Origin: Clostridia bacterium
GTDB taxonomy: Bacteria; Bacillota; Clostridia; Christensenellales; Borkfalkiaceae
Direction of reading: 5' to 3'
DNA: 44,452 nt
Assembly: GCA_017507005.1 (NCBI GenBank)
Contig: JAFWBT010000020.1
Location: 1 to 44,452, forward strand
The notes below the pieces were generated by a model, which made no database searches, had not been told where the DNA came from, and saw nothing but the letters and a program-made list of their open reading frames with translations. This document shows, piece by piece, positions 1 to 44,452 of the stretch (its first letter is position 1; the number at the start of each line of letters is the position of its first letter). A program made the translations under genes and the position numbers.

Positions 1-531
1 ATGCTTGACGCAATCGCGCAGGCACAGGAAGCACGAAAGCACATTTTGGGCAAAATGCTCGAATGTATCCCTGCAACGAACGAAAAACTCTCCGAATACG
101 CACCCAAGATTATCACCTTCAAAATCAACCCTGAAAAGATTGGTGACGTTGTTGGTAAGCAGGGTAAGGTTATCAACAAGATTATCGAACAGACGGGTAC
201 GAAGATTGATATCGAAGAAGACGGTACGGTATGCGTAGCGTGCTTTGGCGACGTTGCGAACGCAGAACGCGCAAAGGCGATTATTCAGTCGATTGTGCAC
301 GATCCCGAAGTGGGCGATATGTTCGTAGGCGTTGTCGTTCGTACGATTGCTATCGGCGCGTTCGTTGAATTTGCGCCCGGTAAAGACGGTATGATTCACA
401 TCTCCAAATTGTCCTCGCAGAGAGTAAACAAGGTGGAAGACGTTGTGAATATCGGCGACAAAGTAAAGGTAGAAATCATCAAGATTAGCGAAAAGGGTAT
501 CGACCTCAAGCTCCTTGAAAAGATGGACTAA
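1..531 (+). CDS. pnp: Polyribonucleotide nucleotidyltransferase (PNPase), C-terminal part
   Basis: This is the 3' end of a gene that begins before the window; the ATG at base 1 is internal. The 176 residues hold the tail of the second RNase PH-like domain, then a KH domain (about residues 35-98, with the GKQGK loop) and an S1 domain (about 103-175, with VGVVVRT and DGMIHISKL). This order is characteristic of PNPase, the phosphorolytic 3'-5' exoribonuclease of mRNA decay. The KH and S1 domains bind RNA; the catalytic domains lie outside the window. The gene ends in a strong intrinsic terminator and the next gene has its own promoter, so this is the end of a transcription unit. Confidence 0.95.
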   Translation: MLDAIAQAQEARKHILGKMLECIPATNEKLSEYAPKIITFKINPEKIGDVVGKQGKVINKIIEQTGTKIDIEEDGTVCVACFGDVANAERAKAIIQSIVHDPEVGDMFVGVVVRTIAIGAFVEFAPGKDGMIHISKLSSQRVNKVEDVVNIGDKVKVEIIKISEKGIDLKLLEKMD

Positions 532-573
532 TTGTGAACTAACGTTTAAGTAAAGCTTTTCCGATAGTGAAAG

Positions 574-612
574 ATCCTCGGCGGCGCGTGTGCGCTCGTC
601 GGGGATTTTTTC
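574..612 (+). terminator. Rho-independent terminator of pnp
   Basis: Stem 574-583 pairs with 597-606 (two G-U pairs). It is extended by GCGC 584-587 with 592-595 around a GTGT loop, and a T-rich run follows from 606. Confidence 0.85.
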
Positions 613-721
613 TTTCGTTGTTTTGCTGTCAGCGTTTTGTGGTGGGCGCGGTGAAATGAGGGGATTTTGTAACGAAATACGTCGCTTTTGTGTATAAAAG
701 AAGAAAAAATACGCTTTTGTA

Positions 722-750
722 TTGACAAAAGCGGTGCGGTGTAGTATAAT
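722..750 (+). promoter_or_regulatory. Sigma-A promoter of the GT2 gene
   Basis: Consensus TTGACA (722-727) and TATAAT (745-750) are separated by exactly 17 bp. The expected start of transcription is near 757, about 22 nt before the chosen ATG. Confidence 0.9.
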
Positions 751-778
751 GAAAAAAGAATAAAAAGAGGTGATGAAT

Positions 779-1711
779 ATGTCTAAATATTCCATTGTCG
801 TACCTGCCTATAACGAGGAAAAAAGTCTGCGTCTGTTCTACGACGCGGTGACGCCTTTGATGGATAGTCTTGGTGAAGAATACGAGATGATTTTCGTAAA
901 TGACGGTAGCAGGGATGCGACGAAAGACATTTTGAAAGAATTAGCCGACGCGGACAAGCGCGTTAAGGTATGTAATTTTTCCCGTAATTTCGGACAGCAA
1001 GCGGCGTTGTTGTGCGGTTTGCAGGCGGCGAGCGGCGACGCGGTAATTGCGATGGACGCCGATTTGCAAGACCCTCCCGAAGTGGCGTTGCAAATGATAG
1101 CGAAATGGAAAGAGGGCTACGACGTTGTGCACGGCAAACGCGGCAAGAGAAGAGGGGAAACGTTGTTCAAAAAGGCGACGGCTTTCTTCTATTATCGTTT
1201 CCTGCGTAAAATCACGGGCTTGGATATGCCCAAGGACGTTGGCGATTTCAAGCTGTACGACCGCAAGGTGGTGGACGCAATCGTATCGCTGGGCGAACAC
1301 GACCGTTTGCTCCGCGCGCAGGTGACGTGGGTAGGCTTCAAGCAGACGTTTATTGAATTTGAGCGTCCTGAACGCGTGGCAGGCGAAACGCATTATACGC
1401 TGAAAAAGATGATTCGTTTGGCGGAATCGGGGATATTCCCGAACACTGATTACACGCTGACGCTTCCTATCAAGCTTGGTTTGCTGTTAGGTTTTGCCAG
1501 CGTAGCGTGTTTGATAACGTTTATCGTTTTGGCATGCTGTGATATTGCTTTTGGTGGACTGATTGCGTGGCTGTTCCCGACGGTGGGTGCGCTCGCAGCG
1601 ATTATATTGGTATGTCAAGGTATGGCGAATATTCATACGAGTATGATTTATAGAGAAGTACAAAATCGTCCGAAATATATCGTCGCAGAAAAACTGAATT
1701 TTGAAGAATAA
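779..1711 (+). CDS. Membrane-anchored family 2 glycosyltransferase (GtrB/DPM1-like)
   Basis: The 310-residue protein has a GT-A fold N-terminus: VVPAYNEE near residue 7, FVNDGSRD, and the metal-binding DADLQDPP. Two hydrophobic segments near the C-terminus anchor it in the membrane. This layout matches the GtrB/ArnC/DPM1 group, which moves a sugar from a nucleotide donor to a polyprenyl phosphate on the cytoplasmic face. Donor and acceptor cannot be read from sequence. Start choice: GTG 770 and ATG 773 lie on or next to the AGAGG ribosome binding site (766-770), whereas ATG 779 is 8 nt downstream and gives the usual MxKYSIVVPAYNEE start. The gene is monocistronic between its own promoter and a repeat element. 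No flippase or partner gene is adjacent. Confidence 0.88.
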   Translation: MSKYSIVVPAYNEEKSLRLFYDAVTPLMDSLGEEYEMIFVNDGSRDATKDILKELADADKRVKVCNFSRNFGQQAALLCGLQAASGDAVIAMDADLQDPPEVALQMIAKWKEGYDVVHGKRGKRRGETLFKKATAFFYYRFLRKITGLDMPKDVGDFKLYDRKVVDAIVSLGEHDRLLRAQVTWVGFKQTFIEFERPERVAGETHYTLKKMIRLAESGIFPNTDYTLTLPIKLGLLLGFASVACLITFIVLACCDIAFGGLIAWLFPTVGALAAIILVCQGMANIHTSMIYREVQNRPKYIVAEKLNFEE

Positions 1712-1720
1712 TTACTAATT

Positions 1721-1811
1721 GTCATTGAGAGGCGGCGATAGCCAACGAAGCAATCTCGTAAAGAATAATGCTATAATTTATATGAGATTGCCACGCTACG
1801 CTCGCAATGAC
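1721..1811. repeat. Palindromic dispersed repeat (REP/MITE-like)
   Basis: Outer arms GTCATTGAGAG (1721-1731) and CTCGCAATGAC (1801-1811) are inverted with one mismatch. Inner arms GCAATCTC (1750-1757) and GAGATTGC (1784-1791) are perfect. The nested palindrome resembles the 'GTCATTGCGAGG...GCAATCTC' intergenic repeat known from many unrelated genomes. It encodes no protein. It lies downstream of the GT2 gene and could also fold in RNA. Confidence 0.65.
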
Positions 1812-1827
1812 AACGTAACAAAAATAT

Positions 1828-1867
1828 AAAAAAACATGCCCCGTTGGTGAAAACCAACGGGGCATGT
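1828..1867 (-). terminator. Intrinsic terminator of mnmG
   Basis: A perfect 15-bp stem (1834-1848 with 1853-1867) has a 4-nt loop. On the minus strand it is followed by a run of seven T. It lies just past the mnmG stop codon and could also stop transcripts from the plus strand. Confidence 0.9.
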
Positions 1868-1886
1868 ACGCGTTTAACGCACTTTT

Positions 1887-3761
1887 TTAAGATTTTCTCG
1901 TGGATAACCACACCATCAATACGGAAATATCCGCAGGGTTTACGCCCGAAATTCTGCCTGCTTGGCCAAGATTAAACGGACGAATACGGTTCAGCTTTTC
2001 CTGCGCCTCTAAACGCAGACCTTTGATTTCCGAATAGTCGATATCCGCAGGTAACAGCTTGTCTTCCAAACGTTTAGCGCGTTCGATAATCTCTAAGCCC
2101 TGCTTCAAATATCCCTCGTAGCGGACGGTGATTTCTGCCGTTTCCAAAACGTCCCTTGCGTATTCATGAAAAACACCATATTCCGCCATAATATCCTTTA
2201 AGGGTATCGAGCGTTTTAACATATCCGAATAGGAAACGCTGCCGTTTGGCTCGCCGTAGCCGTAGCGGCTCAAAAACTCCGCGCACTCCTTTTGCGGTAC
2301 TCTTGTTTGCAGCAAAGCCAACAATTCTTCGTATTTTGCCTTTCTTTGCAGGTATCTTTGATAGCGTTCTTCCGTAACAAGTCCGACTTCTTTGCCCTTT
2401 TCCGTCAGACGGAAATCGGCGTTGTCTTGGCGCAGACAAATGCGGTGTTCGGCGCGCGAAGTCATCATACGATAAGGCTCGTCCGTGCCTTTAGTCACAA
2501 GGTCGTCAATCAGTACGCCGATATACGCTTCGTCGCGGCGCAACACGAAAGGGGGAAGACCGCGCAGCTTCAACGACGCGTTAAGACCTGCCATCAAGCC
2601 CTGCGCCGCCGCTTCTTCATAGCCCGAAGTGCCGTTGATTTGCCCTGCGGTGTATACGCCTTCCACTTTTTTAAATTCCAGCGTGGGCAGGACGTCTAGC
2701 GTATCGATGCAGTCGTATTCAATCGCATAGCCATAGCGCACGATATCGGCGTTTTCCAGCCCTGCAACGGAGGAATACATCGCTCGTTGTACGTCGTGCG
2801 GCATAGAGGTGGACAAGCCCTGCGCGTACACTTCTAGCGTATCCGCGCCCTCTGGCTCTAAAAAGATTTGATGACGTTCTTTGTCTTTAAACCGCACCAC
2901 TTTGGTCTCAATCGACGGACAATACCGAGGGCCAGTCGACTGAATCACGCCGTTGTATAAAGGCGAGCGGTCAAGATTTTCCATAATAATCTCGTGGGTG
3001 GTGAGGTTGGTGTAGGTGAGATAGCAGGGGAGCTTGTTCTTGGGCGCTTGGTCGTGCATAAACGAGAACGGATAAATATCCGTATCGCCGTTTTGTATCT
3101 CGCATTTAGAATAATCAATCGTCCGCCCATCCAAACGCGCCGGCGTGCCCGTTTTAAAACGCCGCACTTGAAAGCCGAGCTTGATAAGGCTTTCCGTGAG
3201 ATAGGTAGCAGGCGCAAAACCGTTCGGGCCGGATTTTTGCACGACGTGCCCCGTAATCGTTTCGCCGTTGAGGTATACGCCCGTGCATAAAATAACAGCG
3301 CGGCAGGTGATAATACCGCCGTAGCTGGTCTTAACACCCGTGCATTTACCGTTTTCCACGAGGATTTCGGAGGCTTCTGCCTGAATAATACGCAGATTTT
3401 TGGTATTTTCCAGCACCCGTTTCATTTCACGGTGATAGGCGTTTTTATCCGATTGCGCGCGAAGAGACTGCACCGCCGCGCCCTTGCCGACGTTCAGCAT
3501 ACGGATTTGCAGAGCGGTATCGTCCGCTACAATGCCCATTTCACCGCCCAGCGCGTCGATTTCGCGCACGAGGTGACCTTTTGCCGTGCCGCCGATAGAG
3601 GGATTGCAAGGCAAAAACGCTATGCTGTCGAGATTGAGCGTCAGCAGAGCCGTATTCATACCCGTGCGTGCCAAAGCGAGGGCGGCTTCGCAACCTGCGT
3701 GCCCTGCGCCGACGACCACCGCATCCGCGGCATATTCTAAAAATTCGTGTGTGTTTTCCAT
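1887..3761 (-). CDS. mnmG: tRNA uridine-5-carboxymethylaminomethyl(34) synthesis enzyme MnmG (GidA)
   Basis: The 624-residue protein is the usual length for MnmG. The N-terminal FAD-binding Rossmann motif GAGHAGCEAA is near residue 18, and the family block CNPSIGGTAKGH follows. With MnmE it installs the cmnm5 or nm5 group on U34 of tRNAs using FAD, NADH, methylene-THF and glycine or ammonium. mnmE is not in the window. The gene lies 40 bp downstream of dnaA on the same strand. That spacer carries a short hairpin whose 3' arm GAGGGAG looks like the ribosome binding site, at a long spacing of 13 nt. MnmG next to DnaA is reminiscent of classical origin regions. A strong terminator follows the gene. 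Confidence 0.96.
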   Translation of the reverse strand: MENTHEFLEYAADAVVVGAGHAGCEAALALARTGMNTALLTLNLDSIAFLPCNPSIGGTAKGHLVREIDALGGEMGIVADDTALQIRMLNVGKGAAVQSLRAQSDKNAYHREMKRVLENTKNLRIIQAEASEILVENGKCTGVKTSYGGIITCRAVILCTGVYLNGETITGHVVQKSGPNGFAPATYLTESLIKLGFQVRRFKTGTPARLDGRTIDYSKCEIQNGDTDIYPFSFMHDQAPKNKLPCYLTYTNLTTHEIIMENLDRSPLYNGVIQSTGPRYCPSIETKVVRFKDKERHQIFLEPEGADTLEVYAQGLSTSMPHDVQRAMYSSVAGLENADIVRYGYAIEYDCIDTLDVLPTLEFKKVEGVYTAGQINGTSGYEEAAAQGLMAGLNASLKLRGLPPFVLRRDEAYIGVLIDDLVTKGTDEPYRMMTSRAEHRICLRQDNADFRLTEKGKEVGLVTEERYQRYLQRKAKYEELLALLQTRVPQKECAEFLSRYGYGEPNGSVSYSDMLKRSIPLKDIMAEYGVFHEYARDVLETAEITVRYEGYLKQGLEIIERAKRLEDKLLPADIDYSEIKGLRLEAQEKLNRIRPFNLGQAGRISGVNPADISVLMVWLSTRKS

Positions 3762-3770
3762 AATACGATG

Positions 3771-3792
3771 AAAACTCCCTCAAAAGAGGGAG
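3771..3792 (-). promoter_or_regulatory. Hairpin between dnaA and mnmG, 3' arm carries the SD-like sequence
   Basis: CTCCCTC (3775-3781) and GAGGGAG (3786-3792) form a perfect 7-bp stem with a 4-nt loop. On the minus strand four T follow, so it may be a weak terminator. GAGGGAG on that strand is also the only SD-like sequence before mnmG, so folding would hide it. Confidence 0.5.
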
Positions 3793-3801
3793 AAAAGAAA
3801 A

Positions 3802-5136
3802 TTATTTTTTCAAAATGATGTTTTTGATATCGTCGATTTCTTTTGCGACTTTATCGTTCAGCTGTGCCAACTTTTCCATTTTATCGCGCGCGTACATAAT
3901 CGTCGTATGGTCGCGCCCGCCGAGGATATTCCCGACGGAAATCAAGGGCAGGGAGAGCATTTCACACAAAAGATACGCGCAAATTTGGCGCGCCTTTACG
4001 AGGTCTGCCTTTTTGCCTTTGCCGATTAAATCTTCCCGCTTTTGCTTAAAATACGTGCAAACGGTGTTGACGATTTTTTCAGGCGTCACGTCTTCCTGCT
4101 CGGGCGATTCGTTCACCGATTCGCTAAGCGCAAGCTTTGCAAGCGACAAAGAAATAGGCTCTTCGTGCAGTTTGCTTGCGAAAATGACCTTGGTAAGACG
4201 GCCTTCCAACGTTCTTACGTCGTGGCCGGAATCGCGCGCCAAAAATTCGAGCACGTCGTCCGAAACGGGGCATTTTCTATCCAAAGCCTTACGCTTTAAG
4301 ATTGCGATTTTCGTTTCGGGATCGGGCGGCTGAATATCCGCAATCATGCCCCCTTCAAAACGGGTACGCAAACGTTCTTCCAAGGTTGCGATTTCCTTGG
4401 GCGGACGGTCGGATGTTAAAACGATTTGCTTGTTTTGTGCAGACAGCTCGTTAAAGGTGTGGAAAAATTCTTCCTGCACCTGCGTTTTATTTTTCAAAAA
4501 CTGCACGTCGTCAATCATCAGCACGTCCACGTTCCGATAATGGAAACGGAACTTCGCGCTGTTCTTTTGCGTAAGCGAATCGATAAACTCGTTGAGGAAA
4601 TTTTCGCACGTCGTATACAGCACTTTCTTTTCGGGATAGTGCTGTGAAATATAGTTTGCAATGGCGTGCATAAGGTGGGTTTTGCCCAAGCCCGATTCCC
4701 CGTAAATAAAGAGGGGGTTGAAGGTTTCCCCAGGGTTTTCCGCCACTGATTTTGCGGCGGCGTAAACGAACTTGCTCCCAGCGCCGGCAACGAAGGATTC
4801 AAAGGTGAAATTCTTATTGATGGGCGCGGCTTGGAAGGTGTCGGCGGCGTCCTCTTCAAAATCTGCCGTATACACGTCGCTGCCGTCTACCACAAGACGG
4901 AAATCATTGACGCCAAGGTCGCATTTAACGATAGCCTCGCGGAGCTTGTCCGCGTGCTTGTTCATAACGACGTTCGCCGCCATATTCGTGAGCGCTTTGA
5001 GTACGAGTCTTCTGCCCACGATATCCACGGGCTCGAGATCTTTGATGAAATTTCGATAGGAAACGGGCGTAATCAGCGTCTCCGCTTTCGCCAGCACTTG
5101 TTTCCAGATGAATTGCATTTGACTACTTTCTGCCAT
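3802..5136 (-). CDS. dnaA: Chromosomal replication initiator protein DnaA
   Basis: The 444-residue protein has all DnaA domains. Domain I is at about residues 1-75 and a short linker follows. The AAA+ domain has Walker A GESGLGKTHL and Walker B VLMIDDVQFL. The C-terminal DNA-binding domain carries the signature GGRDHTTIMYA. DnaA-ATP binds DnaA boxes and melts oriC. Start: AGGGGA is 6-8 nt before the ATG. The gene faces away from recF, and dnaN, normally directly downstream, is absent. The 120-bp dnaA-recF spacer is AT-rich but shows no TTATCCACA boxes, so the origin is probably elsewhere. mnmG follows on the same strand. Confidence 0.97.
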   Translation of the reverse strand: MAESSQMQFIWKQVLAKAETLITPVSYRNFIKDLEPVDIVGRRLVLKALTNMAANVVMNKHADKLREAIVKCDLGVNDFRLVVDGSDVYTADFEEDAADTFQAAPINKNFTFESFVAGAGSKFVYAAAKSVAENPGETFNPLFIYGESGLGKTHLMHAIANYISQHYPEKKVLYTTCENFLNEFIDSLTQKNSAKFRFHYRNVDVLMIDDVQFLKNKTQVQEEFFHTFNELSAQNKQIVLTSDRPPKEIATLEERLRTRFEGGMIADIQPPDPETKIAILKRKALDRKCPVSDDVLEFLARDSGHDVRTLEGRLTKVIFASKLHEEPISLSLAKLALSESVNESPEQEDVTPEKIVNTVCTYFKQKREDLIGKGKKADLVKARQICAYLLCEMLSLPLISVGNILGGRDHTTIMYARDKMEKLAQLNDKVAKEIDDIKNIILKK

Positions 5137-5185
5137 GTCTATTCCCCTAATGCAAATTATTTTCTAAAAATGCAGTACGTAAATC

Positions 5186-5214
5186 TTGTCTTTTTGAAAA
5201 TTATTTGATATAAT
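5186..5214 (+). promoter_or_regulatory. Probable promoter of recF
   Basis: TTGTCT (5186-5191) and TATAAT (5209-5214) are 17 bp apart. The site lies in the AT-rich dnaA-recF spacer, 55 bp before the recF start. No equally clear promoter was seen for dnaA on the other strand. Confidence 0.65.
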
Positions 5215-5268
5215 TATAATACAAATTTCGAGGAAAAGAAAGCAATTTCGGCGGGTTTTTTGAGGATT

Positions 5269-6354
5269 ATGCAAATAAAAAATTTATTCCTTCAAAATTT
5301 CAGAAATTACGAGGACGAACGTTTCGTTTTTTCGGACGGTCTTAACGTGCTGTTTGGCAAGAACGCGCAGGGGAAAACCAACTGCGCGGAGGCTGTTTTT
5401 TATCTTTGTACGGGCGCGTCGTTGCGTATTCGCCACGATAAGCAGTTGATTCGTATGGGCGAGGAAAAAGCGCGTATCGTTGCGGAGGCGGAAAATCGCT
5501 ACGGCCGTGTGACGATTGAGGCGGATATTTACGAAAATAAGCGTGAAATCCGCGTTAATGGTAGTAAAATTGCAAAAAATGCCGATTTGATGGGGCATAT
5601 CAACAGCGTGTTCTTTTCCCCGGGCGACCTGCGTTTGATACAGGACGGACCGGACGAGCGGCGGCGGTTTATGAATATTTCCATTTCCCAAACGTCGTCT
5701 ACTTATTATACGGCACTGCTGCGGTATAATAGGATTCTCGATCAGCGCAATACGCTGTTGAAAAATCACGACGTATCTATGGTGCTCGATACGTTGCCTG
5801 TATGGGACGAGCAGCTGTGTAAATACGCCGCGATTATCGTCAAAAAACGCGTGGAATTTTTAGAACGCCTTGCGCCGTTTGCCAAGGAATATCACGATTT
5901 TTTAACGGACGGCAAAGAAGAGCTGGAAATCAAGCCCGACAGACGTTACGAGGGGGACGAGGCGGATATTGCAAAAACGTTGCAACGCCGTTTGGAAAAC
6001 AATTACGAAAAGGATTTGCGGCTGGGTTTTACGACGGTAGGGCCGCATAGAGACGATTTGGACGTGCTCATTGGCGGTATCGACGCGAAAGCGTACGCCT
6101 CGCAAGGCCAAACGCGTACGGCGGCACTCGCCTTGAAACTGTCCGAAGTGCAGATATTCAAATCCCTTTCAGGGGAATATCCCGTGCTGATTTTGGACGA
6201 CGTCATGAGCGAGCTGGATTTGCCTCGCCGTAAAAAATTGCTCAAATGTATCTCGGAAATACAGACGATTCTCACCTGTACGCACGCCGAACGCGTGCTC
6301 TACGGCGCGGAGTGTAACAAAATTCGTATCGAAAACGGCAAAATCAAGCCGTGA
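5269..6354 (+). CDS. recF: DNA replication and repair protein RecF
   Basis: The SMC-like ATPase has Walker A FGKNAQGKT about 30 residues in. The signature region near SQGQTRTAALALKL and Walker B LILDDVMSELD are near the C-terminus. RecF with RecO and RecR loads RecA at gaps. Start choice: ATG 5269 gives MQIKNLFLQNFRNY, matching other RecF N-termini exactly, although GAGG is only 3 nt upstream; an in-frame TTG at 5260 would add three residues. recF normally sits behind dnaA-dnaN; here it is divergent from dnaA with no dnaN or gyrB beside it. Confidence 0.95.
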   Translation: MQIKNLFLQNFRNYEDERFVFSDGLNVLFGKNAQGKTNCAEAVFYLCTGASLRIRHDKQLIRMGEEKARIVAEAENRYGRVTIEADIYENKREIRVNGSKIAKNADLMGHINSVFFSPGDLRLIQDGPDERRRFMNISISQTSSTYYTALLRYNRILDQRNTLLKNHDVSMVLDTLPVWDEQLCKYAAIIVKKRVEFLERLAPFAKEYHDFLTDGKEELEIKPDRRYEGDEADIAKTLQRRLENNYEKDLRLGFTTVGPHRDDLDVLIGGIDAKAYASQGQTRTAALALKLSEVQIFKSLSGEYPVLILDDVMSELDLPRRKKLLKCISEIQTILTCTHAERVLYGAECNKIRIENGKIKP

Positions 6355-6400
6355 AACAAGAAATGCGAAAGAAAAAAGCAAAAAGCGAATAGAAAAAGCA

Positions 6401-6432
6401 AAAGGCTCGGCGCTGTTTGGCGCAGGGCCTTT
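6401..6432 (+). other. Hairpin between recF and the PHP gene
   Basis: AAAGGC (6401-6406) pairs with GCCTTT (6427-6432), with further GC pairing inside. No T-run follows directly, so it may be a weak terminator or only a structured spacer. Confidence 0.35.
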
Positions 6433-6451
6433 AACGGAACTTTTTAACGGA

Positions 6452-7324
6452 GTGGACAAAGAGGGTATGAAAGACACGGAGAAAACAAGTTTGGGCGCGC
6501 GGGCGGATATGCATTTGCACAGCGTGTATTCGGACGGGCTGAATACGCCTGAGGAGATATGCCGTCTTGCGAAAACGCGCGGTTTGCAGGCGATATCGAT
6601 TACCGACCACGACACTATGAACGGCGACGAGGAAAAGCGCGCGGCGGCGGAAAAACACGGTCTTGCGTACGTTTCGGGTTGGGAAATATCGGCGTACGAC
6701 GAGGATTTAAAGCTGCATATTCTTGGCTATGCGTGCGAACGGGGAGAGGCGTATACGCGGTTTATGCAGGATAGAAAAGCGGCGTCTTTGGCGCGCGCAG
6801 AGGAGAGTGTTGCAAAATTGCGCGCGTTGGGCGTGCCTGTTACGATGGACGACGTGCTGTCCTTTCAAACGGACAAAACCGCGCCTTTGCATACGATGCA
6901 CGTAACGCGCGCGGCGGCGAAATATTTAGGGCTCTCCACACGCGAAACGTACGAACGCTATCTCAACGTGGGTATGCCTGCGAATTCCTCTATCGGCAGA
7001 CCTACGCCCAAAGAGGCGATTGCGTGTATTCACGCCTCGGGCGGCATTGCGTCTATCGCGCATCCCGGGCGCATTACGCTGGATGATGAAGGTAAGGAAC
7101 GGATTGTCCGCTCGCTCGCAGAATGCGGTGTGGACGGAATAGAAGCTTTTTATACGACGCATACTGAAAAGGAAACGGCTTGGTTTTGCACGCTCGCGAA
7201 AGAGTTGGGATTGTATATAACGGGCGGTTCGGATACCCATATAGAGGACGGAACGCACGCCGTTGGCTTGCCTGTGTTTTTTATGGCTTCGGCGTTGCAA
7301 AAAAGGCTGTTTTTAGGAGAATAA
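6452..7324 (+). CDS. PHP-domain metal-dependent phosphoesterase (TrpH/YciV-like)
   Basis: The protein carries the PHP metal-binding motifs in order: HLHSVYSDG, ITDHDTM, an internal AHPGR and a C-terminal GGSDTHIEDG. This matches the stand-alone TrpH/YciV family; E. coli YciV (RNase AM) is a 5'-3' exonuclease on short RNAs. The substrate here is inferred from family only. The start is uncertain: GTG 6452 has poor ribosome-binding context, and ATG 6467 has GAGGG only one base upstream. Both give the same conserved core, which begins at the ATG at 6509. The gene follows recF in the same direction after 97 bp. A copy of the dispersed 18-bp motif lies after its stop codon. Confidence 0.85.
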   Translation: MDKEGMKDTEKTSLGARADMHLHSVYSDGLNTPEEICRLAKTRGLQAISITDHDTMNGDEEKRAAAEKHGLAYVSGWEISAYDEDLKLHILGYACERGEAYTRFMQDRKAASLARAEESVAKLRALGVPVTMDDVLSFQTDKTAPLHTMHVTRAAAKYLGLSTRETYERYLNVGMPANSSIGRPTPKEAIACIHASGGIASIAHPGRITLDDEGKERIVRSLAECGVDGIEAFYTTHTEKETAWFCTLAKELGLYITGGSDTHIEDGTHAVGLPVFFMASALQKRLFLGE

Positions 7325-7363
7325 TCAGGGGATATTTTTTGGCATATTTTACCAAAACGACGC

Positions 7364-7381
7364 ACCCATGTACGCGTTGAA
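7364..7381 (+). repeat. Dispersed 18-bp motif, copy 1
   Basis: ACCCATGTACGCGTTGAA lies between the PHP gene and the VanW gene. It is identical to 37902-37919 inside mtaB and close to the other copies listed here. A shorter relative, CATGTACGCGTTTAAC, overlaps the mnmG terminator at 1863-1878. Confidence 0.7.
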
Positions 7382-7423
7382 TTAAAAAATCACGCGGATA
7401 CATATAGGAGAGTGGTGTGGGCT

Positions 7424-8251
7424 ATGAAAAGGGATAAAACGGATAGAAAAAGAACGGCGCTCTGGGGAATAAAGAGCGTTTTTCTTTTATTTTTTTGTGT
7501 TTTTTACGCTTTTTGCGGTGTAAAAACGCCGATTGTAGACAAAAAGGCTAGGGCAGAACAACAAAAGTGGGTAAAAATGTCGGCGTATACGACCTATTAC
7601 GATACAAAGGACGGGGGCAGGTGTGAGAATATCGCCATTGCAGCGCGGCTAATCGACGGCGTAACGATACAGCCGTACGGGGAATTTTCCTTTAATCAAA
7701 CGGTGGGGCGGCGCACGGAAGAGGCGGGCTTTCGGCAGGCGAAAATTATCGTCAACGGCGAATACGTGCTCGGCGTGGGCGGCGGGGTTTGTCAGGTGAG
7801 CACGACGCTGTATAACGCCGCGTTAAAATCGGGCTTGACGGTGTTAGAATACCATCCGCACTCCTTGCTCGTGTCCTACGTTGCGCCCTCGCGGGACGCA
7901 ATGGTGTCCACGCATAACGATTTGCGGCTGTTGAATCCCTACGCCTATCCTATTCGATTGCGCGCGGCGGTGTTCGACGGCGGTATTAAAATCGCCTTTT
8001 TTGGGGAAAAGGAGGGGGACAGGTACGAGATTACGTCGAAAATCATAGAAGAATTGCCACCGCCTGCGCCCATAGTAAAGATAGGGGAAAAGGAAGAAAT
8101 TTTACGCCGTGAAAAGATGGGCGCGCGCAGTGAAACGTACTTGGAACGCTATCGAAACGGGCGTTTGCTTTCTCGCGTGCGCCTGCGTGAGGACGTCTAC
8201 CGTCCCGTTCAGGGAATAATCGTCAAAAAAGTTGATTTTTCGATGAATTAA
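7424..8251 (+). CDS. VanW family protein, membrane-anchored
   Basis: An N-terminal hydrophobic segment (about residues 18-36) acts as signal or anchor. The VanW domain follows, with GEFSFNQTVGRRT and the hallmark GGGVCQVSTTLYNAAL. VanW proteins occur in vancomycin-resistance clusters but mostly outside them in clostridia; their biochemical role is unknown and this copy implies no resistance. The C-terminal 60 residues are charged and beta-rich, possibly a G5-like extension. Start: ATG 7424 follows TGGTG; in-frame GTG codons at 7412 and 7415 lie close to AGGAG 7406-7410 and are alternatives. The surroundings do not point to a pathway. Confidence 0.85.
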   Translation: MKRDKTDRKRTALWGIKSVFLLFFCVFYAFCGVKTPIVDKKARAEQQKWVKMSAYTTYYDTKDGGRCENIAIAARLIDGVTIQPYGEFSFNQTVGRRTEEAGFRQAKIIVNGEYVLGVGGGVCQVSTTLYNAALKSGLTVLEYHPHSLLVSYVAPSRDAMVSTHNDLRLLNPYAYPIRLRAAVFDGGIKIAFFGEKEGDRYEITSKIIEELPPPAPIVKIGEKEEILRREKMGARSETYLERYRNGRLLSRVRLREDVYRPVQGIIVKKVDFSMN

Positions 8252-8276
8252 ATAGGCTAAAATTGCCGTCAAACGA

Positions 8277-8305
8277 TTGTGTTTTTTCTAAAAAAGTGTT
8301 ATAAT
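8277..8305 (+). promoter_or_regulatory. Promoter of asnS
   Basis: TTGTGT (8277-8282) and TATAAT (8300-8305) are 17 bp apart. The leader of about 70 nt folds into a hairpin (GGAAAAG and GTCG pairing with CGACTTTTCC, roughly 8324-8357), but has none of the conserved T-box sequences. Confidence 0.8.
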
Positions 8306-8380
8306 AAGGAAGTATAAAATACGGGAAAAGCGTCGCAAGACGAAGATTCGACTTTTCCTTGGCACAAAGGCAGGTAAAAC

Positions 8381-9775
8381 ATGGAGAGAATACAGCTGAA
8401 AGAGATTAACGTCAACCTTTCCGCATACGACGGAAAAACCGTTACGGTGGCTGGCTGGGCAAAGACCATTCGCGATTCCAAGGCGTTTGGCTTTATCGAG
8501 CTGAACGACGGTAGCTGTTTTAAAAATACGCAAATCGTTTTTGAACGTGCAAACCTTGAAAATTACGACGAAATCGCAAAGGAAAACGTCGGTTGCGCGT
8601 TGATTGTGACGGGTGTCGTGGTATCCACGCCCGAAAACAAACAGCCGTACGAGATTAAGGCAACGGCGATTACGGTAGAGGGGGAATCCACGCCCGATTA
8701 TCCCTTGCAGAAAAAACGCCACAGCGTAGAATTTTTGCGTGAGATAGCCTATCTTCGTCCCCGTACCAACCTTTTTGGCGCGGCGTTCCGTATCCGTAGC
8801 GAAGCGGCGATTGCTATCCATAAATTCTTCAACGACCGTGGGTTTGTGTACGTGCATACGCCCATCATCACGGGCAGCGACTGCGAGGGCGCAGGCGCAA
8901 TGTTCCAAGTGACGACCTTTGATTTGGACGAAGTGGCGAAAAACGGCAAACCCGTCGATTATAAAAACGACTTCTTCGGTACGCGTGCGGCGCTCACGGT
9001 GTCGGGGCAGCTCAGCGCGGAAACGTACGCAATGGCGTTTGGCAATGTGTATACGTTCGGGCCGACGTTCCGTGCGGAGCATTCCAACACGGCGCGTCAC
9101 GCGGCGGAATTTTGGATGATTGAGCCAGAAATGGCGTTCTGCGATTTGGCAGGGGATATGGACGTGGAAGAAGCGATGGTGAAATACATTATCGATTACG
9201 TTTGCGAAATGTGCAAGGACGAGCTGAACTTCCTCAATCAGTTTGTGGATAAGGGCTTGCTGGAAAGACTGAAAAACGTTTCCGAAAACGCGTTCGTGCG
9301 TTTGACGTATACCGAAGCGATTGAAATTCTCAAACAAAACGCAGACAAGTTCGACGATAAGAATATTTTCTGGGGTAAGGATTTGCAGAGCGAACACGAG
9401 AAATTCCTCACCGAACAGGTGTATAAACGTCCCGTATTCCTCACCGATTACCCGAAAGAGATAAAGGCGTTCTATATGAAACAAAACCCCGATGGGAAAA
9501 CGGTGGCGGCGGCAGACTTGCTCGTGCCCGGGATTGGGGAACTTTGTGGCGGTTCGCAAAGAGAGGACGACTACGACAAGCTCGTCAACCGTATCAAGGA
9601 GCTGGGCATGAACCCCGAAGATTATTCGTGGTATCTCGATCTTCGTCGCTACGGCGGCACGACGCACAGCGGTTTTGGTATGGGCTTTGAACGTATGGTA
9701 ATGTACCTGACGGGTATTGCGAATATCCGTGACGTCCTGCCGTACCCTCGTACGTTCGGTGATTTGAAATACTAA
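8381..9775 (+). CDS. asnS: Asparagine-tRNA ligase
   Basis: The 464-residue class IIb synthetase has an N-terminal OB-fold anticodon-binding domain ([25 protein letters not shown]). The catalytic core contains motif 2 ([24 protein letters not shown]) in split form and motif 3 near the C-terminus ([15 protein letters not shown]). It is AsnRS rather than AspRS by overall similarity. It charges tRNA-Asn directly. AGG precedes the ATG. The gene has its own promoter, and no terminator was seen before plsX, so asnS, plsX and rnc may be co-transcribed. Confidence 0.96.
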
Positions 9776-9850
9776 TCCCGAAAGGCGAATAGGACGAAAG
9801 GACAAAACGGCGTATAGGCAAATACGTTTACGAGTATGGGAGAAAAAGCT

Positions 9851-10903
9851 ATGACGAAGATCGTAATAGACGCAATGGGCGGCGATTTTGCGCCGAGACA
9901 GCAGGTATTGGGCGCGGTGGACGCGTTGAACAAGGACAAGGATTTGTATTTAATTCTCTGCGGCGACGAAACGCAGATTAAAGAAGTGCTTGCCGAGTGC
10001 AAATACGACGAGAGCCGTATCGAAATCGTCCACACGACGGAAGTAATCGATATGAACGAAGTGCCGACGAAAGCGGTGAAGACGAAAAAGGATTCTTCCA
10101 CCGTCGTTGCGTTCCGCCTATTGAAAGAGGGCAGAGCGGACGGTTTGGTATCGTCTGGCTCGACGGGCGCGGTGCTGACGGCAGGCGTGCTCGTTTTAGG
10201 CAGAATCAAAGGGGTGTCCCGTCCTGCGCTTTGTCCCATTATCCCTAACCATAAAGGCGGCGGCACGTTCCTTTGCGACTGCGGCGCGAATTTGGAATGC
10301 AAACCCATCAACCTCGTGCATTTCGCGTTGATGGCGTCGGCGTACGCGCAAACGGTGTACGGCATTGAAAAACCGTCGGTCGGTCTGCTGAACAACGGCA
10401 CGGAAGACCATAAGGGCTTGTTGTTGCAGCAAGAAACGAACGCTTTGCTCAAAAAGCTGGATTGTATCAACTACGCAGGTAACCAAGAAGGGCGCGACAT
10501 TATGTTCGGCGACGTCGACGTTATGGTAGCGGACGGCTTTACGGGTAATATCGCTATGAAATCGGCAGAGGGCTGCGGCAAAGCAGTGTCTACCATTATG
10601 AAAAAGGAATTCAAGCGCAATCTTTGGACGATGCTGTGTGCGGTTCTTTCGGGCGGCGTTATTAAAAAGATTAAAAAAGGTCTCGATTACGAGGGTGTTG
10701 GCGGCGCTATGTTCTTGGGTTTGACGAAAGCGGTCGTCAAAGGCCACGGCAACGCAAAGGCACGCAGTATTTCGGTGTGTATCGAGCAAGCGGCAAACGC
10801 GGTGCGCGGAGATATGACGTCGAAGATTAAAGAGCTGGTGGATAGCGTGGATTTGGACGCAATCGCGGCGGTGTCGGCGGCGAACGCTGTGACGGCAGAG
10901 TAA
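9851..10903 (+). CDS. plsX: Phosphate acyltransferase PlsX
   Basis: PlsX converts acyl-ACP to acyl-phosphate, the acyl donor for PlsY in phospholipid synthesis. The N-terminus IVIDAMGGDFAP and the internal SSGSTGAVL and DGFTGNIAMK blocks are family hallmarks. ATG 9851 is chosen because GGGAG (9838-9842) lies 8 nt upstream; an in-frame ATG at 9836 has no such site. The usual neighbours fapR and acpP are absent and rnc follows after 15 bp, so the acyl carrier protein gene must lie elsewhere. About 350 residues, normal length. Confidence 0.96.
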   Translation: MTKIVIDAMGGDFAPRQQVLGAVDALNKDKDLYLILCGDETQIKEVLAECKYDESRIEIVHTTEVIDMNEVPTKAVKTKKDSSTVVAFRLLKEGRADGLVSSGSTGAVLTAGVLVLGRIKGVSRPALCPIIPNHKGGGTFLCDCGANLECKPINLVHFALMASAYAQTVYGIEKPSVGLLNNGTEDHKGLLLQQETNALLKKLDCINYAGNQEGRDIMFGDVDVMVADGFTGNIAMKSAEGCGKAVSTIMKKEFKRNLWTMLCAVLSGGVIKKIKKGLDYEGVGGAMFLGLTKAVVKGHGNAKARSISVCIEQAANAVRGDMTSKIKELVDSVDLDAIAAVSAANAVTAE

Positions 10904-10918
10904 AAAGAGGACGAAACG

Positions 10919-11575
10919 ATGGCGTTTCCATACGCAGAGATAGAAAACAAAATAGGCTACGTGTTTGAGGACAAAGCGCTCTTAAAAGAGGCGTTCACTC
11001 ACTCCACGTACGCCAACGCGCACGGCGGTAAGGATAACGAACGCTTGGAATACCTCGGCGACGCGGTGTTACAGCTCGTCGTTACCGAGTGGCAGTACAA
11101 AGACGACGAACGCGCTTCCGAGGGCGAGCTGACGCGGGAAAGACAACTGCTCGTCTGCGAGGACGCGCTGTACGAGGCGGTGCAAGAGCTGAACGTGAAA
11201 GGGTATCTGCTCGTCGAAGGCAGTCGCGCAAACGTAGGGAAAAAGACGATATCTAGTCTGTTTGAAACGCTGATTGCGGCGATTTATCTCGACGGCGGGT
11301 ACGCGCCTGCAAAATCGTTCATCTTACGCTACGGCAGATTGCGCGCGTTGACAAAGCCGCAAAATCCCAAGGGGGAATTGCAGGAATATTTGCAAAAGCG
11401 CGGTGAAGAACCGCCTACGTACGAGAGTAAAAAAACGGGCAAGGACAACGAGCCTACCTTTTATTGCGTAGCTTTGGCGCGCGGCAGAAGCGCGACGGGC
11501 GAGGCGCGCAGTAAACGCGCGGCAGAACAAATCGCCGCGGAAAAACTGTTGCAAATTTTAAAAAACGAGGACTAA
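10919..11575 (+). CDS. rnc: Ribonuclease III, with an altered metal-site residue
   Basis: The endonuclease domain has the signature NERLEYLGDAVL (residues 40-51), and a C-terminal dsRNA-binding domain spans about 148-216. RNase III cuts double-stranded RNA in rRNA precursors and mRNAs. Two of the four metal-site acids align with Glu44 and Asp48, and Glu116 matches E. coli Glu117. The position of E. coli Asp114 is Ser113 (ISSLFETLIAAIYLDGG, usually ADxFEA). This residue contributes to metal binding in characterised enzymes, so activity may be lowered, or a nearby acid may substitute. The rest of the protein is intact at 218 residues. It follows plsX closely. Confidence 0.93.
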   Translation: MAFPYAEIENKIGYVFEDKALLKEAFTHSTYANAHGGKDNERLEYLGDAVLQLVVTEWQYKDDERASEGELTRERQLLVCEDALYEAVQELNVKGYLLVEGSRANVGKKTISSLFETLIAAIYLDGGYAPAKSFILRYGRLRALTKPQNPKGELQEYLQKRGEEPPTYESKKTGKDNEPTFYCVALARGRSATGEARSKRAAEQIAAEKLLQILKNED

Positions 11576-11702
11576 CGTTTTCGTGAGTGTTATCAAAGGC
11601 TCGCAAACGTTTGTAGGCGTTACGTGTAGATAAAAAATTTGTCAACACATTGAAAAACGAAAAAAATAAAAAAGATATAGATAATATCGCAAGGAGTACA
11701 TT

Positions 11703-14700
11703 TTGGATTTAAAGGAAATACAATTAGTCGGTTTCAAATCCTTTGCGGACAAAACGACGATTCGCTTAGAAGAGGGCGTAACGTGTATTGTAGGTCCGAA
11801 CGGCTGCGGTAAGAGTAACGTGGCGGACGCAGTGCGTTGGGTGCTCGGTGAGCAGTCGGCAAAGAGCTTGCGTGGTTCCAACATGCAAGACGTTATTTTC
11901 GGCGGTACGATTGAGCGTAAACCGCAGTCTTTCTGCGAAGTAACGCTGGTATTCGATAACGAAAAACGTATTTTTGATATGGACACGCCGGAGGTCGCTA
12001 TGACTCGCCGTCTGTATCGTACGGGTGAGAGTAAATACCTCATCAACAGCCAACCTAGCCGTTTGAAAGATATCGTAGCGTTGTTCCACGGTATCGGCTT
12101 GGGTAAAGAGGGCTATTCGATTATCGGTCAGGGTAAGGTCGAACAGATTATGAACGCGCGCCCTGAAGACCGTCGTTTGATTTTTGAAGAAGCGACGGGG
12201 CTTATGGTGTTCAAATCGCGCAAACAGGAAATCGAGCGTAAAATCGAAGATTCCAACGCAAACCTGTTCATCTATCGTCAGCGTATCGACGAAGCGGAAC
12301 GCCGTCTTGGGCCTTTGGGCAAGCAAGCGGAAGCTGCGCGCGAATACAACGAATATTCGCAGTCGTTGAAAATCAACGAGGCGAACACGTACATATACCG
12401 TTACGAGAATGCGGAAAACGAAAAGGGCAAGTTCAAGAGGGACATTGCCACGATTTCCGATAAGATTATTTCGCTGAACACGCAAATCGAACGTATCAAC
12501 CGTAAACTGGACGAAAACCGCGACAAAATCAATCACGCAGACGTACAGCTTACCGAGCTGAACGACCGCCGTGTAGAGTTGTCCGTTGGTAACGAGAGAA
12601 AGGACGGCGAATTGAAGCTGGCGAGAGAACGTATCAAGACGTATCGTTCGCAAATCGCGGCGGCGGTAGAGGCGTTGGCGGCAAGCAAGACGCGTATCGG
12701 TGAAATTGACGACGAAATCGCTATCACGACGAAGAAAAACGGCGAGGCGGTAAAACGCATTAGCGAGCTGGAAACGCAGACGGAAGTGCTCCGCGCTGCC
12801 GTTGCCGCGCTCGATAAAAAGATAGAAGTCTTTGAAAAACTGTCCGACGAAACGCATCGTTCGCAGTTGTCCGAGGCGGAAAATCTTGCGGAAATGAAAA
12901 AGAACCTCGGTACGTTGGCGGCGCGTATGGAAGCCGCTCGCGACCGTATTAACGAACTGACGAACGCTCTGAAAAAGGCGGAAGATAGAAAAGACCGCTT
13001 AGAGGACGAGCTTAATTCCGTCAGAAAGGATATGCGTAAATTGCGCGACACCTCCTCCGAGGGTATGCGTGAATTTGAGGAAAAGCAGGAAGAAGCGCGT
13101 GAAATGCAGCTTGCATTGAACGACCTCAATCAAGACTTGTTCTCCTCGAACGGTCAGTTGGCGTCCTTGCGTGAGAACCTTGAAATGTATATCAGCTTGA
13201 AAAATCGTTTCGAGGGGTATAAGGAATCCGTCCGCCGTCTGTTGTCGGTGGCAAAGACCAATCCCGAAGTCAACAGGCATTTGCACGGTGCGCTCGCGGA
13301 TATCGTGACGACGGACCAAAGATATGAAAAGGCTATTGAAACGGCGTTTGGCGGCGCTATGCAAAACGTCGTTACGCCCTCGGCAGACGACGCGAGATAT
13401 CTCATTGAATACCTCAAACGTACCAACGGCGGTGTCGTAACGTTCCTGCCTGTATCCAGTATGCGTGCCCGTCCCGATTCGCGTGAAATTCAGCGCGCGC
13501 TGGACGAACGCGGCGCAATGGGGCTTGCAACGCAGCTCGTGCAATACGACGATTATTATTACAACGTCGTGAGCAACCTGCTCGGCAATACGCTTATTTG
13601 CGACACGATTGCAAACGCGACGACGATTGCGAAAAAATACGGCAACCTCTTTAAGATTGTAACGCTCGACGGCGATATCGTCGCAACGAGCGGCGCCATG
13701 ACGGGTGGTAGTACCCGTCGTGATTCGGGTTCGCTCCTTTCCAACGAACGTAAAATTCAGGAATGTAAAGAAAATATCGCTCGTAAGGAAAAATATATCG
13801 AAAAGCTGAAAGTGATGATTGCACAGCACGAACGCGAACGTCAGGCGGCGGAAGACGCGGTAGAGGAGCTTCGTGATAAATATCAAGGCGCAACGAGCGA
13901 AATCGTCGGTCTTACCCAGCGCGAAACGGCGCTCACGCAGCAAATCACCGAGGCGGAAAGCGATATCGAAACGTACGCAGAGGCACTGTCGGAATTGAAG
14001 AGAAAGTTCAAAGAGCTTGAAGAGGAAGAAGCAAACTCCTCGCTCAGCGAAGAACAGCTGGCAGAACGCCGCAAGAACGCAGAAGCGGAAATGGCGAATC
14101 AGCGTAGCCAGTGCGACCAGTTTAAGGAAGACCGCGCGGAAAAGAGCAGTCTTTTGCGTGATTTGGAAATCGAATACGCGGCGCTGAACGCAGACGTGAA
14201 GAAACAGCGTGAAACGATTGAACGTATTACGACGGAAAAGGAAGAGCTCGTAAAACGTATCCTTGAAATGGAATCGGAAAAGACGGAAACGGAAGCAAAG
14301 CTCGAAGGTTTGGAAGCGGAAGCGGAAGAAAAAGAGCTCACTGAAGAAGAAAAGGCTGCCGTGCAAGAGATTATGGATAAAATCGCGCAGTTCACCAAGG
14401 AAAAGGAAGAGCTGAACGCGTCCAATATCGCCTTGGAAGAAGAGAGAACGCAGCTGCAAGAAACGCTGACAAAGAGCAGCGACAAGCGTTATAAATGCGA
14501 AATTGAAATCAGTAAAATCGACACTAACCTCGAAAATATGCGTTTGCGTATCGAAGAGGCGTACGGTATGGATTACGAGGGCTGTTTAAAGCTGCGCAAG
14601 GAAAACTTTGACGTGGAAGAGGCGGCGACGCTCATCACCGCGTTAAAGCGTAAGATTACTATGCTCGGCGCGGTAAACCCCAACGCCGTGGAAGAATACG

Positions 14701-15299
14701 AATACGAAAAGAGCCACTGCGAAGAAATGACGACGCAGCGTGACGACTTGCAAAAGGCGATTGACGACTTGCAGTCGGCGCTCGACGAAATTCGCGCGGA
14801 AATGTTGCGTATCTTTGACGCAGGGTTCACCGAAATCAACGAAAACTTCAAGGTCACGTTCAAAGAACTCTTTGGCGGTGGCGACGCGGAATTGCAAATC
14901 GATTACGTGGAAGGGGAAGACCCACTCAACGCCGGCGTAGAAATCGTTGCTTGTCCTCCGGGTAAGAAACTGACGAAGATTTCCTTGCTGTCGGGTGGTG
15001 AAAGAGCGTTGACGGCGATTGCGATTTTGTTCGCTATTTTGAAATCGCACCCGATGCCGTTCTGTATCCTCGACGAAATCGAGGCGGCGCTCGACGATGC
15101 GAACGTGGATAGATTTGCGTCCTACTTGAAGAGATTCTCCGACGAAACGCAGTTTATCGTTATCACGCACAGAAAGCCGACTATGAACCAGGCAGACACC
15201 CTCTTTGGTGTAACGATGCAGGAAAAGGGTGTTTCCAAAATCGTTTCCGTAAAATTGGCGGAGGTAGAGAGCCGCCTTGGTGCTGGTACGGTAGAGTAA
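11703..15299 (+). CDS. smc: Chromosome segregation protein SMC
   Basis: The 1198-residue protein has the complete SMC layout. Walker A GPNGCGKSN is near residue 35. Two long coiled coils rich in Glu, Lys and Arg flank a hinge around residues 510-670 that includes TGGSTRRDSG. The C-terminal ABC signature LLSGGERALTA and Walker B CILDEIEAALDD complete the head. With ScpA and ScpB it compacts and resolves the chromosome. The start is TTG 11703: AAGGAG (11691-11696) lies 6 nt upstream and the N-terminus then reads MDLKEIQLVGFKSFADKT as in the family. ftsY follows after a 211-bp spacer with two hairpins, whereas in many Firmicutes smc and ftsY are nearly adjacent. Confidence 0.98.
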   Translation: MDLKEIQLVGFKSFADKTTIRLEEGVTCIVGPNGCGKSNVADAVRWVLGEQSAKSLRGSNMQDVIFGGTIERKPQSFCEVTLVFDNEKRIFDMDTPEVAMTRRLYRTGESKYLINSQPSRLKDIVALFHGIGLGKEGYSIIGQGKVEQIMNARPEDRRLIFEEATGLMVFKSRKQEIERKIEDSNANLFIYRQRIDEAERRLGPLGKQAEAAREYNEYSQSLKINEANTYIYRYENAENEKGKFKRDIATISDKIISLNTQIERINRKLDENRDKINHADVQLTELNDRRVELSVGNERKDGELKLARERIKTYRSQIAAAVEALAASKTRIGEIDDEIAITTKKNGEAVKRISELETQTEVLRAAVAALDKKIEVFEKLSDETHRSQLSEAENLAEMKKNLGTLAARMEAARDRINELTNALKKAEDRKDRLEDELNSVRKDMRKLRDTSSEGMREFEEKQEEAREMQLALNDLNQDLFSSNGQLASLRENLEMYISLKNRFEGYKESVRRLLSVAKTNPEVNRHLHGALADIVTTDQRYEKAIETAFGGAMQNVVTPSADDARYLIEYLKRTNGGVVTFLPVSSMRARPDSREIQRALDERGAMGLATQLVQYDDYYYNVVSNLLGNTLICDTIANATTIAKKYGNLFKIVTLDGDIVATSGAMTGGSTRRDSGSLLSNERKIQECKENIARKEKYIEKLKVMIAQHERERQAAEDAVEELRDKYQGATSEIVGLTQRETALTQQITEAESDIETYAEALSELKRKFKELEEEEANSSLSEEQLAERRKNAEAEMANQRSQCDQFKEDRAEKSSLLRDLEIEYAALNADVKKQRETIERITTEKEELVKRILEMESEKTETEAKLEGLEAEAEEKELTEEEKAAVQEIMDKIAQFTKEKEELNASNIALEEERTQLQETLTKSSDKRYKCEIEISKIDTNLENMRLRIEEAYGMDYEGCLKLRKENFDVEEAATLITALKRKITMLGAVNPNAVEEYEYEKSHCEEMTTQRDDLQKAIDDLQSALDEIRAEMLRIFDAGFTEINENFKVTFKELFGGGDAELQIDYVEGEDPLNAGVEIVACPPGKKLTKISLLSGGERALTAIAILFAILKSHPMPFCILDEIEAALDDANVDRFASYLKRFSDETQFIVITHRKPTMNQADTLFGVTMQEKGVSKIVSVKLAEVESRLGAGTVE

Positions 15300-15333
15300 A
15301 ACGGCATATATACTTCGCATCTCTGCCGTTTTA
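15297..15333 (+). terminator. Hairpin at the smc stop codon
   Basis: TAAAACGGCA (15297-15306, starting with the smc stop codon) pairs perfectly with TGCCGTTTTA (15324-15333). The T-run is only the 3' arm itself, so it is a moderate terminator. The spacer 15334-15455 holds a second CGCATCTCTGCC block and no gene. Confidence 0.55.
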
Positions 15334-15455
15334 CTTCGGTTGAAGAGAGCGAGAGGAAAAACTACTTTGCAATACGGCGCTGTGCGCCTAGTCTTGCTCG
15401 CATCTCTGCCTATTTTATGGGCGGGGAGTGCCGTGTAGAAAGACGGTATATGGAT

Positions 15456-15481
15456 ACGGGCGACGTTTGTCGCCCGTTTTT
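15456..15481 (+). terminator. Intrinsic terminator before ftsY
   Basis: ACGGGCGAC (15456-15464) and GTCGCCCGT (15469-15477) form a perfect stem with a GTTT loop, followed by TTTTT. It isolates smc from ftsY, so ftsY should need a promoter that I could not identify. Confidence 0.85.
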
Positions 15482-15510
15482 AACAAAAACAAAAAAAGGA
15501 GTGCCTTTTT

Positions 15511-16407
15511 ATGGGCTTATTCGGTAAACTTTTCGGCGCGTTGAAAAAGACGAAAGACAATTTTTCGGGCAAACTTCGCGTGTTGTTTTCCAAAAATAAA
15601 CTCGGTGACGAGTTTTATGAAGAATTAGAAGAAATCCTCATTTCCTCGGACGTATCGGTGACGACGGCGCAGGAAGTGGTGGAGCGCATCAAGAAAAAAG
15701 CTATCGAGGGCAAAATGCGCGACGAGGAGTACGTTACCCAGCTCCTGCGCGGCATTTTGACGGAAATGCTGGAAGAATCGGAGGTCGAGCCGCCGCAATA
15801 CCCCTGCGTGATTATGCTGGTGGGCGTCAACGGCGTAGGCAAGACGACGACGGTGGGAAAGCTGGCACATTATTTCCTTGCACAGGGCAAGACGGTGACG
15901 GTGGCGGCGGCGGATACTTTTCGCGCGGCAGCGAGCGAACAGCTCTCCGTGTGGGCAGACCGCGCCAAAGTGCGTATTGTCAAGCACGAAGAGGGGAGCG
16001 ATCCCTCTGCGGTTATTTTCGACGCGGTGTCCTCGGCAAAAGCCAAGGGTACGGACGTTGTGATTGTCGATACGGCAGGTAGATTGCACGTAAAAGACAA
16101 TCTTATGAACGAATTGCGTAAAATGGATAGAGTGGTGACGCGTGAATATCCCGAAGCGGATTTCTTAAAATTGCTCGTGTTAGACGCCACGACGGGACAA
16201 AACGCCGTCAATCAGGCGCGTGTCTTTGACGAAGCGGTGGAATTGGACGGAATCGTGCTGACGAAATTAGACGGCACGGCGAAAGGCGGCTTTGTGTTCT
16301 CCCTCTCGTCCGAGTTGTCCTTACCCGTTATTTTTGCAGGCATCGGTGAAAAATTAGAGGATTTGGAAGCGTTCGATAGCAAGTCGTTCGTGGAGGCGAT
16401 TTTGTAA
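15511..16407 (+). CDS. ftsY: Signal recognition particle receptor FtsY
   Basis: The 298-residue protein has the N-domain helices (about residues 25-90) and the SRP-GTPase G domain: G1 GVNGVGKTTTVGKLA, DTFRAAASEQL, DTAGRLH, and TKLDGTAKGG. It lacks the long acidic A domain of E. coli FtsY, as is usual in Firmicutes. It pairs with Ffh to bring ribosomes with membrane proteins to SecYEG. ffh and ylxM, normally directly downstream, are missing; an ABC transporter pair follows. AAAGGAG precedes the ATG at a longish spacing. Confidence 0.97.
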   Translation: MGLFGKLFGALKKTKDNFSGKLRVLFSKNKLGDEFYEELEEILISSDVSVTTAQEVVERIKKKAIEGKMRDEEYVTQLLRGILTEMLEESEVEPPQYPCVIMLVGVNGVGKTTTVGKLAHYFLAQGKTVTVAAADTFRAAASEQLSVWADRAKVRIVKHEEGSDPSAVIFDAVSSAKAKGTDVVIVDTAGRLHVKDNLMNELRKMDRVVTREYPEADFLKLLVLDATTGQNAVNQARVFDEAVELDGIVLTKLDGTAKGGFVFSLSSELSLPVIFAGIGEKLEDLEAFDSKSFVEAIL

Positions 16408-16415
16408 AATGGGCG

Positions 16416-16433
16416 TACCATGTACGCGTTGAA
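16416..16433 (+). repeat. Dispersed 18-bp motif, copy 2
   Basis: TACCATGTACGCGTTGAA starts 9 nt after the ftsY stop codon. It is the best match to the consensus. Confidence 0.7.
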
Positions 16434-16460
16434 CGATAAAAAGTGATAAGGAGGAGTGGT

Positions 16461-17165
16461 ATGGCGAACATTATTGAATGTCGGGGCGTTACCAAACGTT
16501 ACAAAGACGTGCGTGCGCTCGACGCTTTGGATTTTTCCGTTCCCGATAACGGCGGTATCGTAGGTTTGCTCGGTCCGAACGGCAGCGGTAAAACGACGCT
16601 GATTAAGCTGCTGGCGGGCTTGTTGACGCCGACGGAGGGCGAATTGCGCGTCGGTGGTTATCCTATCGGCGTGGAAACGAAATCTATCGTTTCCTATCTT
16701 TCGGACGCGTACGCGCTCAACGAGGGCTATACCGTCACGCAAGAGCTGGACTATTTCCAAGACTTTTTCGTGGATTTCGACCGTGAAAAAGCCGAACAGA
16801 TGATACGCGAGCTTGGTGTGAACGAAAAGCAAAAGGTGAAAACGCTGTCCAAGGGCACGAAGGAAAAGCTCGCGCTCATTTTAACGTTGTCGAGAAACGC
16901 GCGGTTGTTCATTTTAGACGAACCGATAGCTGGCGTCGATCCTGCCGCGCGTGAATACATACTGCAAAAAATCCTTTCACACAAGAGCGTGGATTCCACG
17001 ATATTGCTTTCCACGCATTTGATTTCGGAAATAGAGGAATATTTTGATTACGTTTTATTTTTAAAAGAGGGCAAAATTGTCGTCGAAGGCGGTGCGGAAG
17101 AAATCCGTCAGCGCGAGGGCAAGACAATAGACGCGTTGTTCCGTGAGGTGTTCAGATGGATGTAA
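16461..17165 (+). CDS. ABC transporter ATP-binding protein
   Basis: The 234-residue ATPase has Walker A GPNGSGKTT, a Q-loop region, an atypical signature (TLSKGTKEKLAL in place of LSGGQ), Walker B LFILDEPIAGVDP and the H-loop STHL. The KGTKEK variant is common in YtrB/BcrA-like ATPases that serve ABC-2 type membrane proteins. AAGGAGG (16448-16454) fixes the start at ATG 16461. The stop overlaps the start of the permease by 10 bp, so the two are translated together. Substrate unknown; such pairs often move lipids, peptides or antibiotics. The pair occupies the place where ffh, rpsP and rimM are usually found. Confidence 0.93.
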   Translation: MANIIECRGVTKRYKDVRALDALDFSVPDNGGIVGLLGPNGSGKTTLIKLLAGLLTPTEGELRVGGYPIGVETKSIVSYLSDAYALNEGYTVTQELDYFQDFFVDFDREKAEQMIRELGVNEKQKVKTLSKGTKEKLALILTLSRNARLFILDEPIAGVDPAAREYILQKILSHKSVDSTILLSTHLISEIEEYFDYVLFLKEGKIVVEGGAEEIRQREGKTIDALFREVFRWM

Positions 17166-18052
17166 TGCAAGACGTAACGATGGAAGAAAAGAAAATTTCG
17201 GAAAATGAAAGCGTAGAAAAGGCTACAAAAAAGGTAGCGTTGCCTTTCCCGAAAGAGGATTACAAGCCCAACGGCAAGTTAAAACGCGTCCGTGGCAGAG
17301 TGCTGAAAAAGCTCTTGAAATACGAATTTAAGTATATATTGCCTGCATTGTTGGCGTGCGTAGGGCTGTTGACGGTGTTCGCGTTCTTCTTCGGGCTGGA
17401 AACGCGCGTGGAAATGACGGATAGCAATAGAGGGTTGTATATTACGGCAATGCTTTTATATCTCTTTGGCAATTTTGCCGTGCTCGCAGTGGCGATTGCG
17501 TTGCCTAGCGAACGGTACGCTAAAAACTTCTTCAAAGGCGAGGGCTACGTCACGTTTAGTATTCCTGCCACGATAGAAGAACACCTGCTCGCGAAACGTA
17601 TCACAGCAATAACGTCCTATCTTATCGGTAGCGTGGCGGTTGCGCTGGATTTTTTGTTGGCAGTTGCGCTTTCGGGCGAGTGGTGGGGCATAGATAGCGT
17701 CGGGATACAATGGACGTTTGAGGGCGTTTTGGTGACGCTCGAAGTGTTGGCGTTCGCTATTTTAGGACTGGTATTTTTGCCTACCTTGATTGGCGCAGGC
17801 GAGTGTTTCGTGCAAAAATTCTCCAAAAAACAGCAGTTTTTGTTGGGGCTGGGGATTGTCTTTGGCGGCAGTACGCTGTTAGAAATTGTGTTGGTGACCT
17901 TTTTATCCAGCGACTTGTTCTATTTCTTTGCACTCACCACAACGCGTATACATATCCTCGTTTGGCTGATTATCTTGTTGGAAACAGGGCTGTTGGCGCT
18001 GACGTTGCGGTATGAATACCGTTATTTGAAATACAAATTAAACTTGAAATAA
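17156..18052 (+). CDS. ABC-2 type transporter permease
   Basis: The 298-residue protein has a charged cytoplasmic N-terminus of about 55 residues and six predicted membrane segments (near residues 58-77, 92-115, 148-170, 180-205, 225-247 and 252-285). It has no recognisable substrate motif. It overlaps the ATPase gene and is probably its membrane partner in a homodimeric exporter. trmD follows after 14 bp, so these genes may share a transcript with trmD-ylqF-rnhB-yraN. ATG 17156 and 17159 are both possible starts. Confidence 0.82.
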   Translation: MDVMQDVTMEEKKISENESVEKATKKVALPFPKEDYKPNGKLKRVRGRVLKKLLKYEFKYILPALLACVGLLTVFAFFFGLETRVEMTDSNRGLYITAMLLYLFGNFAVLAVAIALPSERYAKNFFKGEGYVTFSIPATIEEHLLAKRITAITSYLIGSVAVALDFLLAVALSGEWWGIDSVGIQWTFEGVLVTLEVLAFAILGLVFLPTLIGAGECFVQKFSKKQQFLLGLGIVFGGSTLLEIVLVTFLSSDLFYFFALTTTRIHILVWLIILLETGLLALTLRYEYRYLKYKLNLK

Positions 18053-18066
18053 GTAAAGAGTTCGTT

Positions 18067-18735
18067 ATGAAAATAGACATTTTAACGTTATTTCCCGAGA
18101 TGTTTTCGGCGGTGCAGGAGAGCATTTTAGGCAGAGCCCAAAAAGCGGGAAAAATCCAAATCAACGTCGTGAATATCCGCGACTATACGGAGGATAAGCA
18201 CCTCAAATGCGACGATTATCCCTTTGGCGGCGGCGCAGGTATGGTGATGATGGCGCAGCCGATAGGCAGCGCGATTGAGGCGCTCGATCCCGAGCATAAA
18301 GCGCGCCGTATCTATATGTCGCCCAAAGGTCAGGTGTTCAAACAGCAAAAGGTGTTTGAACTGCTCGAATACGAGCATTTGATTTTACTGTGTGGGCATT
18401 ACGAAGGTGTCGATCAGCGTGTAATCGATTTGTTTATCGACGAGGAAATCTCGATAGGCGACTACGTTTTAACGGGCGGCGAACTGCCTGCTATGGTGGT
18501 GGCGGATTGCGTTTCGCGGTACGTAGACGGGGTGATTAGTACGTCGTCTTTGGTGGACGAGAGCTTTTCTGAAAACCTTTTGGAGTATCCGCAATACACC
18601 CGTCCGCAGGAATACCGTGGGCTTGCCGTGCCCGAGGTGTTGCGTAGCGGCGACCACGCGAAGATAGATAAATGGCGCAGGGAACAAGCCATCGCCATTA
18701 CGAAAAAGAACCGTCCTGATTTGTTGGGAGAATAA
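18067..18735 (+). CDS. trmD: tRNA (guanine-N1-)-methyltransferase TrmD
   Basis: TrmD methylates N1 of G37 in tRNAs reading CNN codons and prevents +1 frameshifting. The SPOUT knot region is visible as LLCGHYEGVDQRV and SIGDYVLTGGELPA, with the N-terminal MKIDILTLFPEMF. The 222 residues match the compact form of the family. rimM is not upstream and rplS, normally directly downstream, is missing; ylqF follows after 65 bp. That gap contains a short AAGTCAAGACAAGACAAGTC direct-repeat stretch. Confidence 0.97.
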   Translation: MKIDILTLFPEMFSAVQESILGRAQKAGKIQINVVNIRDYTEDKHLKCDDYPFGGGAGMVMMAQPIGSAIEALDPEHKARRIYMSPKGQVFKQQKVFELLEYEHLILLCGHYEGVDQRVIDLFIDEEISIGDYVLTGGELPAMVVADCVSRYVDGVISTSSLVDESFSENLLEYPQYTRPQEYRGLAVPEVLRSGDHAKIDKWRREQAIAITKKNRPDLLGE

Positions 18736-18800
18736 GCTAAGTCAAGACAAGACAAGTCAACCCAAGACGCGGTTTTAAGAGTACGAAAAGGAAGAATACA

Positions 18801-19658
18801 ATGAAAAGAATACAATGGTTTCCCGGGCATATGACGAAAGCCATGCGCGATATGGAGGCAAAACGCGACCTTTGCGACGGCGTAATTTGCGTTTTGGACG
18901 CGCGCGCGCCCATTGCCACGGTGAATAAAAACCTTAAAAAAATCTTCGGTGAAAAGCCGATTTTATACGTATTGAACAAAGCCGACCTTTCGGACGGAAA
19001 GGTGGACGGCTTTTTGCGTCTGTTTGAGAGCAAGGGGAAATATTGCGTAAAATGCGATTCGACGAACATTTCCACGAAACGTATTTTGTTGCAAAAGCTG
19101 AACGCTATCACGGAAGAAAAACGCGCCCGCGCGCAGGCAAAGGGGCTGAATCGTACTTTCCGTTTTATGGTGGCGGGTATCCCGAATACGGGCAAGAGTA
19201 CGATTGTGAACCTGCTCAGCGGTCAAAAACGCGCCAAGACGGGGGATAAGGCAGGGGTTACGCGCGACGTGCGTTGGCTCAAATGCGGCGCGTTCGATTT
19301 GTTGGACACCCCTGGCACAATGCCGCCCTCGTTTGATAATCAAGACCTTGCAAAACACCTCGCCTATATTGGCAGTATCAACGACGACATTTTAGATATG
19401 GACGACGTCGCGTTAGAGCTTTTGGGCGAGCTGGCGCAAAGCTATCCCGAGTGCCTGACGGAGCGTTACGGCATTACCGATTTTTCCGAAAATCTGGGTA
19501 TGTACGAGGCGGTGTGCAAGCGTCGCGGCTTTATTTTCCGCGGCGGCGAGTACGATTACGAACGTGGGGCAAAAGCGATTGTGGACGATTTTAGAAAGGG
19601 CAGAATTGGTAAAATTTGTTTAGAAAACCCTGCCGATTATCAAGATTTTGATTTTTAA
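18801..19658 (+). CDS. ylqF: Ribosome biogenesis GTPase YlqF (RbgA)
   Basis: The circularly permuted GTPase has the G4 motif NKAD (near residue 56) before G1 GIPNTGKST (near 130) and G3 DTPGTM. RbgA promotes late assembly of the 50S subunit in Bacillus. The N-terminal WFPGHMTKA is a family signature. AAGGA precedes the ATG. rnhB follows after 12 bp. 285 residues, normal length. Confidence 0.95.
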   Translation: MKRIQWFPGHMTKAMRDMEAKRDLCDGVICVLDARAPIATVNKNLKKIFGEKPILYVLNKADLSDGKVDGFLRLFESKGKYCVKCDSTNISTKRILLQKLNAITEEKRARAQAKGLNRTFRFMVAGIPNTGKSTIVNLLSGQKRAKTGDKAGVTRDVRWLKCGAFDLLDTPGTMPPSFDNQDLAKHLAYIGSINDDILDMDDVALELLGELAQSYPECLTERYGITDFSENLGMYEAVCKRRGFIFRGGEYDYERGAKAIVDDFRKGRIGKICLENPADYQDFDF

Positions 19659-19670
19659 TCGAGGCGCGAG

Positions 19671-20291
19671 ATGAAAAAAGTGTGGAACGCGGAAGAAAAA
19701 TTGCAATACGAGCGCGCTTTGCTTGCCAAAGGCTATCGATATATCGCAGGCGTTGACGAGGTGGGCAGAGGTCCCTTGGCGGGCCCTGTCGTGTGTGCGG
19801 CGGTGATTATGCCGCTTGACGAGGCGGAGCTAATCGTGGGCGTGGACGATAGTAAAAAACTGTCCGAAAAGAAACGCGAACAGCTCGCCGAGGAGATTAA
19901 AAAACGCGCGTACGCCTATACCATAGTCGAGGTGAACGAGAAAATCATCGACGAAATCAATATTCTCGAAGCGACGAAACGCGGTATGAAAGAGGCGATA
20001 GAAACGCTCGGGATTGCGGCGGACGTCGTGCTGACGGACGGCAATATGACCATTGACGTAGCCACGCCGCAGCATAGCGTTGTGCACGGCGACGCGTTGT
20101 CCTATTCCATCGGCGCGGCGAGCATTATCGCCAAGGTGTATCGTGATAAGTTGATGGACGAGTTTGCTTTGCAATATCCGCAGTACGGCTTTGAAAAGAA
20201 CAAGGGTTACGGTACGGCGGCGCATATCGCAGGAATTAAGGAGCACGGGTTATGCGAAATTCACCGCAGGACGTTCACAAAAAAGTTTTAG
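19671..20291 (+). CDS. rnhB: Ribonuclease HII
   Basis: RNase HII removes ribonucleotides from DNA and RNA primers. Catalytic acids are in GVDEVGRGPLAGP (Asp and Glu near residues 29-30), with further conserved acids in LTDGN and the region around SIIAKVYRD. 206 residues, complete. The 3' end overlaps yraN by 40 bp, which points to translational coupling. Confidence 0.96.
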   Translation: MKKVWNAEEKLQYERALLAKGYRYIAGVDEVGRGPLAGPVVCAAVIMPLDEAELIVGVDDSKKLSEKKREQLAEEIKKRAYAYTIVEVNEKIIDEINILEATKRGMKEAIETLGIAADVVLTDGNMTIDVATPQHSVVHGDALSYSIGAASIIAKVYRDKLMDEFALQYPQYGFEKNKGYGTAAHIAGIKEHGLCEIHRRTFTKKF

Positions 20292-20611
20292 GTAAAAAGG
20301 GCGAACGGCTAGTAGAGGAATATCTAACGGCACAGGGCTATAAAATCATAAAACGCAACTATCGCACTCCGTTTGGTGAGGCGGATATTATCGCAAAAGA
20401 CCGCGACGAAGTGGTGTTTGTTGAGGTGAAAACGCGCTCGTCGAACGCATACGGCGCGCCGCGCGAGGCGGTGGGCAAGACCAAACAAGAGCGGTATTAT
20501 AAAATCGCGCAATGCTATTGGCTGAAAACGGGGGAAGAACCCAACGCGCGTTTTGACGTGGCGGAGGTGTTTGAGGACGGCAATATCGAATATTATAAAA
20601 ATGCCTTTTGA
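20252..20611 (+). CDS. UPF0102 family endonuclease-like protein YraN
   Basis: The 119-residue protein has the restriction-endonuclease-like core of the YraN family: GERLVEEYL, then GEADIIAKD and VFVEVKTRS, giving the D-(x)n-ExK arrangement. YraN next to rnhB is a widely conserved pairing. The biochemical role is not settled. It starts inside rnhB and is followed by a terminator. Confidence 0.92.
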   Translation: MRNSPQDVHKKVLGKKGERLVEEYLTAQGYKIIKRNYRTPFGEADIIAKDRDEVVFVEVKTRSSNAYGAPREAVGKTKQERYYKIAQCYWLKTGEEPNARFDVAEVFEDGNIEYYKNAF

Positions 20612-20670
20612 GCTTTTTTATGTCCGTTGGTGGCGCATCATTGTAGAAAAACGTATATAACAATAAAAAT

Positions 20671-20702
20671 GCCTTTTCGACAAAAGGCTTTTTTATTTTT
20701 TT
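20671..20702 (+). terminator. Intrinsic terminator after yraN, containing a 0A-box-like sequence
   Basis: GCCTTTT (20671-20677) and AAAAGGC (20682-20688) pair perfectly around CGAC and are followed by a long T-run. TTCGACA (20676-20682) within it is the complement of TGTCGAA, the Spo0A box consensus, and lies about 33 bp before the -10 box of spoIIGA. Confidence 0.85.
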
Positions 20703-20714
20703 AGGCGGCTATGG

Positions 20715-20720
20715 TATACT
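20715..20720 (+). promoter_or_regulatory. Candidate -10 box for spoIIGA
   Basis: TATACT at 20715-20720 has no good -35 box at 17 bp. Sigma-A promoters activated by Spo0A, such as B. subtilis spoIIG, typically have poor or displaced -35 boxes, so this fits activation through the 0A-box-like site upstream. Confidence 0.45.
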
Positions 20721-20769
20721 TGTCTTACTCTTTTGAAAGGGGTAAGGCTTTTTTTATGGTGCTTTTCGT

Positions 20770-21579
20770 ATGGTGATTTATATCGAGTACGCCCTTTTTG
20801 AAAACTTCCTATTCGACAGCGTCCTGCTCTTTTTGGCGTTAAAGGCTGCAAAAGAAAACGTCCGACCGTTCAAGGTAGGACTTGCGGCGGTGATGGGGGC
20901 GGTGTTTGCCGTTGTTTTCCCGCTGTTGCGGCTGTCTGTTTTTGGCGCGCTCGTCTTAAAAACGTCCGTCGGATTTTTGCTTTGCTTAATCGCCTTTGGG
21001 AACATAAAAACGAAAAAGGATAGGGGCAGGTATGCGTTGACAACATTTTTTTTCTTCACGTTCACGTTTTTATTCGGCGGCGTATTGCTCGGTGTAACAC
21101 AAGATTTTTTCAAAAATAAAGTGCCGAGCGTGTTCGTGATGACGGCGTTTGCGATTTTGACGGTTTTAACGAGTGTTTTTATTCAAAAACTCTACCAAAA
21201 ACGGCGTTTGCAGCGTTTTATCTATCCTTGTACGGTGTTTTACGGAGAAAATATAATAAAAGTGGACGCTTTTTTAGACAGCGGCAATCGCGCGCAAAAA
21301 AACGGTTTGCCCGTTTGCTTCCTATCGCTCGATACGTTATACGAATTGCGAAAAGAGGAGATTTGGCATAAAGGTGAGGGGCAGGTATGCGATGAAATAG
21401 AAATACACACGCTTGGCGGTGTGAAAAAATTGCCTATTTATCAAGGCGAAATCGTTTTGAAAAAAAGCGTGGGAGAAGAAAGAAAAAAGGTATATTTAGC
21501 GCCTGCGACGAATATGGTATGTAGAGAGTATTCCATGATATTGAGCGCGTACGTATTGGAAGAAACGGGCGAAAAGTGA
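20770..21579 (+). CDS. spoIIGA: Sigma-E processing peptidase SpoIIGA
   Basis: The N-terminal half has about five membrane segments. The C-terminal half is an aspartic-protease-like domain with the catalytic motif FLDSGN (Asp170). SpoIIGA cleaves the pro-sequence of sigma-E in the mother cell after a signal from the forespore. sigE follows after 10 bp. Start: ATG 20770 has no close ribosome binding site. A seven-codon frame (20756-20776), better placed after AAAGGGG and AAGG, ends across this ATG, so coupled translation is possible. Confidence 0.93.
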
Positions 21580-21589
21580 GGTGAATCAG

Positions 21590-22309
21590 ATGAAAATAAT
21601 GGAAATTTTACGTATTTTTTTACGAAAAATCGGCAGAGAAACGGAAAAAAATACGGTGGATTACATATGCGGCAACGGCGAGGCGCTGCCCCTGCCTCTT
21701 TCGGCGGAGGAGGAGGGGGAAATGCTGCGGCTTATGAACGAGGAAACGGAAAAGGAACGGGCAAAATCCGAGCTGATTCAGCACAATTTGCGCCTCGTCG
21801 TATATATTGCTCGGAAATTCGACAACACGGGCGTGGACGGCGACGATTTAATTTCTATCGGCACGATTGGGCTGATTAAGGCAATCAATTCCTTTAAAGC
21901 GGATAAAAATATCAAGCTCGCCACCTACGCTTCGCGGTGCATTGAGAACGAGATATTGATGTATCTGCGCCGTATCGCGCGGCTAAAAACAGAGGTGTCT
22001 TTTGACGAGCCGCTGAACACCGATTTTGAGGGCAACGAGCTACTCCTTTCCGACGTGCTGGGTACGTCGGCGGATAGTGTGTACGGAGACATTGAATCGA
22101 ACGCGGAAAAAGAACAGCTCAAAGAAGCGCTTAAAAAACTTTCCGAGCGAGAACGCAAGATAATGTTTTTGCGGTTTGGACTTGGAGGCGGCGAAGAAAT
22201 GACGCAAAAAGACGTGGCGGATATGCTCGGGATTTCGCAGAGCTATATCTCTCGTTTGGAGAAGAAAATCATCTTGCGGCTGAAAAAGGAAATCGCAAAA
22301 ATGGAATAA
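21590..22309 (+). CDS. sigE: RNA polymerase sporulation sigma factor, pro-sigma-E
   Basis: The 239-residue sigma-70 family protein has region 2 ([32 protein letters not shown]) and region 4 ([22 protein letters not shown]). A hydrophobic and charged N-terminal pro-sequence of about 28 residues precedes [10 protein letters not shown], the equivalent of the SpoIIGA cleavage region. Sigma-E runs early mother-cell gene expression. Start: GAGGTG (21579-21584) is 5-6 nt before ATG 21590; an in-frame GTG at 21581 overlaps that site. SpoIIGA is directly upstream, as in Bacillus and Clostridium. Confidence 0.96.
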
Positions 22310-22393
22310 AAAATACACAAGTAGCGCATACTCAACTCAACCCTGCCCCCTTCGTTTTGATTTTTTACATACGGAAAAGGAGGGTGAGAAAGT

Positions 22394-23161
22394 ATGCAAA
22401 AAGTGGAGATATGCGGCGTGGATACGTCGGGCTTACCAAAGCTGACCGCCAAAGAAAACGAGGAATTGATGCAACGGCTGAAAAAGGGCGACAAGGACGC
22501 GCGCGATCGGTTTATCGTCGGCAATATGCGGCTGGTGTTGTCGCTCGTCAAACGTTTCCGCGTTAAAAATCTTGGTGTAGACGACGTGTTTCAGGCAGGT
22601 TGCGTGGGGTTGATAAAGGCGATTGACGGCTTTGATACGAGCATTGGCGTCAAATTTTCCACCTACGCCGTGCCTATGATTGTCGGGGAGATAAAGAGGT
22701 ATCTTCGGGACGGCAACTCTCTGCGCGTGTCGCGCAGTATCCGCGATATGGCGTATCGTGTGCTGAAAGCGCGCGAAAGCATAGAAGAACGCGACGAGGA
22801 AGCGACGATTGCGCGGATAGCGGCGGAACTGAAAGTGGCGGAACGCGAAGTGGTGTACGCCCTCGACGCTATTTCCGATCCCGTTTCCTTGTACGAGCCC
22901 GTGTATAATAAATCGGGGGACACGTTGTTGCTTATGGATCAGCTGTGCGACGAGAAGAACACGGACGAGATTTGGACGGAGCACGTTGCCTTGGGTGAGG
23001 CGATGGAAAAGCTGGGCGAACGTGAGAAAAAGATATTATTTTTGCGCTATTACGAGGGGAAAACGCAAACGGAAATTTCCGAAGAAGTGGGAATAAGTCA
23101 GGCGCAGGTATCGCGGCTGGAAAAGAACGCCCTGCAAAATATTAGGCTAAACATCTCCTAA
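22394..23161 (+). CDS. sigG: RNA polymerase sporulation sigma factor sigma-G
   Basis: The 255-residue protein has the sigma-G N-terminus KVEICGVDTSGLP, sigma region 2 (DDVFQAGCVGLIKAI, FSTYAVPMIVGEI), region 3, and region 4 with TQTEISEEVGISQAQVSRLEKNAL. Sigma-G controls late forespore genes after engulfment. AAGGAGGGTG lies just upstream of the ATG. The 84-bp gap after sigE carries no clear terminator, so some read-through from sigE is likely, as in other clostridia. No convincing sigma-F or sigma-G promoter was seen in this gap. Confidence 0.96.
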   Translation: MQKVEICGVDTSGLPKLTAKENEELMQRLKKGDKDARDRFIVGNMRLVLSLVKRFRVKNLGVDDVFQAGCVGLIKAIDGFDTSIGVKFSTYAVPMIVGEIKRYLRDGNSLRVSRSIRDMAYRVLKARESIEERDEEATIARIAAELKVAEREVVYALDAISDPVSLYEPVYNKSGDTLLLMDQLCDEKNTDEIWTEHVALGEAMEKLGEREKKILFLRYYEGKTQTEISEEVGISQAQVSRLEKNALQNIRLNIS

Positions 23162-23178
23162 GCGGAGTGAAAAAAGTG

Positions 23179-23216
23179 AAAACGGAGCGTGGAGAGGTTG
23201 TCCGCGCTTCGTTTTT
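23179..23216 (+). terminator. Intrinsic terminator of the spoIIGA-sigE-sigG unit
   Basis: AAAACGGAGCG (23179-23189) pairs with CGCTTCGTTTT (23205-23215) with one G-U pair, and the 3' arm continues into a T-run. Confidence 0.75.
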
Positions 23217-23298
23217 GATATTTTTGTGTATTTTTAACGTTTTTGGCGTTTTTGCGCGTGGCGAAAGAAAGAAATTTTTCTATGCGGCGCGGAAATTA

Positions 23299-23327
23299 TT
23301 GATTTTTTCGTTTGGGTTTGGTATACT
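23299..23327 (+). promoter_or_regulatory. Promoter of obgE
   Basis: TTGATT (23299-23304) and TATACT (23322-23327) are 17 bp apart, 35 bp before the obgE ATG. Confidence 0.75.
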
Positions 23328-23361
23328 GTTGTGAGAAAGAAAAACGAAAGGATCATTTGTT

Positions 23362-24642
23362 ATGGCGATCAGTGAATTTACCGATAAAGTGCGAATACTC
23401 ATCAAGGCTGGGGACGGCGGCGACGGCATGAACTCGTTCAAGGCGTTCAAGGGCAAGCCTGCCTGCGGCCCGGACGGTGGTGACGGCGGCAAGGGCGGCG
23501 ACGTCTTTTTCGTTGGCGATAAGGACATGAACGACCTTTTTTCCTTCCGTTTCAAGTCGAAATATTTTGCCGACAACGGTGAGATGGGCGGCACGAACAA
23601 ATGCTTTGGTAAGAGCGGCAAAAACGTGTATATCAAGGTGCCTTTGGGTACGCTCGTTCGCGACGAGGAATCGGGACGGCTGATTTGCGACGTGTTCGAG
23701 GACGGTCAAGAAATCCTCGTGGCGCGCGGTGGCAACGGCGGCAAGGGCAACGTGCGTTTCACGACGGCTCGTAGACACGCGCCCAACTTCGCACAAAAGG
23801 GCGAAAAGGTAAAACAGCACTCCGTTATTTTGGAATTGAAAGTGATTGCAGACGTGGGCTTCGTTGGGTTCCCGAACGTGGGCAAGAGTACGCTACTTAG
23901 TAAGATTTCCGCGGCAAAGCCGAAGATTGCGAACTATCATTTCACGACGCTTTCGCCCAATCTTGGTGTTGTGCGCTATTATGAAAAATCGTTCGTGGCG
24001 GCGGATATTCCTGGTTTGATTGAGGGGGCGGCGCAGGGCACTGGGCTTGGACACGATTTCTTGCGCCATATCGAGCGTACGAGAATGCTCTGCCACGTCG
24101 TAGATATTTCCGGCTGCGAGGGGCGCGATCCTATCGAGGATTTCAAAAAAATCAACGACGAGCTGAAAGAATACAGCGAAGTGCTTGCGGGGTTGCCGCA
24201 GATTGTCGTTTGCAATAAATGCGATATTTACGGCGCAGAGGAAAACCTCAAAGCGTTTAAGAAAAAATTCGGTAGAAAATATAAGATTTTCCCCATTACG
24301 GCGATTTCGGGCGAGGGCACGAAAGAGCTTTTGGAAGGCGTGTTCGAGGTGTTGGCAACGTTGCCGCCCGTCGAGCCCGTGCGGATCGAAGAGGAGTTTG
24401 AATATAAGGCGAACGACGACCTCAGCTTTGAAATCTTTGTGGACGAAGAAGGCGTTTACGTTGTCGTGGGCGGTTTGGTGGATATGCTCTGCCGCAACGT
24501 TGCTTTGAATAATCCCGATTCTATGCTCTATTTCCAAAAAGTGTTACGTCTTCGCGGCGTAATCAAAGAGCTCACCAAAATGGGCTGTAAAGAGGGAGAT
24601 ACGGTATCGATAGGGGACGTGGAATTCGATTTCATACCTTAA
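23362..24642 (+). CDS. obgE: GTPase ObgE
   Basis: The 426-residue protein has three domains. The glycine-rich Obg fold (about 1-158) includes GDGGDG and GPDGGDGGKGG. The G domain has GFPNVGKST, a DIPGLIEGA switch and NKCD. A C-terminal OCT domain occupies about 345-426. Obg links nucleotide level to 50S assembly and, in Bacillus, to the stress and sporulation response. rplU and rpmA, common upstream partners, are absent. AAAGGA precedes the ATG. Confidence 0.97.
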   Translation: MAISEFTDKVRILIKAGDGGDGMNSFKAFKGKPACGPDGGDGGKGGDVFFVGDKDMNDLFSFRFKSKYFADNGEMGGTNKCFGKSGKNVYIKVPLGTLVRDEESGRLICDVFEDGQEILVARGGNGGKGNVRFTTARRHAPNFAQKGEKVKQHSVILELKVIADVGFVGFPNVGKSTLLSKISAAKPKIANYHFTTLSPNLGVVRYYEKSFVAADIPGLIEGAAQGTGLGHDFLRHIERTRMLCHVVDISGCEGRDPIEDFKKINDELKEYSEVLAGLPQIVVCNKCDIYGAEENLKAFKKKFGRKYKIFPITAISGEGTKELLEGVFEVLATLPPVEPVRIEEEFEYKANDDLSFEIFVDEEGVYVVVGGLVDMLCRNVALNNPDSMLYFQKVLRLRGVIKELTKMGCKEGDTVSIGDVEFDFIP

Positions 24643-24650
24643 AACGCCGT

Positions 24651-24853
24651 ATTTACTTCGAAATACTGCGTCGAGTTTACGTTTTTTCTCGGTCGTGTAC
24701 GTTCTTGTACACTCCCGTCGAAAAAGCCGCGCTCTCCTTGTCTTTCTCGCAACTACGACGTTTTACTTTTGAGGAAGCATTTACGTCGAAATACTGCGTC
24801 GAGTTTGCGTTTTTTCTCGGTCGTGTTCGTCCTTGTATACTCCCGTCGAAAAA
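24651..24853 (+). repeat. 75-bp direct repeat pair between obgE and yhbY
   Basis: Copy A (24651-24725) and copy B (24779-24853) differ at 5 of 75 positions and are 128 bp apart. Each contains ATACTGCGTCGAGTTT and TTTTTTCTCGGTCGTGT and ends CCCGTCGAAAAA. Copy A contains the palindrome GTGTAC...GTACAC around a 6-nt loop; copy B has lost it. CTTGTCTTT (24737-24745) and AAAGACAAG (24857-24865) form an inverted pair flanking copy B. No ORF and no tRNA were seen in this 296-bp spacer. Confidence 0.85.
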
Positions 24854-24867
24854 AATAAAGACAAGCC

Positions 24868-24885
24868 TACCATGTACGAGATGAA
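24868..24885 (+). repeat. Dispersed 18-bp motif, copy 3
   Basis: TACCATGTACGAGATGAA, two differences from consensus, directly after the 75-bp repeat region. Confidence 0.6.
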
Positions 24886-24899
24886 ATTTTTAACAAACC

Positions 24900-24917
24900 A
24901 CCCATGTACGGGTTGAA
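24900..24917 (+). repeat. Dispersed 18-bp motif, copy 4
   Basis: ACCCATGTACGGGTTGAA is one difference from copy 1. It lies 32 bp after copy 3 in the same orientation and just before yhbY. Confidence 0.65.
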
Positions 24918-24938
24918 ATAATTAAAAAGGATAAAAAA

Positions 24939-25250
24939 ATGATAGTAACGAACGAAAATATCACGAGCAAACAAAGAAGCAAATTAAAATCGATTGCGGC
25001 GAATCTTTCGCCCGTGACGCAGATTGGCAAAGGCGGCATTACGGATAATCTGTTAAAGACGCTTTCCGACGCGCTCGACGCGCACGAAATCATCAAGGTG
25101 AACATTTTAGAAACGGCGGACGACGACGCGAGAAACCTTGCGGAAAACGTAGCGGAGCTTTTAGATGCCGTACCCGTTGCGGTGATTGGCAGAAAGGCGA
25201 TTTTTTATCGCTATTCCCGTCGCGACCATTTTGCGCATTTGGAATTTTAA
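24939..25250 (+). CDS. yhbY: YhbY family RNA-binding protein (CRM domain)
   Basis: The 103-residue single CRM domain has the GxxG loop IGKGGITDN near residue 30. YhbY associates with pre-50S ribosomal particles, so a role in 50S assembly beside Obg fits. AAGGA precedes the ATG at normal spacing. Complete length for the family. Confidence 0.92.
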   Translation: MIVTNENITSKQRSKLKSIAANLSPVTQIGKGGITDNLLKTLSDALDAHEIIKVNILETADDDARNLAENVAELLDAVPVAVIGRKAIFYRYSRRDHFAHLEF

Positions 25251-25335
25251 TAAAAAATGCGTCGTTGCGTTTAAAAACGTGAAAAAGGCTTTATAAATAA
25301 AACGTAACGAAAGATTTATCAGGGAGCTTGACGAT

Positions 25336-25866
25336 ATGGAAAACGAAGAAATGAAAAAAGAAACCGTAGAAATGGACGAACTGAAAAAGGAAGAAAAAAC
25401 CGCGAAGAAAAAAGTGGGTAAAAAGCAGGAAGAGCTGGAAAAGGCGCTCGCAGAGGCGGAAGAAAGCAAGCGGAAATGGTACGCCGTGACGGCAGAATAC
25501 GAAAATTATCGCCGTCGCACGCAAAACCAAGCGGCGCAAAGATACGCCGAGGGTAGAAACGACGTCGTGTCGGCGCTGTTCCCTATCGGGGACAATCTCG
25601 AACGCGCTATGGCGTCCTGCGCGGATGAAAACACGAAAAAGGGCTTGGAAATGGTGCTTTCGGCGTTCAAAAAAGTGTTAGAGGGCGAGGGCGTAGAAGA
25701 AATCGATCCGCTTGGAAAACCTTTTGACGCGGCGGAATCGGAGGCGATTATGGCAATGCCTGCGGCGGATGGCGAAGAGGCAGGGATTGTAAAACAAGTG
25801 TACGTAAAGGGCTATAAAAAAGGCGAAAAAGTGTTACGTTACGCGCAAGTTATCGTGACGAATTAA
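25336..25866 (+). CDS. grpE: Nucleotide exchange factor GrpE
   Basis: The 176-residue protein has a charged N-terminal coiled coil (about residues 1-75), a helical core with YENYRRRTQ and LFPIGDNLERAM, and a C-terminal beta domain with VYVKGYKKGEKVLRYAQVIV. GrpE releases ADP from DnaK. hrcA is not upstream and no CIRCE operator is seen. dnaK lies 5.8 kb downstream behind four unrelated genes, so the usual grpE-dnaK-dnaJ operon is split. A terminator follows. AGGGAG lies before the ATG. Confidence 0.95.
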   Translation: MENEEMKKETVEMDELKKEEKTAKKKVGKKQEELEKALAEAEESKRKWYAVTAEYENYRRRTQNQAAQRYAEGRNDVVSALFPIGDNLERAMASCADENTKKGLEMVLSAFKKVLEGEGVEEIDPLGKPFDAAESEAIMAMPAADGEEAGIVKQVYVKGYKKGEKVLRYAQVIVTN

Positions 25867-25956
25867 AGAAAAATCGGCAGTTTTTCGATGAACAAGGCGT
25901 GCAAAACGCGATGAATATTTCGCGAAAAATAGCCAAAAAAAATACGGAAAATACCG

Positions 25957-25992
25957 ACCTCTCGTTTTAGGGTAAAAACGGGAGGTTTTTTG
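25957..25992 (+). terminator. Intrinsic terminator of grpE
   Basis: ACCTCTCGTTTT (25957-25968) pairs with AAAACGGGAGGT (25975-25986), one G-U pair, followed by six T. The remaining spacer 25867-26109 is AT-rich with no gene. Confidence 0.88.
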
Positions 25993-26109
25993 TGTAAAAA
26001 TTTTTCTTTTTTTATAGGGGTTTTGGCTTGGAAAATATTGACAAAGACATATTTTTCGTTGAATAGAAAAAGTTTGTAAAAAAATAGCGCAGAATTTCAA
26101 AATTTTTAC

Positions 26110-26138
26110 TTGACAAATAGTCGATTGTGTTCTATAAT
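26110..26138 (+). promoter_or_regulatory. Promoter of the Cys-rich lipoprotein gene
   Basis: Consensus TTGACA (26110-26115) and TATAAT (26133-26138), 17 bp apart. AGGAGG (26155-26160) follows in the short leader. The match to consensus suggests high expression. Confidence 0.9.
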
Positions 26139-26171
26139 ATATGAAAAGAATGATAGGAGGTTTTTTCTTCT

Positions 26172-28151
26172 ATGAGAAAAATCAAACGTTTTGCTTTGGT
26201 CTTAATGACGGTGCTGATGACGTGTCTTTGCGTTGTCAGTCTTTCCGCATGTTTAGGCCGAGGCGATAGATTTGGCGCAGGCAAAGAAAGCTCCGCTGCG
26301 ACGTCTGCCGTTTGCGAACACGAATGGCACCGTATCAACTATACGGAGGCTACTTGTACTGTGGCTGGTAAGATTGAACAGGAATGTAAGACCTGTGGCG
26401 AAAAGAGCACGGAGCCTGTTCCAGCACTCGGTCATAAGCCGTATGATGTGGCGGGAAAGGCTGCGACGTGTACGGAAGCAGGCTGGACGGCTGGACAAAA
26501 GTGCGGTGTTTGCGGTGTTGACGTCGTACCTACGACGCCGATTGCGGCAAAGGGCCATAGAACGATTAAAGAAGCAAGTTGCCAGAATAAGGCAGAATGT
26601 AGCGTTTGTGGCGAATACGGCGAAAAATTGCAGCACGAACCTAAGCTCGTCGTTACGGGTGCAAAATTGCCTACCTGTACGGAAGCGGGTTGGGATGATT
26701 ATACGTGGTGTAAGGCTTCGTGGGAAGAAATCGTTGACGGCGAACCGGTAATCAAGAGATGTCCTTATACGACGAAAGTAGAGATTGAGGCAAATGGCCA
26801 CGATAAAAACTTTGATGATACGGCGGCTGATTTCGTAGGCTCGTTGAAGGCTACGTGTACGACGTTGGCTTATTGCGGCGTTTGCGAAATGAACTACGGT
26901 GATTTTGCTGCGCACGAAAAGAACGACGAAACGCACGCTGTTTGTACGAGCGAAAGAGACGTTTGTAAGGTTTGCGGCGAACACTTCGGTGATTTCCCCG
27001 CTAGCAACGTGCATGTTCTCGGCTATTATGAAAACAACGATAGAACGACGGACTTTATCGCGCTGGAAGAAGATGATGTAATGTGCGCTCTGCCTGCGGG
27101 TACGGAAATCATTTGTGAAGTATGTGATTTCGTAGTCGAAGAAACGTTGGGACATCGTTATGATGAAGTGAGCAAAAAACAGCCCACGTGTTATTCCGAA
27201 GGTCATTATGGCTACAAAGTATGCGCGGATTGTGGCGAAATGCGCACGATTGCGGATACGACGGCTGGTATCGCGGCAGATTTGTTGATTGAAGACGATA
27301 AGATTTATTTGGACGTTGAGAACACGATTTCTTGGAAATTGGCTGCTTTGAAGCATAGCATCGGTTTGGACGTAACAGCTGGTACTGCGCCTACTTGCGA
27401 AGCAATGGGTCAGACGAGAGAAGTGGTTTGCTTGACGTGCGGCGTGGCTTATGAAAAAGCGCAAACGCTCACGGCGCTCGGTCACGATGGTTTCAGAATG
27501 TATCATTGGGTAGATGGCACGAACGATACGCTTTCCTATGCGGATTGGCTGAACGGCGGCGAAGCGGACAAAGTAGGCGGCTATCTTGAAAAGGCGGTAA
27601 AAGGCGAATTGGTAGACGAAGATTCGCACCTGTTGCTCTGCACGGTAGATTGTGACGATTGTAAAGACGCTCGTCAGGCATATTGCGGTATTTGCGATAA
27701 GCATCACGGCGAAATCGGGCGTAATATCCACTACGGCGGTTCTAGAGATTGTACGAAAGACGCGGTTTGCGTAGCTTGCGGCGAAGTATATAGAAAGGCT
27801 TCTGCACACTTAGAAGAAACGCTGGAAGGTATTCCTGCTACTTGTATGGAAAGCGGTTGGACGGATGGTAAGTGGTGTTCGAACTGCGGTATGGTTTCCG
27901 TTCCTCAGAAGTTTATCCCCGTGCTTGAACACGACCAGTTGGGCATTATTGAGGCAATCGCTCCTACGGAAGACGAATGCGGTTATACGGAAGGTAGATA
28001 TTGTTCGATGTGTAAAGAATTCGTTACGGTTGAACCCGAAGAAATTCCTGCTTTGGGCAAGACGCACGAACACGAATACGATGAAAACAACGAATGTATT
28101 TTGCCCGATTGCCCCGATAAGAAAGACGAGGAAGAGGATTCCATAGAATAA
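26172..28151 (+). CDS. Surface lipoprotein made of Cys-rich CxxC repeats
   Basis: This is a 659-residue protein with a lipoprotein signal (lipobox LSAC, Cys27). Nearly all the rest is short Cys-rich modules. Type A, about 38 residues, reads ATCTEAGW...CxxCG...P..ALGH (for example residues 60-88, 98-129, 407-438 and one near 560). Type B, about 25 residues, reads C(x5-6)CxxCGE.xG......H (near 137, 229, 258 and two C-terminal copies). Type A resembles repeats found in large surface proteins of gut clostridia; no function is established. The spaced Cys and His could bind zinc or form disulfides; both are inference. There is no catalytic domain and no sortase motif. The tail is acidic. The gene has its own strong promoter and terminator and lies between grpE and dnaK. 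Confidence 0.85.
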   Translation: MRKIKRFALVLMTVLMTCLCVVSLSACLGRGDRFGAGKESSAATSAVCEHEWHRINYTEATCTVAGKIEQECKTCGEKSTEPVPALGHKPYDVAGKAATCTEAGWTAGQKCGVCGVDVVPTTPIAAKGHRTIKEASCQNKAECSVCGEYGEKLQHEPKLVVTGAKLPTCTEAGWDDYTWCKASWEEIVDGEPVIKRCPYTTKVEIEANGHDKNFDDTAADFVGSLKATCTTLAYCGVCEMNYGDFAAHEKNDETHAVCTSERDVCKVCGEHFGDFPASNVHVLGYYENNDRTTDFIALEEDDVMCALPAGTEIICEVCDFVVEETLGHRYDEVSKKQPTCYSEGHYGYKVCADCGEMRTIADTTAGIAADLLIEDDKIYLDVENTISWKLAALKHSIGLDVTAGTAPTCEAMGQTREVVCLTCGVAYEKAQTLTALGHDGFRMYHWVDGTNDTLSYADWLNGGEADKVGGYLEKAVKGELVDEDSHLLLCTVDCDDCKDARQAYCGICDKHHGEIGRNIHYGGSRDCTKDAVCVACGEVYRKASAHLEETLEGIPATCMESGWTDGKWCSNCGMVSVPQKFIPVLEHDQLGIIEAIAPTEDECGYTEGRYCSMCKEFVTVEPEEIPALGKTHEHEYDENNECILPDCPDKKDEEEDSIE

Positions 28152-28180
28152 GCATAAAAGAAAAAACCTATCAATATACG

Positions 28181-28216
28181 TACGCCCGTTTGAGTAATCA
28201 AGCGGGCGTATTTTTT
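28181..28216 (+). terminator. Intrinsic terminator of the Cys-rich lipoprotein gene
   Basis: TACGCCCGTTTGA (28181-28193) pairs with TCAAGCGGGCGTA (28198-28210), loop GTAA, then six T. Confidence 0.92.
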
Positions 28217-28310
28217 ATATAAATGTGGGCAAACATTTTACGTAAAAGCAAGCGAACGTTTTGCCGATAAAAATACACGGCGAGAGGGAAAGGAAAATTT
28301 TCTTAGCATA

Positions 28311-28339
28311 TTGACAAAATGGCAAAAAAAGGCTATAAT
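28311..28339 (+). promoter_or_regulatory. Promoter of the SDR-esterase-acetyltransferase unit
   Basis: TTGACA (28311-28316) and TATAAT (28334-28339), 17 bp apart. Confidence 0.9.
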
Positions 28340-28343
28340 ATAC

Positions 28344-28369
28344 TTGAAATAGGCAGCGGCATATTTCAA
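28344..28369 (+). promoter_or_regulatory. Inverted repeat at the transcription start (possible operator)
   Basis: TTGAAATA (28344-28351) and TATTTCAA (28362-28369) are perfect arms around a 10-nt GC-rich centre. The site covers the expected start of transcription (about 28346), so a repressor site or a 5' hairpin in the mRNA are both possible. Confidence 0.5.
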
Positions 28370-28394
28370 TATATTATATAAGGAATGAAAAAGT

Positions 28395-29156
28395 ATGATT
28401 AGTTTACAAGACAAAGTAGTAATTATCACCGGTGGCGGCAGAGGTATTGGTTTTGGGTTGTCCACGGCGTTTGCAAAGGCGGGCGCAAAGCTCGTGATTA
28501 CGGGCAGAACGGAATCCACGTTGCTTTCGGCAAAAGAAAAATTGGAAGCGGCGCACGGCTGTGAAGTATTGACGGTAACGGCGGATGGCGCCGACGAGGC
28601 GGCTATTCAAAACGTAATCGATAAAACGATTGAACGCTTTGGGAAAATCGACGCTGTTGTGAATAACGCGCAGGCGTCCGCGTCGGGTAAAATGCTCGTC
28701 GATCACACGAAAGAAGACCTCGATTTGGCTATCTATTCGGGCATCTACGCAACGTTTTTCTATATGCAAAAGGCGTTCCCGTACCTCAAAGAAACGAAGG
28801 GCTGCGTAGTGAATTTCGCCAGCGGCGCAGGTTTGTTTGGGCGTATCGCGCAGTCCTCTTACGCTGCGGCAAAAGAGGGTATTCGCGGTTTGTCCCGTGT
28901 GGCGGCGACGGAATGGGCACCTTACGGCGTGCGCGTCAACGTTATCTGCCCCTTGGCGATGACGGAAGGTCTGCAAAAATTCAAGGAAGAATACCCCGAA
29001 CGTTACGAACAAACGATTAAGGGCGTGCCTATGGGCAGATTTGCCGATCCTGAAAAGGACGTTGGCGGTATGTGCGTATTCCTTTGCTCGGACGAAGCGA
29101 GCTACGTAACGGGCGAAACGATTACGTTGCAGGGCGGTAGCGGTTTAAGACCGTAA
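28395..29156 (+). CDS. Short-chain dehydrogenase/reductase (classical SDR)
   Basis: The 253-residue protein has the cofactor motif TGGGRGIG near residue 13, the NNA motif near 89, catalytic Ser in NFASGAG and the SYAAAK pair (Tyr and Lys of YxxxK). The ITGRT after the second strand favours NADP(H). The C-terminal VTGETITLQGG is typical of FabG-like and sugar or steroid SDRs. Substrate unknown. It is the first gene of a unit with an esterase (7-bp gap) and an acetyltransferase. AAGGA precedes the ATG. Confidence 0.93.
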   Translation: MISLQDKVVIITGGGRGIGFGLSTAFAKAGAKLVITGRTESTLLSAKEKLEAAHGCEVLTVTADGADEAAIQNVIDKTIERFGKIDAVVNNAQASASGKMLVDHTKEDLDLAIYSGIYATFFYMQKAFPYLKETKGCVVNFASGAGLFGRIAQSSYAAAKEGIRGLSRVAATEWAPYGVRVNVICPLAMTEGLQKFKEEYPERYEQTIKGVPMGRFADPEKDVGGMCVFLCSDEASYVTGETITLQGGSGLRP

Positions 29157-29163
29157 AGCATAA

Positions 29164-30786
29164 ATGGTGTCTAAAAAAATGAGAAAATTTATTTGTTGCA
29201 TATTGGCGGCAACGACCTTTTTCGTAGGGGCGGCATCCTCTTGCTCGCTCCTGCAAAAAACGCCTGCTTCCGAAAATAGTATTTCCGAGTCCGTTCAGGA
29301 AAAAGAGTACGCGTTGTCCTTGAAAAAGACTTTGTATAAGCTCGAAGACGGGCAAACGGCAACGTTACAATTAAATTTCACCGTGGACGGCGTGGAGGCG
29401 GATTGGTCGTTGTTGACGTTTTCGTCTAGTGACGATAGCGTTGTAACGGTAAGCGCGGACGGCGTGATGACGGGCGTGGCAGGCGGCAAAGCCAACGTCA
29501 CGGTGACGGACGGCACCAACACCGTGAGTGCGACGGTGAACGTCGTTATGCGTACCTATAAGATAAAACTCTCGACGGAAAGCTTGATATTGCCTATCGG
29601 TGAGAGTGCGCAGGTGACGGCGACGGCATACTTTGGCTCGAAAGAGGAAGAGGGCGCGGCATTGTCGTGGCAGTCGTCTAATCCCGACGTTGCTACGGTG
29701 GAAGACGGCTTGATTACCGTTGTGAACAGCGGCAATGCGGAGATTTCCGTTTCCTATCAAGGCGTAACGGAGAGTGTTGACGTGTTGGGCGTTGTGAAAA
29801 CGACGGCGGAGAACGTAAATTCGTTCAGCGAAGAGTATATCAATATTTACGGGCGTAGCTACGTTTCTGCGGGCGATTTGCATTTCGACCACGCGGCGAA
29901 CGCAGTGGAGCTTGGTATGTTCGGTGCGTCGCTCAGCGTCAGTATTTACGCGACGGCGGACAGCTATATGCGCGTGTACGTGGACGGCTCGAAGACGGGC
30001 AAACGTTTGACTGTGACAAGAGGCACGGCGGACTATACGGCGGCGGAGGACTTGGAAGAGGGGTATCATACGATTCGTATCGTCAAGGCATCGGAAGAAC
30101 AAAACGCGCAATGGGCAATTCGCTCGTTTACAGCAGAGGAGTTCTTCGTTGTGCCTGAAAAATCCGATTTGAAGATAGAATTTATCGGCGATTCCATTAC
30201 GGCAGGCTACGGCGTTCTCGGTGCAACGGGGGTGAGTTGGAGCGTGGAAAATTCCGATTGTGCAAAGAGCTATGCTTATCTCGCGGCGGAAGCACTGAAT
30301 GCCGATTATTCCATCGTGGCGTGGAGCGGCATTTGCACCAAAGCGTATTATTGGGCGAGCGGCCTGAATATGGAAACGCTGTACGGTTACGTGTCCAGTA
30401 CGAATAGACAGACGTATGCGGCTGATTTTGACGCGGACGTGGTTGTGCTGAATCTGGGTACGAACGAGGGCTCGTATATATCGTCGGGTTTACCCAACGC
30501 AGGTTCTTACGGGATGCAATTCCCCGCCGATTATAAGGCGTTCCTGCAAGCGATTCGCGCGAAAAATCCCAACGCGTATATTATTTGTTTGTACGGTATG
30601 ATGGGCAGAAACGTTGCGATTCAAACAGGGATTCAAATGGCGATTGAAGAGCTTGGCGACGAAAAAGTGGCGTATAATCCTTTTACTTTTGAACCGAATA
30701 CGTTGGCGGCGAACGGCCACCCGAGCAGTATGGCGCAAAAGAATTGGGCGGACGCTTTGGCGGAATATATAAGGACGATAGCATGA
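29164..30786 (+). CDS. Lipoprotein carbohydrate esterase (CE2-like SGNH) with two BIG2-type domains
   Basis: The 540-residue secreted lipoprotein has a signal with candidate lipid Cys27 (ASSC). Two bacterial Ig-like BIG2 domains follow (about 50-130 and 132-208, each ending in a VSADG/GNAEISV-type strand). A jelly-roll region begins INIYGRSY (about 225-330), as in CE2 esterases. An SGNH domain has GDSIT (Ser344), WSGI (Gly389), LGTNE (Asn434) and GHP (His519). CE2 enzymes remove O-acetyl groups from polysaccharides such as xylan or mannan. Target is inferred only. The 3' end overlaps the acetyltransferase start as ATGA. ATG 29164 or ATG 29179 could be the start; neither has a strong SD, and coupling to the SDR gene is likely. 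Confidence 0.88.
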   Translation: MVSKKMRKFICCILAATTFFVGAASSCSLLQKTPASENSISESVQEKEYALSLKKTLYKLEDGQTATLQLNFTVDGVEADWSLLTFSSSDDSVVTVSADGVMTGVAGGKANVTVTDGTNTVSATVNVVMRTYKIKLSTESLILPIGESAQVTATAYFGSKEEEGAALSWQSSNPDVATVEDGLITVVNSGNAEISVSYQGVTESVDVLGVVKTTAENVNSFSEEYINIYGRSYVSAGDLHFDHAANAVELGMFGASLSVSIYATADSYMRVYVDGSKTGKRLTVTRGTADYTAAEDLEEGYHTIRIVKASEEQNAQWAIRSFTAEEFFVVPEKSDLKIEFIGDSITAGYGVLGATGVSWSVENSDCAKSYAYLAAEALNADYSIVAWSGICTKAYYWASGLNMETLYGYVSSTNRQTYAADFDADVVVLNLGTNEGSYISSGLPNAGSYGMQFPADYKAFLQAIRAKNPNAYIICLYGMMGRNVAIQTGIQMAIEELGDEKVAYNPFTFEPNTLAANGHPSSMAQKNWADALAEYIRTIA

Positions 30787-31400
30787 CGGAATTTGAAAAA
30801 ATGAGCGCGGGAAAGCTCTACGATACCTCGGAAACAGAGCTTGCGAAAATGCGTTGCAAAGCGCATAAATTGAGCAAGGATTATAACGATACGTACGAGG
30901 ACGAGCTGGAAAAACGCGCGGCAATTATCAAGGAATTGTGTCCGAAATTGGGCGAGGGGACGTATTTGCAAGGTCCGTTGCAGTTTGATTACGGCGCGAA
31001 TTTTATAACGGGCAAGAATTGCTATGTGAATTTCAATTTAGTTGTGCTCGATTGCGCGCCCGTAACACTTGGGAACGACGTGTTTATCGGCCCGGATTGT
31101 TCGCTCGTGCCGCCTATGCATCCATATTTGACGGAGGAAAGGAAACTTCGTTTTAAGGAAGACGGAACGGCGTACGATTTGGAATATGCAAAACCGATTG
31201 TCATCAAGGACGGCTGTTGGCTGGCGTCGAACGTCACCGTTTGCGGCGGCGTGACGATTGGGAAAAACTGTGTAATCGGCGCAGGGAGCGTAGTAACGCG
31301 GGATATTCCCGACGGCGTTTTAGCGGCAGGAAATCCTTGTCGGGTGATTCGGCATATAACAAAAGAGGACTCGATTGCTTTAAAAAAAGAATTATATTAA
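30783..31400 (+). CDS. Maltose/galactoside O-acetyltransferase family protein
   Basis: The 205-residue protein has the N-terminal MTEFEKMSAGKLYD mac-type domain and a left-handed beta-helix of hexapeptide repeats ending in GAGSVVTRDIPDGVLAAGNPCRVI. The catalytic His of the family lies in PPMHPYL. Such enzymes acetylate sugars with acetyl-CoA in the cytoplasm. The start ATG 30783 overlaps the esterase stop (ATGA), indicating translational coupling. A terminator follows directly. Confidence 0.93.
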   Translation: MTEFEKMSAGKLYDTSETELAKMRCKAHKLSKDYNDTYEDELEKRAAIIKELCPKLGEGTYLQGPLQFDYGANFITGKNCYVNFNLVVLDCAPVTLGNDVFIGPDCSLVPPMHPYLTEERKLRFKEDGTAYDLEYAKPIVIKDGCWLASNVTVCGGVTIGKNCVIGAGSVVTRDIPDGVLAAGNPCRVIRHITKEDSIALKKELY

Positions 31401-31403
31401 ACG

Positions 31404-31442
31404 AAAACAGCGAAGCTAAAAAATACGGCTTCGCTGTTTTTA
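31404..31442 (+). terminator. Intrinsic terminator of the acetyltransferase unit
   Basis: AAAACAGCGAAG (31404-31415) and CTTCGCTGTTTT (31429-31440) pair perfectly and run into a T-tract. Confidence 0.92.
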
Positions 31443-31449
31443 TACGTCA

Positions 31450-31499
31450 ATACCGTGTACGAGTTGAAAATAATAACAGCATACCGTGTGCGAGTTGAG
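31450..31499 (+). repeat. Dispersed 18-bp motif, copies 5 and 6 in tandem
   Basis: TACCGTGTACGAGTTGAA (31451-31468) and TACCGTGTGCGAGTTGAG (31482-31499) lie 31 bp apart in the same orientation, a spacing close to that of copies 3 and 4. The rest of the dnaK upstream spacer (31500-31680) is AT-rich, with a GCCGT/ACGGC hairpin at 31649-31662 before AAGGAG, and no CIRCE site. Confidence 0.65.
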
Positions 31500-31635
31500 T
31501 TTTTTAGATTAAAGGCAAAAAATATACGATATTATATATTACGCGCGCGCAAACTTGGGTAAATTTTACACGTAATAAAAATTTTTTTAATTTTTGTGTT
31601 TAACGAGGTTTTTTGACGGTTACATATAACTGTAA

Positions 31636-33480
<1,845 letters not shown>

Positions 33481-33500
33481 TTAACGGTGATAAATTTGCG

Positions 33501-33518
33501 TTCAACTCGTACATGGGT
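33501..33518 (-). repeat. Dispersed 18-bp motif, copy 7 (inverted)
   Basis: The minus strand reads ACCCATGTACGAGTTGAA, 21 nt after the dnaK stop codon. It is the only spacer copy clearly in this orientation relative to the upstream gene. Confidence 0.65.
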
Positions 33519-33547
33519 GGCGCGAATTGGCAAAAAGCGTAATAAAT

Positions 33548-33571
33548 CGGGTTTGGTTTACACCAAGCCCG
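33548..33571 (+). other. Hairpin in the dnaK-dnaJ spacer
   Basis: CGGGTTTGG (33548-33556) pairs with CCAAGCCCG (33563-33571), one G-U pair. No T-run follows, so it is not an obvious terminator; it may protect or process the dnaK mRNA. TTAACGGTG occurs at 33481 and again just before dnaJ. Confidence 0.5.
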
Positions 33572-33671
33572 TAAACGCTATATAAGGGATAAGGATATAC
33601 GCAAGAGAGTGTTAAAAAAGCTTGTGTAAGGCTAAGGCTTGCCTTGCGTTTAAATCATTAACGGTGTAATT

Positions 33672-34823
33672 ATGGCAGATAAAAAGAATTATTACGAAAT
33701 ACTCGGCGTGGATAAAAAAGCAACGCCCGAGGAAATAAAATCGGCGTATCGAAAGCTGGCAATGAAATACCACCCCGACCGTAATCAGGGTGACGCTGCG
33801 GCTGCGGAAAAATTCAAGGAAATCAACGAGGCGAACGAAACGCTGTCCGATCAGCAAAAACGCGCCGCGTACGATTACGAGCTGGAACACCCTGGTATGG
33901 GCGGCTTTGGCGGCGGTTTCGGCGGTGGCGGCTTCGAGGGCGGCTTTGGGGATTTCTCCGATATTTTCAGCAGTATTTTCGGTGGTGGTTTTGGCGGCGG
34001 CGCAAGAACTACGCGTTCGGCAGTCGGGGAAGATATCCAGCGCGAGATGACGCTTTCTTTTATGGACGCGGTGAAAGGCTGTAAAAAGACGGTGTCGTAC
34101 AATCGTAACGTACTGTGCGAAGATTGTAAAGGCACGGGCGCAAAGCACGGCACGGAATACAGCACTTGTTCGCGCTGTCAAGGCAAGGGTGTTGTGCAGC
34201 AGGTGCAAAATACTATGTTTGGCAGAACGATTCGTCAGAGCGTTTGTCCCGATTGTTCGGGTACAGGCAGGACGATTAAGGAAAAATGCCCCGAGTGTAA
34301 AGGCAAAGGCGCGATTAGAAAGGAAACGACGCTGTCCTTGGATATCCCCGCGGGCGTGGATACGGGCAGCTATATGAAGAAAAAGGGCTTTGGGCAGTCC
34401 GTCCAAGGCGGCGTGCCAGGCGATTTGATTATCGTCTTTAAGGTAGAGCCGCACAAAATCTTTACGCGTGATCGGTTTGATTTGCTTATCGATTTACCCA
34501 TCTCCTTTAAAACGGCGGCGCTCGGCGGCGTGGTGAAAGTGCCGACAATCGACGACACGTTCGATTTCACTATTCCCGAGGGTACGCAGAGCGGTCAGGT
34601 GTTCACGATTCGTGGCAAAGGGATTCGTTCGGCGCGTAACGGCACGGGCAATCTGATTGTGCGCGTGCAGGTGGAAGTGCCTACAAAGCTTTCCAAATCC
34701 CAGAAAAAAGAACTGGAAAAAATGGAAGACGAAATCGAGCTGAAACAGTACGAGAAGATGAAACGGTATTCGGACAACGTTGAGGCGCTGTACGGTGAAA
34801 AACCGTTCAAGAATAAGAAATAA
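33672..34823 (+). CDS. dnaJ: Chaperone protein DnaJ
   Basis: This is a complete type I J-protein of 383 residues. It has a J domain with HPD (near residue 35), a Gly/Phe-rich stretch (about 75-115), four zinc-binding CxxCxGxG repeats ([32 protein letters not shown]) and C-terminal substrate domains. It stimulates DnaK ATPase and delivers substrates. The ribosome binding site is weak (GGTG). A terminator follows. Confidence 0.97.
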
Positions 34824-34826
34824 AAA

Positions 34827-34869
34827 ATACAAACAGCGGCAGTCGGGTATTCGGCTGTCGTTTTTGTAT
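34827..34869 (+). terminator. Intrinsic terminator of dnaJ
   Basis: CGGCAGTCG (34837-34845) pairs with CGGCTGTCG (34852-34860) with two G-U pairs; outer ATACAAA and TTTGTAT extend the stem around a T-run. Confidence 0.82.
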
Positions 34870-34967
34870 GGCGAGGGTGGTGGGGATTAACCGTAAAGCA
34901 ATACGAGACATATCGCTACGGCGGCGGAATATCGCCTATCGCGTTGTGAATAAGATATTGCAATAAG

Positions 34968-34996
34968 TTGACTTTCAGGGCGGAGCGTGGTATAAT
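34968..34996 (+). promoter_or_regulatory. Promoter of the prmA-rsmE-mtaB-hinT unit
   Basis: TTGACT (34968-34973) and TATAAT (34991-34996) are 17 bp apart, just before the GAGAGGTG ribosome binding site of prmA. Confidence 0.9.
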
Positions 34997-35017
34997 GAAA
35001 GACGAGAGGTGTAAAAA

Positions 35018-35968
35018 ATGAAATATATTGAATTGACGATACATACGACGACGGAAGCGAGCGAGATTATTTCGGATATTATGTGGGCATACACCGATTA
35101 CGGCGTTACCATTTGCGATATCAACGACATTATTGCCCTGCAAACGGCGAAAGAAACGACGTATTGGGATTATATGGACGACGAACTGACGGCGGATAAG
35201 CCCTCGGACGTGTTGGTGAAATGTTACGTCGCGGAGGACGTCGCAACGCAGGTGATAGGCTCTATTTTGGAGGATATCGCGCGAGCGAAAGAGCTTAGCG
35301 GCGGCGCAATCCCGTTCGGTACGTTGGAGGATACCAAGCGTAGCGTGGACGGCGACGATTGGATTGACGTATGGAAAAAACATTTCCGTCCTATTCATTT
35401 GGGACGTATCGTTGTCGTGCCGGAATGGATAGAATACACGCCTGCGGCGGGCGAAGAAGTGGTGTTGCTCGATTCTAATATGGCTTTTGGCACGGGCGAG
35501 CATGAAACGACGTCTATGTGTGTGGAGCTGATGCAGGAATATATAACGCCCGATTCGGTGTGTATCGACGTGGGCTGTGGCAGCGGCATTTTAGGTATTT
35601 CGGCTATCAAGCTTGGCGCGGCGAAGGCGTACCTTACCGATATCGACCCGATTGCGGTGGAGAGCGCGTTGCACAACAGCGAGCTGAACGCCGTTAGCGA
35701 TAAAACGGTGGTGGCGCATTCCAACCTTTTGGACGACGCGGATATCCAAGGGGATATTATGATGGCGAATATCACGGGCGAAGTGTTAAAGCTGTTGGCG
35801 CCGTCGATTCCTAAGAATTTGAAAAAGGACGGCGTTTTAATCCTCAGCGGCATTATCGAGAGCCGTTTAGAAATGGTGAAAGCGGCGTACGAAGCCGTGG
35901 GGATGGAAGTGACGTTCGAGCGGAGAAAAGGCGAGTGGTTTGCACTCGTGTTAAAGCATAAAAATTGA
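35018..35968 (+). CDS. prmA: Ribosomal protein L11 methyltransferase PrmA
   Basis: The N-terminal substrate-recognition domain is followed by a SAM-binding fold with DVGCGSGILGISA and the active-site stretch NITGEVL (family NILA/NIxxxxL). It methylates L11. AFGTGEHETT is the family block before the SAM motif. 316 residues, normal. The unit dnaJ-prmA-rsmE-mtaB is a conserved Firmicutes order. Confidence 0.95.
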   Translation: MKYIELTIHTTTEASEIISDIMWAYTDYGVTICDINDIIALQTAKETTYWDYMDDELTADKPSDVLVKCYVAEDVATQVIGSILEDIARAKELSGGAIPFGTLEDTKRSVDGDDWIDVWKKHFRPIHLGRIVVVPEWIEYTPAAGEEVVLLDSNMAFGTGEHETTSMCVELMQEYITPDSVCIDVGCGSGILGISAIKLGAAKAYLTDIDPIAVESALHNSELNAVSDKTVVAHSNLLDDADIQGDIMMANITGEVLKLLAPSIPKNLKKDGVLILSGIIESRLEMVKAAYEAVGMEVTFERRKGEWFALVLKHKN

Positions 35969-35978
35969 GTTAGAGGGG

Positions 35979-35996
35979 TACCATGTCTGCGTTGAA
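35979..35996 (+). repeat. Dispersed 18-bp motif, copy 8, overlapping the rsmE start codon
   Basis: TACCATGTCTGCGTTGAA differs from consensus at two positions. Its ATG is the start codon of rsmE. Confidence 0.5.
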
Positions 35997-36702
35997 GAGA
36001 TTTTTTGTGGATAAAATCGAGGAAACTACCCGCTTGGAGGGGGAGGAGTTTGAGCACGCAAAAAACGTGCTCCGTATTGGCGCGGGCGCGGAGGTAATCC
36101 TTTTGGATAACAGCGGCAAGGAATACACGGCGATTGTGGCGCAGGTGGAGAAAAAATCTATGCTCTTGAACGTCGTGCGCGAGGAAGTGGGCGCGCGTGA
36201 GCCAAACGCGGACGTGTGCTTGCTGTTCGGATATTTAAAAAACGCCGATAAGAACGAATTTATCGTGCAAAAAGCAGTGGAGCTTGGCGTTAAAAAAATC
36301 GGCGTGTTTTCTTCGGAATATTCGTCGGCGTATATGAACGCGAACAAGCTGGAACGCCTGAACAAAGTTTCGAAAGAGGCGGCGAAACAATGCTTGCGCT
36401 CAGTGGCGCCCGTGGTGGAATATTACGATACGCTGCAAAAGGCGTTGGACGCGGCGAAAGGATATAAAAACAAGCTGTTTGCTTGTGAATTTGCGACGGA
36501 GAGCAAGTGCGACGTGGTGACGATAAAGGACGACGCGGCAATCGTAATCGGTAGCGAGGGCGGTTTTTCTCGCGCGGAAGAGGAGCTGGCGTCGGCGGCG
36601 GGCTTTGCGTCCGTGACGCTGGGAAAACGTATTTTACGCGCGGAAACGGCGGCGGTTGCGCTGACGAGCGTGGCTATGTTTGCGTTGGGGGAACTGCGAT
36701 GA
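35983..36702 (+). CDS. rsmE: 16S rRNA (uracil-1498-N3)-methyltransferase RsmE
   Basis: The 239-residue SPOUT methyltransferase has an N-terminal PUA-like region and the C-terminal knot motifs GSEGGFSRAEEE and TLGKRILRAETAA. It methylates U1498 near the decoding centre. AGAGGGG lies upstream of the ATG. The first residues MSALK come from the overlapping dispersed motif and precede the family-like RFFVDK start. The stop overlaps the mtaB start as ATGA. Confidence 0.95.
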   Translation: MSALKRFFVDKIEETTRLEGEEFEHAKNVLRIGAGAEVILLDNSGKEYTAIVAQVEKKSMLLNVVREEVGAREPNADVCLLFGYLKNADKNEFIVQKAVELGVKKIGVFSSEYSSAYMNANKLERLNKVSKEAAKQCLRSVAPVVEYYDTLQKALDAAKGYKNKLFACEFATESKCDVVTIKDDAAIVIGSEGGFSRAEEELASAAGFASVTLGKRILRAETAAVALTSVAMFALGELR

Positions 36703-37985
36703 AAGCGGTGGTGTATACGCTGGGCTGTAAAGTGAACGACGTCGAGAGCGGCTCGTTAATACGCGGCTTGGAAGAGCTTGGCTACGAAGTATCGCGCGAG
36801 ATGGAAAAGGCGGATTTGTATATCGTCAACACCTGCGCGGTGACGGCGGAGGCAGAGCGTAAGAGCCGTCAAACGGTGGGTAAGGCAATCAAGTGCAATC
36901 CCGAGGCGAAAGTAATCGTTTGCGGCTGCGCGTCGGAGAAAAAAGCGGAGGCATTTTTGGAAAAGGGACATACCGTGTACGCAGTGACGGGCGCAAAAGC
37001 CAAAAATAAGGTGTTAGAAATAGTAAAATCGGGCTTTGCGGAGACGTTTGGTGGCAGGCAGGTATGCGACGAAGACAAAATTTACGAAGAAATGCTGACG
37101 CCGAAGTGCCTGAAAACGAGAAATTTTGTAAAAATCCAAGACGGCTGTAATCGGTTTTGTTCCTATTGTATCATCCCCTATCTTCGCGGCCGTAGCCGTT
37201 CGCGTAGCGTAGAGGGCGCGGCGAAAGAGATTTTGGAAAGCACGGCGCAAGAAACGGTGGTGACGGGGATTGATATTTCCGAATATAAAGACGAGCAGGG
37301 GCGCGACCTTGCCGATTTGATGTTGGCAATCAAGGACGCTGACACCCGTATCCGTTTGGGTTCGATTGAGGTCAGCCTTATCACGCCGCGGTTTTTGGAC
37401 GCGTTGAAAGAGGTGAAAAGCTTTGCGCCGCAGTTCCATTTGTCGTTGCAGAGCGGCTCGGATAAGGTGTTGAAGAGTATGAATCGCCACTATACGCGGG
37501 CGGAATATTTAGAAAAGTGCGCTATGATTTACGAGGCGTTTCCAAACGCGGCGATCACGACGGATATTATCGTTGGGTTTCCGACGGAAACGGAAGAAGA
37601 TTTTTGTGATTCGTTGCGGATTGTGGAGGAGGCGGGCTTTGCGCAGATTCACGCCTTTCCCTATTCGCCGCGTGAGGGCACGAACGCGTATAAAAAATAT
37701 AAAGAACTGCCGTTTGTTGTCAAGAAAGAGCGTGTAGAACGCCTGCTGAAAAAAGGCGCGGAAGAAAAAACGAAGTATATGCAGCGTTTTATCGGACAAG
37801 AACTATTGCTCGTACCCGAGCTGTGTATTGACGGCTACACCGAGGGGTATTCGGAGAATTATATCCGCGTCTACGTTGAGGGCAATATTGCAAAACGCCC
37901 TACCCATGTACGCGTTGAACGCCTTTTTAAAGATGGAGTGTCGGCTGTGGTGACGGCGGGAAAGGCTGAAAATTATTTGCCGTAA
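36699..37985 (+). CDS. mtaB: tRNA threonylcarbamoyladenosine (t6A37) methylthiotransferase MtaB
   Basis: The radical-SAM enzyme has N-terminal cluster Cys10, Cys46 and Cys77, radical-SAM CNRFCSYC (Cys150, 154, 157), and a C-terminal TRAM-like domain. MtaB adds methylthio to t6A37 to give ms2t6A. TLGCKVNDVES is its signature N-terminus. 428 residues, normal. The TRAM region contains an exact copy of the dispersed 18-bp motif (37902-37919). The start overlaps rsmE by 4 bp. Confidence 0.95.
   Translation: MKAVVYTLGCKVNDVESGSLIRGLEELGYEVSREMEKADLYIVNTCAVTAEAERKSRQTVGKAIKCNPEAKVIVCGCASEKKAEAFLEKGHTVYAVTGAKAKNKVLEIVKSGFAETFGGRQVCDEDKIYEEMLTPKCLKTRNFVKIQDGCNRFCSYCIIPYLRGRSRSRSVEGAAKEILESTAQETVVTGIDISEYKDEQGRDLADLMLAIKDADTRIRLGSIEVSLITPRFLDALKEVKSFAPQFHLSLQSGSDKVLKSMNRHYTRAEYLEKCAMIYEAFPNAAITTDIIVGFPTETEEDFCDSLRIVEEAGFAQIHAFPYSPREGTNAYKKYKELPFVVKKERVERLLKKGAEEKTKYMQRFIGQELLLVPELCIDGYTEGYSENYIRVYVEGNIAKRPTHVRVERLFKDGVSAVVTAGKAENYLP
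37902..37919 (+). repeat. Dispersed 18-bp motif, copy 9, inside mtaB
   Basis: ACCCATGTACGCGTTGAA is identical to 7364-7381 and encodes THVRVE in the TRAM-like domain. Confidence 0.6.
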
Positions 37986-38003
37986 GGCATAAGGAGATAT
38001 GTT

Positions 38004-38339
38004 ATGGAAAACTGTATTTTTTGTAAAATTGTCGCAGGGGATATTCCCTCGCCCAGACTGTATGAGGACGATAAAATGATTGTGATTCGGGATATCGAGC
38101 CAAAGGCAAAGCTGCACTATCTTTGTATTCCTAAAACGCATTTTGCCCTGCTTTCCGAAATGGACGAGGCGCGCGCAGAGATTGTAAAGCATTGTTTTCA
38201 GGTGATTCCCACGCTCGAAAAGGCGCTTGGTTTGCAGGATGGCTATCGCGTGATTATCAATCAAGGCGAGAACGGCGGTCAAACGGTGCATCATTTGCAT
38301 ATCCACTTGCTCGGCGGTGAAAAGCTCGCGGATTTTTAA
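38004..38339 (+). CDS. HIT family nucleotide phosphoramidase (HinT-like)
   Basis: The 111-residue protein has the HIT triad HHLHIHLL near the C-terminus and the N-terminal CIFCKIVAGDIPS. Such proteins hydrolyse AMP-lysine-type phosphoramidates. It is the last gene of the prmA unit, 18 bp after mtaB with AAGGAG before the ATG. A terminator follows. Confidence 0.95.
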   Translation: MENCIFCKIVAGDIPSPRLYEDDKMIVIRDIEPKAKLHYLCIPKTHFALLSEMDEARAEIVKHCFQVIPTLEKALGLQDGYRVIINQGENGGQTVHHLHIHLLGGEKLADF

Positions 38340-38361
38340 GGGCGTTCTCTATTCTTTCGCT

Positions 38362-38384
38362 ATCGTTAAGGATAACGATTTTTT
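38362..38384 (+). terminator. Intrinsic terminator of the prmA-rsmE-mtaB-hinT unit
   Basis: ATCGTTA (38362-38368) pairs with TAACGAT (38373-38379), loop AGGA, followed by six T. Confidence 0.85.
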
Positions 38385-38411
38385 GCGGACAAACAAAGTA
38401 TAAAATATAAA
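38383..38411 (+). promoter_or_regulatory. Candidate promoter of the YwmB-like gene
   Basis: TTGCGG (38383-38388) and TATAAA (38406-38411) are 17 bp apart, immediately after the terminator T-run. The expected transcript start is near 38418. Confidence 0.5.
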
Positions 38412-38422
38412 AAACGGTCAAT

Positions 38423-38463
38423 AATTCCTTTCGCGTTAAGAACGACGCGGGAGGGATTTTTTT
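38423..38463 (+). promoter_or_regulatory. Terminator-like hairpin covering the ribosome binding site
   Basis: A continuous 15-bp stem (38423-38437 with 38444-38458, several G-U pairs) has a 6-nt loop and is followed by seven T (38457-38463) ending exactly at the next ATG. The SD-like GGGAGGG lies in the 3' arm. Confidence 0.6.
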
Positions 38464-38928
38464 ATGCGACGCATCAGCTTTTGGAAACTTAAAACGTTAT
38501 TTCGTGATATGTTGGCGCTGTGCTGTTGCGCGCTGTTTTGCGTCGGCATAGTGGCGGCGCACGTTACACGCTTTGGCGATAGGAACGGGGAGCGGACGTT
38601 CTATTTATATTCCGCGTCCTCGCAAGGTCTGCAAAAAAACGTTTTGCGGCTGTCGGAAATCGACGACGTGCGCGGCGAGAGTGTGCGTTTTTCGCTGGAC
38701 AGAGAGAAAACGGCGGAGGAGATAGAGGCGTTTGCCAAAAATATCGCAAAACGCTACGGCGCGGAGATATGTTTTTGCGAAAGGGTGGGCGGCGTAACGT
38801 CCTATTACGCGTATACGCCTAGATGGCAGGATTTTCTACGGCTCAGCGGCGTAAAAATCAACCTGCATATCGCTATCAGCGCGGAAACTGCCGTGATAGG
38901 CAGCCCGATTATCTTCGGTGGTTTTTAA
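38464..38928 (+). CDS. Small membrane-anchored protein, possibly YwmB-like
   Basis: The 154-residue protein has one membrane segment (about residues 16-33) and an extracytoplasmic domain ending NLHIAISAETAVIGSPIIFGGF, seen here split as NLHIAIS and GSPIIFGGF. The C-terminus and the position before a SpoIIQ-like gene resemble YwmB-type proteins near spoIID/spoIIQ; this is a weak match and the function is unknown. Its ATG directly follows a hairpin and T-run that hide the SD. An internal ATG at 38509 is an alternative but would remove half of the membrane segment. Confidence 0.7.
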   Translation: MRRISFWKLKTLFRDMLALCCCALFCVGIVAAHVTRFGDRNGERTFYLYSASSQGLQKNVLRLSEIDDVRGESVRFSLDREKTAEEIEAFAKNIAKRYGAEICFCERVGGVTSYYAYTPRWQDFLRLSGVKINLHIAISAETAVIGSPIIFGGF

Positions 38929-38992
38929 AGACGGCAAGCGCGTAAAAATCCGACAAGATATAAAAACCAACAAAAGAAATTTTTTTCGGCAG

Positions 38993-39022
38993 GTATAAAA
39001 AACGTTGGGCGTGGAAAACATT
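38993..39022 (+). promoter_or_regulatory. Possible forespore (sigma-F-like) promoter of the spoIIQ-like gene
   Basis: GTATA (38993-38997) and GGAAAACAT (39013-39021) are 15 bp apart, near the Bacillus sigma-F pattern GYATA-N15-GGHRARHTX with one mismatch. B. subtilis spoIIQ is sigma-F dependent. Weak but specific to context. Confidence 0.4.
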
Positions 39023-39056
39023 TACATACAAAACGATTTCGGAGGATTTAAGAATT

Positions 39057-39722
39057 ATGAGTGAACAGAATAAGCACGAGCCTACGAAGGCAAAGAAAAA
39101 GCTCTTTGCAGGCATGAGCAAGGAAAAACGTTTTTATTTATTGATGGCGATTGGCTGCGCGGCGCTGCTTTTGGCGATTGTGATTGTCGCGATTGCGATT
39201 GCAGGCAATAAAAAGACGGGGCATCAGTTGAAAAACAGCGTAACGAGCGAGATTTCTTCGGGGGACGTAGAGGACAGCACGAGCGACGAACCCGTCATCA
39301 TCACGCCCGAGGGTATGATTTCGCCTTTGGAAACGGCGACGGTAGGGAACGATTTCGGGTTTTATTACAACCAAACGCTGAACACCTATTACGAGCACGC
39401 AGGCGTGGACTTCACGGCGGCGGCAGGCACGAACGTGCTAGCGGCGGACGACGGCACGATTGAGAGCATTTTCAAGGAAGATTTGTTGACGGGCACGGAA
39501 ATCGTTATCAATCACGGTAGCGGCTTGAAAACGGTATACCGTTTCGTGAGCGAGGTGGAAGGCTTGAAGGTGGGCGACGTAGTGCAAAAGGGCGACGTTA
39601 TCGCAACGGTTGCCGAGGCGACGGGCGAGGAATACAAGGACGGAGCGCACTTGCATTTTGAAGTGTTGAAAAATAGCGTCAGCGTAGACCCTGCCAACTA
39701 TTTAACGTTGGAAGAAAAATAA
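39057..39722 (+). CDS. spoIIQ: SpoIIQ-like LytM (M23) protein
   Basis: The 221-residue protein has a short cytoplasmic N-terminus, one membrane segment (about 27-50), a linker and a LytM domain. The zinc ligands are intact: His114 and Asp118 (HAGVD) and His198/His200 (HLH). SpoIIQ of clostridia keeps these, whereas the Bacillus protein has lost one. In sporulation it forms the forespore side of the SpoIIQ-SpoIIIAH channel. A vegetative M23 peptidase is an alternative. CGGAGGA precedes the ATG and a possible sigma-F promoter lies upstream. Confidence 0.8.
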   Translation: MSEQNKHEPTKAKKKLFAGMSKEKRFYLLMAIGCAALLLAIVIVAIAIAGNKKTGHQLKNSVTSEISSGDVEDSTSDEPVIITPEGMISPLETATVGNDFGFYYNQTLNTYYEHAGVDFTAAAGTNVLAADDGTIESIFKEDLLTGTEIVINHGSGLKTVYRFVSEVEGLKVGDVVQKGDVIATVAEATGEEYKDGAHLHFEVLKNSVSVDPANYLTLEEK

Positions 39723-39727
39723 AAAAG

Positions 39728-39782
39728 CGGACGAAAAGTCCGTCGTGAGTATCAGGCGCGAGGCATACACCTCGCGCTTTTC
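39728..39782 (+). terminator. Tandem hairpins, terminator of the spoIIQ-like gene
   Basis: CGGAC and GTCCG (39728-39742) form a first stem. GCGCGAGG (39756-39763) with CCTCGCGC (39770-39777) and a TTTT run form the terminator. Confidence 0.8.
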
Positions 39783-39828
39783 GCATACGATAGGGGGAGG
39801 AATTGTGTAACAAGGAGAAGATTTCGCT

Positions 39829-41295
39829 ATGAAAAAAATCGCCTTATGGCTACTGACTATCGTATGCACGGCGTTCACACTTTCGTGTTTTTCAGGTTGT
39901 CTTTCGACATGCCGAAAAGTGGGGAAGGTGGCAGGCAGGTATGAGATTAACGCCGAGTACGTGCCTGAAAACAGAGCGATTGCTGGCACGGTGAAGGTGA
40001 CGTTTGAAAACCTCACGGACGAGGAAATCGACGGCTTGAAATTTCAACTATACCCCAACGCCTATCGCAAAGACGCCCTGTACGCGCCCGTGTCCTCGGC
40101 GTACGCGTCTGCGGCGTATTACGCAGGCGATAGCTACGGCGAAATTACCATTTCCAGCGTCAACGGCGCAAAGAATTGGGATATCGTCGGGGAAGATTGC
40201 AATATTCTCTACGCCGCGCTGGAAAAGCCGTTATATTACGGCGATAAGGTGGTGTTGGATATCGGATTTATCACAAAACTCGCCCTCGTCAATCATCGGA
40301 CGGGGATTACGAAAAAGACGGTGAATTTAGGGAATTTCTTTCCGATAGTATGCGGTTTTAAAAACGGCGGTTTTTACGAAACGGTGTACTATTCGGACGG
40401 CGATCCTTTCTTTTCAGAGTGCGCCGATTATAAAATGACGTTGACAATTCCCAAGGAATACGAGGTGGCGTCGACGGGAAAAATTACGGGCGAAAGAATG
40501 CTCGAAAGTAAAAAGGTGTATACCATGTACGCGACGAACGCGCGAGATTTCGCTCTGGTGCTAGCGGAAAACTATCGCGTAGCCAAGGCGATGGCAGGGG
40601 ATACGGAGCTATTGTATTACTATTACGCCGACGAAACGCCGCAAGACAGCCTGACGGTTGCCAAAGAGGCTTTTCTCTATTACGAAAAGACGTTTGGGGA
40701 GTATCCTTACGAAACGTACACCCTTGCGCAGACGGGTTTTTGCCTTGGCGGTATGGAATATCCCGCGCTCGTTATGATTTCGGATACGTTGCAGGGCAAG
40801 GAAAAGGCGCGGGTAATCGCGCACGAAACGGCGCATCAATGGTGGTACGCCACAGTGGGTAGCAACCAAATCGAGAACGCGTGGCAGGACGAGGGCTTGG
40901 CGGAATATTCCACGATAGCCTTTTTCGAGCAGTATGAAAAATACGAATATACGCGCGAGGGGCTAGTGACGGAGGCACTCAAAGAATATCGCTCGTACTA
41001 CGACGTGTACGGCAGTGTGCTCGGGCGGACGGATACGCGCATGACGCGGCATTTAAAAGACTATCTCAGCACGTATGAATACCGCTGTTTGGCGTATGAT
41101 AAAGCGGTGATTTTATTCGATACCTTACGCAAAAGCGTCGGAGATAAACGTTTTTTTGGCGGCTTGAAAAAATATTATAAGGAAAACCGTTTCACCCTCG
41201 CCACGCCCGAACACCTTATTGGCTGTTTTGAAAAAGTAGGGTTGGACGTCCACGGCTTTTTTAGCAGTTTTTTGGACGGCAAAGCAATTTTATAG
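39829..41295 (+). CDS. M1 family metallopeptidase lipoprotein
   Basis: The 488-residue protein has a lipoprotein signal (lipobox FSGC, Cys24). The gluzincin domain has GGMEYP (substrate end, residues 307-312), HETAHQWW (zinc His332 and His336, catalytic Glu333) and Glu355 as the third ligand 19 residues on. M1 enzymes cut N-terminal residues from peptides. The C-terminal ERAP-like domain of long members is absent, and the protein sits on the outer side of the membrane. AAGGAG precedes the ATG. No other gene shares its promoter clearly. Confidence 0.93.
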   Translation: MKKIALWLLTIVCTAFTLSCFSGCLSTCRKVGKVAGRYEINAEYVPENRAIAGTVKVTFENLTDEEIDGLKFQLYPNAYRKDALYAPVSSAYASAAYYAGDSYGEITISSVNGAKNWDIVGEDCNILYAALEKPLYYGDKVVLDIGFITKLALVNHRTGITKKTVNLGNFFPIVCGFKNGGFYETVYYSDGDPFFSECADYKMTLTIPKEYEVASTGKITGERMLESKKVYTMYATNARDFALVLAENYRVAKAMAGDTELLYYYYADETPQDSLTVAKEAFLYYEKTFGEYPYETYTLAQTGFCLGGMEYPALVMISDTLQGKEKARVIAHETAHQWWYATVGSNQIENAWQDEGLAEYSTIAFFEQYEKYEYTREGLVTEALKEYRSYYDVYGSVLGRTDTRMTRHLKDYLSTYEYRCLAYDKAVILFDTLRKSVGDKRFFGGLKKYYKENRFTLATPEHLIGCFEKVGLDVHGFFSSFLDGKAIL

Positions 41296-41304
41296 CCAAA
41301 ACTC

Positions 41305-41333
41305 TTGCAAAAAACTGCCGTTGGCGGTATAAT
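41305..41333 (+). promoter_or_regulatory. Promoter of the fmdB-glycosidase unit
   Basis: TTGCAA (41305-41310) and TATAAT (41328-41333), 17 bp apart. It excludes a start codon for the next gene at 41305. Confidence 0.85.
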
Positions 41334-41364
41334 AGAGATAGAAAATAAAAGGACGGAAGAAGAA

Positions 41365-41562
41365 ATGCCTTTTTTACAATACAAATGCGTAAACTGCGGC
41401 AAACGCTTTGACGAATTGGTAAAAAGCTACACGGATGAAGTGCCTTGTCCCGACTGCGGAGGCAAGACCGAGCGCGATTATGCGGGTACCATGTATTCGT
41501 CCACGGGGCAATCGAGCAAAAAATGCACGGGAAATTGTAAGACGTGCGGCGGCTGTCATTGA
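41365..41562 (+). CDS. FmdB family zinc-ribbon regulator-like protein
   Basis: The 65-residue protein begins MPFLQYKCVNCGK, followed by CPDCGG, two CxxC knuckles typical of the FmdB zinc ribbon. A second Cys-rich cluster (CTGNCKTCGGCH) closes the protein. Function is not established; many occur as short stand-alone proteins. ATG 41365 is chosen because the promoter covers the upstream extension. The glycosidase gene follows after 14 bp. Confidence 0.9.
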   Translation: MPFLQYKCVNCGKRFDELVKSYTDEVPCPDCGGKTERDYAGTMYSSTGQSSKKCTGNCKTCGGCH

Positions 41563-41576
41563 TAAGGAAAAACGCT

Positions 41577-42821
41577 ATGAAATACGAAGAACTTAAAAAG
41601 TATTGCATCAATTTATCGAAAATTTTATGGGGCGAGCCGTCGGGCTTGTTCGAGTATCCCTGTATCGTCGTCACGAAGAACAGCAGCTATCCCTGCCAGC
41701 TGTGGGATTGGGGAAATTGGCTGAATAATATTGCTCTGCGGCAGATTGCGCGCCACGAGGGCACGCAGGAAAAATTGCTTGCTTACGAGCAAGGCTCGGT
41801 GATGAATTTTTTGAACGCGCAGCGCGAAGACGGCAGTATCGACATCGTGATTGCGAGCGATCCTAAACACGATTTAGCGCCCATTATGCCGCATAAAAAC
41901 GTGCATAAACCCGTGATTGCACAGCACGTTGCTTTTATTTGCAAATACACGGATGATCGCGCGTGGTTGCAGTCCATTTATCCAAGATTGGAAAAATTCA
42001 TCGCGTATTATCAGAACAACGCAAAGCACGAGAGCGGACTTTTCTATTTCTTTGACGATTTCGCAATCGGCGTGGATAACGATCCCGCCACGTTCTATCG
42101 CCCTGATAACAGCTCGGCTTCCATTTTTTTAAATTCTTTGATGTACGTGGAGTTGGGCGCAATGGCGCACTTGGCGAAAAAGCTCTCGGATGATAAAAAA
42201 GCGGCGTATTATCAAGGCTTGCAAGACGAGTTAAAGACAGCGATTCAAACGCATTGCTACGACGAAAAGGACGGTCTGTTTTATAGCTGCGATATAAATT
42301 TACGCAAAATCGACAAGAACACGTTGTTGCACTCGGGCGCGCCTCGCCACTATTCGACGCTCATACAAAGATTGGGCTGTTGGAGCTCGTTTTTGCCCTT
42401 GTGGGCAGGGATTGCCACGCCCCAACAGGCGGAAAGAATGGTAAAAGAAAACCTGTTAGACGAAAAAGCGTTTTGGGCAAATTACGGCGTGCGCTCCCTT
42501 TCCAAGTATGAAAAAATGTACCGTATCGTCGGCACGGGGAATCCGTCCTCGTGGCAGGGTGGCGTTTGGATTGTTTCCAATTATTTCCTTTTTAAAGGTC
42601 TGCTTAAATACGGCTATGTGAAAGAGGGGGAGGAGCTTGCGAAAAAGACGCTCGATTTGTTGAATCAAGACTATCTGAAAAACGGCGCGTTCCACGAATA
42701 TTACGATCCCGAATCGGGCGAAGGCGTTTTCAATAAAGGCTTTTCTAGCTGGAATTTGCTCGTATTTAATATGCTTGCCTATTTCGAGGGTAAGGAAGTC
42801 GTGGAGGAATTTTCTTGTTGA
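41577..42821 (+). CDS. GH63/MGH1-like glycoside hydrolase
   Basis: The 414-residue (alpha/alpha)6-barrel enzyme belongs to the MGH1-like/GH63 group. The motif QLWDWGNW is near residue 41. GVDNDP (Asp167) corresponds to the usual acid region. HEYYDPESGEG (Glu374) corresponds to the second catalytic region. No signal peptide is visible, so it acts in the cytoplasm on imported or stored saccharides. Substrate unknown. AAGGA (41564-41568) is 8 nt before ATG 41577. It follows the zinc-ribbon gene in one unit and ends at a bidirectional terminator. Confidence 0.88.
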   Translation: MKYEELKKYCINLSKILWGEPSGLFEYPCIVVTKNSSYPCQLWDWGNWLNNIALRQIARHEGTQEKLLAYEQGSVMNFLNAQREDGSIDIVIASDPKHDLAPIMPHKNVHKPVIAQHVAFICKYTDDRAWLQSIYPRLEKFIAYYQNNAKHESGLFYFFDDFAIGVDNDPATFYRPDNSSASIFLNSLMYVELGAMAHLAKKLSDDKKAAYYQGLQDELKTAIQTHCYDEKDGLFYSCDINLRKIDKNTLLHSGAPRHYSTLIQRLGCWSSFLPLWAGIATPQQAERMVKENLLDEKAFWANYGVRSLSKYEKMYRIVGTGNPSSWQGGVWIVSNYFLFKGLLKYGYVKEGEELAKKTLDLLNQDYLKNGAFHEYYDPESGEGVFNKGFSSWNLLVFNMLAYFEGKEVVEEFSC

Positions 42822-42881
42822 GCTTTGGCAAATTTTTGCCTACGACAATATCTGCCTACAATATATATGTAATATAAATGA

Positions 42882-42922
42882 AAACGGCTCGAAAGTATAA
42901 AAATTTCCGAGTCGTTTATTTT
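42882..42922. terminator. Terminator between converging genes
   Basis: AAACGGCTCG (42882-42891) pairs with CGAGTCGTTT (42908-42917), one G-U pair, followed by T-rich sequence on the plus strand; weaker on the minus strand. Confidence 0.75.
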
Positions 42923-42959
42923 TATGTTTTTAAACGTGTGTATCTTTAATGAAATGCGC

Positions 42960-43631
42960 TTACAGCTTTTCTAAAATTCGTTCTGCGATTTTTTGCATAC
43001 CCAAATCTCCAGGATGTGCGGCAACGCCCGGGTGCTCAAACAAACCCTTTGCCATATATTTATCGTCGTAGCCAAGGTCGGAAAGGGAAACAAAATCATA
43101 GTCGTTTTCGTCTGCAATGCGTTTTAATGCGCCGCAAATGTATTCGTGCTCCCAAAAACAGTCTGTCACGACGATTTTTTTAGCGTCGCCTTCAAAATAT
43201 TTTACAAAACGGCGCAGATAGCCCTCAAGGGGATGATTGTCAAAATGCTCGCAGCGAATATTTTCCCCAAACCGAAACACGATAGTATCGGCGCGGAAAG
43301 AGCGTGCGTCTTCAAATTTTTCTAGCACTTCGTCTTTCCAATAATTCTGTTCCCACTCACCTACGTTGGCAATGGCATAGCTGATATCGCCGTAGCGTTT
43401 TTGCAGTTCTTTCAGGACGATATGTACGTAGTCTTTTTCTTTTGCGCTTGCCGCCATGCCCCAGTTGTGATTCCAGCCTATTTCGGGCTTTTCGCCGTGC
43501 AGGGTAATAGAATTTCCTAAGAATAAAACGCGCTTGGCGGCGGTGTTTTCGCTTTCTACGGCGAATATTTTTTTACGCGTTTGGTTTTGCGCTTCCACGT
43601 CGTTTTTTACAATCATTTCGTTAAATTTCAT
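42960..43631 (-). CDS. SGNH/GDSL-type hydrolase-like protein
   Basis: The protein has LFLGNSITLHG (block I, nucleophile Ser), FRFGEN (block III region) and HPGDLGM (block V His). Those are the SGNH blocks with small departures (GNS for GDS). It has no signal peptide. Substrate unknown. The start is ATG 43631: AAAGG precedes it and a promoter covers the region upstream, so a longer form beginning at 43691 is not possible. It converges on the glycosidase gene. Confidence 0.85.
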   Translation of the reverse strand: MKFNEMIVKNDVEAQNQTRKKIFAVESENTAAKRVLFLGNSITLHGEKPEIGWNHNWGMAASAKEKDYVHIVLKELQKRYGDISYAIANVGEWEQNYWKDEVLEKFEDARSFRADTIVFRFGENIRCEHFDNHPLEGYLRRFVKYFEGDAKKIVVTDCFWEHEYICGALKRIADENDYDFVSLSDLGYDDKYMAKGLFEHPGVAAHPGDLGMQKIAERILEKL

Positions 43632-43662
43632 AATACGTTGCCTTTGGATGTTCGTTGCTTTT

Positions 43663-43691
43663 AGTATAACATAGAGGAAATTTTTTGTCAA
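43663..43691 (-). promoter_or_regulatory. Promoter of the SGNH gene
   Basis: On the minus strand TTGACA (43691-43686) and TATACT (43668-43663) are 17 bp apart. Confidence 0.9.
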
Positions 43692-43900
43692 GCCGTCGAA
43701 AAAATAAGTGCAGTAAAAATATTATATGAAAAACGGTGACGGTATTTTTATATATCTTTTTATATATCTTTTTTTACGCGCGCGACATAATATATATAAT
43801 ATAGAGGAGAATTTATCGTCGCTGCGTATAAAATGAATACAAAAGAGCAAAAATAAAAAAACTTAAAAAAAATGAAAAAAGTTGAAAAAACTTAAAAAAA
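43692..43900. other. AT-rich intergenic region before the rRNA promoter
   Basis: No gene is seen. It holds two tandem TTTTTATATATC copies (43745-43768), TTACGCGCGCG (43774-43784), a possible -10 box TATAAT (43795-43800) without a -35 box, and long A-tracts from about 43855 that look like an UP element. Confidence 0.6.
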
Positions 43901-43904
43901 ACGC

Positions 43905-43933
43905 TTGACATTATTTTTAGTTAATGGTATTAT
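43905..43933 (+). promoter_or_regulatory. rRNA promoter with upstream A-tracts
   Basis: TTGACA (43905-43910) and TATTAT (43928-43933), 17 bp apart, preceded by A-tracts typical of UP elements. Transcript start expected near 43940. Confidence 0.88.
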
Positions 43934-43939
43934 GTTTAA

Positions 43940-44224
43940 GCTGTCGATAAGCGAGAGCGTTATTTTGATAGCGCCAAACCGAAGTTTGGTAAGAAGAAGA
44001 TTAACAACTGCATAGCAAATAGTATAAACAAAGTTTTTATTTTTTTTAGGAAAAATAAGACGAGTACGAAAGGCAAAGAAATTTTCATATTAGTGTAAAG
44101 CTAATTGGTTAATAAGCGCAAAGACGATAAAAGCAATTTTAACGGCTCTGGCTGTGAACGAATTAGCCGAGTGTAAGAAATATAGAATTTTTTAAGAGAA
44201 GACGAGTAGATAAGATTAGTAAAA
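43940..44224 (+). ncRNA. Leader of the 23S rRNA transcript
   Basis: About 285 nt between promoter and 23S hold the hairpin CCAAAC-CGAA-GTTTGG (43974-43989). The stretch AACAACTGCATAGCAAATAG (44003-44022) resembles the 16S-23S spacer of clostridia, and a CGGCT/AGCCG stem lies at 44143-44169. No tRNA gene is visible. These parts may serve antitermination and processing. Confidence 0.55.
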
Positions 44225-44452
44225 GATCAAGCTACAAAGGGCTTACGGAGGATGCCTTGGTACGTGGCGCCGAAGAAGGACGTGACAAGCTGCGAAAAGC
44301 TACGGGGAGGAGCAAATATCTAGAGATCCGTAGATATCCGAATGAGGGAACTCAGCACGAGTAATATCGTGTTATCATATACTGAATAGATAGGTATATG
44401 AGGGGAACCCGGGGAACTGAAACATCTAAGTACCCGGAGGAAAAGAAAACAA
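44225..44452 (+). rRNA. 23S ribosomal RNA, 5' end (partial)
   Basis: The stretch GATCAAGCTACAAAGGGC (44225 on), GGATGCCTTGG and GAAGGACGTG match the 5' region of bacterial 23S rRNA. CTGAAACATCTAAGTACCCG and GGAAAAGAAA near the end match the same region. Only the first 228 nt are in the window. No 16S gene precedes it; its own promoter lies 285 nt upstream. Confidence 0.95.

Follow-up and report, generated by a model that had tools for sequence, protein, structure and literature searches.

The window (the whole stretch of 44,452 nt of Clostridia DNA that was analysed) carries genes for, among others, PHP-domain, VanW-like, GTPase, ABC ATPase, RNA-methyltransferase and radical-SAM proteins as well as a dnaK-dnaJ locus. 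Dispersed between and within these genes are 23 sites of a degenerate motif, as located by a weight matrix, while 50 shuffled windows together yielded 11. The sites are given below by the coordinates of the core, with the matrix score and, where compared, their state in other species of the genus (G-numbers).

909..924, plus strand: core of the second form, in gene 773-1711; score 34.2; common to G029
1862..1877, plus strand: core, intergenic, within the 3' arm of a terminator-like hairpin (hairpin by eye); score 33.9
7366..7381, plus strand: core equal to the exact consensus, intergenic, PHP-domain gene / VanW-like gene (Pfam); score 41.3
7617..7632, plus strand: weak core in the VanW-like gene; score 16.8; absent from G035 and G029
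8019..8034, plus strand: core in the VanW-like gene; score 26.4; core identical in G035, not called in G029
16418..16433, plus strand: core equal to the exact consensus, spacer of SRP54-type GTPase gene and ABC ATPase gene (Pfam); score 43.8
19921..19936, plus strand: weak core in gene 19671-20291; score 18.3; absent from G035, G029 at score 16
21026..21041, plus strand: core in gene 20770-21579; score 35.7; absent from G035
21128..21143, plus strand: weak core in gene 20770-21579; score 19.4; absent from G035
21381..21396, plus strand: core in gene 20770-21579; score 32.7; common to G035
22331..22346, minus strand: core of the second form, intergenic; score 25.1
24870..24885, plus strand: core, first of a direct pair, spacer of Obg-type GTPase gene and CRM (YhbY) gene (Pfam); score 32.0
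24902..24917, plus strand: core, second of that pair, 32 bp from the 24870 copy; score 25.7
31453..31468, plus strand: core, first of a direct pair; score 23.9
31484..31499, plus strand: core, second of that pair, 31 bp from the 31453 copy; score 17.4
33501..33516, minus strand: core, dnaK-dnaJ spacer (gene names by eye); score 37.5
35981..35996, plus strand: core across the start codon of the RNA-methyltransferase (RsmE-type) gene (Pfam); score 30.1
36973..36988, plus strand: core in radical-SAM gene 36699-37985; score 24.7; common to G035, absent from G080 and G001
37058..37073, plus strand: core in radical-SAM gene 36699-37985; score 18.5; absent in all three species compared
37904..37919, plus strand: core in radical-SAM gene 36699-37985 (Pfam); score 41.3; common to G080, absent from G035 and G001
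39935..39950, plus strand: core in gene 39829-41295; score 28.5; common to G035, absent from G080 and G001
40523..40538, plus strand: core in gene 39829-41295; score 28.1; common to G035, absent from G080 and G001
41489..41504, plus strand: weakest core, in small predicted gene 41365-41562; score 14.9

An earlier note on this DNA had described an 18-bp motif with at least seven spacer copies, and its claim that the motif exceeds chance is borne out by nine matches with at most three mismatches in the window, where dinucleotide shuffles predict 0.03. Six of the seven spacer copies named lie within that limit and the remaining one, at 31482, was found with four mismatches to the core pattern; the shorter relative reported near 1863 was recovered at 1861-1877 with two bases differing from that pattern, both in-gene copies (35979 and 37902) were confirmed and joined by an additional one at 40521, and the paired copies proved to be direct pairs at 32 bp (24870/24902) and 31 bp (31453/31484). 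The placement then proposed, just after stop codons or terminators, describes part of the sites but not the majority, as only nine of the 23 are intergenic and 14 lie inside or overlap a predicted gene. This in-gene majority, the second form, and the spread through the genus and family extend beyond what had been noted.

The motif is real and is bigger than first noticed. Behind the 18-mer stands a longer degenerate motif, with further forms that include GGGGCAGGTATGCGTTGAA and GGGGCATGTACGCG, and the consensus site consists of an A/T tract, AAAACG, approximately six variable bases, [CG]C[AG][TG]GTA[CT]G[CA]G[TA]TGAA and a weak A/T tract, with informative positions spanning at least 26 bp plus A/T tracts whose spacing is fixed (from the weight matrix and a profile of 88 copies aligned on the core). 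Within the source genome (G000, an assembly of 1.56 Mb that is 71% complete), MCCATGTACGCGTTGAA has 145 matches with at most two mismatches and the reversed pattern has none. A weight-matrix scan of 729,652 bases, or 47% of that genome, gave 289 sites (~0.4 per kb), which by extrapolation amounts to ~600 sites per genome; 294 kb of held-out G000 sequence gave 98 sites vs 0, and 1.59 Mb from five genomes of the genus gave 539, with a single site in the reversed sequence.

Site density is highest in convergent spacers (1.8 per kb), followed by tandem spacers (1.06), divergent spacers (0.31) and coding DNA (~0.22, or 302 in-gene sites in 1,392,552 coding bases), so that the check attached to the first description, i.e., counts above shuffled sequence and enrichment in spacers, did not refute it. 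More than half of the sites are nonetheless inside genes, where they are distributed along the gene length, preserve the reading frame and show preferred frames (sense f1, 49, and antisense f0, 25, among 103 sites). When coding DNA of four genomes was divided by whether a gene has a sampled orthologue (≥60% identity), in-gene sites numbered 23 in 76.9 kb with vs 3 in 59.5 kb without in G016, and 18 in 68.2 kb vs 3 in 80.0 kb in G066; in G000 (48 in 172.2 kb vs 45 in 172.2 kb) and G035 (25 in 111.6 kb vs 50 in 215.9 kb), whose orthologues were poorly sampled, the two groups did not differ. The biggest site-free gaps in G035 and G000 contain, by eye, accessory-looking carbohydrate and lipoprotein genes; however, one of the three gaps inspected, at ~3.9-14.9 kb of G000 contig C7, holds core-looking genes by the same inspection, which weakens the argument from core bias. 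Placement typical of a transcription-factor regulon was also tested and not seen, divergent spacers being the poorest spacer class; a promoter or sigma-factor site was likewise rejected, by inspection only, given these site-poor divergent spacers. A mini-ORF or start codon (ATG TAC GCG TTG) was discarded as a general explanation, since the substitutions are not codon-like, most sites lie away from gene starts and many are antisense.

In-gene sites are written through code-compatible substitutions, with no inserted repeat. The core was without a gap in 56 of 59 in-gene site-by-species comparisons, while a wider 46-bp window had a gap somewhere in 38 of 241. Among 203 ungapped orthologue comparisons the site was retained in 132, vs a chance expectation of 13.8 (from codon-phase flank rates) to 29.7 (from an equal number of differences randomly placed), and the dnaK-dnaJ spacer site kept its position and orientation in nine of the 30 loci read. 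What the computation shows is a polar site dispersed across the genome, which substitutions make and maintain at fixed places in genes as well as in spacers and which has species and genus dialects.

The polarity follows the inferred leading strand, for which the local majority gene strand served as proxy, with GC skew concordant in G000 and G035. Genes on the majority strand carry 184 sense and 63 antisense sites, vs 23 and 32 for minority-strand genes (inferred lagging strand; Fisher p = 8e-6). Intergenic sites are oriented 58:22 for the C-type and 58:24 for the G-type; the C-type core consensus has G and C in balance. Pairs of sites less than 130 bp apart are direct in 34 cases and inverted in 13, although all four in G035 are inverted; the direct pairs, of which 30 are in G000, three in G004, one in G016 and none in G035 or G066, are often spaced at 28-32 bp (18 of 34) or 42-44 bp (7 of 34), and the first G000 sample gave R = 0.74 (n = 23) for 10.5 bp. 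Such spacings suggest protein binding to the same face of the DNA, and a tandem array on contig C17 of G004 has four copies at steps of 29-30 bp. Spacing between sites is otherwise random-like (CV ~1). The long asymmetric consensus with its A/T tracts, the helical-turn-like direct pairs in G000 and the retention against substitution lend support to the original guess that the motif may be a protein-binding site.

Across the genus, exact matches range from 0 to 127 per species, with many species being site-poor, and the dialects differ between species as well as in sister genera. A related dialect is present in a 120-kb sample of one sister genus (G120) and was not seen in samples of 65-86 kb from G081, G098 and G037. 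Among the genus and its sister genera, g1, g28 and g119 gave a positive result, g26 and g27 a negative one. In the site-poor G001 and G062, 80 kb each revealed no replacement motif once clustered repeats were filtered out; G063 and G080, examined without that filter, may have a different dialect, the top 10-mer of G063 being GACCCCAACG (n = 8). The over-represented 10-mer GAGGCTGCTA was ruled out as a second dispersed motif, as 12 of its 13 copies are inside 1.2 kb. A phage origin was rejected as well: exact TACCATGTACGCGTTGAA occurs in no viral contig and GGGGCAGGTAYGCGTTGAA in only one contig of the viral search (4,956 bases), which has a second site 42 bp on.

The reading tentatively preferred here, though at somewhat less than an even chance, is that the motif is a polar, protein-read self-DNA tag that behaves like the DNA uptake sequence (DUS) and the uptake signal sequence (USS), each from one proteobacterial family. 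An asymmetric DNA-binding protein would read ~26 bp and the flanking A/T tracts on double-stranded DNA; less certainly, site-bearing DNA would be preferentially taken in or recombined, and alleles with good sites might then spread through biased exchange among relatives, a molecular drive as for Neisseriaceae DUS and Pasteurellaceae USS. In favour of this reading are the number and specificity of the sites, the USS-like architecture, the spread of in-gene sites along genes in preferred frames, their origin without insertion and their upkeep at orthologous places, the enrichment in convergent and tandem spacers, the higher in-gene density among genes with a sampled orthologue in G016 and G066, the accessory-looking gaps, the dialects, and ComEC and DprA. 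The ComEC channel and DprA would form the conserved part of the route. ComEC is in all 57 genus genomes and DprA in 56; matches to both are also present in control genomes not known to be naturally competent, a point against the tag. Counting against it as well, T2SSF, which T4P/Com pili have as their inner-membrane protein, was detected in only three of the 57, and it was not found in the site-rich, nearly complete G035 (93%), G011 (94%) and G027 (95%); ComEA had no match above the cut-off in the 57 genomes, with weaker matches in 44. Canonical pilus-based uptake is therefore unsupported, and it is for this reason that the motif is not filed as a DUS despite ComEC and DprA and that the receptor is proposed to be a novel protein, other than the usual pseudopilus. 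Also against the tag, we know of no DUS that follows the leading strand, as this motif seems to do, close pairs are mostly direct, in-gene density shows no orthologue contrast in G000 and G035, and the core-looking gap in G000 slightly lowers its likelihood. It is possible, if doubtful, that this ruminant-gut Clostridia lineage has its own polar self-DNA tag with a non-pilin reader, pilus-independent ComEC-based gene exchange and dialects that separate species and genera, which would be the first outside the Proteobacteria as far as the literature was searched.

The main rival, which is unlikely yet not far-fetched, is a polar site for chromosome organisation or segregation, read perhaps cooperatively by a nucleoid-associated protein or a partner of a DNA translocase and using replichore orientation like KOPS/SRS or matS. 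Orientation by inferred leading strand, direct pairs suited to same-face binding and the mostly missing pilus all fit such a site. The variation in exact matches across the genus is unlike an essential segregation signal, however, and the orientation bias is only ~2.5:1, whereas that of KOPS is much stronger; the random-like spacing, the concentration of direct pairs in G000 and a length far above the 8 bp of KOPS/SRS are further difficulties. Were it correct, the motif would be an unusually long, polar and fast-changing site of this type. There is little to recommend a Chi-like hotspot that steers recombinational exchange or protects DNA ends during repair, as Chi is 5-8 bp, far shorter than this site with its fixed-spacing A/T tracts, and many species of the genus have few copies of the motif, even if leading-strand polarity and retention at orthologous places would be expected of it. 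Still less probable is an element acting in the transcript (a pause site, part of a terminator, or an RNA-processing or decay site, the second of the original guesses). Enrichment at 3' ends and sense bias in majority-strand genes prompt the idea, as do, among 119 intergenic sites or clusters examined in four genomes, the 17 that overlap a terminator-like hairpin and the 32 that are downstream of one; yet 57 of the 119 have no hairpin detectable by this crude test, both strands are used, minority-strand genes lack the sense bias, and at dnaK-dnaJ the site runs antisense to both genes in each of the nine loci having it. The idea of a footprint left by a small REP/MITE-like mobile repeat, also once suggested, fits the many dispersed copies and occasional tandem arrays but is contradicted by the gap-free cores and in-frame gene copies, and is very improbable.

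Should the self-DNA tag reading hold in Clostridia without the pilus, it would add a third, independent case to the two proteobacterial families in which PMC5031613 places such tags, and so test whether tags originate from uptake drive, selection for repair or another process. This could be tested in strain-level metagenomes, with no cultivation, by means of the site list, the dialects and the retention in orthologues.

Set beside known systems, the motif resembles REP/MITE elements in its dispersed copies, some in spacers, but differs in that its sites arise via substitution and mostly lie in genes. With KOPS/SRS and Chi it shares replichore orientation, dispersal and presence in coding DNA, whereas those signals are short (5-8 bp, ~8 bp for KOPS/SRS, which FtsK/SpoIIIE reads, vs at least 26 bp here) and lack flanking A/T tracts of fixed spacing. 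Like the Neisseriaceae DUS, which have dialects (PMC3630211) and, according to PMC2397512, a core-genome bias, permissive places and conservation of the sites themselves, it has species dialects and conserved sites in permissive places, some within terminator-like hairpins. The DUS are 10-12 bp, however. In Neisseria, those lying close together are mostly in inverted pairs (PMC1852404), which form terminators, unlike the mostly direct pairs seen here; a ComP/T4P system, with type IV pilus or competence pseudopilus and receptor, is not apparent in 54 of the 57 genus genomes. The Pasteurellaceae USS differ in sequence, in a shorter informative core, in host, in T2SSF (not found in the same 54 genomes) and in the leading-strand bias that marks the Clostridia motif. 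Nevertheless, the extended USS is a core plus A/T tracts (PMC1852404), and the motif is like it in having hundreds of copies on both strands, in genes and in spacers, with spacer enrichment without insertion, an A/T-tract consensus and dialects.

At up to three mismatches, the dispersed 18-mer occurs nine times in the window against 0.03 expected, which bears out the earlier note's claim that chance copies are not expected there. Across the source genome (G000), in which contig C8 is the window in full, MCCATGTACGCGTTGAA has 145 matches at up to two mismatches (87 forward, 58 reverse), and its reversed form has none. In a profile of 88 copies, included for having at most two core mismatches or a GCAGGT start and aligned on the 16-bp core alone, the flanks outside the core being under no selection when the copies were picked, an A/T tract lies upstream of the core at about -20 to -15, AAAA at -12 to -9, CG at -8/-7 and, downstream, another, weak A/T tract at +20 to +24, while core positions 1, 4, 8, 10 and 14 are invariant. 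The iterated 46-bp weight matrix, at a threshold passing about two false sites per data set, finds 196 sites in 435 kb. At a matrix score >14, five genomes of the genus contain 191 sites in 435,336 bases (G000, plus 98 in a further 294,316 bases held out from training), 138 in 400,000 (G035), 47 in 180,000 (G016), 34 in 178,001 (G066) and 31 in 100,000 (G004), and the reversed-sequence control of all five together contains one. At a score >12, the window has 23 sites; of its 50 Markov shuffles, 39 have none and 11 have one.

Intergenic sites of G000 take two overlapping forms, AAAACG.gcCtA-CCATGTACGCGTTGAA (48 sites) and AAA.GAaaGGG-GCAGGTAtGCGTTGAA (24 sites). The most over-represented 10-mer is GGGGCATGTA in the G000 sample, with CATGTACGCG and TACCATGTAC among those ranking next, and GGGGCAGGTA in the G035 sample. 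The exact degenerate core SCAKGTAYGMGWTGAA is present in 55 of 57 genus genomes, at 0 to 127 per genome, and its reversed control in none of the 57; GSCAKGTAYGMGWTGAA is absent from 247 other genomes sampled from the order, all outside the genus. The genome collection has exact copies of the 20-mer TACCATGTACGCGTTGAACG in 15 stretches, every one titled as a Clostridia or Clostridiales MAG and 12 bearing ruminant gut sample names. In the sister-genus genome G120, the two leading 10-mers are TACCATGTCC (printed GGACATGGTA) and ACCATGTCCG; at up to one mismatch, MCCATGTCCGMGWTGAA occurs 18 times there, 8-15 times in four of five g119 genomes and 11 times in two further g28 genomes, with reversed controls totalling 9 across 121 genomes (maximum 2 per genome). 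Over 396 genomes, an extended pattern, again at up to one mismatch, gives 215 matches in G000, 20-25 in two site-poor genus genomes and 25 in G120; outside the family it reaches at most 4 per genome, as does its reversed control there. G029 has a different dialect of the motif. On its contig C26 (L158-L160), the 10-mers CTTTGTGTAA and CATGACTGAG are over-represented, possibly as another local repeat; the motif-poor G063 (C7, L163-L166) has 8 copies of GACCCCAACG in 80 kb where 0.17 are expected, which may represent a local repeat or a separate motif. A repeat region of G000 (C13 ~62969-64170, L049) holds 12 copies of GAGGCTGCTA, mostly at 69-bp steps or multiples, and is perhaps, as a guess, a leucine-rich-repeat-type gene. 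Among viral-collection contigs, only IMGVR_UViG_3300029305_010250 (L236) matches the second form exactly; it has another site 42 bp on and may be host DNA.

With genes called by a simple dicodon script that leaves starts approximate, 302 of 539 sites in the five genomes lie inside predicted genes, and sites are denser in spacers: per kb they number 1.8 in convergent, 1.06 in tandem and 0.31 in divergent spacers versus about 0.22 in coding sequence. In-gene sites of the first G000 sample (103, score >=16) are distributed along genes without clustering at gene ends and use reading frames unevenly, both in sense (f1 49, f2 12, f0 9) and antisense (f0 25, f1 7, f2 1). A crude test for terminator-like hairpins covered 119 intergenic sites or clusters from four genomes and detected none at 57; 17 overlap such a hairpin, 32 are downstream of one and 13 are upstream. 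Relative to the majority gene strand, a local proxy for the inferred leading strand, the five genomes have 184 sense and 63 antisense sites in majority-strand genes versus 23 and 32 in minority-strand genes (Fisher p = 8e-6); intergenic sites run along the majority strand 58:22 for the C-type and 58:24 for the G-type core, direct clusters counting once. GC skew as the strand guide gives the same direction (G000 128:63, G035 96:42), and since the consensus of the C-type core has no excess of either G or C, the polarity is not due to composition skew alone. Direct neighbours 24-130 bp apart number 34 (G000 30, G004 3, G016 1, G035 and G066 0), spacings of 28-32 bp accounting for 18 of them and 42-44 bp for 7, with the remainder at 35, 37, 53, 55, 63, 65, 81, 85 and 102 bp. 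Inverted neighbours <130 bp apart number 13: 9 in G000, three of them 42 bp apart, and 4 in G035, all overlaps at 11 bp. A phase test on the first G000 sample (n=23) gives R = 0.74 for a 10.5-bp period; pooled pairs give an R about as large for 11-12 bp, which makes the period approximate. G004 also carries a direct array of four copies at 29-30 bp steps (C17 ~61724-61828, L254).

At orthologous places in genes, the core is ungapped in 56 of 59 site-by-species comparisons and gapped in three; of those 56, 21 have the site in both species, 30 in G000 only and 5 in the other species only. A larger retention test began with 241 comparisons, 38 being dropped because the 46-bp stretch around the site contained a gap; among the remaining 203, which represent 128 distinct sites and are not independent, the site is retained (score >14 in the other species) in 132, against expectations of 15.2 from flank rates, 13.8 from codon-phase flank rates and 29.7 from random placement of the observed number of differences. 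In the dnaK-dnaJ spacer, for which 55 of 57 genomes matched the query, 9 of 30 loci read have a same-orientation site; pairwise identity among these nine is 86% in the core, partly by construction because they were chosen for having the site, 62% in the preceding 12 bases and 24-41% elsewhere in the spacer. There is good support for the motif being a polar DNA-level site that selection or drive maintains, and we infer that a protein reads it. Binned by sampled orthologue (>=60% identity, 40-60%, none sampled), in-gene sites number 23, 4 and 3 in 76.9, 21.6 and 59.5 kb for G016, and 18, 1 and 3 in 68.2, 10.9 and 80.0 kb for G066. The bias toward genes with a sampled orthologue is not seen in G000 (48, 12 and 45 sites in 172.2, 33.3 and 172.2 kb) or G035 (25, 10 and 50 in 111.6, 24.6 and 215.9 kb), where orthologues were poorly sampled. 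Three large site-free gaps were viewed by eye: those in G035 C6 and G000 C16 look accessory, and that in G000 C7 contains core-looking genes.

Among the 57 genus genomes, the competence proteins ComEC and DprA are found in 57 and 56, respectively; ComEA exceeds the cut-off in none; 44 genomes have weaker matches, of which the better mostly fall in ORFs of some 730 aa. The G000 comEC (C16 10723-12384, L054) reads as 553 aa, shorter than the B. subtilis protein, and two motif sites lie at the 3' end of the gene and immediately beyond it. The pilus inner-membrane protein T2SSF is found in only three of the 57, and is missing from site-rich genomes 93-95% complete, as from G000 (71% complete); since the locus read among these three (G019 C30 1-9000, L224) resembles, by eye, a type IV pilus operon, the pilus is patchily distributed across the genus. 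A passage of PMC5031613 places sequence-specific uptake in two families, and searches of open-licence PMC for uptake sequences in Firmicutes, Clostridia or Gram-positives gave no paper with a title or displayed abstract on a motif of this kind in those groups. The process keeping the site may be that of a self-DNA tag, which the motif most resembles in its working, with a chromosome-organising site a near rival. Its anatomy and density, its compatibility with coding, its placement at 3' ends and its dialects fit DNA uptake sequences (DUS/USS), but the polarity, the direct pairing and the missing pilus are at odds with them; because these fits and misfits are mixed, it is likened to a self-DNA tag rather than filed as a DUS/USS.
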